Below, piece after piece: positions 1 through 64,000 of a DNA stretch of 64,000 bases; the first letter of the stretch is position 1, and each line of letters opens with the position of its first letter. Source of the stretch: Undaria pinnatifida (lineage: Eukaryota; Sar; Phaeophyceae; Laminariales; Alariaceae); contig JABAKD010000011.1 in the NCBI GenBank assembly GCA_012845835.1, positions 12,904,324-12,968,323 of the forward strand, read 5' to 3'. The notes below the pieces were generated by a model. It worked only from the letters and a program-made list of their open reading frames with translations, was not told the origin of the DNA and did not search any database. A program made the translations under genes and the position numbers.

Positions 1-1139
1 GTTTGTCAAGCCACTAAGGTGGTACTCCGTAGCAGGCTCTGGAAAACGCCCCGAAATATCGTCGATGCCGTTGGCGCTGCCTAGGCGCTACTCGAGTGTG
101 CAATCGAACGCGGTGAAGAACTCAAGCTTCCGCTGGGCTCGTGCATTGAGGGTCCCCACCTTGCCAATGCTCTCCTGTGTCTTGTGACCGGAGGATATAC
201 GGAACATCGTTCCCCACAGTACCCTTGGAGGCGTTTGGGAGCACAAACAATGCTGCCGGTCCCTAAACCTAGAGGAGTCCAGTGCCTCTCCGAGTCGAGC
301 GTTGCTCAACTGATGTACGCAAATTTCACAGTGAACAAAACATCGTCCAGCGTCACAGTACCCTCGACGAAACAGGGGCCATGTTCTGACAGCGCAAGGT
401 CAGGGCCGACGCCACAAGCTATCTCCAAACCTCCACGGCTTTGAATCGGCCAACGCGCCCAAGAAATATTTCGGAAACGCCGAACGTAATTATTTCCGAG
501 TGCAGGCTGCTGTTAACGGCCCAGCCGCGGTGCAGACGAGATTTCCTGGTTTTTTCATTTGCAGAGCAAGTGCAGAACCGAAAAGGGGAGGCCGGGTGCG
601 CCGGCCCGGTCCCATTGTCGCGAATAGCTTCGCGAACGGCAGAACGTGCCTCACCGAGCAAGTTTGTCCCCTCCCCTGGCATGGGTTCTTGGCCCTGGGA
701 CCATCCGCCCGGAGATCAATGCCCCACACTGAGTCCAGAGGGCTGTATCCAGCTAAAATCTTGTTATCAGAGCTTCAAAAGTGTTTCTTTTATTGCTGGA
801 TTCTGAGTGAAGTTGGCGTAGGTGGCAGAAAACACGGTGTATTTTTCTTCTCCCTGTTCCTAACCCCGGAGTCAAAGTTGCGCACGCCTCGACCAATGCG
901 TTTGCGTTTGCTTGGACTAAGCGACGACATGGTGAGCCGCACTGCTCAATGGCCTTGGAAAAGCCGGGTCTTTTCCGGTCATCACGTACTGCTCCGCCCA
1001 AGAGTATAGCACATCGTCCGCGACAAACAACGAAGGGGGCCACGGTGGAAAATAGGATGGGGGCTGCCAGAGTAACACCACTTTGTCTATGGAGTACTCG
1101 AGAGAAGGGTCAAAAGCCGTGTTGATTTGGGCGTGCAAT

Positions 1140-1840
1140 GCCCCGTCCGGGAACACCAGGCCTCAGCAGCACGATGCAAATCCGAAGCCGTGCTTTCTCG
1201 GCTCGGGTCTTTCTTCGCTCATTGGCGGAAACGCGCGATAATCCGCTCTAACTGCGCCCGAAAAATAAATAAAAACGACGGTGCCAACCAGTCGGTAGCT
1301 TCGTTGGACATTTGTGGGTCTGCGATGTCCCCTTCTGGGAACACCAGTCCTCGGCTCTATGGCCTGTAGTGTCCCCTTGCGGAAGCACCAGGCCTCGGGA
1401 GCAAGATGCGAGTCCGATCCCGGGGTTTCTTGCCTCGGGTCCACCTCACCCGCTGGCGGAAACTCGTGAAAAGCCGCCCTCGCTGCACCCGAAAGAAAGT
1501 CCAACACCGACGGTGCCAACCCGTTCGTAGCCTCGTTGGACATTTGGGTGTGCAATGTCCCCCTGTGGGAACACCAATCCTCGGCTCTTTGGGCCTGTAG
1601 TGTCTCTATCAGGAACACAAGGCCTTGGGAGCACGACGCAAGTCCGAACCCACCGTTTGTCGCGTCGTGGCCTCTTCGCTCTATATAGTATAATCGCAAG
1701 GAAACTGCTCTAACTGCGCCCGAAGGGGCAGGGGCTCTGAGCTGTTTCTGCTTGTCGAGAGGTTCGATTCTTCCGCAAATGTATGGGAATAGCGTCCAGC
1801 TGATCAGGCTGGAGGCCATGGCGTCACCACTGGCCCGTCG
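1140..1840 (-). repeat. Three 231-bp tandem units inside G1 pol region
   Basis: Units begin near 1,150, 1,382 and 1,613 and share wording such as GGCGGAAACTCG, TCGTTGGACATTTG and AACACCAGxCCTCGG. The period of about 231 is a multiple of three. The same repeat, with at least two units, lies in G4 from about 63,640 to the right edge. Confidence 0.75.
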
Positions 1841-3007
1841 CGTAGTGTGTCTGATTTTCTTCCCGTGCCAATGGGGCAGACGTCGCCTGAAACACGTGTG
1901 TTAGCGTCTTAAAAGACGAAGCAGGGTCAGTAGACCCTGTGGGCGTCTCCTAGAGCGGGGCTCGGGCAAGTGGATTTTTTTTTTTACCAGAGGAGGCTCT
2001 TTTCCGTTATTACTCTTGGAGAAAGGAGACAAGGTAGCTAATCTTGTCGACTTCTCCTTGATTGAAAAAAGGACAGAGCACCCGCTGTTATCGCGAGCAA
2101 ACACCGGATCGAGCCTCGCAGAGGATCTTGGTGTTTCAATGTTGGCCGTCCCACATTTCAAAATCGACCGCCAACTCGTGGTAAGAAAAGGGTTTAAGGG
2201 TCTACCGTCCCACATCTCAAACCGACCGCTACCGCCTGGTCAGGGAGAAGGGGTATGAACAAGTTCGTGAAAAAAGGCGACGCGCCGCCACCGCAACTGT
2301 ATTGTTGCGCCACACGTGCCGGGGGAGGAGCGCGCAAAGTGCAGGCTCCCGTGCCATGGTTGACAGGGGTTGCATTCATCGCGCGTACCCCCATTGCTGA
2401 GTTTATGCCCCGCCTGAGGGAAACGGCGATGGAGCGTGGTTTCCGTCGCCGAACTCAAACCATGGCCAAGGTGAACGTCGCTGGAAGCGCGCGTTTTCGC
2501 CGTAGAAAACAAAATAACTGGCTGGGGGGAACCACGCGTGAAGCGCTAGTTCTCGCCGTGAGAATCGTTCGCAGACAGCGTAGGCGCCCGTGGGTTCTTG
2601 ACAGACGCAATTTGTGCTGCGTAATTGGACAGGCTAGCAATGGAAACACGAGAATCTTCTGAAACCAAAAGAGGTGTCCCCGACAGTATTATCGACGGTG
2701 CCGTACAGCCGTCGAGATGTCGATTGCCGGTACGGAATGTGCCAGGCTGGTGCGCGTGAGTATTTCCGCCCGGGTAATAGGCGGATCCAAAGTGCATTCG
2801 AGGAGCAAGACCGGGGGCAGAAGAGGCGGCCGAGAGCGGTATATCACCATGGTGATTCGACGTGTATGTGGTTTTTTTGCGACAGTTTACCCGGCCCTGA
2901 TCCTGGTGGTGCTCTCGCGATTGACCTGAAAGATGTCGACGACTTTTCTTGTGGTTGGTCGGGCGAGAAGATGTGTCGTCTCAGCGGTAGCAGACCATGC
3001 GTGTTCG

Positions 3008-5132
3008 TCAAAGTCGGTGTGCGTCATCGTCGCCGGGTTGGCCAAGTTCCGGGTTTAAGCAGCCGCTCGCAGCAATGAAAGGATGCCTACAATTCTTGAA
3101 GGAATGGTTGTCTTCGCGGCAGTTGAGGCACAGCCTCCGGTTTCCTCGGAGGGCATAGGTGCGAGGTGTAAGGAGGCCGCTCCAAAGGCGAGGGTCGTCT
3201 GTCTTACACGAGGCATTAACGGTGAAATCTTCTGCATAATGATGCTCTTCTAGTGGTCGACAGTCCAATGTGTGTTCAAGCCAAGGGTTAGATGAATCAT
3301 CGATTGGAATGACAGTTGAATAATGGCTCCATCCCGTCTGCCACGAAAGCGACTGGGACGGCACTCGGCCCTGGCCGCGCCCATGATCACCGGGCCGGGG
3401 CCACGACGGGGCGGATAACCGCGCTCTCGTCGAAGAAACAGGGAGAGAAAAACTTGTTTCGGCGTTGATGGGACGTGTCATACTATGCGCTTAGTCACTA
3501 AACGCCTGCCACATAACGTCCTACGGGACGTATGGCCGTGGGTCCGTTGCCTTCGAACCAGGGTACAACGCAGGCAGGAGGGCCGGAATTTGCTCATTCA
3601 CCGCCACCCAGACCACCTCCAACACCACACCCGGCCCCGGAGACAACACAGGCTCACTCCCCGTAGCGGTCGACAAAAGTACGCGAACCTACCGACTGAA
3701 ATTAGAAAAAGTTGTGCTGTTACCCATTCCAAAAGTATGCAACGTAGTGTAGCCCTCCTTAGTGTCAACCCCGTCGAAGTACGCTATCAGCAGACGTCAG
3801 ACCCAGACGCTCGCCTGCCATGGCTCTCGACTCCACTTGCCTGCTACCACGGCCACCTCAATGTGGTCGTACGTGCTCGAGAACGGAGACGAGCCGAAGG
3901 AGGTTGAAGGGCCGTCCCACGCTGAACGTTCCTCTCGTGCCATTCCTCCGCCCTCCGTCGCCTCCGCCAGAGATGTGGCCAGCTTCCCCGGTTGTTGGAC
4001 CAACGTTGCCCCCTCGGCAGCTCTCTCAGCCACACCAGCACCCGATGCTCCTCTCCGCCTCCACCACCGCTGTCACCCCCGCGGCGGTGGTGGTGGTCGC
4101 CACCCCCACCACCTTTGCCGCCACCCTCACGATTGCGGCTCCTGCTTTCGCGACTCTCGCTGCGTCGCTGTTTCCCCCGGTTTCGTTCTGCCAACACTTC
4201 TTCCGGGGTTCGGCTAAAGGTTAGGGTAAGGGTCCTTGTCGTGGGCTACCAGCAGGGCCTTGACGAGGGCAACGGTCTGGTCGGCTCTCGCCTGTCCGGC
4301 ATAGGGCCTACAATCCAGGCGAGTCCAGGCAGCTTCCACTGAAAGGACGTCCGCTTGCCGCGACGCGGGCTTCTCTGGTAAGAGAAGGGCGCAGGCCATT
4401 TCCACCACCGCGGTCGCCAACCCTGGGGAGAACTCTGACTTAGGTGCAGACGCCATGCACGCGACGCTGCCGTAGAAAAAGACGGTGTCCCCGGGTCGTG
4501 GTCTCTGGGATGCGACACCCTGCGGGCGCATCGAAAGGGAGAGGGCCGCGATAGTTCCTGCCGCAGCCGACGCAACTGATTGGGCAAGGGCTTGTTGCGC
4601 CCTCTCCATTACCAGAGACCCCTCTCGCGCAGCGGTCTTTGCCTGCTCGACATCTCCGTCAAACCGACGTCGGCGTGCTCAACGCCGGGGAATCGTTCAG
4701 TTTGCGTCGTCGAGCGCCCGCTGGACCCTCGCAGGCGCATACGACAAGTCCAAGGGGCCGGCATGGTCGACCCGGTCCCGGGAGCTCTGGGGGTGGCGCC
4801 CTGTCGAGCGCGTAGAGCCCAGGTGGCGGCGGTGGCGCCCTGTCGAGCGCGGGGGTGGGCAGCTGGTGGCGCTCCCCCGGGCCTGGCAAGAGCTGGCGTC
4901 GAGACGCCCCCGAGTCCGGTGAAGGTTGGTGCGTCCTCTTCCCTGCTCGACCCGGCGAGTCGACCCTCTTGGTTGGTGGGTCCGGGTGGAGGTATGGTGC
5001 TTCGTCTTCTGTCTCGTCACCGGAACCCGCCTCCGGTGATCCCCCCCATCTCGAGTCGCGGTATCTCGAGCATAGGGGCGCGTGGAAGACCTCAGCCTGC
5101 CTCGAGTAGCCCGCTTCCTCACTGGTATACAT
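3008..5132 (-). pseudogene. G1 gag region with zinc knuckle
   Basis: Decayed structural-protein region of G1. It opens near 5132 with MYTSEEAGYSRQ, then a Pro- and Arg-rich stretch and a Gly/Arg/His-rich low-complexity segment near 3,850-4,200. It ends with the nucleic-acid-binding knuckle CLNCREDNHSFKNC (CX2CX4HX4C) followed by HPFIAASGCLNPELG. The knuckle and its following words are typical of gypsy gags. The region is a fossil with many breaks. Confidence 0.7.
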
Positions 5133-5448
5133 GTTGCTAGTTGTCTGTAGGGAGGGCAGCGGAAGGAGGGGGTGTGGGGGTGGCGGGATGGGAACGATGC
5201 GTAAACAAGCTATGGAGGCAGACATGTTGTTGTGGTGTCTCTGTTTCAAGTAGCGGTATATCTGTGTTTCAAAAATCAGAAAGACATGGGCCTGGACAAT
5301 GTCCAGCTTTAGTGATGGTAGCAGCCACGCCAACTAGCCGATGCAAAAAGGACTGCCGTAAGAAGAGTACCATCCTCCAAAACCGCAAGATAATAGCAGC
5401 GCCCAGTCTGATTGTCGGGTAACGCCCGCACGAACCGCAGTGCAAGGG

Positions 5449-6075
5449 GTGCAACACAATAAAGGTACGTCGGCACCCATCGCACTGAAGCAGGCAGCAT
5501 TTAACCTAGGCAAGGCGGGTGGCACAGGAAAGCGTCGCCCAAAATGCCTACGCGCATCACACTAAAACGAGCAGCATTTGACCTAGGTGCAGTGTTGGGG
5601 GGGGGTTGCACACTAAAGGTTTCCTTAACACGTCGACGTTCCTCGCTTCAAAACAGACAGCATACAACCTAGGTGTAGTGTCGAGGGGTAGCACAGTAAA
5701 GAGTCGAGCAACCAACCTTATAAAAACGGGCAGCACCTGTCCTAATAGTAGTGTAAGGAGGGGTCGCACAGTAGAGCATCGCGCAGCCAACCGTTTAAAA
5801 AAACGGGAAAATTCTGCGCCACCAGTAGTGTAGGGGGGGTAGCACAGTAGAGGTTCGCGCTGCCAACCGTACAAGAAACGGGCAGCATCTGCCCCAACTG
5901 TAGTGTAGGGGGGGGTAGTACAGAAGAGGATCGCGCAGCCAATCGAATAATAAACGGGCAGCGTCTGCCCCAGCAGTATTGTAGGGGGGTAGCACAGTAT
6001 AGGATCGCGCCGCCTACCGTGTATAAAAAACGAGCAGCATCTGGCTAACAGTACTGAAGGGGGGGGGTAGCACAG
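5449..6075. repeat. Minisatellite, about 8 units of 72-86 bp
   Basis: Unit starts fall near 5449, 5521, 5605, 5690, 5764, 5839, 5917 and 5990, each opening with AGCACAGTAGAGG-like wording and ending in a G-run. The units to the right are more alike. Most carry an A-rich TATAAAA-like box and then GGGCAGCATCTGCCC, a 6-bp stem with a 3-bp loop. It lies just upstream of the G1 gag start and may be leader, LTR or flank. Confidence 0.85.
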
Positions 6076-6861
6076 GCTTATCTAACTACTCCTTATAACA
6101 CTTAAGACGCCCGACACACTGCACGGATTGCGCCCAAACCTCCGGCAACGCGACCGCAACGGTCGAATTGTGACCACACCCCCTAACGGTTCGGACAAAG
6201 GCGCGAGCACGAAAAAATGTGTCCGAAGAAGAAGCAAATGACAATTATACGTATACATATATGGTGTCCTTCTTTTCCCAGCAAGATGGCGTCAAGGGTG
6301 TCGACAGCAATCTCCCCATGACTCAGCCCAAACCTGCACCTGTTTTATCGGTTATGCTAGCCTGGTCGTTTACGCACGATTGTACGACGAGATAACTCTA
6401 TGGCCACTTGGAGACAACGATTCTCGACTCAGCCCATTTCTTATTCCTATCGGACGCGTACCGTGATTAGATGAAGGCGCAACCGGCAGTAGCTACAGAG
6501 ACCGCGACAAGCGCTAACGTTACCGGCGTCGTGGAAAAGGACAGGATAGAAGAGGCATGCTAGGTCGCGCAGAAAAACAGGTCTAACAGCACCAACCCCC
6601 CCAGAGGCATTTCTGTAGGACAACTGTAGGCAAAACACTACCGCAGGCATCCGCAGCTCCCTCCCTCAGCCCAACTGGCATTGGGCCGCTCGCTCACGAA
6701 GCAAAGATCGGGGCTGCCATTGTCGTGAAGAAAATATTTTGCGATGTTACGATATTTGCGAAAAAGGCCGTCAACGCTCTGAGAAGTAATAGAGACGGAA
6801 ACACGTCACGGGCATCAGCTCCGTAAATTGGCTCTCTATTTTGAAAAAAATATAGCTGGAT
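6076..6861. other. No gene recognised
   Basis: Mixed-composition DNA between the minisatellite and G2. Short open frames on both strands have no recognisable domain. It may be worn coding DNA from upstream of the G2 integrase. Confidence 0.5.
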
Positions 6862-9660
6862 GTGCTTGCCATGTTGCCCCGGGATCAACGCCTCATGCCA
6901 TATGTGGTACCTGACGACAGCCCGTTAACCTATCCCGACGAGGGTTACGTAGTCCGCGGCCAACTCGAACCCGGCCTAATGTTCCATACATGCCCAATGA
7001 CCGTGGAAGGAAGGAAGCTTGTAGGCTCAAGGTCACAGCAGGACGCGGCAGTAATAAATCCAGACGAAGGAAGCGGTAGCGCCGGGGCAGCGGCCGAGGC
7101 GGGTCATATCGATGCTGAGTCGGAGGCACTCGAAATCCCAGGGAAGGAATTTTACAGTGAAGCGGCATACGAGTTTGGACAACAATTGTGCGAGAAAACG
7201 GTTCAAGATTGGGCGACGGCCCAGGGTAGGGATAATACTGCGAGTAAAGTAATGACGTGTGTAGCAAATGACACACCGAGAAGCGACACAACCCGGGACG
7301 GATTAAACCCAAGCGTGGACGTGCAGGACTGCCCGACGACGATAAATGTATAAGTACTCCGAGTGGTTGATCGGTGTTGGGAAGAAGCTTGCTCCTCATG
7401 GGTTCCGGTTTCTTCGGTTGATCTTTCCTCATGGCTCGCTGGATAGACTCAAAGCTTATACAATTTCTCCTCTACATTTAACTCTAAAAGACAGACAAAT
7501 CAAGACAAGCCAGAGTAGAGTAAGGTTGGGCGGGGTAGAGCAGGGTAGTGAGATGAGGGGCCTCTCGATTGTCCAATCATCGTCAACTACATTATCGCCC
7601 ACAACTAGGATGGCCTTGGCGTGAATGTGACATGTAATATCACGTGGTTTTACCTCAACCATGACACGGTTCACGTCGAATCTAATAACTACCTTTCTAC
7701 GGAGGGTACTCCATTACAAACTTTTATTAGTAGCAAAAAGTGAACTAATGGAAATTCCCGACCCCGAAGAACTACTTGTCCGGCGTCCGTCGCGTGTTCC
7801 GGCAGATCGTCCGATTAGACACCCCGGACTACAAGAGGTTGTTGGGAGATGAGCCGGTGCGGACCTACGTGCCGCTGCTGCTGAGACCATTGGTGAGATC
7901 GACCGTGCGCACAAAGATGCAGTACATTGGTCGAAAAGGTGACTCTGGGACTGTTAGAGCGATTGTATTGGTTGATTGGCATAGCTGAGAGCGCAAAGTG
8001 GTGGATTCGAAGATGCTATACTTGCCAGGGCCGAAGAAGCACGAGGCAAACCGTGCTTTGGCCTCTGATATCTCGTCCCTTGCCCAGCAGACCAGAACAG
8101 ATGGTAGCGTTCGATCTGTTGATACCATTTTTTCCGACCACGGCTAAAGGTAATTCACACGATCGTACGTGTTCCTGGTTAAATGCACTGCACGGTCGTA
8201 CACGATTATATTCCGAGGTGGGGGCGCCCACATACCTTGTCTGGCCGCCGAACGGAATTTGTATCAGCAGTGTGCCGGAGGGTTTTCAAAATGCTGGGCT
8301 CTGTAAAAAAATGTACGACCTCATACCACCCCCAAACTAATGGCATGGTGGAGAGGTTGAACTACACCCTGTGCCAAGTGTTGGCATATCTCATCGCAGA
8401 CGATAAAAAGTGGGAATATATGCTTTTGCACGCCATAGCAGCCCGCAACAACAACGTGAGTAGGGGTACAGGCTTTGGCGCCCAATGAAGTACACATCGA
8501 GCGGTATCCACGGTTGCCTATGACGATCTTGAAAGGTAGTGTCGTGAAAGGCCACCAGAGCGAGAAAAGAGACCACCACGACTTTTTGGGTTTGATGCGC
8601 GATAGGCAGGTGCCCGCGTACAACTTGGTAAGGGAGGAGGACCGGCTCACAAAAGCGAACCATCAACCCGCAAACGATGAGATTACGCACATTGTGAACA
8701 ACACAACGAAGTTTGAAACGGGAGAGTGGGTATGGGTGTATGACGACCACAGTACTCTATCACGGTAGGAGGGAAACACGTAGTAAAACCGGCCGAAGGC
8801 AGCTCCAACGTGAAGACGTTTGCACTGGTCAGTAAACTAGCCAACCGTTGAACAGGCCTGTATAAGGTATCATTCATCGGCCCAGGCAAACCGGTTAGTG
8901 GACGTGAGGTGAGACCGAAGCTACTATTATTGGATATATAATCTGACAAGCCCGGCCATCGCGGGATACATGCGCGCGTATCGGTACACCGGTGTAAGGA
9001 ATGCTGTAATCCCCACGGAGGAGAGTCTGTGCCGAGGTTTTGTCGTGGGTCATGAGCAACTATTAATACGTTCCGAACAAACACTCGGAGATCTCACCCC
9101 TGTTGCATTAGACGACTGACAACGTAACCGCAGAGCTAGACACACACCACGTCACGCCCCTAAAACTAAGCCAGCATCGACTAACGGGATGGCTGGGCGA
9201 CAAAATTGCGGTGCAATACTTTACGCACTGAAATATTCTAGAAAGCCCCACCTGAGAACACGAAGAGGATTGAACGCAGTTCGGGAATTTATGGGTGGGG
9301 TACTGGGCGGGAAACCCCTTGCAAGTCATAGGAGATAACACGAAATATAGCCGGTACAGAGTCCAAAATGCTAAGCGAGCGATTGCCCGAGAAAACGACG
9401 AGGAACATATACCGGCCGGATATGTGGTGTGCTGTGGCGTCCGAGCGCGGCCGAGTTTGTATTCGCCTGACATCGTTGGTGTTCGTACATCTATTTCACA
9501 GCGACCCACGCAAGATGGCCGCTGGCGCGAGTGGTGGGACTAGCGGAGGACGCGGAGAGTAAACGTCTACCGCATACCATAAAGATTCTGGACCTGGGGA
9601 AGCAGTACAATGCACATCTCTATCGAAGGAGACACTAACAACCGTTATCGAGTAGCGAGG
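6862..9660 (+). mobile_element. Ty3/gypsy fossil G2, integrase part
   Basis: Plus-strand pol remnant related to G4 but clearly another lineage. Recognisable in order are a short block near 7,850-7,920 reading DEPVRTYVPLLLRPL (G4 has DEPVRNYVPLLMRPW), the zinc-binding wording YWLIGI with WWIRRCYTCQ near 7,960-8,030, and integrase core wording SYHPQTNGMVERLN near 8,320-8,365. APNEVHIERYPRLPM, weak chromodomain wording and a Trp-rich tail block near 9,490-9,640 follow. The 163-residue open frame at 6862-7353 may be its linker. It is broken in many places and no LTR was found. Confidence 0.75.
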
Positions 9661-11039
9661 AAGGATCTTGGTGTTGGCGCGTGCATCGCCGAACGCGGGA
9701 TCCAAAGAATTACACACCATTGTCAGAGTAGAGGCGTCGCGGGGGGGGTCGGCGGTTGCAGACATCGGGACATGACTATGCTGCAGGTTGACTCCGGCGG
9801 AGACGGGGGGTTGCTATACCATCAGAGAAAGAAGCGGGGTTGGAGGTTCGAGTAGCGGGACAAGAGCAGGCTACAGGTTAACTTCGGGGAGGGGGGGGCG
9901 AATCGCAATTTAGCAATCAGGGTACAAAGAATGGGTCCTTTTGTTCTGCGAGAGCTGAAAAACTTAGTGGGATATGTTTATAGATATACTTTGGCATGCT
10001 GTTTTTATGTCAGGGTTTGGCACGGTCGACCAGTACTCTCTGCGATACGCAACCTCGCGTGCGAGAGTTGTTCCGCCACACGCCCTGTATACGGCAACGG
10101 CGGACAAGGGTGGGCATTCAACATATTATTTTTCTTCTTCCGGGGCTTGGAATTACGCAAGGGGTACGCCGAAGGCGGCATTTTGGCTCTACGAGAATGG
10201 TAGTACATTTACCGGTGTAGTTCTGTGAGGGAGGGTTTCCATGTTTATCGGGCGGGTGTTCGAATGGTACTATAGCAATGTAGCCCCTGCGAAACACAAT
10301 CCCATTTACAAGAGCTGTTCCACCGCATGCCCTTTACATGATGACGGTGTACCAGGGTGGGCTATTGTGGTGAGATTGGGTTTGATCACAATTGTAAGGC
10401 AGTTGAGAGTTCGGGACTGGGGGATAGGTCGGTCTCCAGTATGCAGACTATGGCCACCGGGGCCATATGGAGACTGACTGTGGGCCGATTCGGTAAGAGA
10501 AGTTAACGTGTACTTCCGTAGGACTGCTGTAGGACCAGACGCATGAGGGGAGACTACTTCGTAGAGCGTAGCGTAGAAGACTACTACAAGCGGACATATT
10601 GGTAGGCAATCATAGCAGCCATCGTGCAGGAACGTACTATTTGAGTGATGATTGAGTGCGGACATACGCAGAGATTTGGCGAGCTACTCGAGCCCCATTG
10701 CTTGAGTGCTTCCAAAGCATGGAATATGTGCTGACAATAGCTGACAGCGGGTACATGATCCTCTTAATCATTATACGGGAATATAATTTAGTAGATCATC
10801 GCGATCGGACGAACTTGGATATTCGGGAGCGGCACGAGCCCCACCACTTCAGTGCTTGTTTTCCGCCTTGTTCTTCACCAGGCTGAGGATAATACTTTTT
10901 CCGCTTCTTTTATCCCTTAGAACCGGACCACTGCCTACGTTTTTTCAAACCAACCAAACATCTGAAGGCATATTCATCAGTCTCAAGGGCGACGGAGACT
11001 ACCCACGTTTGTTATCCTTCGACGATTTAGGCGGGTTTT
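9661..11039. other. No gene; weak diverged duplications
   Basis: No recognisable coding region. Two old duplications can be seen. AGAGTTGTTCCGCCACA near 10,064 recurs as AGAGCTGTTCCACCGCA near 10,311, about 247 bp on, with matching flanks. CGAGCCCCATTGCTTGAG near 10,689 recurs about 147 bp later. The rest is featureless. Confidence 0.45.
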
Positions 11040-11394
11040 GTATGAAACAGATGCCGGGGGGGGTGGCGGGGGCAATTCAAAACTCCGCCCCCCCCTCACC
11101 GGTTATTCGACTTACAAGATTCACTTGATAAAGGGATACATTTCCCTCCGCAGCTGTCAGATTTTGTCCCGCTCAGAAACGGGTTTTGTAGTTTCCGCGC
11201 ACAGACTGACTAAAAACACCCTGTTGACCCTGATAGCTACACTGTAGTTGTAAGGGGAGTCGCCGACCTATATCCTTAATGAGGACACACAACTCGTAAT
11301 ACGCGCGATCGGAGTATCACACACAGCTTGCAAAGATGAGTTTCGACAAAATATTTGATCTCACAGCTGGAGTGTATTTTCATTTTTTATGATG
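11040..11394 (+). repeat. G-tract foldback family, left arm (FB-1)
   Basis: Short copy of the conserved inner module: CACCGGTTATTCGAC, then ACAGCTGTCAGATTTTG-like wording, a CGCGCACAGACTGAC block, GGAGTCGCCGACCTATAT, GCGCGATCGGAGTAT, and the inner end CAGCTGGAGTGTATTTTC with an AT-rich tail. The same block recurs at 17,897 and 52,781 (inverted), 30,600 (same way), 30,888 (inverted) and 57,985 (same way). Confidence 0.85.
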
Positions 11395-11847
11395 TACAGG
11401 GGGTTGTCTGTTGCATTGGCTGGTGCTCTAAGCCTGTCTACAATTATATTCTACCTGGTAAGCACCATTTAATGTATATCTGATATATTCATACCAGTAG
11501 CGTGCCGAGGGGTTACAATGTACAAGTATTGAGGGGCGGCAAGTCCATACTGGCCTAGAGTTGCAACAATAACCATATCAAGAGACGGGATGGCGGAAAG
11601 AATGGATGGATTTAAGATGTAAATATTAATATGATAGAAATACAATATAGCATGGTATGTGTGTAACCTGGAAAGGCAGGGGAGTTGAATATTTACATTG
11701 ATCACAGCGGTGACAGTGAGCGTCACCGGGGATGAGATCCATGATATCATCATATCACTACAGCCGCTACGAATATTAACCACTGACAGCACTATAGCTT
11801 TCGCAGGGCACCGTTAATATATGGGTCTCGCAGCAATTCTTCCACGA
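11395..11847. other. No gene recognised
   Basis: AT-leaning DNA between the foldback arm and the trinucleotide tract. Short open frames only, with no domain recognised. Confidence 0.5.
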
Positions 11848-12045
11848 TAGTACTATAACTACTACTACCACTTGTAGTAGTAGCTACTACTACCACTACT
11901 GCTACTACTACCCCTACTACTACTACTACTGCTACTGCTACTACCAGTACTATTACTACTACCACCACTATTACTGATGTTTCTATACTACACTACTACT
12001 GTCACTACTATTGCTATTACTCGGAGATTACGATCACCACTCTTT
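11848..12045. repeat. (ACT)n imperfect trinucleotide tract
   Basis: About 200 bases of ACT/CTA triplets with interspersed ACC, GCT and ATT variants, an aged microsatellite. Confidence 0.9.
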
Positions 12046-12420
12046 GACTACTAGTATAAAGTGCGACTGCTGCGGCATGGGTGAGGCGGGCTGCAACGGG
12101 CGGGGGAGGGTCGCTGGGCGGGTGGGGGGGAGACGGATGCCGGAGAGGGGAAACATATATAGGCGTATATAATTACAAAACAGGAGATCAACGGCGAGGG
12201 GGGGGGGGGGGGGGGGGAGTTAAGCGAAGGCGTCAAAAAAGCACGGGGCGGAGAGTTATGCGCAAGGTTGGAGAATGTGGGTGAGCTGGAAGGTAATGAG
12301 AGGGAAAGGAAACTGGTTGGGGAATGAGATACACGAGTGGGGGTTACCGGATGAGCAGACAGAGTTCGTGGCCTAAAGCGGCGCGGAGCGAAAATACAAG
12401 GAGGCGGCCATGGCGGGAAA
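12046..12420. other. G-rich spacer with a poly(G) run
   Basis: Purine- and G-rich DNA with an uninterrupted G-run of about 23 at roughly 12,197-12,220. No gene seen. Open frames here are glycine/arginine-rich by composition alone. Confidence 0.5.
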
Positions 12421-12822
12421 TTGGTGGCGGTTAACGTCTACCACGAGCAACCGGGTGGGGGGCAGTCACCGCCGCGGAAGCGACTTAAGATCAAAGAAAT
12501 AAATACAATATTCATGAGGGCGCATGCGTTTGCGGAGAACCATCAGTGGGAGAGGGAGCCGCTGACGTGGGAGATTATCAGAGTAATGAAGGTGAGCCGC
12601 GGTGAGTGGAGGATAGTGGGGAGGATCGGGTGGATCGGATATGTCTTGACGAATCAGCTGTTGTTGAGGGCTACCGAGCTGTTCGCGGAAGAAGGGAGGA
12701 AGCTGCTCGGGGGTCTACTGATTGAGGAGGGGAGATGTGGCCTTCTTTATGAAATAAATGCTGTTGGGAGCGGGGAAAGAGTAAGGCAGCAGACGGAGAT
12801 ACGCTTCAAAGGGGTAAAGTAG
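12421..12822 (+). pseudogene. Tyrosine recombinase-like part, N-terminal side
   Basis: A 133-residue open frame with EPLTWEIIRVMK, then WIGYVLTNQLLLRATELFAE and later EIRFKGVK. The pattern of PLT-helix, hydrophobic helix and LLRAxELF matches the start of the catalytic domain of tyrosine recombinases of the Crypton/DIRS kind, where the Arg of LLRA is the first catalytic Arg. It is a fossil fragment. The matching C-terminal wording lies 2.2 kb downstream, beyond a satellite. The family call comes from pattern memory, not from a search. Confidence 0.5.
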
Positions 12823-12889
12823 AAACGGAGAGAAATGGGGATGTAGCCGTGAGAACAAGGTTAACCGCGGTGGGGAGAGGGGGGAGGGG

Positions 12890-15050
12890 GGGGCAACGTT
12901 GCCCCTCTCTGGCTTCGATTCGTTGTTGAACGTCCGTGTCTTCCCTCTGTTTCACCCAGGCGCTCCATCGCAATCTTCCTCCTTTGGACCGCCTCCCGTT
13001 GCTCTCCCCTAACCTCGTGCGCGGCCCCGTTGCCACGCTCTGTCCCACCCGCCCCGTGCGTAATCCCTTTTCTACACCACACCCCTACTACCTCGTTGCC
13101 GAAGCCCCCATTTGTTTCAGCGTGTGCGGCCCCGTTGTCACCCGCTCCCCCCCTTTTTCTTTGCGCAGCCCCGTCGTCGTGCTTCCCCCCCGCCTGGTTG
13201 TCTAAGGTCACGTCGCAGCACACCACCCCCCCGATTCTTGGCGCGGCCCTGTTGCCGCGTTCATCCACCGGCTGGTCGTGTGCGGCTCGATCGCTGAAAT
13301 CTCTCCCCGCCTTTCTTCTTGCGACCTCGTTGCCACGTTCCCTCCCAGCCTTATCGTGTACGGCCAGGTTGCCGAGCCACCCCTCACCCTTCCTTCGCGC
13401 GGCTTAGTTTCCGCTCTTCCCCCCGATCGGGTCGTGTACTGCCTCGTCGCCCTACCCCCCCACTGCCCCATTGCGCGACCCCTTTGCCACTCAACCCCCC
13501 TTTTGGTTTTAGTTCGCAGTATAGCTGCCGTCGGTCTGTCCCCCATTTTCTGGCTAAGTAAGTTTTTTTCCGCAGCCTTTTCGGCCCAATGCCACAAGCT
13601 CCTCCTTCCGGACCCTGTGCAGCTCCTATTTGTACCTCCCGTGTTCCCCTCCGCTCGCACACCCTTTCTCGCTCATTCCCCTATCCCGTTCGTAACCTAC
13701 TGCCTCCCATTTTTCCCTCATTACCACCCGCCCTTTTGTGCCTGTTCTCTCCTGGTCCTTCTACCCTAGCCCCTCCCTCCCCTCGAGCCGCTATTTTATT
13801 TTTTTTTCCCTGAACTGACCGGTTTGACCGACGCTGGTGTCGAGCCCCCCGTGACCTTGGTCGCCCAGCCTTTCCGGTCCGCACGGTGTCCCTCGCTGGG
13901 CTTGCACTTTTTTTTTTGTTCCCTGCTTGTCCGTGGCTGGCCCTGCTCTCCATCAGGGCCCGTGCCCTCACTCGTCGTTCTTGTTATTTTTCTACACCCC
14001 CGCCCCTCAACCCCCCTCGGAGCTGCTTGCTCCTCGTTCCTTCCCCCTCCCCTACGCTCGTCTTTTCCTCCCTCCTCGCCCCTGTCTTCGAATTTGCAAT
14101 CCCCCCCTTCTTCATGTACGGACAGATCTTGCCGCGTTTAGAAAATATAATTCCCTGCTGCCGCCCCCATCCTTCCTCTCCTCGACTTTCCGTTCTCATG
14201 CTTTATCTCTCCCCTTCGGTCATTTTCCCCCCGCAGGCATCCATCGTCATTGCCATTCGCTTCCTTTTCCTGGTCATGTGCGGCCGTTGTCTCGTACACT
14301 TCGCTCCTGCCCCGTTCGCGAACCCTTTTCGCGTGTTCCCCCTCTTTCATAGCCAACCTGAATAGCACTTGCTTCACTCGTCCCGGTCACGCCCCCTCGC
14401 GGACGCTCCCATTCGATTCATGTTTATCCCCGTCGCAGCATATATCCCCCTCCCTCCGAATACGCGCCCCCTTTGTAACGCCCTCCATGGGCGGCCCCGC
14501 TCGTATTTGCCCACGTCGTTCCGTGCGCGGCCTTGCTGTGCATTTTACAGCTCGTCCCATCTGCTGCCGCATTGCAACTCCCTCCTCCCTCCGTCAGAGT
14601 GCGCACTTCCCGTACAACGCCCTCTGCGCACGCCCCCCCCCATGCGATTCCCTCCCCCTGCACGTGCACGGTCCCACTACGCACGTCCCGGCCCGATCCG
14701 TTTGTTGCCCCTTGCCGGACACCTCTCGTACCCTCGAGCACTCTCCACCCGCTTCCCTGTGCGCGGTCCCATTGACGGACAACCCACTCTCCCACATGCC
14801 CTGCCGGTTCGTCGCACCGATCATTTCTCTTCTTTTCCGATCCATTCTTACCCGAGATCAACGATCTGATAGACCTCCCCCCTCCCACCTCACCCCTTGC
14901 CCCCCCATTTACCACATCTGCGGCTGGTCAGATCCCTTATGCTCCCACAAACCGTTCCGGTCTATCCTTATTGTCTCGCCCCCTCCCCTGTTGATCGTTC
15001 GCTTCGTTGTTCTCCCTGAGTTTGTCCCCGACGTGCACCCTCTTTGACTA
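12890..15050. repeat. 2.1-kb degenerate satellite, about 40-bp period
   Basis: Pyrimidine-rich on the plus strand. A core near GTGCGCGGCCCCGTTGCC returns every 36-43 bp (for example near 13,017, 13,237, 13,276, 13,317 and 13,353), separated by C- and T-runs. Stops are rare on either strand, so several overlapping long Pro/Ser-, Arg- or Gly-rich frames appear (up to 265 residues). These are compositional and not genes. Confidence 0.75.
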
Positions 15051-15059
15051 CACCAGACC

Positions 15060-15470
15060 TGGGCCCAACATGTTGATTCTGAACTGTGGTGGAACAGGTC
15101 GTGTACTATGGGAGGACGATTAGGGGGAGGGAGAACCCGCCGCGGATGAGTCACAGATGCGGGGGAAGACGGAGGGTATGAGAAAGCAAGAAGCTTTTCG
15201 CTGAAGGAGCGTACTGGAGAGAGTCGCGAGGAAATAGAAAGAGTATAGGAGGTGGGGGAATGAGGGAACAGGTTCCGGAGGATATGCACGCCGCACTCCA
15301 GAAGGGTTGGGGGAGCAACAAGGACGGCGGAGATGGTAGCACAGCCGAGGGTGATCCAGAGTAAACGTGAAGGCGGTCGCAGGAAAATAGGACTTACGTG
15401 AGGTTTACGGTAGAATACCCCCTCTGGGTGCCAAGGGTCTAGTAAAAGCGAAGGGAGCGCCTAGTAGACA
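15060..15470 (+). pseudogene. Tyrosine recombinase-like part, C-terminal side
   Basis: A short stretch near 15,290-15,430 reads TPHSRRVGGATRTAEMVAQP and then VIQ with a downstream KREG. In tyrosine recombinases this position carries HSGRxGGAT, the H-x-x-R pair of the active site, followed by a REGRW-like third motif. Together with the part at 12,421 it indicates one recombinase whose middle is now occupied by satellite DNA. Fossil; it matches a Crypton- or DIRS-like source. Confidence 0.45.
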
Positions 15471-15812
15471 GTCGGGGCAAGGGGCGAGATGGAGTGGAGA
15501 GAGGTATGGTTATGATCGGTGCAGGTAAGAAACGCGGCTTCTGAATGGGTTTTCGGATGCGAGGTTATCTGTCGGGAGTGAAGGGCAGATCGGCCCGTAC
15601 AACATCTGGGATAGGGAACAGGGGCGAGAGGGGGGCAGGGGAAACGGCTCCAGGAAGAGCCGCCACTTTCCACCCTCCTTCCCCGGGAAAAACGCCATGA
15701 TACGAGCTGGGCTGGCTGTCAAACTAACATTCCGTGTTGCAGCCATACAATTCGACCACTGGGTGATCAATGTTATTGAAAACATTGTTGGAATCGGCCA
15801 ATCAACGGGCGT

Positions 15813-16328
15813 ATGCACATCCACGTGTCTTTGCTGCAGAGCAGGTTCCAGCGTTTAGAAACTTCACGGCACCATATCGTACTGGATTTAGCGAAGGTAA
15901 AACCGTTGTTTTGTAATATTTCTTCGCGGCGCAATTTTCAAATTTGGGTTTGCTTCGCTGTCGCCACACGGTCACACTGGGGCTGCCTCACACACAACAT
16001 GCCACCAAGCGCACCAATCAAGTTGAGATGGCTGCGGACCTCTGTAGCTAGATTACTCGAAGATAAGAGCACCGGGAAGTGGCGCCCGCGTTTGTTGTAC
16101 AAGTACGTGGCTTCTGTTGCATCTTTTGTTGAACGTAAACTTTGTGTTTTTCCTATACACAGTAGTGTACTCGTACATGCCAGAGCATGTCTTGCAACAT
16201 ACAAATTACGAAGTCTTAAGTACAGACATAATACGTCGACTTCGCGCTCTGAACGCATTTATTTCCTGATTGTGTCTCGCTCGGCAAACACTGTTGTTTT
16301 CGAGTGTCGTTTGGTTGGATGTGGTTGA
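15813..16328 (+). pseudogene. 171-residue ORF, possible DIRS-like RT piece
   Basis: Wording such as APIKLRWLRTSVARLLEDKS, then GKWRPRLLYKYVASVASF and SRSERIYF, resembles the segment after the reverse-transcriptase palm in DIRS-type retroelements, where a helix pair leads to RNase H. The match is faint and from memory. Its closeness to the recombinase parts is the main support. It may be an unrelated unknown ORF. Confidence 0.3.
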
Positions 16329-17207
16329 CATTCTGTCTTCAACAAGAACAGGAAATATCGGACAAGATCTTGGGCAGATTTGAGCGAAACTGGTGCGTAC
16401 AGCGATTTGTGCATACACAGCGCAAATCACATGTGTTGTTGATGAAATTTTGACAAGTGGTCGGCAAGCCACATATATATGAAGATAACGCCTGTGGTTC
16501 TTTTTGTTTTCCTTTTTTTTCTCATTTCTTCATGAGTAATCCAAATGACGAAAGTCCTTCATCGGGAATAACTCGGCCAAAAACGAAAAAAAAAAGAAAC
16601 ATAGCTATCAAATGGTCGTATATGTCTGTGGAACAGGTTGTCATTTTTTTGTGGAAAACGATCATAATTTGGGCTGTACAGCCTCAGTTGAACACACTCC
16701 TCACCCTCTTGGGCGGTCCAGCTCGAATGAATGAACACGCATGATTCTTAAAGAGAAGACCAACGTGAAAGAATGCCGGCACAGTCTGGAGATTAACGGA
16801 ACGGAAAGAAAACATCCGAGAACCGCGTAGTAAGGGGGGGGGTGGTTCCAGGGGAGAGAATGATGAGAACATAGGAAGATCTCGGCAGCATCATCAGCGT
16901 AGTACAGCAGCGGGGCACAGGAACAGCGAGTATCGGACATGATAGCCGGTAGAGGTAGAATGAAGAAGTGCCCACGCAGCAAAGACAGAATCAGCATTAG
17001 TAGCAGTAGTAAGAAGATTGACGGTAGGAGCATAAGGGGTAAGGAGGCCGCACGGGGCGACACCAATCGCGATCTAGGGAGAAAGGCAGGGGTGGGGGGG
17101 GGGGCTCTTCGTCGAGAAGAGGAAACCAAACTTTCGTCTCTTTATAAAAAGCACACATGTACATTCCGAACGATATGTCTATTCAAAACGACACTAAAAA
17201 ACGACGC
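16329..17207. other. No gene recognised
   Basis: Contains a 95-residue open frame at 16457-16744 with no known domain, and purine-rich DNA near 16,750-17,100 ending in a G-run. Nothing supportable. Confidence 0.45.
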
Positions 17208-17310
17208 ACGACGCGTATGAAAATAGGTGGAAGTGCGGTGGGCTAAATCTTTATTTGTCCCCATCCGCCGGAGAATTAAAAAAAAAAGACATTAAAAAAC
17301 AACTGAAAAG
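17208..17310 (+). repeat. A-tailed retroposon-like end, copy 1
   Basis: Reads TATGAAAATAGGTGGAAGTG and then TTTATTTG, CATCCGCCGGAG and an A-rich tail. The same wording is at 50,036 (+) and 54,640 (-). A 3' hairpin followed by A-runs is usual for SINE/LINE 3' ends. Confidence 0.6.
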
Positions 17311-17896
17311 AAAACTCGAAATTGCTGACCTTCCACGCTAAAACGCACGGTCGTTGCAACTTGACAGAAAATTTCACCCGCCACAGCGAACCAGTTCGCG
17401 GCGAATGCACCCATAGACACGCTGAACACACCCAACTTGCACACCCGCCTGAGAGTAGGCGGTGCTCGTGGTTCAACCCGCTCCCCCGGGCGTGCGCTAG
17501 ATGTTGTGTTTCGGTCACGTTTTTTTGTCGGCAGCCGTTAGGTTGCTGGGTGGGAGCCCCATCCAAACATATTTTGCCATAGCCACGTTTTTGGACCTCT
17601 GGTTCCTTGCATAGCCACCCCTTCCTTACTCATACATGCTGGCTTCGCCGGCGGACAAGCACCGTGGCACCCCCACGTACTACGTCAATCACCGTGCGCC
17701 TGCAAACCGGTCGGCCTATCAATGCTCCCCTTATCGCTGACATTTGTCCCATTTTTTGAACATTTATTTCGCTATTTTATTAAAAAAAATAACAGGTGAA
17801 AAAAGTTTAGACTAGACTAGTCTATAGAAAAAGCAAAACTGGTTTATTGGAATCTCTACTGCAAGTTTTTGCTATCTATCTGACAAATGGAGGCAC
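17311..17896. other. No gene recognised
   Basis: No domain found in either strand's short frames. It ends in AT-rich DNA with a TAGACTAGACTAGTCTA near-palindrome at about 17,807-17,824. Confidence 0.45.
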
Positions 17897-19600
17897 GTTA
17901 TTATAAAAAATGAAAATACACTCCAGCTGTGAGATCGAAGATTTCGTCGAAACTCATCTTTGCAAGCTGTGTGTGATACTCCGATCGCGCGTATTACGAG
18001 TTGTGTGTCCTCATTAAGGATATAGGTCGGCGACTCCCCTTACAACTACAGTGTAGCTAGCAGGATCAACGGGATGATTTTAGTCAGTCTGTGCGCGGAA
18101 ACTATAAAACCCGTTTCTGAGGGGGACAAAATTTGACAGCTGTGAAGGGAAATGCATCCTTTTATCAAGTGAATCTTGTAAGTCGAATAACCGGTGAGGG
18201 GGGTGGGGCGGAGTTTTGAAGGACGTGGGCGCCTGGTTTTGATCAAAAGCGAGCGGGTTTGGCGGGGGGGGCAATTTGTGCATGTAAGCTATAAATCCTT
18301 TCGAGGGGATAAATCTGACGGTTTTGGCACCAGTATATTATTGGGGGCGGGGGGGGGGGTTGGGGCGGGGGGGGGGGGGGGGGGGAGGGGCGTGTGGGGC
18401 AGCTCAATATGTGCCTGGAAACTATACATTATTTTGAGGGGATAAATGTGACGGTTTTGGAAATAATACATCAGTTTATCACGTATATCCTGGGGTAAGT
18501 CGTACAATCAGTGAGTAAAGAGAGGGTGGAGTGTTCGAGGGGGTGGGGTTGGGATGGGTTGGGGGGGAGGTGGGGGGTGTGGGGGCGGGGGGGGGGCGGG
18601 GGGGGAGGAAGGGCTTTAGGTGAGGGGTTTGTTATACGTGTGGTGCTAGGTCTAGGCGATGGTGCGGGTGATGGGGAAAAAGGGGGCGTTCGAGGCGGGG
18701 GGGGGGGGGGGGGGGGACACAGCGGCATGGATGGCTCTCGAAAGATAATGAGGTGATATCCTGTGCGTGAAGTGTTTATTAATGTGGCGGATTTCGATAT
18801 TTGTTGGGGCGTTTGAGTAAGGGAGAGCAAAAGGGGGGGGGCGGGAGATTTTTTAGGAGGTTTAGGTCACAAATAATATTCAAATACACTTCGGCTGTGA
18901 GATCAAAGATCAAAGATACGTAGCAGCTTGTTATACGCGTGGTGCTAGGTCTAGGCGATCGTGCAGGTGGTCGGAAAAGAGGGGGCGTTGGAGGGGGGGG
19001 GGGGGGTGGGGGGGTGGGGGGGGGGAGGGAAGGGCTTTAGGTGAGGGGTTTGTTATACGAGTGGTGCTAGGTCTAGGCGATGGTGCGGGTGAAGGGGAAG
19101 AAGGGGGCGTTCGAGGCGGGGGGGGGGGGGGGGGACACAGCGGCATGGATGGCTGTCGAAAGATAATGAGGTGATATCCTGTGCGTGAAGTGTTTATTAA
19201 TGTGGCGGATTTCGATATTTGTTGGGGCGTTTGAGTAAGGGAGAGCAAAAGGGGGGGGGGGGGAGATTTTTTAGGAGGTTTAGGTCACAAATAATATTCA
19301 AATACACTTCGGCTGCGAGATCAAAGATATGTAGCAGCTTGTTATACGCGTGGTGCAAGGTCTAGGCGATCGTGCAGGTGGTCGGAAAAGAGGGGGCGTT
19401 GGAAGGGGGGGGGGGGGTGGGGTTGGGGGGAAAATAATTGAAAACTACGTCATGGATGGTCAGAAAGATAATGACGTGATATCAACTGCGTATAGGTGTT
19501 TATTACTCAGGCCGATTTTGATTGTGAGTGGGGCGTTTGGACAAACTAGGCGGAAGGGGGGGGGGAATCGGGGGGCGGAGGGGCGGGGAGGGAGGGTTGG
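17897..19600 (-). repeat. G-tract foldback family, long arm (FB-2)
   Basis: Starts at the AT-rich inner end TTATAAAAAATGAAAATACA, runs through the conserved inner module to about 18,205, then through modules separated by G-runs of 8-20. Module words are AACTATAAATCC with GAGGGGATAAAT and TCTGACGG; GGTGCTAGGTCTAGGCGAT; and GGATGGCTCTCGAAAGATAA with GTGTTTATTA. It is inverted relative to FB-1. Confidence 0.85.
18611..19452. repeat. Recent 421-bp tandem duplication in FB-2
   Basis: GGGCTTTAGGTGAGGGGTTT begins at 18,611 and again at 19,032, and both copies run in near identity through the same three modules to the GGTCGGAAAAGAGGGGGCG block. They differ mostly in G-run lengths. Confidence 0.85.
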
Positions 19601-20440
19601 GTTTTGTTTTTTTTAATGAGCAAGAGGCGTGTATTATCGAAATCCTTTTTTCTTTTTTTGCCTTCGTTTTTTTCTCTTTATATTTTCCTCTTTTTTTGGA
19701 CGGCCCATTCACAGGATCCATCATTCATGTTATTTCTTGACGAGTTCTCGAAGCCAGAACAAACATAATGTTTTCAGAGGATGCAAATGAAATTAACACC
19801 AAAGCTGTTTCGTGTATGAGATTGGACAGCTCGCGAGCACACGGCAGTGTCTCGCCAGTGGGATTCACCACACCAAGTTGGTTGGGTAGACTTCTCATAT
19901 AAAATTTTGGTCACACTGGCTGCAGTTGGTGGATATATGCGCGACCTCATTGTCTAACACACCCCTGATCCATCGTGAATAATTTTTATAGTGCGGGGTC
20001 CCAGTTTAATGCGATAAATATCGAATGTCACATACTCATGATACATGAGCAGTTCGCTGAGTACCATGCTAGTGCGGGTGTGCTCGTCTGGCAAGCTGCC
20101 GCACTATGGACCGCGACGTTTGTTTGCAGGAGTCATTGTTATATCCAAGCGACCGCACAAGAGGAGTTACAAACACACGCCTGGGGAAAACCTATAAAGA
20201 TAAAGGGAAAAAATATTTAAAATGAACCCTTTTAGCACCGCACTCCCGACATGCCATGGGAAAAAACAACTTGGATTATTAGAGGATATTTTGATGTGTT
20301 AGGGCTGGAAATGTGGATAAAAAAAAACAAGTGAAGAAGAAGGAAATGTTATGTTTCGTAAATCATTAAATATGTGTCCTGTAATGACAGTGCAATGACG
20401 GTCCTAAATCAATACTCTAATCTAATGTTTTTTCTGCTGT
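19601..20440. other. No gene recognised
   Basis: T-rich at the left, then mixed DNA with an 81-residue open frame at 19975-20220 without a known domain. Confidence 0.45.
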
Positions 20441-21190
20441 AACTTTATGCATCAAATAGGTTTTTGCTGGAGTCCGGTGAAAATCCTAGTCGACAAAAAT
20501 GTGTGCAAACTATAGACTAAGTACGTAATTATATGTCGATATATTCGGTATTTTTAGGGACGTTGCTACTGCTTTTTTATGGAAGGATATTCGCTTGACA
20601 CCAGAAAGACATCTACGCTATACTACTGTCGGAGGGCAATCGGAAAGTAACAATGTATTTTGCACATATATATGTCATGACAGAGGTTTGATAAGTTATT
20701 TTATAGCTGAAAACCCATACTGTGATAAAGCAGTTTTTTGCTCAAGCCTTGGGTGTACATTCTAGTCAACAATTTTATACACTACGTATAATATATATTT
20801 TATTAATTCAATATAGTTATATTTATCGAAGTGGTTGGTGTTGACATATTTCACATTATTTCTATGCTCTAAATCCACCCCTTGTGTAATCAAGTACGTT
20901 TTTTGCTGGAGTCTTCAGGGTAAAAATGCAAGCCGACTGAAAAGCGTACACTAGTCTATAACCAGGTCATTTTTTTATCGATACAAAAGCTTTATTTACG
21001 GGAAAAAAGAGTTAAAAAGGGTGACAAGTTTTTCGTTCCTTTTTTCTGCAAACCCATACTTTAAACACGTTCAATGTACGTTTTTGCTGTGGAGTCTTGG
21101 GTGAAATTCTAACTGACAGAACTGTGTGCACAATATAGTCTACGTAAGGAATGTTTTGTACATAAAATCGTTACTATCATTGTATTTCCA
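20441..21190. repeat. Degenerate tandem repeat, four spaced units
   Basis: GTTTTTGCTGGAGTC or a variant appears near 20,459, 20,728, 20,895 and 21,082. Each is followed by GGGTG-like wording, TTCTAGTCGACA-like wording and CTATAGACTA-like wording. Spacing is 167-271 bp. The DNA is AT-rich and no gene is seen. Confidence 0.6.
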
Positions 21191-21276
21191 ACGCCGGTCT
21201 GGTGGTGAGTATAAAATTGTCGACATTGCTTCAGCATGCATATTATTCTATGTTTGGCTTTAAGCGATGAATGAAG

Positions 21277-21365
21277 CGCGGGACGGACTACACGAACACG
21301 AGGAGGTCACGAACACGGGGAGGTCACGGCACGAGGAGGTCACGAACACGACGGGGAGGTTGTCA
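21277..21365. repeat. Short minisatellite, 17-bp units
   Basis: About five units of CACGAACACGAGGAGGT with small variants. Confidence 0.8.
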
Positions 21366-22399
21366 CGGATCAACATGTCACGGAGAGGACTATGGCGGGG
21401 TTCCCGTGCACCGGCATCATCAGTGCATGGGTATCTGCAGATGTACGTCGGGGTAGAATAGGTACGAAAACGCTGCTAAACACCTACGCGGACATAGTGG
21501 CTCGCATGTCGTCGAAGATAGTGGGCACCGTGGGGGGTGGGGTTGCTACGCTTGCGCAATGTGAGTTCCGCGATGTAAAACACTTTTCATGTATCGAGTC
21601 AGTCACTACAGGAGCGACCGGTCGCATCACACCGACAAGAACGATAGTAGATACGAGTACATACATGGAGGAACAACACGCACTGGAAGAAGAAATGCGG
21701 CCGTGCAGGCAACCCTGTGAAAGGAAGGGTCGCGGTGGCAGTGGAGATGTCCGAGAACACAACACGATGAACCTGGATGGTGCCCCCCTCTCTGCACACC
21801 ACATCGCCTAAGAGTAGACAAACCAAAAACAAGACGGCGTCAGTCCTCGCTAACACTTGCAGGACACATCGGTTCGAGTCGTCGGTGGACACAGCGGCGG
21901 CCACTACATCGGATGCAAGGGGAGGTTATACAGACTGATTAACGTTCATCAAATTCTCTGTCGCCAGGCCGCCAAACGAAGAGAGAACGACCGAGGCACG
22001 GGACAAGGACGTCTTCGATTGAAAAGAACTTGAGCTCTTCGAATGTTCGGGAGAAGGTCGGCGAATGGACCGCCATTGCCGACGAGGACGAATTCAAATG
22101 TGGCTTCGGCAACAAAGAAAAGTTCAGTCAAGTTCCTCGTGGGCAGCAGGGCATCCAAGCACTAATACATTGACTACCCCGGAATATGTAACAAATATCA
22201 AAATTACCTATGGTTGGCGCAACAGCACAAAATTACCAGTACCGGCAGCCACGTTTCGGAGCGCCTTTCTACCGGAACCATCGGCGGCTGAATCATCAAC
22301 CAGACTGGTAAAACCAAAAAAAAATTGATCCCGATTCTACGATAGCCCCCCCCAAAACCAGCGGTTTTCTTTAACGAACGTTTCATGGCTGCTCGACAC
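21366..22399 (+). other. Unclassified, perhaps upstream part of the copia fossil
   Basis: Holds a 139-residue open frame at 21392-21811 (with VGTVGGGVATL and EEQHALEEEM) that I cannot assign. Its position just upstream suggests it could belong to the copia element's gag-protease side, but no motif proves it. Confidence 0.25.
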
Positions 22400-24210
22400 G
22401 AGGAAGGATGCTATGAAAAGAGTATCTACATATTTTTTTTTGTTTGCGGAGGACTATCGAACGATGACGTCCGGGTGGTAAGGGGGACCGTATTTCAGGA
22501 GATACGGCCAGGAGCTGGTTTCAAAACCGGCGATTTCGTTAAAGAAAAGTTGGGGGGGCTACCGTAGAACCACACTGTCGTAGTAGGCTCCGGCATGTGC
22601 GCGTCGTTTCTCCTCGGTTCCGAGAAAACCGAAGAAGGGAGCCGCTGCAATCATCCTTCAAGAAGAATCGAGGGTTCAGACCGGGAATGTTTACCAAAGC
22701 ATTTACCCTGCTAGCGTCAAGATGAGAGGAGTAGACTTGCAGCTGCCTGCGGAGGTTGACACGCACTAACGCCACCGCTACGTGGACCAGATCAGGGCTA
22801 GGGGTTTGGAGTGTAAACTCGAGGAGGGACGCCTACGGCGTGCTCCTCAGTAAGCGAGTATCCGATGTGCTTCCTCCGATCACTCCTACCGGCAGCACCG
22901 CGTACGGTACTGTCGGACAACAACCATCGACTGATGACGTTTGTAGACCGCAGCCGACAACGATAGATAGAAGCAGACAGCAACAGGCGGGAGTCCACTA
23001 AAAAAACGTCCTCCAACTCACGCGGACGGGGGACCTCAGCATCAAGCACTAGAGCAAGTAAATGGGCGCCACCGGAGAGGGGCGTAGGCCCCCGTCTGCA
23101 TGGTTCAGAACATCGACATGGTGGTATCTACGGCGGTGCAGAAGGGGTAGTTTGCCTCTTTTCTCCGGGTACAGAACTAGTTTCCCCGAGGGCGTCTACA
23201 TGACAGGTTGTGGGTGAAGATTACTTCGGGAAACGAGGTTGACGACAACGCGACTAGAGCTTCGCTGGTCATGAGTATTTCAAGTTGCTATAGGGCCTGA
23301 ATCGACGTCCCAAGAACATCAATGGAACCCTCGACGCCCCCTTGGTGGTACATCTACTCTAGACCCCTACCTAGAGACCCGTGAGTCTATATTGTCAACA
23401 AGACGAGGGATCCAAGTGTGTTGTGGTAGGCGTAGGCCGCAAGGTTGACGGTCGATCTCAGTAGTCATTTGGATAGCCTGCTGCTGGCAGGCAGAAAAAA
23501 CGAACCCTCGGGATAATGATTGGAAACCCGATGAGCCGGTTGACTTGTCAGACATGGTCGACGTGTCGGGGCTTCCTGGGATGCTAGTGGCCCGTGATAT
23601 TGAAGCATGATCGATTTCCATCACCCAGGGGCGCAAAGCGAGAGGAATCCTCGTCAAGTAGAGCATGCGAGGCTGCAGGCCGTTGAGAACACCGGGATTG
23701 GGCGGGGGCTGTCCCTTACGCAGACGAGATAGAACCTTCCGAAACACGAGACTTCAAATTACTATCTTCTGCAGTGATAAATACCTCAGTTAGGTACTCT
23801 TCTGGTAAGTCATCGTCAGAAGGCAATGTACAAACCATAAACGAAGCACGTAGGAAATATCCAGCACCAAATTTAGTACGTATCTGGGGCGATAGAATTC
23901 GCCTAGACTAAACAATAGCAAACAAGGAGTGATCAGGCTCAACTCGTTCTCGGACACCGACCAAGCTACATGCACGGGCATCAGATATAGATGCTTGCCA
24001 GACGTGCAACAGCCTCGAGTCATCACATGTGCGAGAGTGGGGATGCAGCGGATGTTTCTGAGCTCCCAACATGAGGGGTTGCATATCATCATAATAACCC
24101 GAAATATATCCAAAGGCATTGCTATTATCTCTCGCAATCCGACAAACGTTTCGGTTTCCTGGTCCGGAAGACATACGCTCATAAAGCATAAGAAGACTAA
24201 CTGCTAGTTC
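22400..24210 (+). mobile_element. Ty1/copia-like fossil, RT to RNase H region
   Basis: Plus-strand remnant. Near 23,540-23,700 wording matches the C-terminal half of copia reverse transcriptase: VDLSDMVDVSGLPGMLVARD, then SISITQG and CRPLRTPG, equivalent to the family's DMG-VS-FLG, RD, ISQ-Y and C-P--TP landmarks. Weaker wording near 23,240-23,400 fits the stretch before the catalytic Asp pair. SFSDTDQAT near 23,950 fits the start of RNase H. It is old and heavily broken. Ends and LTRs were not found. Confidence 0.55.
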
Positions 24211-24271
24211 CTCGCTTGAGGAAGCCAACCGTAAAATTTACATCAACATTCACGTCAATATTATCGACATT

Positions 24272-24350
24272 AATTTGCCAAAATATTTTGGCTCAGAATT
24301 TCGACCACAAACTTGCCAAGATATTTTGGCCCAGAATATTCGACCGCAAA
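24272..24350. repeat. Short direct duplication with AATATT palindrome
   Basis: TTGCCAAAATATTTTGGCTC is followed about 40 bp later by TTGCCAAGATATTTTGGCCC with matching flanks (CGACCACAAA and CGACCGCAAA). Confidence 0.8.
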
Positions 24351-24547
24351 CGTTGGAAGACTAGTCTACACTGCTATTGGATGAGAATACCAGAGCTTCC
24401 GGTAACGTGGCAACAACGCTGTACACCACCGAAGTTTCTTTTGCGATAAGTCCCCAGCAACGGGTGATGCTTCGGACTTACTGGAAGAGAAGGGTTTCTT
24501 CCACGCCTGCACCATCGTCGGCCCGCGGTCTGCTTGAACGTCGACTA

Positions 24548-24690
24548 TGTATTTTTCGCTGAGCACTATCCTATACCTTCTATGGTCGTGCCGAACCATC
24601 GTTTGTGTCGTTGTCGATTACGTTTTTTTTCGCTGAGCACCATACCTTCTATGGTCGTGCCGAACCATCGTTTGTGTCGTTGAACAGCTT
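24548..24690. repeat. Tandem duplication, about 74 bp
   Basis: TTTTTCGCTGAGCAC, then ATACCTTCTATGGTCGTGCC and CATCGTTTGTGTCGTTG, occurs twice in a row almost without change. Confidence 0.85.
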
Positions 24691-27010
24691 CGTTAGGTTA
24701 AACATGTGCCGAAACGTTGCTCCTGTTGTTTCCGACCATGACCGGTTGGAGTTGCGGAGAACCCGTCGATTGTGACGTCGCTGAAAGTTGTTGTCGCCTG
24801 AGACCGGGCGATCGATAGTTAAGTTGTCGCTGAACCAGCAAAAACAAATTAAGGCATGGCATTCCGACGGTTTGGGGTAAAGGAACCCCGTCGTTCAGTA
24901 ACAATATTTGCCAAGACGTGGTATACTTTACTACCTCTAACGTTGCACGCGTGTTGGGCCAACCGCAGGTGATCAACAGCCAATATCGGCGCCCTCGTAA
25001 ACTATGTTCGGCTTCCATCAAGCGTTGGTGATCGTTGGGCGAGATCCTAACGCCAATATCAATCTTGTCGCTCTCAACAAGTACTGGTTCTCGCTGGCCA
25101 TGACCAGGTTGATCACTTCATTGAGCTTTTTCGTGAGGGTGGAGTGCTAAGCGCACCCTGGGTGCACGTTGCGTAGCCCGTACAATGTCCAAGTTCAAAA
25201 CACCTCGGGGCGACTATCAGCAGTTTGACAGCGAGAAGCAGAGTCACAGAGTCAAGGGCAGTTGGATGCGCATGGAACAATGAACCGTGAAAACATTTAG
25301 TCCAGTAGGTTATAGGAAATTTTAGCTTGAACGAAAAATCAGTCTCGAACGAATGCGATGAGAGTACCGTGGTCAACGATGAAGCATCTACCGTATCTGG
25401 CAGTGTATGCAAGTGGATATACGGGACGAAATGCTGAGCCGGTTTCCTCCGAAGTCAACGCGGCACGAATAACAACGGTGGCGGCGTTGGGAGGGTGTCG
25501 TCCAGACCTTTCCATAGGCGTGTCGCTCGGCGTTTAGACTCTACCGGTCGTCGGGAAATCGGCATACGAAACTCGTCCGACGGGATATATATGCTATACA
25601 CCGTCACTTACGGTATGCGTTGCCAGAAAGTTCAAAAGCCCAAAAATATACAATCTTTACGGCAGGATGACTGCCCACAAATTGAAGACTTTGTGGGACA
25701 GATTGACGACCCAAAACGTTTTCACTCTCTTCAGCATCGCAAATAAACTCCAGCATGCAGCAAGTGAAGGGTTTTCAACCATCAAATTGGCCAGGATGCT
25801 GAAAAAACACATTCATTTCTCATGTATAGACTATACTCGTATCATAAAAAGTGGATCCGAATCAGCCCGAAAAATGTCATCAGCTCCAGCGTTAGGCTCA
25901 CATACCGGGCTATTTCGCTGGTACGCGCCGCGGTCGCTGATACCAGCGTAGATCTGCCCCTTATGATACAAACAAACACCAAATTTTGAAGCATGTTCGA
26001 CACGAACAACATCCCTCGGTTGGCACATCGTTCGTATCGCCCCCTCACCCGCTCCTCCCACCCACCACTGTTTATAAACCAGACGAACCCGAGCTCTAAA
26101 AGCCCCCCTTCTTTTATTGGTTCGGCCATCACCTACGTATACGACGAGGATCACGCAAACAAATGGCCTGTTTTCAACGACTTCTGATCAAGCAGCCACG
26201 TCATTCCGAAGCACATTTCGCACGAACAGTGCTAACTCTATCGACTTGTTGAACACCTCCGCAGAGACAACACTTCTGCGGAAGGGTTTCTGCTGGTGGA
26301 AGGGCCTCCGGGCACCGCCTCAAGTTGTTTACGCTTTTCCCCCCGATAGCCTGGAAGACGTCAAGAAACGGATCCTACGTACGAATGGTCCTCGTTTTCA
26401 TTTTTGTCAAAATCAAACATCGACGGCCCCCAACGTCGTCGATCACTCGGGAGAGAAGATATATCCCTCGACGAGAGTACTCTGCCCTGCAGGAATCCGT
26501 GCTTCGCGAGCGAAACGTTCCAGATGGAACAAGTTTTGGCGTCATACAACCTCGTTCAATGCAAATTGGAAATGTAGATTATTTCGCAAAGGTCGAGCTT
26601 GGACCAATCACAGCATTCCACACCAACCATATATATGTTCATAAAATGTGCCCGGTTTTGATGTTGCGAAGACGTTTTGCAGATGGGGAATGCATGCAGA
26701 CAGCGTATCGTGGGGCAACGTGATATCGGCTATGATGTGCCTGCCTGCAGTTCCAGCAGAAAAGCGAACACTGTCACGGGAGAATAGCGATCCGCGACGC
26801 AAAACCATGCAAACCGTGCGCTGCCACACTGCCCTCAGTAGCTCACAAAGTACGGTTCAATCACAACTCCGGCTTTGGTTTTGAGAAGGAATACCCCCAA
26901 AACCGGTTGTGCACATGGCCGGTCACCAGGACCTCTTCTTCACGGATTGCTGCCATCCTCGTGGAATAATGGGATGTAGCGTAGCTGAATTTGTCAACAT
27001 CAGAGGACGG
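24691..27010. other. Downstream flank of the sulfotransferase gene
   Basis: No gene recognised. Open frames on both strands reach 175 residues (26117-26644) without a domain. A P-loop-like GPPGT at about 26,305-26,320 has no helicase or ATPase context around it. The gene's 3' UTR should lie in the last few hundred bases below 27,011. Confidence 0.4.
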
Positions 27011-27113
27011 CTACTTCCACATGAAATCGTGGCCAAGGAGTTCATAGAGTCGTTCGTTGTGTGGTCGATACCACTCACGCAGTAGCCCCTCTTCTTCGAA
27101 CATCTTCTCGTAG
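27011..27113 (-). CDS. Sulfotransferase exon 9 (C-terminus)
   Basis: Encodes YEKMFEEEGLLREWY and then RPHNERLYELLG, ending HDFMWK and TAG. The pattern of a helix, then Y-x-PHN-x-x-LY-x-LLG-x-D-F-x-W, is the standard C-terminus of the fold, so the gene is complete at this end. The acceptor is CTTCATATCGCAG. No clear poly(A) signal was found in the bases below 27,011. Confidence 0.9.
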
Positions 27114-30100
27114 CTGCGATATGAAGCAAAAGCGTGGGTTGAGAAGAATCACGCGTGCAGAGGGAAGCGTGTCGCCATGGGAAATCATTATGTGGCTTCA
27201 CGTTGCACAGTATTGGATTTTCAATAAACGCGATAAGACCCAGTCTACGGTGGACGAGGTTCCCTTGTTCCACGCGGAAACCCATCGCAAACAATATAGT
27301 TTATGGTCTTCTCGGTCAATGCGCGTATTCGCCAAGAGTCTGGCATCAGACGTGTGCTGCTGGCGCACCCAACAAAACTGGCTCACCTGTCACAAACAAG
27401 AATGTTGCAAATCAGCAGCGGCTAGACGGAACACCGATGCTCGTGTTCAAACGTAAAGAACAGGCGTAAAGCGTTGTTGTCTACAACCTTGTCTCACGTG
27501 TATAGCTCAAGATTCAACGAGGAGGTTCTGCTTGTTCTTGATATGTTTAGAGGGGGCTAAAATAACTCGTTTCGGGGCCGCCAAGGTAGTTCAAAAGTTC
27601 GTACATCATATATATCCCCCGAGGGCCCAGATTGCTTTGACAAAATAATAATATCGCATAAAACGTATTTTATCATGAGTATTATATCATGAATATTATA
27701 TGATGAATTTTGACAAACCTTCCTCCAGGAACAAAGTTGTTCCCTACGCGGCGGTCTCGACCGTCGCAGCCGGTCTTGTGTTCGCGTGAAGGATCGTATA
27801 TATAGCTGTGTTCCGGGAGACCAGCGAACTCCGTGACTTCATTGATAACAGCGCCAAAGTCTGCCAACATATCATTCGCGTCGACGATCATAATCTGTGG
27901 CGGCAGAACAGTGTGCAACGAAACAGCAAACAACCGGTATCAGTACCATAAAGATAGGGTTTCCCGGATAATGCAGTACCAATATCACAAACGTTCCGCA
28001 GGTGGTTGACTCGTTAAAGCACGCGTGTTGTATTCCGTCATTAGAAACAACATTTATTTGGCCGGGCCGAAGGAATACCCCAAATCACATGTCAATTGTA
28101 AAGAAACTCGTCACTCAAACTGGTCAACCCGCAGTAGTTTTGAACCTGGTGAAATGCAATTCAAGCCATCCCAGATAACCCTTGACCCTGCACTGAACCC
28201 AGTTCCGCCTTTCCGTGCCATTGCCGATGGATTGCCTGCGATTGACGCTCCAATAGGCGCAGATCGGCGATGTCGGGAGACTGGCGGAGGGTTCGCTTGA
28301 TGTGGACAGATAGCTTGTTGTGTGACGCATTTACTTCATCGCGTGGTCTGCTCCACTTTACGACGTAGTCAACGGGCTTCCATACCTGAGAACGGTCGAA
28401 CACCCTGTACCACCTCTCCAGTTGGTCGGCGTACAGTCCTCTGTAGAGCGGGATGCTAACCTTCAGTGTCTTGTAGCACTTCCACAAGTCCGCCTCGGAC
28501 GCGTTTTCCCCTCGGCAGAGCGCCGTGTATGGCTCGTAGCCTGCCTCGGCCTGGTTGGATAGATGCAACACAAAATTTCAGCTTGTGAGCAGACGTACCA
28601 TTTGATCGAACTCCATCGCCACCGTAGCGGTAATCGGCGTGGGATTGTTGACATTCCGACGACGTAAGGGTCGGTCCGACGCACGTGCATCACGCCAAGC
28701 GTGCAAACCATGTTCTCGTATGCCCCCCCAACCACACAGACGTGTATTGTTACCCACCAATCAGTTGAGTTTGACAACTAGAGCGGTACGCTGGACCCAC
28801 TGGCGTAGTCGATGGCCGGCACAAAATATTTAGGAGAAATTGTCTAAAGCACAGACGGAAACGCAATGAAATTGAGATATCTCTACGGTGAGGAGCCCCT
28901 TCATCCGGAACCGGAATGGTCATAACGGCCCTCGTCCTAATGCAGCACTCGTCAGTCAGCCTTTGGACATGTAGATACCGTCGAAAGTCGGCGTGTCAAC
29001 TGCGGCTGTCCTGGCACGACAGACACATGCCGGGGTAGAGGTTCACCGTTATATATTTAGGCTCCCTACGCGAGGAGCTCTATACATCACTCATCAACAA
29101 ATTTGGAGCAAACTTCAAGTTCAACTCGATGAGCAGAGAAATGGCCTGGATATCCAACCAAGAAACGTAAAGCAGAACAAAAGCGGAATTTTCGACGATG
29201 TTTCAGTTGAGGGTCCATGTCGTTCACGACACATGTTGCTGAACGGTGATATAACGCTTTCGGAGCACGACTGTCATAATATGTTTTTGGCTCGAAAAAC
29301 ACATCATTGCACGCTTGGTTTGGCGAAGAGCGTTGGGCTGGAGAGGCCGTGTCAACGAGCTGCCCGCGACGCTATCTGGCGGTTCTACAACAATCTGGGA
29401 ATCTCGTCGGCGGTTAAAAATAAATACACGACGGACAAAGGTGCATGTGATATATCGGTATCGTGGGTCCGCGGCAGTCGCACACGATTCAAGGAAGAAC
29501 GGGGCACGCCGTAGAGTCAAACGTATCCAGATCTGTAGCCAGATTGCCGTGGAACCCCCTCTGCTGACCTTGGCGAGGTACTCCTTTGCTTCCCCGGGGT
29601 GGTGGAACAGCCTTCTCAACTTGTCCGGCATGTCCAGGAATGTAGGGTCGTGATTGTCTCTGCACATATCCATCCGCAGCTGAGAGAAATATCTGCGACA
29701 AAACCCACGTAGCAGGTGTAGTCTATGTCAAAGGTTGCAGTATGGCGTGTACCAACCGGTGCTGCCCCGGGTAACACTATCTGGCCAAATATTTCCCAAC
29801 GATGACGAGGTTCCTCGCCCGAGGAGGTAACCAATTTCCTTGGAACAACCGTAAATATGTTAGACCGTAGGTTTTGATGAGATTTATTGGCGTGCCGTGT
29901 TCATCCGTAGCAATGTACGTAGTTTACGCAAAATTCAGCATTTCGACGAAGTGTGGCAGAGCCTTCCAGCGAGGAGCACCAGACAACATGCGCGCGTCCC
30001 TGCCGTCGCCGGCGTCTATACTATTTCAGTGAATCTTCACACGCTGTCGCTCCGTCACCCTCGGTAAGTGTGCCATATCTCGTACTTGTTTAATCGACGG

Positions 30101-33100
30101 GTCGTAAATGCTACCTTGTGTTCTGCGAGTTGCTCCTTGTGAGCCGTCAGTGCTTTCTTGGTTCGGCTCAAATATCTCGCGCCTCCCGTGTTGCCAATGG
30201 CTTCCCCGTGTCTTCTTGCACCCGATGCGCTATTCACAGAAAAAAAACAACCGTGTACGCCGGGGATACGCAATCTCCTCCTCGCACAAGACAAAGTCTG
30301 GTGTGGCGAGAACTACCTCTACATGAAAAAACGTGTGTTATCGGGACCAGATGCCGGAATGCTCTCTAGACGATATATATATATGTCACATTTATCCCCT
30401 CGAAATAATGTATAGTTTCCAGGCACATATCGAGCTGCCCCCCCCCCCCCCCCCCCCCCCCCCTCCCCCGGCCTCAATAATATACTGGTGCCAAAACCGT
30501 CAGATTTATCCCCTCGAAAGAATTTATAGCTTACATGCACAAATTGCCCCTTTCCCCCCCCCCCCCCCCCCCGCCCCCCTCCAAACCCGCTCGCTTTTGA
30601 TCTAAACCAGGCCCCCCCTTTCCCTTCACAGCTGTCAGATTTTGTCCCCCTCAGAAACGGGTTTTATAGTTTCCGCGCACAGACTGACTAAAATCATCCT
30701 GTTGACCCTGATAGCTACACTGTAGCTGTAAGGGGAGTCGCCGACCTATATCCTTAATGAGGACACACAACTCGTAATGCGCGCGATCGGAGTATCACAC
30801 ACAGCTTGCAAAGATGAGTTTCGACGAAATCTTCGATCTCACAGCTGGAGTGTATTTTAATTTTTATAATATATATATATATTATAAAAATCAAAATACA
30901 CTCCGGCTGTGAGATCAAATGTTTTGTCGAAACTCATCTTTGCAATCTGTCTGTGATACTCCGATTGCGCGTATTACGGGTTGTATGTCCTCATTAAGGA
31001 TATAGGTCGGCGAGTCCCCTTGCAACTACAGTGTAGCTATCAGGGTCAACAGAGTGATGTTAAGCAGTCTGTGCGCGGAAACTACAAAACCCGTTTCTGA
31101 GGGGGACAAAATCTGACAGCTGCGGAAGGAAATGCATCAGTTTATCAAGTGAATCCTGTAAGTCGAATAACCGGTGAGGGGAGGGCGGAGGTTTGATGGG
31201 CGTGGGGCCTTGATTTTGATCGAAAGGGGAGAGGGGGGGCAGGGGACGGGTGGGGTAGCTCAATTTGTGCGTGGAAACTATAAATCCTTCTCGTAGAGGA
31301 GATGGGGGGGGGGGGGGGGGGGGCGGGGGGCGGGGGGGGGCGGGGGGCGAGGGTTTTAGGTTGCATAGACATTGGGGTTTGCTATACACGTGGTGCTAGG
31401 TCTAGGCGATGGTGCGGGTGGTGGGGAAGGAGGGGGGTTGGGGGCGGGGGTGGGTGGAATTGCAGCAGCGGCATAGACGCCTCTAAAAAGAAAACGAGGC
31501 GACATCCAGGGAGTGGAAGTGTTTATTACTCTAGCGGATTTTGATATTTGGTGGGGCGTTTGAGAAAAGAAAGCAAAAAAAAAAAGGGGGGGGGGGGGGG
31601 TAAGGGTTTTCAAGAGGTTTACGTCACATATAATATGAAAATACACTCCAGCTATGAGATAAAGGATTTGGTCGACATTGAGAGTCGCACCATAGTGTGT
31701 GATCCACCGATCGCGCGAAATAATCATATATGAAGGGGCTTGCATTACGCGCGGTGCACGGTCTAGGCGATCGTGCGGGGTGTGGGGAAGAAGGGGGCGT
31801 TGGATGGGGGGAGGGGGGATGAATGAAAGCTACGTCATGGATGGCTAGAAAGATAATGACGTGATATCAATTGCTTAAGAGTGTTTATTACTCTGGCCGA
31901 TTTCGATTGTAGGTGCGGCGTTTGAACAAGTGAGGGATGGGGTGGGGGGAGGGGGGAACATTTCAGTATGTGCGCGGAAACTATAAACCTTTTGAGGGGA
32001 CGAATCTGACGTTTGCAACAAGAAGACACCCCTTTCTATCACCCTCCTGGTAACGTTTATTATTCTAGAAGGTTTGACGTTACATGTAGTATGCAACCCT
32101 GTATAAAACATACCTGTCAGTGGGATCCCGAATAACGAGGACGAACTTGGCGCTAGGACGGACCATTTTTATTCTGTAAGGTGCGATAGGGGAAACGATG
32201 TACTCCGGGCTAGAGTCCACTATGACCTTATCGACCCCAGGCGTCACCGAAGCTTGGTATTCTCTCCCCTTAAGGTTCACATTTAAGCACGCGCAACGGC
32301 AAGCGGGCAGGGGTGGTGTTGTGGTTTTCCGTTAGCCGTGACTCCATTACTCGCTCGACGGCATTATAGAAGCGCAAAATACACCCGTCAGCCTGCAACA
32401 TTTCTACGGAATATAGACTCAATCCTCGATGATGCCGCCATGATATCACGGCCTTCAACATCAAAACGACACTAAATGCTCGTACGGCTATGGGAATGAG
32501 TAGAGTGTGAAGAACGTCGTGGAAGATGTATACGCCCTGGCGACATCTTGATGCTCACCTTTCCACCACCTCCAAGTATAACGTATACCTCGAAGTATAT
32601 AGGGGTGTATGCGAGTGGAAGAGAACGGTAAAAATGCCTGGCCTTGTTGATCAACCCACATCGACTACCGGATGTCTACGCAGGATGTAAGCATTGGCTG
32701 GTGCCAAGTGCCAATTCGGCGGGGAATTACATACATATGCGCGCCGTCTTCTACGAGACTGGCTGCTTTCGTCTAAATCCTCACACTCTGACCGAGATCC
32801 TCGAAACAGACATGCCTCATTCTCGTGGTCACCAATAAACGCGGTTTTGTACGGTATGGCACGCCTCATAGGCTTCACTGATACCCCGTGTTTGTCCGAT
32901 ACTACCCTTGCCGCGTTACCGCACGTGCGCCCCAATCAATAAATTTTCACTCCGATAGACATACCGTGGGCGCGCATATTTTGGCGTACTCGTATAGGAT
33001 TTTGCCAGCCTCCTCCGCACCGATGTCTTTATCTAGACCTTCCCCCTCCCACTCTGATATCGGCGGAAAGCTGTGGAAAAAAAAACGATCATCAAAGAGC

Positions 33101-36100
33101 GGCAAACGCATAGGGGAGAGTGGGGACACGAACCATGTACAAGACAGCAGTGAGTACTAAGCCCCTCAGGAAAAGGAAAGTTCTCCTACTGTACCGCTGT
33201 TTTTCTTTGTTCGAAAAACCGGTTAAAACCGTTCTGAGCAGCGGCACGGCTCAAGCAGTGGGTGCCGACTCTTCTTCCCCGCGTAGTAGTTTCGTCGTTC
33301 AGACACAAATAGACCTACAGCAAAAGTGATGGAATCCGATCAGCGGCCGGCGACAACGCAGAGAGTGCGCCAACAAGTCAAAGGGCTTTTTGACCGCACG
33401 GATCGACTAGGGTGAGCGGTGGTATAAGTCTTGGTCAGGGTAAGCTATTGGTGGTTAACCCTTAGAAAGCGGTTTAATGAACTAATCCTCCACAAATTCC
33501 TCAGCAGTGGTGAGACGGAAACGAACTATGAGATCCAAGGTCAAAGCCAAACGCGTGAGGGATGCAGACAAAACCCCTTCGGCTGTTCGCCTAACGAAGG
33601 CCATGATACCACCGACGAGAGTCATCTCATGAACATTAAGCGACCAGAGCTTCCGGCGTGTGCTTCCAACGCAGAGGTGATGAAAGCAAAAAAGTGACCA
33701 GCGTTGGTCTAGGTGCTCGTGTAATATTATACAAGCCCCTCCACTATGTTGCTTCCGCAGTTGAATGGTATTTCACGGTGTGACCACATCTGGGCTATCA
33801 ACTAAACGTCGGAATCTACCACACCCTGGAGAAGAGATATTCTTATATTAGTCTGTTGGGATCACAATTGATTTTGGTGTTGGATCTATTACTTGGAATT
33901 GGGGTCACGATTGATGTTGGGATCATGCCTATCAATTGAAATTGGGGCCACAATTGATCTGGGGTGCTGTCTATTAATTGGAATCGCGGCTACAATTGAT
34001 TTGGGCTGCTGTCAATTAATTGCCGGTCACCCCGGTGGCGTATCAGGTTATCCTCGAGCCTGGTATAGGTCGGTTTCGTGAGTTCGAGCCCCGCCGAGTG
34101 CATACTCGTGTAAGTTCGTTGGGACTTTTTCTTGGGGACAAATTGACTTGCGGAAAGCGCGAGAGCGTGAGTTAGCAACACTCGATGAACAATCGACGAG
34201 CAGTTAGATTGCTGAACCCTATGCGCGATAAAAAAACGAAGGCAAGAGCAGGGGAGGAGAGAAGCGATGACACCTATGACCACGCCTTGTCCAGAAGCTG
34301 GAAAGTAAAGAGTGTGCAATAAAGAAGAAAAAAAAAAAAAAAGAATATCACACAGTTGATTTTGGTCCTGTTAATTAGATTAAATAGCGGCTACAGTTGA
34401 TTTCGGATGCTGTTTATTAGTCGGAATTGCGTCTACAGTTGATCTGGGGTGCTGTCTATTAATCGGAATTGCGGCCACAAATGATTTCGGGTGCTGTCTA
34501 CAAAATTAGAAAAAATGCGGCCTACAATTGGTTTGTTGGGCTGCTGCCTATTTTTGTGAATACTTGCGGCCACGATTGATTTTGGGTGTTGTTGTCCATC
34601 AAACGGAATTGCAGCTACATTTGACTTGGGCTGCTGTCGATTAATCGGAATTGCAGCCTCAAATGATTTCGTGTACTGTCTATGAATCGGAATTGCGGCC
34701 ACAATTGATTTTGGGGAATCGGGATTGCGGCCACAATTGATTTTGGAAGGTCAGGACAGATGTCTCAAAATGATAGCTCTCACAACGATGCAATCGAAAG
34801 AGGTCAGGACAGAAAGCTATCGACTGACCTAGATTCCTATAAACAGGCAAGACAGAAACAAATTATTGAAACAATTTTAATTGGAAGATCACAGCATGAA
34901 CCTAGTTATAAAAACGAGAAAACACAGAGAATTAACCCATTATAATTGTGTAAACCAAGTCCATTAATAGGTAAAACACGAAACAATCAGTTACAACGAT
35001 GGCAATTGGAAGGACAGAACAGAAAGCTATTGCCCGAACCATTCCTATTAACCGGCAAGACCAGAAACAAGTTGTTGATCCAATTATATTTGGAAATCGA
35101 AGCACCAACCTATTGTGCGCACAATATATTTTCAAGTAGGCCAGACCACCAACGAAAGGTTCAATAATCAACCAAGTATTGAAGGGCAGGACGTAAACCT
35201 ATTGACAGAACACTTCAAAAGTAATAAGCAAGATCAGAAATAAGTTGTTGAAACAACTTCACTTGGAACCTCAACGCATGAGCCTATTGTTCGAACCAGT
35301 TCTATTTCGTAGACGTCCGGACGACACGCTGAAAAAGCAATACTCTTTTGTGGGTAACTTCCCGATCGTATCGAAAAAGTAAAAGAGCATTAATTGGAGT
35401 CTCCTGCACTTAAATGCTGCACGAGACACTTCCGGTTAATTGACAATCCTGTACTTGAACTGCACAAGCAATTCCACTTAGCAGGGGGGACCTCAATGTG
35501 TGTTGCCTTTGCAATTCAAATTGCAATGCTTTGTTACGACTCAACTGGCCACGAAATTCCAATAGACTTCTCAGGGTGTCTATTGTAGGTGCAATTGTCT
35601 ATTGCGATATCTTTTGTCCAAGGCCGTGTAATAGGCAGAAGCGTCCTGTCATACGTACCCAATATGCTCGTCCTGGACTCCGGAGCATATCAAAGTAACA
35701 CCCTAGACCATAATAGGCCAGTCTACGAGTAGCTGTCTGCCAATAGTTTACATTCCTACCTACCTGTTGATGAAATCATTCTGACTGTCTACTCTGTGCC
35801 CCCTGATTGTACGATATGCATTGGCGCCATACAAGACGCCATATTAGTCTAATGTAGATACTGCTGCTGCGGTTAATTAGCTTATACTCCGGAGTATATG
35901 ATATATAGCAATTGCCCATGACCTCTCGACAGGTGCGCTAGTTTGTGGCCTACGGTCGCTCCACCAAAAAAATTACCCATGGAGGAGACTGCCTCGAACA
36001 GCAAAAACAAGCGGCTACGGTGACGCAATTTCCATCATTTCTGTTATAGCGCAAAATCTTCCATCTGTAGAGCGTGCAGGGATCTGGTGCTTTGGATTTA

Positions 36101-39100
36101 CGCTTGAGTTTTCGTGTTCCCTAGTAGTGTGTGAGATGGGCGTTCGAAGAGCTTTAGGGTCAAGCCTGCACCGCCCGACGCTTGATGCAGAACGCCGGAT
36201 CTCACTCGAGTCGGTGATCATTCCATCAATACAGGTGTGTGCGTGTGCCTTTGCATTACATCAGGAGCATAAAAGAGATCACTTCGGAGCAGTAGCGATC
36301 GACGTCCACCGCATGTTCCATCATGACTCGACAGCACAAAAACCCGAGCAGCAGGCCTGGACTGGACCTCCGCTGGCCTGTCACATAATCAGGGAGTACA
36401 CAGACACTTGCGTACAAACCCGGTAGACCCAAGTAGAACACTCCAGAAGCTGACTCGAACACTATAACACTTACTGTTTCGTGCATACTGATTCTACAGA
36501 TGTCTGGCTTTGGCCCCTTCAATGCGGATTATACAGTTTCTGTGCGCACAAAAAGCCGAAAGTCTCAGTCCTATCGACCCTGGCATTAGCAAGAGAATCA
36601 CCGGACGTGTATCCTTCACGAGGGCACACACCCCGTAACACGCACGCGCGATTGAAGTATCACACGCAACTTGCAAAGCAGAATTTGGATTAAAAATATA
36701 TTTTCGGTCGATCTCACAGCAAAAGTGTATTTTTCATATTTAAAATATAGGATATTTTTTAAACATGTAAGCGTGGAAGACAGGGTCGTAGATACCTATC
36801 GTAAATCTCGTACACGCATGCGCCAGACGACACGTCACTGGTCAAGCAATATACGATCCCGGGTCGCGAGCGGTGTCACCTGTCATAGAGGGCGTTAATC
36901 CGTCCCCGGAAGGTCAGCAACCAAAAGATAATCCCGCCGCATGACGAGAGGGCAGAAGCCCACCGTCACTCTAGCTTTAGCATCTCATTGCTACACAAAA
37001 AAGAAGGGTTTCACCGTGCACCCGCTGTGAGGGCGATCGTCAATGGACCTCAGCACCACGACGCCCTCTCGGCTTCGACGTCAGGTTCGCGAGGCCCTCT
37101 CCGCTCCGATGCCAGCTACGAGAGAGGAGTACAAGGCCAACGGGACCGCCCTCTCTACTTCGACACCAGGATCCGTGAGAGACCAGGCTCCATAGTGATG
37201 ATCACCGTCGGATCAACAGAATATAAACCGCCGTCGGAGAAGAGAAGAAAATGCCACGCTCAGGAGCTCGCTCCAAGATGAGGCGTGGCAAGGCCTGCAA
37301 GGCAGCGACAACGCCCGAGGAGCCGACTCCTGCATCGCTGGGGGACTCCTTTGCGTCCGTCGCACCCACCGACCAGGGCGGACCAGCCGAGGCTGACGAG
37401 AAGGAGCCCAACCCTGCAGATGATTCTGAAGGGCTTGGTACAGCACCGGACATCGCCGGCACCACGACACTTGCACCATCTGCGGGAGACATTAAGGAGG
37501 GCTCGATCCTGGAGGAGGACATCCTCGCCGCGCCTAGCACCCTCCCCGCCAACGACCCGGTCCGCGTCGAGACGGCGGCCTATCTGGGGAGGTGCATGCT
37601 CGACGGCACCACGCCGCCAGCGTCGGTCTTGGAGCTGGTGCTGCCTGGCAGCAGGAACACGTGGGTGGGCCTTCCATCAATCAGATCGCCGAGGTGAGAG
37701 GTGTACCGCCGCCGCAGCAGAATCTCGATGTTGTTTTTGAACGCGTGCAGAATCCTCAAACACGCGCCACGCCCATACAACAACAGTCGAGTAGCTCTGA
37801 CACAGACGTACCTGTCCGCCTGACCAACTCACCCAGCCCCTCTTACAGCACGTACCATCTCTGCCGTATAAGCACCCCCCACAGCACGTACAACTTCTGC
37901 TGTAGCACCCCCGTGCTCACACTACCACCACAGCGAACACGGACAGTTTTATATGAAAAAATCGGATCTGTCTCCTTCGCTCAGGTTGCACGGTTAACCA
38001 ACTGAAGAAGATTTGCCCGAAATCATTTCGCTCTTCCACTCTCGCATCGGCTTGCACGCCCCTGACGGCACCCCTGACTCGGTTATCGACCACCACGCCG
38101 TGAGATACCTTGCACACTTAGTGACCGGCGGAGCAGCTAGCACCATGCACCAAGTGCAGTGCGAGACGTTAGAGTGGCGCACAGACAAATAGCTAGCACA
38201 ATCGAACACGGAGGATGTAGAAGTCAGAGCGCCACGCAACTGGAGCGAGTGGTTGGATGCTTTCGCAAACTTGTTTAACCCAGTGAACTGCATCGTCCTT
38301 CTCGCTCGCACCGTCTCTACCGTGCAGCAAGGCAGTAGTGAATCCATCGACTCCTACGGACTGCGTAAAACTTAAGCAGACGCGCGCCTCCTCGCCGAAG
38401 CCAAGCAAACAGCCCCCGCCAACGTCTCGCCATACAAACAAGCATGACAAACATCGCCCACGGCGACTTTCGAAGCCGGTCTAATTGCACGCGTACGTCT
38501 GGGACTTATTCGTAAAGAACCCTTCCTCACGTACCAAGCCTCACGAACCCGCGCCGGCAAATACGAGACCGACGCCTTACGCGCGGCCCCCACTCCCTCC
38601 CCGACCACGAATGTATCGGCCGTCACTGGCACATCCCCTGGGCCCGACTGACAGTTAATCACAACGATGGCCGACGTCGAAAAGGTGATCGTTCCAAACC
38701 GACGGCGGTGCGAGGGCGGGGCAAAAGCGTGACGTTCGAGTCAGCAGCATATGGCCCGTCCAACAAACGAGGCAGGTCGCTGAGTGGCGACGCGGGGAAA
38801 AGTCGAAAAGCATAGCATCGGGCAAAGAATGTGACTATCTTATGTGCCGCCACCGCAATTCGCGGCCAAAGCGCACGAGCTCGACGGGATAGGGTCAAAC
38901 AAAAACCGTGATGGGGCCCGCGCCGGTTGCCTCAAACCGGTTCGGGGAGTAGGCATACTAGGATCACCTAACCCGCGGTAGAAATGATAGCGCGATCAGC
39001 TAGCGTAGCCGTGGCAAGTGCCGATAGACCTAATAGTAAGAGTAGGGATAAGTGTGGCCGAACAAAGAGCACCACCCCTCTGGCAAGTACCCATGCGAAA

Positions 39101-42100
39101 CAACTACATGCAGACAACCAGTCGAATACTGTAACACTTGAAAAATATGCACAGCAGGTTCCGAGTGTTCTAGCAGTACCGCGTGGAGTTGGACCAGCCG
39201 TAGAAGCAGCAAGCAGAGTCGAGGAGAGTAGTCAGCGTCAGAATTATACGTTTTCACCTTCCGTGGTACCACAAGCGTAGTATGTTTCTGCTGCGTCCCT
39301 CAAACTAAAGGAGAAAAGTCAAACATCAAGTGTGATTATCATGCAACGCTAACCGGGAAACGCACGTGGATGCTTTCCACGCGTCTGCCATGAGTTGGTA
39401 TCCCTGATATTCCACAGCTCCCAACTCTACGTCAAACCGCGTACGAGTAAATGCCAGAATCAGTGATTATCCGGCGCACAATGTCACGATTGACACCGCG
39501 ACCGATGTACCATGCATATTTGTTCACTTTGTACAGACACATCCCACAATGAAAGACACTCAAATTTAAATCGTAGTACCGGAGGCCCTTGGTGGATTAA
39601 TTCTGCCCGCCTACCACGATCACGTTGTATCCGGAAAGCACCTGGCATCTCGCCCGACTTATAAAAAAACACGCCTGAAATGTTGGTGGTCCACCATCAG
39701 CCGCGACGTACGACAGTGGTGCGAAAAATGCCAAGCTTGTCAACGACGAAAAACAGCACACAACAGACCCAAAGTTCCGACAGGCCATTTACCTGTCGAG
39801 CGCCCATTTCCACGAATATCGGTTGACTTAGTAGAGTACAAATCGCTATCAAGGTCAGCCGCAAGGATCGAACGTAAGTACGTTCTCTCGGTGATGGGCC
39901 ACCTGGCGAGGTTTGCGGTGCTGTTGCCGGTACGTAATAAAACGGCCGAAACAATAGCCATTACCATTATCGAGAGAATAACAATTTTTGTGGCCCACCA
40001 GAAACCTTGCGTGGCGACCAAGGCCCCAAAATCGAGAAAAAGGTGACATACCAGCTGCAACAAACACTCGGATACAAAAAGACCCGCACAACGCCGTACT
40101 GGCCTCAGGGTAATTCAGTGTCCGAACCGGTGCGCTCAACGATGTGCAGCATGCTAGCAATGGACAGTGCAGTCGATCAAAGCAACTTGGCCACTCTCTT
40201 ACCGTTTGTGCAGCTAGCGCAGAGCACACTAGTTTTAGTGCAACGATGCATGAGACACCATTATTCTTAGTGTTCGGACGACAACCCCGACTTCCAGTCG
40301 ATATAACCCTCGGTATTCATCATGTAGGAAGAACAGCAGACACTGAGGAATTCGCACAAAACAGACGGAACAATTTGCAAATCGCTGTTGAGCTCGCACG
40401 CCGAAACCTTACCGAGGGTGCAGACAAACAGGCAGAAAAGAAAAGCAAACATAAACCGTACCCGGTGTTCAAACCTGGACAGGAAGTACTCGTGCACAGA
40501 CCTTATCAGGATTCGAATCGGCCCAACCCGAAACTGTTATTATCATGGGGAGAACCGTATGTCGTCTGCTCACAATTATCACCAGTGGTACATACAGTAC
40601 GACTTACGAACGACACCCGACAGGTGCCAGCCCACCTCGCCCACACAAAGCCCTACCATTAACGGGAGACACCACCCGCACCTCAATTTGAGAAGCTGGC
40701 GAAATTGTTTTTAGGGGAGCCTATTCCCCTACCGGAGTTGGACCATCCAGACGCAGCTCAACCCAAAATCGAGTCCTACTTCGTAGACAGGGTAGTAGAT
40801 CATAAACGGGGACCTGGCAGACCAAGCCCGCACAACTACAAGTATCACTCAAGACTCCGAGGACACGGCCCTGAATCCGACCTCGAGTATCGAGCGGACG
40901 AAATACCCAAATGCCCCAAAATTATCGCCGCATCTCGAGCCGAAAAGGGTTTGCAACTCGCGATAACCCCACCTCCTTCCCCCCCCCCCCCTCCCTTTTC
41001 TCGGAAAACGATAGCGTACAGCAGGCGGGGACGAGCACGAAATGAGACAGCGCTCAAATATATACTCAGATGCTCCGCGGCGTATCCGAACAACGAACAG
41101 GTTGGCAAACAGAGTTGACTCAGCTGTAAGCACAAGAGTTAGCAAAAGTGATGACAGTAGCACCAGCAGACATGGCAGTACATAATCATGTCTACCGTGA
41201 TCTGACGGGCACTCTGCCCTGGGAATATCCGGGGCAAGGATACGCGAAGAAAATGATTGTAATTAATGAGGAGAGGGTGTATGAAGCGTGACACTCCATG
41301 CCTGTGCCTGACACTCCGTTCGAAACGGGACCAAACAGCAACACCACCATCAAGCCACAACATTGTTCGAACACTAAACACACGCGTGGAATGAGACCCA
41401 CGCGACTCCGCCCCACCTAAAACGACAGTCGCACGTTGATGCACGTAGATCAACAACCGAGCCGACTCCGAGTGAAAATATTTAGACGGACCCGCCCGCA
41501 AAAGAGAAATCATGAAACACTTTCGGTGCCCGTGGTTCTCAAAACAGCAACCACGAGAGGCGCACCAGGACGTGTGGCCACACGGAATACGTGCGTTGAG
41601 ATAATATTTGATAACCCCATGCAACTCCAGTATACCCTGTTAGCATGCAAGCTCGACAGTGTAAGCATCTTCGCTGGACCGGTGTTTCATATCCGTGTTT
41701 ACTAAACACGTCCGTAATACGGAGTGGATACACGCATATATATAACAGCTGTGTGTCTCGATCCGATAAGCCGATAGACACCCCGTTTCCAAAATTTGTC
41801 ATCCTCCCGATGACCGCTACAACACCATCCCCAGCTAAGATGGGCTTGCAGCGAATACAGAGGGGAGTGATGTGGAAAGCAGGGTTGTAGATACCTATCG
41901 TAGATCTCGCACACGCATGCGCGAGAGGACACGTGACTGGTCAGGCCATTCACGATCCCGGGTCGAGAGCGGTGTCACCCGTCGTAGACGGCGTTGAACC
42001 GTCCCCGGAAGGTCAGCCACTGAAAGATAATCCCGCCGCATGACGATGTGGCTTAAGCCCACCGTCACTCGAGCTTTAGCATTTCCTTGTCTAATCTAAG

Positions 42101-45100
42101 AAAGAAAGGTTTCAGCGTGCGCCCGCTGTGGAGGCGATCGTCAAGGTACCTCAGCACCGCGACGCCCTCCCGGCTTCGACTTCATCTCCGCGACGCCCTC
42201 TCCGCTCCAACGCCAGCTACGAGACGAGCAAAAGACCGCCGGGACCGCCCTTTTCATTTTGACTCCAAGATCCGTGAGAGGCCAGGCTCCATATAAGGAA
42301 TATAAGTAAAACTGATAGGTGCTACGTGTAGACAAATGCCAGCTACGAGACGAGCAAAAGACCGCCGGGACCGCTCTCTTCATTTTGACTCCAGGATCCG
42401 TGAGAGGCCAGACTCCATATAAGGAATATAAATAAAACTGATAGGTGCTACGTGTAGGCTAATACAAAGAACAAAAAAACAATATGAATGCTTTTTTATT
42501 ACCTGGACTATTGCGATTATATGTGTAATAGTCTATAATGACCACAATCGAACTGGGGTGTTGCCTATTGATTGGAATTGTCTGGATAATCGATTTACAA
42601 CGTTGTCTATAAATGGTATTTGTTGGATAATTGATTTATTTACAAAGTTGTCTATTAAATCAAGTTGCCTGGACAAGTGTCATCGCCAATATGCTGCATC
42701 AATAAATAGACCGTTGCATGTACAAAATAATGAGGTAGAAAGTGACAAAAGACTACGGGTTCAGCAATCGCCATTATAGTTCAGTGGGTAACTATTAATG
42801 GCGATTGCTTCAATTGCTTCAACCATTAATATAGATTGGGGTGTACTAATTGAAATAGTCTCAACAACAGGGCCTGGTGGGCGTCTATAAATAAATAGAG
42901 ATTGTCGGTTCAATAGAGCTCGGCGAGTTCAATGTATTAGAATTAGGGACCACAGTAGACAGTCAATTGCAAGAGGAAACTATTGATAGACTATTATTGG
43001 ACCATTGTCTATTGTCCAGGGTGTGGAATCTATCCGATTACAAAAGCTGAGCAGCGTGAATACGACTCGCGGTCGACAAGGAGATTACGGGGCTGTGCGT
43101 CTGTATTCTAGGATGGCAGGATCGTCCTGCACACTACTTTTTCCTACAACCGCAGCAGCCACAAACAATAAACAATCGATCCGAAAAACCTAACGCCTTC
43201 GTACACCCATGCATGGGTAAATGCGCCCTGCCATACATGAGAGGTTCAAAGCAATCGTTTGCGCGGTGCTGGATATCGCCCCAATTATCCTCGACGACAC
43301 CTGCGGTGGAAAGTCCTTTGACTTATTCTCAATTGCCACAAACAACCAAGACGACGCGATTCCACTCACTGGTCGGGAGCCTGGTCGAAGTAGTGCACTT
43401 CGTGAAACTTCCCTGCTACCATCGGGTGTGTCAGCAAGTTCTCGCGCAAGTTGGTGGTGCCTCCTTTCTGTGATCGATCGCGATTACGAGGAACAGGTGG
43501 TCGTGCTGATGCATCAATTTAGAATCGTTAAAGAGCAACCATCCGCGTTCCTCGCTTGGGGTGAACAAGAGAAGGATAGCACTCGTATCGCATGGGTTGG
43601 GCACTCGCAGAGCAACTTGTATTTGTACGCTGTGACCACCCGACACAAGAAACGAAAATGGTGTAAAAGACGCTGTCTTAAGGCGTAGAACGGGAAGGAA
43701 CGCGTAACCCGAGTGCACAAAAATAGCTTGGATATATTGCTTTATGAATAAATGAATAGTTGCATGTATGTGTCGACTCGATTTCCACGGTGAACCCGTG
43801 CAAATAGGGCATGCTGGTGCTACCCAAATGGCGCATAACACATGCTACAGATGTAAGAGTATGCCGCCGGTTTTCCAAGTACTCTTTTGTTCCGGTATAA
43901 AATGTAAAGCATCATATCACACAGACTACAATAGGAGAGTGGTGTCTGTGTACCTTGAAACGTATGTGTTTCGAATACAACCATCGGACAGGCGTCGGAG
44001 CGAGTGAAGTGGTACCTGTCTATTTTGTAACACTGCCGATATAAGGCGAGATTTCAACAGTTCAGGTTCAACGAAATTTTCGATGCGTGGTTCGTAACAG
44101 TAGCCCAACCCCCCAAAAAAGTACTTTCGAATCCGCTGCCCTCTCTCTTCGCCCCCCCCCCACATCCCATCCCCCCCACAAGATGCTCCGTGGTTGTTTT
44201 CACGGCGGCGGCGCTTCTCATCCTGCCCTTTGGATACTACGAATAAACATCACATTCAAACTAGCATCGCCCTGCAAATAGAGCTGCGATGCGTTTTGAA
44301 TTGTTGGGGAATCCTCTTATAGGTGATACATGTCAACTGTACCATCCTTGGTATATATATGCCTACCAGGTACTGAGCACTCGACCCATTACTCCGTACA
44401 GGGAAAGCCTAACGTCGGGCACCTGGGCTCCTATGATGGTGATGATCGGGATGGACAAGTCGTGCGTTCTCCCGAGGCCCTTTACAACGGGTACAGGAAG
44501 CGACACCGTGCTTTTGGAGACCTCGACCGCGTAATCGACAAAGGTGGTGTAGTGCTTAACCAGGCCTTCTCCCTGCTGAAGGCGGCGCTGAGAGAGTACG
44601 AGAAGAGGGGTTTCAAGCGACGGAAACACACCGAAAACGAGACATGACGTCAAAAATGAGACGACGAGTTGCTTATTTCTTAGTTTTCACGCGATCGTGT
44701 TTGGGTCGAACGGCGACAATGAGTCACCACGTGTCCTTGAACACATACAACACAGCACAAGTGAAACACTGTATTCAGAGTGTAACCACAAGTGCGCGTA
44801 TTCGTGTGTTCGTCACAAGAACATTTTCGTTCCACCCATCTATACCCAGCACAACCAGTGTCCGAGTGGATGCCCCCTCTTGGGGAGGAATCTCCGAGGT
44901 CACTATTTACAAGGGGTAGAGAAACAAACTGAGACCCACATTGCAAATGCAGTGTGTGTTCTTCACGTACAAGGGTATTTCCATCTACTTATCCACATCC
45001 AGCACAACCAGGGTCCGTTCCGATGCCTACCCCTCGAGAGACGAACTCTGTGGTCACAAACTACAAGATAGAGATGCACATTGCAGAGCAGACAGCAGTG

Positions 45101-47701
45101 CTGAGGCCGTGCCTAACGCCAAACGCAATTCATTGAAATGCAGATGGATTATACTGTATTAGGTGGCCAGCAAACCAAACCACTTGCAATGACCAAGCAC
45201 ATTCCTAAAAGCAAGACTCGAAATATTATAAATAATTACATAACGCAGACAAAAAGGCCACAGGGCAGGTGGGAGGGAAGACGTAACAGGTTTTTTGTCT
45301 AATGCAACAGCAAACGCGATGTTTTGCCAAGGTGGGAGTAAGGAAGCCTGGATATCAGACGACTACCAAGGTCACCCGAAAACCGTAACAAGCAAAAACA
45401 TTATCTGGAAAGTACCGTTCGTGCAGTAGCTCATATCATACCTGGTATTCATTATGCGATCTGAAACAATTGCTAACGCCCCGATCTCAAATGAGTACGC
45501 CCCCTCGTGGCCCCTCTGTCCTCCTGCGTCCCCCAGCCCCCGTACCCCCCCACCCTCCGCCGGAGCATGCAACAAGCTTGCATGTTAAAAAATGGGGAGC
45601 TCCGAAGACATCAGATTGTGGAGGTTTTTATGTTACACGTGCACAGAGGGGTTAGACTGGAGGTTTTAGCTCCACCCTGTGGACCCTGGCCCTACCTGTC
45701 AACAATCCTAAAGGGACCACTCTTGTAAAGAATCTCCATAGTCCGTGGTCACTATGCAAAGGCACAGACGAGAAAGCTCTGCGACACGAAAAAAATACGT
45801 CGCGTGTCGTTCATTCACATGGTAGCCAAACTGAAGACGGAGGTCCACGTATTACACGTATTAATAGTAAATTTTAACTACGCATTAAAACTAAAAAACA
45901 CTTGAAGCAGATCATGGAAAGTTACAAAAAAGTAAAAAAGGTTGTGTTCTGTAGGGTTGGTACAACCATACCCGAGGTCTTTACCCCGGGTATTACCCTA
46001 CGTAGAACTTCTGTAAGTTCTGTAGGACATTCATACCCGTACCCAGAACTTCTGGAAGTCTTGTACGACATTCATACCCGCACCCGGTACTACAGGAAGT
46101 TCTGTACTCAAGTCCCACAAATACCCGGGGTACGGGTATATTATTATTGTAACTGATGATGTGAGTGTTGTGCGCCGTGCCACAATGTCCGGAAATTATG
46201 TGAGTTGTGTAACACTTCCGTACCGTACCCGGAATTTCGGTAAGTTCTAGAACATCCCTATACCCTACCCCGGAACTTCTGTGACTTCTGTGAGACTGTG
46301 ACACAATACCCGGGGTACGGGTATACCTTTTGGTACAATACCCGGGGAGCCCAAAGAGTGTATTTTGCATGTATTGCTCGACGCCTGCTTGATAGAGGTG
46401 TATCGCTTCTTTTCTGGGGTTTTCCTCAATTAGAATAATTTCGGAGCTCATGTGACCTATCCCAAAAACTGATTTCAAGAGAAATAAAACTGCTACCGGG
46501 ACACAACTCCCATGGCCTAGGTACACGGCAAGAATCATGCAAAAAAAATGGTGCATTTTATCCGGCGATTTTGGATTAAGATGAGGAGCCCCTTCATTCA
46601 GAAACAATTTCACACCGAAAGTGATACCTCTATCATCGTAGCAAGCGTGATTATCATCATTATCATTATCATGTTATACTTGTATCTTGTCAGTGAGACC
46701 AACCGAACACCGAATGTACAGCAGCTGTATGTAGTAGCAGTGCGTATTGTATATGATAAAAGCACCTACTGCTGTGTAGTATGTCAGGTGCACGGGTGGC
46801 GTATCAGGTTATCGTCGAGCTTGGTATAGGTCAGTTTCGTGAATTCGAGCGCCGCCGAGTCCATACTCGTATAATTTCGTTGGAACGTTTTCTTGGGGGG
46901 TGGGGGAGGGGGGACGTCATGCCCAAGAGACTGAAGTCACAAGATAGCGTAAGAGCGCCCTGACTTCGCCATGTCGCGTTTACTCCCCAGTGCCATTGAA
47001 AAGGCACTCGATACCCTCTATGAGCCCAATGCCGTCTTAGTCAGATCCTAGGGTCTGCTATATTAGTACAGCAGTATGACATTTTCTTTCTTTTTCCCTC
47101 TCCTTGCTTCCTTTTTTTGTCCTACCTTTTCTTGCTTTTTTTGTTGTTTTATCTTTTTTTTCCTTTCCTTCCCTTTCCTTTCCTTTCCTTTCCTTCCCTT
47201 TCCTTTCCTTTCCTTTCCTTTCCTTTCCTTTCCTTTCCTTTCCTTTCCTTTCCTTTCCTTTCCTTTCCTTTCCTTTCCTTTCCTTTCCTTTCCTTTCCTT
47301 TCCTTTCCTTTCCTTTCCTTTCCTTTCCTTTCCTTTCCTTTCCTTTCCTTTCCTTTCCTTTCCTTTCCTTCATCTTCTTTTCGTTTCTTTGTCTTTTTTT
47401 TCCATTTGACTTGCGTCTGTCGCGCGTATGCATAGTCTTACTTGGGCGGCAATCGGAATATTTGGTTCCTCCAGGCGTGAGTAGTGAGACGTATGCACCG
47501 GCCTGGACCTGGCACATCGTAGACTGACTCCCGTTTTCACTTTTATATGTTTCTGGTGGAGGCATGAATTGCGTAAGCTGTGATATATGCGTGTACCACC
47601 TTGGGTTGTGTGTGTGTTCCCTGGCTGGGGTATTCCTCAGCTCCAGAGTGACTGGAGCCTGTCCTGTGACCACGGAATTGATTATGCGAGTTAACGTGAG
47701 G

Positions 47702-47745
<44 letters not shown>

Positions 47746-50700
47746 AGTGATGGGTACTACGTGCAGAATATACGTGGTTGTCTTTCTTGGGTGGTACGCG
47801 GTATAGTCGGTTTTTCTGGGCGCGAGTAGTGAGACGTATGTACCAGTGTGGACCTGGCACATCGTAGGCTGACTCCCGGCTTCACTTTTATATTTTTTTG
47901 GTGGAGGCATAAATTTCGTCAGCTGTGATATTTTTTTTTTATTTTTTTTTTTATTTTTTAGCACACTTCCACTTTCCAGCTTCTGGACAAGCCGTGGTCA
48001 CAGGTGTCATCCCTTCTCCTCCCCGGTTTTTGCCTTCAATTTTTATCGCGCATAGGGTTCAGCAATCCCACTGCTTGTCGATTGTCCGTCGAATGTTGCT
48101 AACTCACGCCCTCGCGCTGTCCGCAAGTCAATTTGTCCACAAGAAAAAGTCCCAACGAATTTATACGAGTATGCACTCGGCGGGGCTCGAACTCACGAAA
48201 CTGACCTATACCAGGCTCGAAGATAACCTGACACGCCACCGGGGCGACCGGTTTCAGCATAACGTGATATATGCGTGTACCACCTTTGGTTTGTGTTTTT
48301 TTCGGTGTGGTGTTCCTTAGCCCCAGAGTGCCTGGAACCTGTCCTGTGACCACGGACTTTGATTATGCGAGTCAATGTGAGGGTGTGGTCGTCGCGCTTC
48401 CCTTTCCGCCATCCGAGGCATCGGAGGAGCATGGAGTGGTGAACCCGCCGTAGCCTGTCATAGTCAGGCTTTACGGGCTCCACGTCAAGCAACCATAAAG
48501 CAGCGTCTCGACCACCTCAGCTTTCCGCAACTGCACCTTTAAACCATAATCATGGATCTGAAGGATGGCGGCGGTGTCCTTCCATCCATAAACGAATACA
48601 TCCCGATTTAACTTTTATATGTTTCTGGCGGAGGCATGAATTCAGCTATAATATGTGGTATGCGAGTTACCTTTAATCTTTTGTTTGGTTTGTTTTTGTT
48701 TTTTCTCTTTGGGATTCCTTAGCGCTAGGTTGACTAGAGCCTGCCCTGTGTTCCCAGACTTGATTATGCGAGTAAATTTGAGAACAATAACAACATCTAC
48801 AAATAATGTACCAGGTACGTAGTGGGTTGGTTGACAATTTTTTACGGACCCTCATATTCACCACTGATACTGAAAAAATGATGTAAAGAAACGGAAAATG
48901 AAAAGTCGAAATTTTCCTGTTTAGAGCCAGAACATGAGGGGAAAAGAATGAAGAGCATCGCCCAACCGCACCGCATTCATCCCAAGGCTATTCGCCGCGT
49001 TTGGCGGATCAGATATTAAGACGCAGCAAGTTTACGTAATTTCTTCGTCGAGTGTTTGAAAAAGTGATCGCTCAGAGATGGTTCAAGTTCGCTGAAGACA
49101 ACAGCTAAAACGTTGTCCTCGTTGGCCGTTGTAGTGCGACGAAATGGTGAAGGTTTTCACTACCAAAGTCACACTATGGTCCAACACTTGCCTACGGGTC
49201 AGGTTGACCACAGTAGTGACATCACCACGCGGACGATTTGTGCGAGAACATTGCGACGTGCAGTGACGGTTCTGTGCCGGGCAGACGACTAATACATGTT
49301 GAGTAAGTTAGCTGATGCTCGCCTCGTTCGATAAAAATTTACAAGTCTCCGTCCTATTGAAATTTTTAAAGTACCAAAGAATCAAGAGAACACGCAAGCA
49401 CTGACTGGTATGATAGTTGTAATATGCTCGACCCGTATCAAATGAAGACAAAAAGAACCATTGTACGAGTACTGCACCACCACCAGCGGTAGTAATGCCG
49501 CCGTGTCGGCCGGCACCCCTCCCCCACAGGCAATCCAACGACAAAAACGAAAACATCACGGACCGGCGACACGCTCTCACCCAAGTGCAAACTGAATCGG
49601 ACTTGATGTAGTAGACGCGGGAGGTTGATATTGCGTAGACAGGATATACCAATACAATTATAGGGCGGTCAGGTGCACCCTGCTACCCAGTACCCTGAAA
49701 TATTGGGAGTACTCGAATAATCGGCTCTATCAAGGCCCATCACATGCACACACAGTAGTAGTAGATGTATAAATACCATCTCTAAGTATTCCTCGCTCTT
49801 GAATGTATGACACCGAAAATTAGCGGATGTTACTAGACTAAAGAGTATCAGTGATACCGCGTAGGTCGTGTACGCAGCCGTATACGAGTAGAAGAATAGT
49901 GTGCGCTGCCGGATTAGTACTGGGGACGGTAGATAGGGACAGCTCACGCTATCGGTGCTGTGGGAACCGAAGGACACGCCAGCTAGCACTGGATTGCGAA
50001 GGCAATATGAGTCAAGTCGACCCACGAAGACGTACGTGTATGAAAATACGTGGAAGTGTGGTGAGCTTATTTAGCTTTATTTTTCTCCATCCATCCGCTG
50101 CAGAGTGGAAAAAAAAATAAAATCGTGTGGCGAGGTACCAGTTCCACTAATTTGAGTGGTGCGTGCGCTACTAACACAACCAACCCTGAAACTTCTACAC
50201 CGCATGTAGTAGAGCATAGCTTTTGCTCTGTTCGTGTTCGTTGACTTCAACAGAGGGAGCGAGAAGGCGACCGTAATGAGTTGCTGTTGTCCTTTTCTTT
50301 CCTTTTTTCCTTTTTTTTTGTTACCTCCCTTATGCCGGTATCTTTTTGTCCGTGAAACAGCAGTTAGTCGTCTCCTTCGTGTTTTTTTGTTCGTGCAGCA
50401 GCAGATACCTTCTTCGCGCGTGGTTTTGTGCGTGCAACAGGTCATCTGTTCCCTTCTCCAGCACGTAATATGTTGTTCAACAGTTCTTGCAGCCTTCCTT
50501 TCCGATCTTCATGCATCACATTCTTCAGAACACCCAGTCGTTTGTTGTGCCTTTCTTTCTTTTATTTCCTATTTTTTTCTGTTCTTTTAGGAGTTCGGAC
50601 TACATTTGAATTCAGACTTCCAGGAATACTGCTGTATGTTGGACTCGTCGTGCAAGTCTCCAGGTTGATCCGTCGCCCATTTCCGGTTACTATTTGTTAT

Positions 50701-53700
50701 TTGCTGTACAACCGTGAAGTTGTCTGCTCCCAGAAAAGGTGCGCGACTCTAAATAAAGCATGAAACCTTTAACCTACTGATGATGTGTAGTACAACAGTA
50801 TTATAGTGATCGAACTCACTGCTGCCGTGAGTTGAACTCATTAGGTGAAATGTACAATTTTTAACGGGAACTTTGCATCTTTTGCACAAGATTAGTTCAA
50901 GGCTACATAATAACATACACATGGCCCGAATTGACTTCGTGACAAGAGTAGTGTTCAACTTTCGAGGACTCGACTTCAGAAGTGGCAACCACAACGTTAA
51001 AAAAAGAAGCAAAAAATAAAGACGCAGAAAAAAATGGAGAAAAGCGACAAAAAAAAAATGTACAGTGAAAAAAAGCTAACCGAAAAAACGTTGAACGAAG
51101 AAGACGGTGAAGGAAAAAACGTTGGACCAATACCCCTTGCTTCGTGTCCTTTCTCCGCCGCGAGTTCTCTCGCAGAAGTTGATCGAGTGGAGGCCCTTAG
51201 GGTGTAAGCGAACTTTTGGTAATCCGGTACGCGATCTTTGGTGGAGGAGATGACGAATCTCGATAATTGGAACATGCATCTATTGTATAACATGCATCTA
51301 TTGTATACCACCAGCTACTTATTGTACTGTATTCCAACCTGGATCCTCTATGTACCATGTGGTCTATTTTTGTATTTTTTAGATGCTCCTGGAGATCCGG
51401 GTAAAAAACGCTTGAGCTCCATACACTTTGTTTAGTTTGCCTACCAGGATTTGTCCATCTGCAAAACGCAGACTTCATGGTGACCTCGCGCCTTCGGTTT
51501 TGTCGACACCGTGGACGTGCCGGGCTTCTTCGGCCGAAACTTCGACTAAGGTTCGGCCCAGACGGTGAGATGGCAACCCACGACTCGACAGCTCTTCTCT
51601 ACTCTGATACCATCGAAAGGTAGGACCAAAATTGGGTCAGCCGTAATTCAAATCGGAACATGTGTGTTGTGGATTGGCAACATGCGCATACCAGATGCCA
51701 GTCAGTCAACTGCAATTATTGTTTTTCTTGAAAATATTTCAAGGACTTCAGCCAGCCGTGGGTTCGACGAATTTCAGGTCAATATTCATCTTTGCAAGCT
51801 GCGTTGCTGGTACTTGTAATATACTATGATATATGGGTGAGGTTTTATTGGGAGGGGCCTGGGAGGGGTCTTTTTTTTTGTCCACGATAATGGTAAGTGT
51901 TGGTATTTTTACTTTAGGTGGGGAATTTTGATCTACCATCGCATCTACTCCGGAGTATTTTATAAAAGTATAACTGTAGTTTCCACTATAATACTGCTCT
52001 ATCATATGTATGGTGGGCGGTTTATTTGTTTGTTCTCCCCACTTAATATCGGGAGGAGTACGAATACAGAATATTATTTGGTATCTCATATAATACTCAA
52101 AATACAGCATTCATTCGAGGATGAAAGTCGGCTACTCCCCCACCACGAAAATATGTAGACCATATTTTAGTACAAAGATCATAGACACAAATCCCGTCTT
52201 CAGCAAAGAAAAAACCTTGCCCATTATCGCCACAGCGTCAGGCCAGAGGGCGCAGACCACTTGGTGCTTGATATTTTCGCTGCCTGCTTGCCCCTCTTGG
52301 TTTGTCTCCCTGGACATCGATCGGCCCACGACGAGTTCTGTCTCGCTACGAACATAATCATCCGACGACGGCTCTTCTCCCACCCGCCAAATATGTAACC
52401 CGTTGGGGGTGTATATTGCCAAGCTCTTTGGCCCCTGCTGCCGCCTGTTGTCGTGATTGCTGCTGTTCACGAGCAATGGTCAGGTCCTTTAGGCTAGGGG
52501 TTGAAGGTATTCTTCTCTGCCGAGGAGGTGGGATAACTGTTAGGTGGGCAGGGCAGCTCCTAGGCTTGAGTCACCACGACCCCTTTCTGGTCAACTCTGC
52601 CTACTACTTGTAAGAGGTGCCTGAAACGCAAAGAAAACAGCTGCTTGTGAACATTTATTTTCAGAATCTGCACGTCTTCCCGACGCAGAAATTACAACAC
52701 GACTGCTGTGGGAACCCGTCCACGGAACAGAAGATTACTGCAAATTTTGAGTCGAAAAGCCTCTTCTAGGACTATTCACAATATAAATATTATATAAAAA
52801 AAAAATACACTCCAGCTGTGAGATCAAAGATTTCGTCGAAACTCATCTGTGCAAGCTGTGTGGGATACTCCGATCGCGCGCATTACGGGTTGTGTGTCCT
52901 CATTAAGGATATAGGTCGGCGACTCCCCTTACAACTACAGTGTAGCTATCAGGGTCAACAGGGTGGTTTTAGTCAGTCTGTGCGCGGAAAATATAAAACC
53001 CGTTTCTGAGGGGGACAAAATCTGACAGCTGAGGAGGGAAATGTATCCTTTTATGAAGTGAATCCTGTAGGTCGAATAACCGGTGAAGGGGGGGGCGGAG
53101 TTTTGAAGGACGTCTGGGGGGGTTGTTTTGATCAAAAGCGAGCGGGGTTGGAGGGGGGGGGGGGGGGGGGGGGGGGGGCGGACGGGCGGGAAATTTGTGC
53201 ATGTAAAAGCTATAAATCCTTCCAAGGGATTAAATCTGACGGTTTAAAAAAAAATTGAAAAAATGCACCAGTTTATCATGGAGAGGGGGGGGGGGGGTTG
53301 GGGCGGGGGGGGGGGCGTGTGGGGCAGCTCAATCTGTGCGTGGAAACTATACATTATTTTGAGGGGATAAATGTGACGGTTTTGGAAATAATGCATCAGT
53401 TTATCATGTATATTCCGGGGTAAGTCGTACAATCAGTCAGTAGAGAGAGGGCGGAGTATTCGAGGAGGTGGGGTTGGGATGGGTTGGGGGGGGGGGGGGG
53501 GGGGGGGGGGAGGGGGCGGGGGAAAAGGAAGGGTTTTAGGTGAGGGGTTTGTTGTACGTGTGGTGCTAGGTCTAGGCGATGGTGCGGGTGATGGGGAAGA
53601 AGGGGGCGTTCGGGGCGGGGCGGGGGGGAAAGCAGCGGCATGGATGGCTCTCGAAAGATAATGAGGTGATATCCTGTGCGTGAAGTGTTTAATAATGTGG

Positions 53701-55088
53701 CGGATTTCGATATTAGGTGGGGCGTTTGAGCGAGGGAGAGCGAGAGGGGGGGGGGGGGGAAGATTTATTAGGAGGTTTAGGTCACAATATACGATCGCAT
53801 ATATATATTTTTTCTGCGTGTGTGTACGAAACTAGTACTATTTGCAGCAGCTGTGTACCATTTTTTCTTGCTTCTCGTTTTTTGTGTGGTCTGTCTTATC
53901 TTGTTGTGTTCTCGTACCCGGTACGTTAGCATTTAACATGTTTTATTTTCCCTTGTTGAGATGAATGGGGACTTTCCGGTTTATTTAGTCTGGTTTACAT
54001 TATAATTTAGTGTGTGGACACCTCATAATTTTCTATCTCTCTAGGCTGAACAATCAGCACAGACTCTGTCTGGGCGTACTGAATCATGATGCCGTTGGTC
54101 AGAAAGAACGATGTAATGTGAAGACAACACACACGATACTAGCCGGCCGCCCGGTGCAAGAGTCTACTGGTTACCCGCGACTCTAATTAATGATAATAGC
54201 GTTGGTCCTTGAGTTCAATTCCTACCGCTCGCTGTGCGATTTTGAATTAATCTGAAAAAAAAAGAGAAAAAAAAAAAAAAAAATGCTGAGGGAGCCTAGA
54301 ACGCATTACGAGTACTACGCGAGTCGACAAGCGAAAAAAGTGTCGCGATAAAAATCAAGTAACGTACCGCAGTGGGGAGGGGGGAGAATGGCCCGCTACG
54401 TATGTGACCCCTGATGTGAGATACTACCGGAGGAGGGAGAACGAGAGTAGTGCGAGGATGAAAAGTGGAATGAAGAAAAAGAAAAAAATGAAGCATAAAG
54501 CTCTCGTATTCGCGTGCTGGCAGTACTGGCGATACATGAATTTACTATACTAGACTACATATATTAAAATCTACTTCGAAGTATAATACAAAAAAGTACC
54601 AGGTATGGCAGTACTGCGGGTACGGACGGCAACTTTTTTTTGTTTTTTGTTTTTTTTCATCCTCCGGCGGATGGGGAAAAATAAAGCTTTGGCTCACCAC
54701 ATTTCCACGTATTTTCATACGCGTCGTGTGTCGATTTCACTCAGTTGCTTTCGCAGCCCAACGCTAGCAATTGTTAACCAAAACTCGTACCTCGCGAGGA
54801 AAAATAAAATCGCAGCACAAGAAAAGAATCCTGCACGTACTCGATGTGCAAACAGTGCCTCACGCTCCCTACTGCTGCAGCAGCAAAAGTGCGTACGTCG
54901 AGGTGGTCGCAGTGCCTTCAGCACTTCCCCCGAAAATGCCATTCGTTCCCTCTCTACAGCGATCAGAAATAATACATAGTCTACACTTCGGACTGTGACC
55001 ACGGACTCAATTATTCGAGTTGATGTAGAAACAACATCGGCAACAACAACAACAACGACAACAACAACAACAACCACAACAACAACCA

Positions 55089-55169
<81 letters not shown>

Positions 55170-55775
55170 CGACACACAACACATACATACCGACAACACA
55201 CAACCGATAGCATATCTAGTGTTTCTTCCCTGGGTATTCCTCGGCTCCAGAGGGACTGGAGCCTGTCCTGTGACGACGGACTTGATTATGCGAGTTAATG
55301 TGAGAACAACAACAACAACAACAACAACAACAATATCTGTGCATTTTTTTGGCCTGCGCTATCCCTAGCATATGACTTACTATTGTTTGAATACAAAGCC
55401 CGGCTACGCCTACTGTACCCACCTGTGGCGTACAAGATGTGCGCAGGCATATTTTGTCGTTAGGCTTACCGGCGTATCGCTCGCCGAGTTCCCCCAGCTT
55501 CTTTTTAAGTCAAGCTCTCGTAATCCACGCATGTTGTCCGGGGCGCTAGTCCTTCCGCTAGCTGTAGTGGAACCGAACACACTTGTCCCCTGACCAGGCA
55601 CGTCATAACCAAGATGATGCTCACGTCCGCGCAGCCTGGAGTCTTCAAACCACTCGGATGACGGCGAAAGAACCAGGCCTACAACGGTGGCGAAAGTTAG
55701 CGCAGTAGCAAATCCATATATCCGCCTCCAGGAGACGGTTGGACTAGCTTCGCACGGGGGGAGTGGGTCACCCAT
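27011..55775 (-). CDS. Nine-exon type II membrane sulfotransferase gene
   Basis: Exons in transcript order: 55775-55470, 44587-44423, 43467-43370, 33070-32965, 32268-32114, 29692-29569, 28550-28386, 27894-27719 and 27113-27011. They sum to 1,398 nt, giving 465 residues plus TAG. All introns are GT-AG and all junction phases agree, which chance would hardly produce. The protein should transfer sulfate from PAPS to a glycan in the Golgi lumen. Residues 1-18 look cytoplasmic and 19-37 form a membrane anchor. The 5'-phosphosulfate loop IIGAQKGGTTNL lies at about 153-164 and HEVHYFD follows at about 179-185. The 3'-phosphate motif RDPTDRYFS runs from R272 to S280. The C-terminal block LREWYRPHNERLYELLG is typical of the fold. 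Luminal NAS is a possible N-glycosylation site. The substrate cannot be told; a sulfated wall polysaccharide is an inference. The link of exon 1 to exon 2 across 10.9 kb is the least certain join. Confidence 0.85.
27719..27894 (-). CDS. Sulfotransferase exon 8
   Basis: Starts IMIVDANDMLADFGAVINEV, the strand and helix that follow DRSQ in the family (compare the usual LVLxxEDL). It continues FAGLPEHSYIYDPS and a Cys- and Arg-containing loop. The donor AAG then GTTTGT leaves AG, completed to Ser by exon 9. The acceptor is CTGCCGCCACAG. Confidence 0.9.
28386..28550 (-). CDS. Sulfotransferase exon 7
   Basis: 55 codons, phase 0 at both ends. It encodes a Cys-flanked loop with the sequon NAS, then SIPLYRGLYADQLERWYRVF and DRSQ. 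The stretch RGLYADQLERW is a hallmark helix of glycan sulfotransferases, found near the acceptor-binding cleft. The acceptor is CCAACCAG and the donor is CTCAG then GTATGG. Confidence 0.9.
29569..29692 (-). CDS. Sulfotransferase exon 6
   Basis: Begins with the single base that completes Arg277, then YFSQLRMDMC. Ser280 lies eight residues after Arg272, the spacing of the family's 3'-phosphate pair. It runs on through a basic helix (DKLRRLFHHPGEAKEYLAK) to the donor AAG then GTCAGC, phase 0. The acceptor is TGTCGCAG. Confidence 0.85.
30374..32058. mobile_element. Compact foldback element in intron 5 (FB-3)
   Basis: Two inverted arms of the G-tract family meet head to head at about 30,861-30,890. 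The left arm (30,374-30,866) runs from a TCCCCTCGAAATAATG module through C-runs to the inner module. The right arm (30,888-32,058) repeats it inverted and extends further, ending with ACTATAAACCTTTTGAGG, TCTGACGTTTGCAAC and GACACCCCTTTCTATCACC. No ORF of its own, so non-autonomous if mobile. It lies wholly inside a gene intron. Confidence 0.8.
30861..30890. repeat. Perfect 30-bp AT palindrome at foldback centre
   Basis: T5ATAAT, then (AT)5, then ATTATA5, self-complementary over all 30 bases, with its axis between 30,875 and 30,876. It is flanked by the inverted inner ends GGAGTGTATTTTAA and TCAAAATACACTCC. Confidence 0.95.
32114..32268 (-). CDS. Sulfotransferase exon 5 (PAPS 3' site)
   Basis: Encodes DSSPEYIVSPIAPYRI and then RPSAKFVLVIRDPTD, the signature strand and turn that hold the 3'-phosphate of PAPS. 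The donor ACAG then GTATGT splits the Arg codon, which exon 6 completes. The acceptor CTTAAG has a poor pyrimidine tract and is the least certain splice site of the gene. It was chosen because it gives phase 0 to match exon 4. Confidence 0.85.
32269..32964. other. Intron 4 of the sulfotransferase gene
   Basis: 696 bp between exons 4 and 5. No repeat or second gene recognised. Open frames on both strands are shadows. Confidence 0.6.
32965..33070 (-). CDS. Sulfotransferase exon 4
   Basis: 35 codons plus the base completing His190. The acceptor is textbook, a T-run ending TTTTTTCCACAG, and the donor is ACG then GTATGT. It encodes the acidic, Tyr-rich stretch between the FFD-like motif and the central helix (for example EEAGKILYEYAKIC). 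The intron before it spans 10.3 kb and holds a whole LTR element. Confidence 0.85.
33071..33841. other. Intron 3, first part, no features
   Basis: Intronic DNA with no recognised repeat or gene. Confidence 0.5.
33842..34760. repeat. CAATTG-rich minisatellite, about 45-bp units
   Basis: Around 14 units near TTAATCGGAATTGCGGCCAC, AATTGATTTTGGG and TGCTGTCTA. The array is split by a SINE at 34,022-34,342. Related but more worn wording recurs on the far side of the LTR element at 42,540-43,020. Confidence 0.8.
34022..34342 (+). repeat. tRNA-derived SINE, full-length copy
   Basis: Box A TGGCGTATCAGG at 34,036-34,047 and box B AGTTCGAGCCC at 34,081-34,091 fit the internal RNA polymerase III promoter. 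A unique body follows and an A-tail of about 17 ends it near 34,340. The same sequence is at 46,785 (+, 5' part only) and 47,929-48,256 (-). A true tRNA is ruled out by the lack of a closed cloverleaf and by the body and tail. Confidence 0.85.
34755..35320. repeat. Degenerate repeat, units of about 176-208 bp
   Basis: GGCAAGACAGAAACAAATT-like wording, then AACAATTTTAATTGGAAG-like wording and CATGAACCTATTG-like wording, recurs near 34,845, 35,053 and 35,229. It borders the 45-bp array and, like it, is rich in CAATTG. Confidence 0.65.
35321..36499. other. Intron 3, no gene recognised
   Basis: Left part (to about 35,640) still shows scattered CAATTG words of worn satellite. The rest is featureless, with a 99-residue open frame at 36127 lacking any domain. 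Confidence 0.45.
36500..36771 (+). repeat. Worn foldback inner module (FB-6)
   Basis: Diverged copy in the same direction as FB-1: TTTCTGTGCGCACAAAAAG, then CGACCCTGGCATTAGC, CGCGCGATTGAAGTATC, CACGCAACTTGCAAAG and TCACAGCAAAAGTGTATTTT. The left LTR of G3 begins right after it. Confidence 0.7.
36772..37192 (+). repeat. G3 left LTR
   Basis: Aligns end to end with 41,871-42,291: start (C/T)GTGGAAG, then GATACCTATCGTA, CGATCCCGGGTCG, GTCCCCGGAAGGTCAG, AAAGATAATCCCGCCGCATG and end AGGCTCCA. Confidence 0.85.
37251..38650 (+). pseudogene. G3 gag region
   Basis: Opens MPRSGARSKMRRGK with an acidic, Pro-rich N-part. Further on, wording such as LDAFANLFNPVNCIVLLART, then DARLLAEAKQ and ARVRLGLIRKEPFLTYQAS, fits the helical gag core of gypsy elements (Retrotrans_gag type). 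Fossil. Confidence 0.6.
39590..40662 (+). pseudogene. G3 integrase region
   Basis: Zinc-binding wording with WCEKCQACQRRKT near 39,720-39,755, then FPRISVDLVEY for the first catalytic Asp. The C-terminal part is a 172-residue open frame (40144-40662) with MHETPLFLVFGRQPRLP and a GQEVLVHRPYQ domain, as in gypsy integrases. It is a different lineage from G2 and G4. Fossil. Confidence 0.75.
40705..41118 (+). pseudogene. G3 chromodomain-like tail
   Basis: ESYFVDRVVDHKRGPGRPS, then NYKYHSRLRGHGPESDLEYR and ADEIPKCPKIIAA match the chromodomain-like end of some gypsy pols, where it targets insertion to chromatin. A Pro-run near 40,975 follows. The stretch from 41,119 to the right LTR shows no recognised gene. 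Confidence 0.65.
41871..42291 (+). repeat. G3 right LTR
   Basis: Partner of the left LTR. Starts TGTGGAAAGCAGG directly after the polypurine tract and ends AGGCTCCA. Confidence 0.85.
42212..42457. repeat. Tandem duplication across the LTR end, about 126 bp
   Basis: GCCAGCTACGAGACGAGCAA, then GATCCGTGAGAGGCCAG and GATAGGTGCTACGTGTAG, occurs twice. Each unit carries the last 80 bp of the LTR plus about 45 bp of flank, so the duplication followed the insertion. Confidence 0.85.
42540..43020. repeat. Worn satellite related to the 45-bp array
   Basis: Spaced words GGGGTGTTGCCTATTGATTG, TTGTCTATAAATGG, TTGTCTATTAAATC and CAATTGCTTCAACC echo the array at 33,842, suggesting one satellite region into which G3 was placed. 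Confidence 0.5.
43370..43467 (-). CDS. Sulfotransferase exon 3 (PAPS 5' loop)
   Basis: Encodes KGGTTNLRENLLTHP and then HEVHYFD. The Lys and Thr residues of the first motif bind the 5'-phosphosulfate of PAPS in this family, and the second matches the usual KExHFFD. The acceptor is CACAG. The donor GTGAGT leaves two bases (CA), which the first base of exon 4 completes to His. The exon is antisense to a 155-residue open frame on the plus strand, which is a shadow. Confidence 0.9.
43468..44422. other. Intron 2 of the sulfotransferase gene
   Basis: 955 bp. A plus-strand frame at 43768 shows CYRCKSMPP and FCSGIKCKASYHTDY, a Cys-pair pattern faintly like the Cys-rich tail of PiggyBac transposases, but too little to call. 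Confidence 0.5.
44423..44587 (-). CDS. Sulfotransferase exon 2
   Basis: 55 codons, phase 0 at both ends. The acceptor CTCTCTCAG has a long pyrimidine tract before it. The exon ends with the beta strand SIPIITIIGAQ, which leads into the PAPS-binding loop completed by exon 3. The donor is CAG then GTGCCC, weaker than the others, but the protein join IIGAQ to KGGTTNL is exactly what the family requires. Confidence 0.85.
44790..45110. repeat. Diverged duplication, about 152 bp
   Basis: CAGCACAACCAGTGTCCG near 44,848 recurs as CAGCACAACCAGGGTCCG near 45,000, with matching flanks upstream (CCATCTATACC and CCATCTACTTATCC) and downstream. Confidence 0.6.
45111..45949. other. Intron 1, no features recognised
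   Basis: Intronic DNA without a recognised repeat or gene. Confidence 0.45.
45950..46350. repeat. Degenerate palindrome-rich minisatellite
   Basis: Two short palindromic words alternate: ATACCCGGGGTACGGGTAT-like and GAACTTCTGGAAGTTC-like. About eight worn units of roughly 45-50 bp. Confidence 0.7.
46785..46905 (+). repeat. tRNA-derived SINE, 5' part
   Basis: GGTGGCGTATCAGGTTATCG, then GAATTCGAGCGCC. It matches the first 120 bp of the SINE at 34,022 and then stops at a G-run, so it is truncated at the 3' side. Confidence 0.75.
47156..47370. repeat. (CCTTT)n pentanucleotide tract, about 42 copies
   Basis: Nearly pure repeat of about 215 bp, with two early CCTTCC interruptions. It is open in all plus-strand frames and in one minus frame, hence the artefactual Phe/Leu/Ser and Lys/Gly/Glu proteins over it. 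Confidence 0.98.
47425..47745 (+). repeat. AAC-tailed repeat, copy 1
   Basis: Full-looking copy: GAGTAGTGAGACGTATG, GGACCTGGCACATCGTAG, TGGTGGAGGCATGAATT, GTGATATATGCGTGTACCAC, the hairpin CTCCAGAGTGACTGGAG, GATTATGCGAGTTAACGTGA, then (AAC) about 14 times. A defined 3' end followed by a simple tail suggests a SINE or a LINE 3' end. Confidence 0.75.
47775..48392 (+). repeat. AAC-tailed repeat, copy 2, split by a SINE
   Basis: The 5' part is at 47,775-47,935 and the 3' part at about 48,250-48,392, continuing exactly where copy 1 continues. The SINE between them is flanked by GTGATAT on both sides, a probable target duplication. Confidence 0.75.
47929..48256 (-). repeat. tRNA-derived SINE, full-length, nested
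   Basis: Minus-strand copy of the 34,022 SINE, complete from GGTCGCCCCGGTGGCGTGTC through box B to an A-tail (the plus-strand T-run at 47,930-47,960). It sits inside AAC-tailed repeat copy 2. Confidence 0.85.
48570..48805 (+). repeat. AAC-tailed repeat, copy 3
   Basis: TTTCTGGCGGAGGCATGAATT, then GACTAGAGCCTGCCCTGTG, GATTATGCGAGTAAATTTGA and a short AAC/AAT tail. More diverged than copies 1 and 2. Confidence 0.65.
48806..50035. other. Intron 1, no features recognised
   Basis: No gene or repeat seen. The open frames at 49308 (-) and 49669 (-) lack domains. Confidence 0.45.
50036..50120 (+). repeat. A-tailed retroposon-like end, copy 2
   Basis: TATGAAAATACGTGGAAGTG, then AGCTTTATTTTTCTCCATCC and an A-run. 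Matches 17,208 and the inverse of 54,640. Confidence 0.65.
50341..50465. repeat. Three worn units of about 40-45 bp
   Basis: Units share TTTTTGTxCGTGxAxCAGCAG, then TCxxCTTCGxG, and make an artefactual Val/Leu/Phe-rich open frame. Confidence 0.5.
50466..52780. other. Intron 1, no gene supported
   Basis: A-rich near 51,000-51,120. A minus-strand frame at 52,476 down to about 52,240 reads like real coding (SLAIYTPNGLHIWRVG and VVCALWPDAVAIMGK, then a possible GTTTTT donor), but has no partner exons and breaks no phase rule of the gene. It may be a gene fossil carried here. Confidence 0.35.
52781..53790 (-). repeat. G-tract foldback family, long arm (FB-4)
   Basis: Same order as FB-2: AT-rich inner end, TACACTCCAGCTGTGAG, inner module, then modules separated by G-runs (the longest at about 53,153-53,178 and 53,488-53,511), ending at GGAGGTTTAGGTCACAATAT. 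The inverted partner arm was not found next to it. Confidence 0.85.
53791..54139. other. Intron 1, no features recognised
   Basis: T-rich DNA without a recognised gene or repeat. Confidence 0.45.
54140..54285 (+). repeat. Possible second tRNA-derived SINE
   Basis: GAGTCTACTGGTTACCC, then the box-B-like GAGTTCAATTCC, and a tail of A-runs broken by one G. It resembles no other sequence here. The box A match is weak. Confidence 0.4.
54640..54735 (-). repeat. A-tailed retroposon-like end, copy 3
   Basis: Inverse of copies 1 and 2: CATCCTCCGGCGGATGGGG, TAAAGCTTTGGCTCACCACA, then CCACGTATTTTCATACGCG. CATCC and GGATG can pair, giving a 3' hairpin just before the A-tail. Confidence 0.65.
54996..55180 (+). 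repeat. AAC-tailed repeat, copy 4, long tail
   Basis: Only the 3' end (GTGACCACGGACTCAATTATTCGAGTT) is present, followed by about 135 bases of AAC with a few ACC, GAC and ATC variants. Confidence 0.75.
55215..55335 (+). repeat. AAC-tailed repeat, copy 5
   Basis: CCTGGGTATTCCTCGGCTC, the hairpin CTCCAGAGGGACTGGAG, GATTATGCGAGTTAATGTGA, then AAC about ten times. All five copies point the same way, opposite to the gene. Confidence 0.75.
55470..55775 (-). CDS. Sulfotransferase exon 1 (signal anchor)
   Basis: 102 codons from ATG at 55775, with a TGA directly before the ATG in the same frame (TGA GCA ATG), so this is the first possible start. It encodes a short N-tail ending in WRR, one hydrophobic span (IYGFATALTFATVVGLVLS), and a Ser/Gly/Arg-rich stem that looks disordered. 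This is the usual start of a type II Golgi enzyme. It ends CCG then GTAAGC, a strong donor, in phase 0, matching exon 2. It could instead be the first exon of an unrelated membrane protein. Confidence 0.7.
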
Positions 55776-56094
55776 TGCTCACGCTTGGCCTCGCGCTAGG
55801 TTTGTTCGTCGGGGTACTCTACTACTAGCCGACCAAGACGAAGGGTACCAGGTATGAGGTAAAGTTGTGGAGGCCGGTCAGGTATAGTGCGGTTTCATTA
55901 AGAGCATTCGCATCAGTGAGGTAAGGTCGAGAGTACTCTTCGTTGGATCTCAGTTTTACTGATGAAGGGATGTATTTTGGTAAAATTGCGTTCAGTAGAG
56001 TGACCTCCTTGTCTGGCAGACCAAAGCATATTACACCAAAATAATAGAAATACCTGCTCAACAATATTTGATGAAAATTGAAAAACGTCATAAT
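55776..56094 (-). promoter_or_regulatory. Region upstream of the sulfotransferase start
   Basis: This must hold the 5' UTR and basal promoter if exon 1 is right. I see no convincing TATA box, initiator or known site. A worn repeat starts about 320 bp upstream of the ATG. Confidence 0.3.
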
Positions 56095-56225
56095 ACTGGA
56101 AAAGAATATAAATTTACACTTCTCCAGCTGTCAGGTCGAAGATTTTGACGCAACTCACCTTTGCAAGCGGTGTGTGATATTCCCGTACCGGGTTGTGTAT
56201 CGGCGACTCGCCTTGGCACTACAGC
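56095..56225 (-). repeat. Worn foldback inner module (FB-7)
   Basis: CTCCAGCTGTCAGGTCGAAG, then ACTCACCTTTGCAAGC, GTGTGATATTCC and GGCGACTCGCCTTGGCACTA. The direction is that of FB-2, strongly diverged. Confidence 0.65.
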
Positions 56226-56299
56226 AGCAGTGTCATATATCTGCAATATACAATAATATAAATATACTTCGAAGTATAGTCTATATAGACTACACCCAT

Positions 56300-56505
56300 A
56301 TACTACCTGGCTTAATGTGAAGGAAAGGAACACCACTCAGCGATCATCTACTACACGCTAGGGCATGTTTTCATGAGCACCACTAACAAGAGCTATATAC
56401 AGACATATACTAGCTGGCTTGATGTAAAGGAAAGGAACACCACTCAGCGATAATCTACTACACGCTAGGGCATGTTTCCATGAGCACCACTAACAAGAGC
56501 ACCAG
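56300..56505. repeat. Recent tandem duplication, 107 bp
   Basis: CTGGCTTAATGTGAAGGAAA, then CACCACTCAGCGATCATC, CTACACGCTAGGGCATG and GCACCACTAACAAGAG, occurs twice with only a few differences. Confidence 0.9.
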
Positions 56506-56564
56506 ACATGAAGGCGACATCTACAGGACCACAACATCTTCGACGACAGCAGTGGGGAGAAAAC

Positions 56565-57150
56565 AGGGCGTATAATCGTACACTAGATAATAACAATGTG
56601 AAAAAGAAGTACAGACAGGTATGTTAACACTGCGGTAGACCACACTACCAACCTATTACGCAGGTTATTCCGTGCCTCCGGCCGTTTGTATGATCGCCTG
56701 ACAACCTCTACCAAACGCAGTAGCATATGCCTAACAAAGTAGAGTCACCCTCCTGTTTAATAGATGTGACATCGCATGCCCTCGTCACCTCGCTTGGTGA
56801 ATTTGTAAGGTGTACCTCTGTCTTAGAGTTGGCGACCTCAGAAATCATATATAGGCGTAAAATCGTATATGTGAGACAATAATAATGTGAAAAGGAGGTA
56901 CAGACAGATATGTTGAATTTGCGGTAAACCGCACTACCAACTCATTACGTAGGGTATTCCGTACATACCGTCTGCATGATCGCCTACCAACCTATGCCAA
57001 CCGAAGTATGACTAACGGAGTGACGTAATTGAGCGCGTGTGCACCAAGCGTTCCTTTCAAAGCACAAACGATTCGCATTCTCCCTTTCGTTCTCAATGGC
57101 GGTGACATTGCATGACCACATCACCTTGCCTGTTGTATTTATTTGGCAAT
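56565..57150. repeat. Older tandem duplication, about 284 bp
   Basis: GGCGTATAATCGTACAC near 56,568 and GGCGTAAAATCGTATATG near 56,852 head two similar blocks (GTGAAAAAGAAGTACAGACA against GTGAAAAGGAGGTACAGACA; CCACACTACCAACCTATTACG against CGCACTACCAACTCATTACG). They diverge toward the right. Confidence 0.75.
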
Positions 57151-57354
57151 ATATATGTATCTCTTTCTTATACTTACTTAGCGATGCCAGAAAATAATGG
57201 TATCTACATGACTGTACTTGTCGATTGAAATATTCTATCTTCCGATCTATGTACAATAACAAACTATGAAACTTCTAACACGTTGTTTACTACACCTAAG
57301 AACTGGGTTGCATACTATATGTAACATCAAACCCTCCAGAGCAATGCACATTGC

Positions 57355-58187
57355 CGGGCGGGTGATATAAAGGGGTGTCTTCTTGCTACAACCGTCAGAT
57401 TCGTCTCCTTTAAGGGTTTATAGTTTCCGCGAACATATTGAAATCCCCCCCCTCCCCCGGATCCCTCTTGTTCAAACGCGCCCCATATAAAAAAAAATAC
57501 CAGAGCAGTAAACACTACCAACCAACTTATATCCTCTCATTATCCTTCTAACCAACCATGCCGTATCTCGAACTCATCTCCGCCCTCCTTCCCCCCCCCC
57601 CTCGTTTTTTTTTGCTCGCTCTCTCTTGGTCAAACACCGCACTCAGTATCGAAATCCACCAGAGTAACAAACACTCCCATGCATGCCCTGGATATCGCCT
57701 CATTATCGTTTTAGAGCCGTCCATGCCGCTGCGGCAATTCCCCCCCCCCCCCGCCCCCAATGCCCCCTCCTTCCCCACTACCCGCACCATCGCCTAGACC
57801 AAGCGCCACGCGTATAGCAAACACCTACATCTATGCGACCTAAAGCGCCCCCCCTCCCCCACAAGAAGGATTCATAGAAGGTTTCCAGGCACAAATTGAC
57901 CTACCCCACCTGTCCCTCCCCCACTCCCCCCCTGCCGCCCCCCTTTGATTCAAAATCAGGCTCCCACGTCCTTCAAAACTCCGCCCTCCCCTCACCGGTT
58001 ATTCTACTTACAGGATTCACTTGATAAACTGATGCATTTCCTTCCACAGCTGTCAGATTATAGTTTCCGCGCACAGACTACCTAATATGACCCTGTTGAC
58101 CCTGATAGCCACACTGTAGTTTCAAGGCGAGTCGCCGACCTATATCCTTAAAAGGAACACAACCCGTAATACGCGCGATCGGAATAG
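57355..58187 (+). repeat. G-tract foldback family, left arm (FB-5), cut by an LTR
   Basis: Opens with the outer end GGGTGATATAAAGGGGTGTC (the inverse of the FB-3 right end), runs through C-run-separated modules to the inner module, and stops at GCGCGATCGGAATA where the G4 LTR begins. About 160 bp of inner module found in other copies is not present. Confidence 0.85.
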
Positions 58188-58456
58188 TGTGAAATTAAAG
58201 GTGGGGGACACAGAGTGCCCCCTGCAGGTCTGCCAATTGAGCAGGTCCTCGGAGAGTACTCACTTACGTTCCTTCGTAGAGATGTAGCTTTATTCGTCTC
58301 TACCAGAGCCCGGGATAGCTTCTGAGATCGGAGGCGCGTGCCTCCGATCTAAATCCTAACTTCCCCGAATATAAACCGCCAACCTTATCATACGAAACCC
58401 ATCCAAATGATCTCAAATTCGGATACTCTCAGGCCTTTCGAGGCCGTATCTTAACA
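58188..58456 (-). repeat. G4 3' LTR
   Basis: 269 bp from TGTTAAGATACGGCC (minus strand) to TTTAATTTCACA, so TG...CA ended with inverted TGT/ACA tips. It has a TATATTCGG-like TATA and a GAATAAAGC poly(A) signal in order, and a purine-rich tract just before it. The mate LTR lies outside the window. Confidence 0.75.
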
Positions 58457-58662
58457 CTAGCCCACCCTGATGAGTCGCATATGAAAATATATGGGAGATT
58501 CGGGGAAACTCCGGTTCTACGAACTAGACCATGAGTCGAAGATGCGGCTCCTCAAAACCCACTCCCACACCTCTAACCATCTGGCTATGGAGCCAGGAAC
58601 ACGCGAAGAAAAGCAGTAGAAAGAAAAGCAGACCCTACAGCAAGGCAAAAGTCACCCATCAA

Positions 58663-58762
58663 AAACCTGCCGCATGCCGCAGGCGTGGCGGGGGGGCAGA
58701 AAAGGCTCTATAACCTGCCGCATGCCGCCGGTGTGGCGGGGGGGGGCAGGAAAGGCTCTACA
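58663..58762. repeat. 50-bp tandem duplication in G4 3' region
   Basis: CCTGCCGCATGCCGCAGGC, then GTGGCGGGGGGGCAG and AAAGGCTCTATAA, occurs twice in a row. Both contain the near-palindrome GCCGCATGCCG. Confidence 0.85.
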
Positions 58763-59563
58763 ATAAACCAACCACAGAAACGGTACTATGGCGAGGCGAG
58801 CCCTCGTCGATATAGAGGGGGACACAGGCGCTAACACAAGGGAGAAGTCATGCGAAAAACCGCCCGCGGGCCATCGGCAAGGCGGGGGGTTAGACGAGGA
58901 AACGACGAATACCCGGGATGGAAGGTGTCAACACCTACAGCCCCGCTAGGGGAGGAAGTGTTTAGACAAAAAAAAAAAAAATCAGAACGAATACAACGCA
59001 CAAAACATAAACGATGACACACAGACCCGTACACTGGTCGACCTCCCGGCTCTGGACTGAGGGGGGCGTCGGCAGGGCGAAATTGAACAATGACAAAAGA
59101 CGACAGCCCTGCGCCTCAGATAGCGGCGTTTTCCCCGAACCCTGACCCGGCACTGAGCAGGAGGTTCGGCAGGACAGAAGAAAAAAAAAGGGAAAGAACC
59201 GCCCCAAAACTCGATGAAGACCCTCAGGACACTACGAAAGACCCAACGACAAAGACGCAAAACTCATACCTCAAAAAAATGAAGACCTATCGAGAAGCGG
59301 TGGTGGCTTGGAAGTCAACTGGCCACGGCCGCGCCTCGAGATTCGTTTACGTTACGTTGGATTCCCCGAGGAAACGCACTGGCGATGTGAACTTGCAAGC
59401 ACCAAGAACCTCGTACGGCTCCCGTTGAAGTCGTGTAGCGCGCCGGGGGAAGAGGAAGTTTAATCGGTCCCGGGTCGTCCAGAAAGCGGACCAGGTATAC
59501 CTTTTCCTCGGTAGTGCTCGCGCGGATTTTTCCAAGCCACCATAACCCATCGTCTCCCTGGTA

Positions 59564-61129
59564 TCAAAAGTGGGCTCCCTTAGGGAGTACTGTGTCGTGG
59601 TAGCGACGGAGCCAATCGGCGCGGGGAACACAGGCGTAGCCCAGCGCTAGGAAACGTTCCCCGTTGTTGCGGGCGAGCTCACGCTGTGCCGCCCCGATCC
59701 GCATTCGGCGGTAGAGGCCGTTGGTTTGGCGGTGTTGGTCCGGGGTTCCGGCCCAATAACGCAAGATGTGGGAGCGGGAGAGGTGAAGGTCCATTTCCCG
59801 CTCCCAGGAGGGTTCGGAGAGTCCCGCCCAATGCGTCTTGTATAGCACCGCGATGACGCCACCTCGCCCCCGTACGGACTGATGACCAGTGATCTGCTCC
59901 ACCTCCAGCCGTTGGAGGGGAGTCGAAACGTCGTCTTGAGTGACGTGGTACGGTGGGGACTTTTTGGAAAATTTGTTGAGCACATACTGTGTTAGCCCCG
60001 CCGGTAGGTATTTGGGCATGTCCCCGCTGTCGAGGGGGCTGGCACAGGGTTTGCAGCGCTCGATGGCCACACACCGACGAGCGTCCGAACCAGGCAGGTC
60101 GGAAGGGAGACCCAAATAAAGGAGGTTGCTCCCGAGCGGCGAGCCGTCCGGGGTCTCGGCGGTAGAGCAGGGACCGACGGCCAGGACCTTGTATGGGCCC
60201 GTCCAGTTAAGCGCGAGTTTGGCCTTGAGTATCTTGGCGTCGGTGTTCGCCTTCGCACCCTGGGGGATGGTAGAGACAGAATTGTATACCCATGCCCAAC
60301 CACCCACAGTACAGTTAGGTGCTGGACGCAGCGCGTCGGCGAGGGCGGAGTTTCTGCGGTTAACACGGGAAACGGTGAGGGCGTGGTGTGCGCGGACAAT
60401 ATCGTTCGCGCGCTTTTGCCGGTCGGCGGCCAAATCGCAATAGGCCAGGTGGTCACGGGTAAGACTCTGGTGTCCCACGACACCTGTGCGGTCGAAAACC
60501 GTCAGGGGGAGCCGTGGGAGTCTGCCCATGTGGACCTCGTTGGGCGCTAAACCCGTCGCCGCGCTGACAGAGTTGTTGTAAGCGAATTCTACGTGGGGCA
60601 GATGCACGTCCCAATCGTCTTGTCGCTCGTTGATGACCATAGCCAGCATTTGTGTTATAGTGTGACTTAACCACTCAACGCCCCCGTTACAGTTGGGATG
60701 ATAGGAGCTTGTAGCAAGCTTGTGTACACCCAACAGCTGATATACAGCTTGTGAAAGCTTGGAGCAGAACTGCAATCCGTTGTCCGAGAGTATGGTGCGC
60801 GGGCACCCCCACAAGGGGATGTATTGGTTCACCAGGATATTGGCTGTACCTTCCGCGGTGAATTCAGCGGCAGTGACGGGGAACATGTCGGCCCGACGAC
60901 TGAAGCGATCGGTGAACAGCAGGATGTAGGTGTTGTCTCGTGGTGTGACCGGAAGGGGGCCGAAGTAGTCAACACTGACGGCGATACCTGGACCTTCGGG
61001 CAGAGGCATTGTGATGGGCCAGTGGACAGTCAGCCGTGGGGTTTTCCGCGCTTGGCACTTCAAGCAGTGGCGAAGCCACCACCGGGTGCACACACTCATG
61101 CCCATCCACCAATAAAAACGCTCCAGCAT
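59564..61129 (-). CDS. G4 integrase with chromodomain (521-residue frame)
   Basis: Longest open frame of the window. It starts in the zinc-binding region (WWLRHCLKCQARKT at about residues 17-30). The core follows with SVDYFGPLP, ILSDNGLQFCSK and NGGVEWLSHT carrying the Asp, Asp and Glu of the DDE triad, then APNEVHMGRLPRLPL. Near residues 405-470 lies a chromodomain, with GGVIAVLYKTHWAGLSEPSW as its core, which in this class binds histone tails and guides insertion. Element gene, not host. Confidence 0.9.
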   Translation of the reverse strand: MLERFYWWMGMSVCTRWWLRHCLKCQARKTPRLTVHWPITMPLPEGPGIAVSVDYFGPLPVTPRDNTYILLFTDRFSRRADMFPVTAAEFTAEGTANILVNQYIPLWGCPRTILSDNGLQFCSKLSQAVYQLLGVHKLATSSYHPNCNGGVEWLSHTITQMLAMVINERQDDWDVHLPHVEFAYNNSVSAATGLAPNEVHMGRLPRLPLTVFDRTGVVGHQSLTRDHLAYCDLAADRQKRANDIVRAHHALTVSRVNRRNSALADALRPAPNCTVGGWAWVYNSVSTIPQGAKANTDAKILKAKLALNWTGPYKVLAVGPCSTAETPDGSPLGSNLLYLGLPSDLPGSDARRCVAIERCKPCASPLDSGDMPKYLPAGLTQYVLNKFSKKSPPYHVTQDDVSTPLQRLEVEQITGHQSVRGRGGVIAVLYKTHWAGLSEPSWEREMDLHLSRSHILRYWAGTPDQHRQTNGLYRRMRIGAAQRELARNNGERFLALGYACVPRADWLRRYHDTVLPKGAHF

Positions 61130-61189
61130 GCGTAACGTGCGCGTGGTGCCAAGGTGGCAGGAGGCCGTCGAGTGTCAAGCTTGCATGAT

Positions 61190-62490
61190 CCAAGGGCGCA
61201 TGAGCAGGGGAACGTAGTTGCGAACTGGCTCGTCGTTTAGCAAGCAAGCAGCTCGCCCCACAGAGTTCGGTTTGTCAGAGCTTGTTGGCGGCAGTGTCGG
61301 GTTACGGACGAGTAGGACGATGTCGTCGTCGGTTGTATTTAGTCGACCCTTACCCGCCAGCTTCCGGATGTCTGAGAGGGAGGGACGCTTGTGCGAGAGG
61401 TAGCACGCCAAAAAGTCGGGCGGTAGGACCGATGGCCGGCCGATAGAAACGTAACGCATCATGGCGTGGCACGTCGGCTCAGCGTGCTGCTCTCGCTTCC
61501 AATCGCCATGTGAGTAACGTGCGACGGAATCAGCGAAACGCAATTCAGCAGCGTTGCGAAGGGCGTCCGCCCTTGTATATGCGGTCGGCGTGCCACCAGG
61601 AGAAGGCGTGAGCCGTAAGAGAGAAGTTCCCATATAGGCTCTGCGTGGTTGCGGTCGGACGGTAGTGGCACCGTGCGGACCGGCGAGTCGACAAGAACAG
61701 GGGTCGCGGCGGCGACGGGGTCGGCTGCGGCCGTGGAACTCGCGGCGGGGTTGTACTTCGTCCGCAAGGTGGCAGAGGGGCCCCGCCGGGCCCGAATCCA
61801 TAATCTACAGCGGGGGTGCATTACCCGTTGTTATCTTTGTTCGTCGGCGCGTCGTCGACGACGGAGGGGCTGGAGTGCCAAACATGGCGGAGACGGACAC
61901 AGTCGAACCGATGGTCGCGGCGGGGGCCGTCTCCTGTAAAGAACTCCAGGATAGATAAGTCGGCTGCGCGATGGGCGTCGCTGCAGCCAGGGCTTCTGCG
62001 GAGCCCGTACCGCCCTCGATGGGTATGGCAAAAACCGAAGCGAAAACAGTGTCGGCGGCAGGTGAAATCGACCCGCGGCCGGTACCGCCTTCGGTAGTAG
62101 CGACGGAGGCAGAAACACGAGCGACGAATCTGCCCGGGGAAGCAGAAAGGCCGTCAATCCTCTTACGTGGCTCGTGTGTGCGAAAATCGTGAAACGCGGT
62201 AGAGGTGAGAGGGAGCCCACCCAAGGCAGCATGTTCAGTGCGGGGCACAAGCCCACCCAAGACAGTGCTTTCGGCGAGGGGTTCGAATCCACCCAAAGCA
62301 GTGCTTTCGGTGTGGGGCACCAGCCCACCCAAGACAGTGCTTTTGGCGAAGGGCGCGAGTCCACCCGAACCGACTCCTGGGATCGGCGAGGAGGGAGCGC
62401 GCAGCCCGCGGGTCCGTAGGAGGTAGATACTGTTATCTCCAACGGGGTTGGGGCTTGTCAACCCCACGAGGTTGATTTTTTTTTTTTTCA
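61190..62490 (-). pseudogene. G4 linker between RNase H and integrase
   Basis: Holds a 228-residue frame (61805-62491), low in complexity, with four or five 15-residue units of the LGGLVPxTESTA type (45-bp tandem units at about 62,205-62,370). It is followed by wording near the integrase start such as ARPSVLPPDFLACYLSHKRP and DEPVRNYVPLLMRPW. Fossil coding DNA. Confidence 0.6.
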
Positions 62491-62499
62491 AGCCACGGC

Positions 62500-62950
62500 G
62501 GCCACTGCGGTCGTACCCCGTAGCGGCTCTGGAAAACGGGCCGGAAAAATCGGCGATGCTCTTGGCGCTGCCTTTACGGTACTCGAGTGTGCAATCGAAC
62601 GCGGTGACGAACTCAAGCTACCGCTGGACTCGTGCATTGAGGGTCCCCACTTTGCCAATGCTCTCCTATGTCTTGTGGCCGGAGGATATGCGGAACTTTG
62701 TTGCCCTCAGTATCCTTGGAGGCGTTTGGGAACCCAAGCAATGCTGCCGGTCCCCAAATCTAGAGGAGTCCAGTGCCTCTCCGAGTCGAGCGTTGCTCGA
62801 CTGATATACGCGATTTCCATGGTGAACAAAACGTCGTCCCGGGTCACAGTACCCTCGACGAAACAGGGGCAGTGTTTTGACATCGCAGGGTCAGGGCCGA
62901 CGCTAGAAGCTATCTCCACAACTTCACGGCTTTTTTTTGGCCAACGCGCC
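62500..62950 (-). pseudogene. G4 RNase H region
   Basis: Minus-strand wording AYISRATLDSERHWTPLDL, then TKFRISSGHK, ESIGKVGTLNARVQR and FDCTLEYRKGSA matches the second half of gypsy RNase H, including the xDHKxLESI and ARVQRWLEF landmarks. It aligns with G1 at 1-500. The reverse-transcriptase part should lie at about 62,950 to beyond the edge but cannot be read clearly. Confidence 0.75.
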
Positions 62951-64000
62951 CGAGAAATAGGTCGGAAACGCCGAAGGGGAAGCTTTGCGAGCGCTGGCCG
63001 CTGTTAACGGTCCGGTCGCGGCGCGGACGAGATTTCTTGGTTCTTGCACTCGCAGTGCAGGTGCGGAACCGACTAGGGGAACCCGGTGCGCCGACCCGGT
63101 CTCATTGTCGCAAATAGCTGCGCGAACGGCAGAAAGCGCCTCACCGAGCAACTTTTTCCTCTCCCCTGGCATGGGTTGTTGGCCCTGGGACCATCCGCCC
63201 GGAGGCTAATGCCCCACACTGGGTTCAGAGGGCTGGATTCAGCCAGAAGCTTGTTGTCAGAGCTCAAAAGGTGATTTTTTTATGGCTGGATTCTGCGTGA
63301 ATTTGGCGTAGGTTCCAGGCGACACGGCGTTTTTCTTCTCCCTGTCCCCAACAGCGGAGTCAAAGTTGCGCACGCCTGGACCGATGCGTTTGCGTGTGCT
63401 TGGACGAGGCGACGACATAATGAGCCCCACTGCTCGATGGTCTCGCAAAAACATGGTCTTTTTGGCCATCATTTACTGCTCCGCGAAAGAATAAGGTACC
63501 TCGTCGATGGCAAACGACGAAGGGGACCACGGTGGAAAATAGGACGGGGGCTGCCAGAATAACACCACTTTGGCTGTGGAGTATTCGAGAGGAGGGTCAA
63601 AATCCGTGTTGAAATTTGGGCTGCAATGTCCCCGTCCGGGAACACCAGGCCTCGGGAGCACGACGCGAATCCGAACCCGTGGTATCTCGCCTCGGGTCTT
63701 TCTTCGTTCGTTGGCGGAAAAGCGCGAGAATCCGCTCTAACTGCGCCCGAAAAATGGCAAAACCCGACGGTGCCAACCCGTCGGTAGCCTCGTTGGACAT
63801 TTGTGGGTCTGCAATGTCCCCTTTGGGGAACACCAGTCCTCGGCTACTTGGGCCTGTAATGTCTCCTTGCGGGGGCACCAGGCCTCAGGAGCAACATGCG
63901 AGTCCGAACCTGCGGTTTCTCGCCTCGGGTCCTCCTCACTCGCTGGCGGAAACTCGTAAGAAGCCGCCCTCATTGCACCCGAAAACGAGTCCAACACCGA

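Follow-up and report, generated by a model that had tools for sequence, protein, structure and literature searches.

The window analysed here, a stretch of 64,000 nucleotides (C13:12904324-12968323 of a genome assembly of 511,146,479 bases in 68 contigs) with a G+C content of 50.8%, carries on its minus strand a sulfotransferase gene of nine exons that runs over about 29 kb, from position 55775 to position 27011, as a single open frame throughout. The frame begins with an ATG at 55775, just downstream of an in-frame stop, and closes with the stop codon at 27013-27011. The exons are listed below in order of transcription, with exon 2 in the form that we prefer.

Exon 1, 55470..55775, minus strand: start codon, predicted hydrophobic N-terminal anchor (residues 19-37) and stem region.
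Exon 2, preferred model, 44423..44572, minus strand: ends in IIGAQ, the first half of the 5'-PAPS motif; acceptor AG|GGA as in 7/7 paralogs.
Exon 3, 43370..43467, minus strand: KGGTT and EVHYFD; acceptor and donor aligned in 9/9 paralogs.
Exon 4, 32965..33070, minus strand: a segment of about 36 residues; both splice sites in 9/9 paralogs.
Exon 5, 32114..32268, minus strand: ends in RDPTDR, the first part of the 3'-phosphate motif; AG in 8/9 and donor in 9/9 paralogs.
Exon 6, 29569..29692, minus strand: YFSQLRM, with the end of the 3'-phosphate motif; both boundaries in 8/9 paralogs.
Exon 7, 28386..28550, minus strand: CRGENAS...YRGLYADQLERW; both boundaries in 9/9 paralogs.
Exon 8, 27719..27894, minus strand: IMIVDANDM; acceptor in 9/9 paralogs, donor exactly aligned in 2/9.
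Exon 9, 27011..27113, minus strand: LREWYRPHNERLYELLGHDFMW and the stop codon; acceptor in 9/9 paralogs.

An initial annotation had described nine exons and 465 residues over about 29 kb, without an exon list; the exons were placed here by six-frame reading, protein motifs, phase and GT-AG sites. Eight pieces joined by GT-AG sites and phase gave a first assembly of 428 residues. An in-phase exon was then sought in the third intron and found at 33070-32965, which, together with an exon-5 start at 32268, yields 1398 bp and 465 residues. As this exon 4 was recognised through the annotated figure of 465, its identification was not blind. The rebuild reproduces the annotated structure, the start of exon 2 being subsequently revised in favour of a 460-residue product. 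It also bears out the statements that each exon is shorter than 310 bp (the largest measures 306 bp), that eight junctions agree (all are GT-AG, with matching phases) and that the exons sum to a multiple of three. No convincing extra ninth exon was seen by eye in introns other than the third, and neither the frame directly preceding exon 1 (55828-56130) nor those at 56711-57274 gave a Pfam match at E 0.1. Judged by its sequence, the gene is real, was correctly and skilfully read by eye, and is ordinary.

The annotated identity agrees with two Pfam profiles whose search had been proposed as a check, and with exon boundaries conserved in paralogs. The 465-residue protein matches Sulfotransfer_1 (PF00685) at 1.1e-15, with 58.2 bits against a cut-off of 22, and Sulfotransfer_3 (PF13469) at 5e-10, with 40.4 bits against a cut-off of 27; both matches also exceed the cut-off for the 460-residue form. 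No NCBIfam family matched the 428-residue form. Both annotated PAPS motifs are present, IIGAQ|KGGTT and RDPTDR|YFS, each interrupted by an intron, and the columns of G, K, G and T in GAQKGGTT and of R, P, R and S in RDPTDRYFS are invariant with four bacterial relatives. We take GAQKGGTT to be the 5'-phosphosulfate loop and RDPTDRYFS to be the 3'-phosphate motif. With both motifs in place, the product is predicted to be a PAPS-dependent sulfotransferase. The annotated membrane anchor corresponds to a hydrophobic stretch at residues 19-37, directly after SWRR (mean Kyte-Doolittle value 1.8), which would serve as a type II N-terminal anchor of the kind found in Golgi carbohydrate sulfotransferases.

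Among proteins of solved structure, the closest relatives are the heparan sulfate 3-O-sulfotransferases, which occupy the top 8 of 15 rows when exon 4 is omitted from the query (best match 8.9e-22) and the top 8 of 14 when it is included (5.7e-18); N-sulfotransferases rank below them. The glutamate of EVHYFD in exon 3 aligns to that of the 3-O-sulfotransferases. Elements shared with these enzymes (PDB 1t8t, 1zrh, 3bd9) are KGGT, E-x-H-F/Y-F-D, RDP and a C-terminal LREWYRPHN...GHDFMW. However, overall similarity is low, and the window protein has the additional exon-4 segment of about 36 residues and a longer stretch before YRGLYADQLERW.

The same domain is found in bacterial proteins from Parasedimentitalea, Palleronia, Planktothrix and Oscillatoria (L001-L004, which head a list of 98 matching plasmid records); they align to 99-100% of a 281-residue query with 25-31% identity. 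In contrast to the window gene, the bacterial genes are uninterrupted, and the exon-4 segment has no counterpart in the alignment. Searches of viral contigs confirmed 0/4 candidates as relatives with a single-protein query and 5/26, at 21-26% identity, with an alignment query (A1); phage records gave one match at 24.5%, and a 112-residue query against genome contigs gave 51 candidates, none of them confirmed as a relative. One contig of the viral collection (L005), considered as an intron-bearing gene, was rejected as such; its positions 703-2195, in a stretch of 24% G+C, instead hold two adjacent, different and uninterrupted sulfotransferase frames, and the next frame resembles a glycosyltransferase by eye.

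The segment encoded by exon 4 lies between the EVHYFD and RDP motifs and has no counterpart in the bacterial and animal relatives that we aligned. Its inclusion raises the Pfam scores slightly (from 56.7 to 58.2 and from 37.3 to 40.4 bits) and lowers the match to the animal enzymes from 80.8 to 68.3 bits, because these lack the segment. Its absence from the relatives would suit a gene of eight exons and 428 residues, in which exon 3 is joined in frame to a cryptic acceptor at 32263. That acceptor, however, has a further AG 5 nt above it and pyrimidines at only 6/18 positions, and if exon 4 is skipped with the acceptor at 32268 kept, the frame breaks within nine residues. When the 812 in-phase open candidates of 31-307 bp in the third intron are ranked by splice signals, exon 4 comes out on top; the ranking was made after the exon had been noticed and is hence not blind. 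As neither the recognition of exon 4 nor its ranking was blind, independent support comes from its conservation in paralogs: it is present with both splice sites in all nine paralogs read, and a tenth, on C22, has a weak exon-4-like match (35%, E 0.003). The eight-exon model was rejected on the grounds that the paralogs carry exon 4, and we consider it very improbable.

The paralogs were identified by searching the genome with the 465-residue protein, which gave 88 places at E up to 1, including the nine exons in the window. The remaining exon-sized matches were assigned, from their order and strand, to ten additional genes or gene parts. Of these, C35 carries four, C52 three, and C13 and C27 one each, and a more distant one lies on C22; an isolated match on C21 (E 0.7) was left out of the grouping. 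Exon boundaries were projected onto all of these except C22, where one match runs continuously through exons 8 and 9. An acceptor AG lies at the projected place in each of the nine paralogs for exons 3, 4, 7, 8 and 9, and at the matching place for the start of exon 5 in eight of them. Likewise, the donor GT is kept in all nine for exons 3, 4, 5 and 7. Both ends of exon 6 are aligned in eight paralogs, the exon not being found in the DNA fetched for the ninth. The exon-2 donor is aligned in 7/7 paralogs in which the exon was found (two had none) and in an eighth read separately. The exon-8 donor is the most variable, with a GT at the projected place in two of nine paralogs and two to three bases further on in four, the matches ending early in the other three. 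First exons were found for five of the ten paralogs, all five with an ATG at the aligned place; the protein search of the genome found none for the other five.

We regard these conserved boundaries as the strongest evidence for the predicted gene model, and as decisive. They also bear on the concern that chance motifs were strung together along 29 kb, which the free search by eye in the first reading might raise. The same pieces and boundaries are kept in paralogs elsewhere in the genome, and two Pfam profiles score over their cut-offs; on this sequence evidence, the reading of the gene as chance motifs is already refuted by the paralogs.

The paralogs further guide the choice of acceptor for exon 2. 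An AG|GGA acceptor, corresponding to GEG in the window protein and lying 15 nt downstream of 44587, occurs in all seven paralogs with a readable second exon, and upstream of it the match runs into a TAG stop in four (C27, C52a, C52b and C35b). In the second exon of C35b (L050), the AG lies three bases off, before GGGAG. The window itself has the AG before GGA, after CAGCAG, so that another AG lies 3 nt above the preferred acceptor. Because 7/7 paralogs place AG directly before GGA, with stops upstream in four, the start of exon 2 is most probably 44572 rather than 44587, giving a predicted coding sequence of 1383 bp and 460 residues. A start at 44587, as sole or alternative acceptor, would retain the 465-residue product. 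Of the eight acceptors, its upstream site CTCTCTCAG has the richest pyrimidine tract (16/18), and the 84 nt above it are free of AG. It is a strong predicted acceptor that may also be used; against the paralog evidence, we consider this start unlikely, if less so than the other departures from the model.

The remaining splice signals agree with the nine-exon model. When the 1908 GT sites in the span are ranked by a simple consensus count, seven of the eight donors fall within the top 2.4% and the eighth within the top 12.8%. The eight acceptors are preceded by AG-free stretches of 30 to 115 nt, compared with a mean of 19 nt over 1521 AG sites (Fisher p 1.4e-5, with exon 2 taken at 44587); since the sites were picked partly by eye, this p value and the donor ranks flatter the model. 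The acceptors at 43467 and 32268 are unremarkable in their pyrimidine content (9/18). Compared directly with the window, the bacterial relative L001 matches exons 5, 3, 9 and 7 with E values between 5e-5 and 0.014, on the minus strand throughout and in exon order, its next match having E 2.3. The other three bacterial relatives match subsets of exons 3, 5, 7 and 9 at E 0.007 to 1.1, and we treat these exon matches as significant for the closest, L001, only. The bacterial relatives were found with the joined exons as query, which renders their support partly non-independent.

In the 465-residue model, introns 1 to 8 measure 10882, 955, 10299, 696, 2421, 1018, 491 and 605 bp, in keeping with the two introns of about 10 kb in the initial annotation. 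Intron 1 contains simple repeats of TTTCC and AAC. Intron 3 holds, on the strand opposite to the gene, an LTR retroelement at 36773..42293 (plus strand), with direct repeats of about 420 nt that are 84% alike and start at 36773 and 41872, and an integrase zinc-binding domain between them. Matches to this element are spread over separate frames, and from its sequence we classify it as an old LTR retroelement. Two interspersed repeat pairs, 89-95% alike, link introns 3 and 1 (34023-34234 and 48040-48251) and introns 5 and 1 (30619-31186 and 52796-53095). The two introns of about 10 kb look like repeat-rich spacers, and no function of their own was seen in them.

Candidate retroelements also lie elsewhere in the window. 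Upstream of the gene, a 536-residue frame at 59564-61174 (minus strand) has an integrase zinc-binding match at 6.4e-9, an integrase core match at 1.8e-7 (31.8 bits against a cut-off of 32.6) and a weak chromodomain match (0.14), and looks like a Ty3-type retroelement. A weak integrase zinc-binding match at 7897-8337 (plus strand; 1.2e-4, below cut-off) is perhaps another retroelement remnant. In Pfam searches of 19 other frames of the window, three gave integrase-type matches and 16 gave none, a survey that genes in short exons would escape. Rfam at the gathering threshold and a tRNA scan found nothing in the window.

The length of the gene is not extreme within its family. By our grouping, the span from exon 2 to exon 9 is 49.8 kb in the second C13 gene and 33.0 kb in C35b, which makes at least two of the ten paralogs longer than the window gene; for the others, the parts found cover between 4.5 and 22.4 kb. 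C52a, C52b and C35b would extend over 41, 43 and 72 kb if they are joined to the first exons that lie apart on C52 and C35, a pairing taken from order alone. The initial annotation had suggested that a gene caller could easily miss such a gene, and this gains some support from a six-frame PF00685 search of the genome: there were at least 24 matches at E up to 0.001, and among the matches listed none lies on C13, C35, C52 or C27, where this subfamily resides. Eight loci from this search (L010-L017), considered as close paralogs, were ruled out by tblastn. One of them, C50:104663-105385 (L010), is an uninterrupted, near-full-length sulfotransferase frame (3.6e-44), and at C50:172582-172875 a PF00685 match lies within an open frame of 3455 residues; these C50 frames are possibly bacterial DNA in the assembly.

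The gene belongs to a kind already described, with about ten relatives in the same genome. In Saccharina japonica, the published gene descriptions comprise 44 sulfotransferase genes (ST1-ST44), with five tandem clusters among them; a gene has 6.95 introns on average, and the longest intron measures about 15 kb (PMC7291590). ST35 is described with 9 exons, 461 residues and a transmembrane helix, and ST2 with 8 exons, 471 residues and a signal anchor; by our own arithmetic on Table 1 of that report, 4/44 genes span at least 25 kb (PMC7291590). The many-intron architecture is thus common to ST1-ST44 and the window gene, as far as these gene descriptions, rather than sequences, allow the two to be likened. 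Since many exons and large introns are usual in the kelp sulfotransferases so described, and some paralogs are longer, the window gene is ordinary. Other reports relate brown-algal carbohydrate sulfotransferases to animal enzymes of glycosaminoglycan synthesis (PMC8307928), and distinguish about ten major sulfotransferase groups in brown algae, with biochemical activity determined for none and with clade 12 adjoining fucokinase-pyrophosphorylase, hydrolase and ankyrin genes (PMC11468063).

Taken together, our data suggest, with a probability of roughly 0.93, that this is a nuclear gene of functional appearance from a brown alga (probably a kelp), and that its product is a PAPS-dependent carbohydrate sulfotransferase of some 460 residues with a type II membrane anchor. 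The large, repeat-rich introns might also be expected of a decaying pseudogene that is intact in appearance only; as the 460 codons contain neither stop nor frameshift and the motifs are intact, we think decay improbable. The functional enzyme would be held in the Golgi by its N-terminal anchor and would bind PAPS by its GAQKGGTT loop and its RDPTDRYFS segment, while the EVHYFD glutamate may act as the base on a sugar hydroxyl. The catalytic roles assigned here are presumed from those of animal 3-O-sulfotransferases. The sulfate would then pass to a polysaccharide of the cell wall, most probably one that contains fucose. More speculatively, the exon-4 segment may mark an algal branch of 3-O-sulfotransferase-like enzymes, present about eleven-fold in the genome, in which this added exon alters the acceptor site to suit a polysaccharide of the cell wall.

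For practical work on this family, our results indicate that this sulfotransferase subfamily can escape a domain search in six frames, and that splice sites can be settled with the help of paralogs where RNA is not at hand. They also provide, for one gene of a family presumed to determine how wall polysaccharides of brown algae are sulfated, a model that has been checked.
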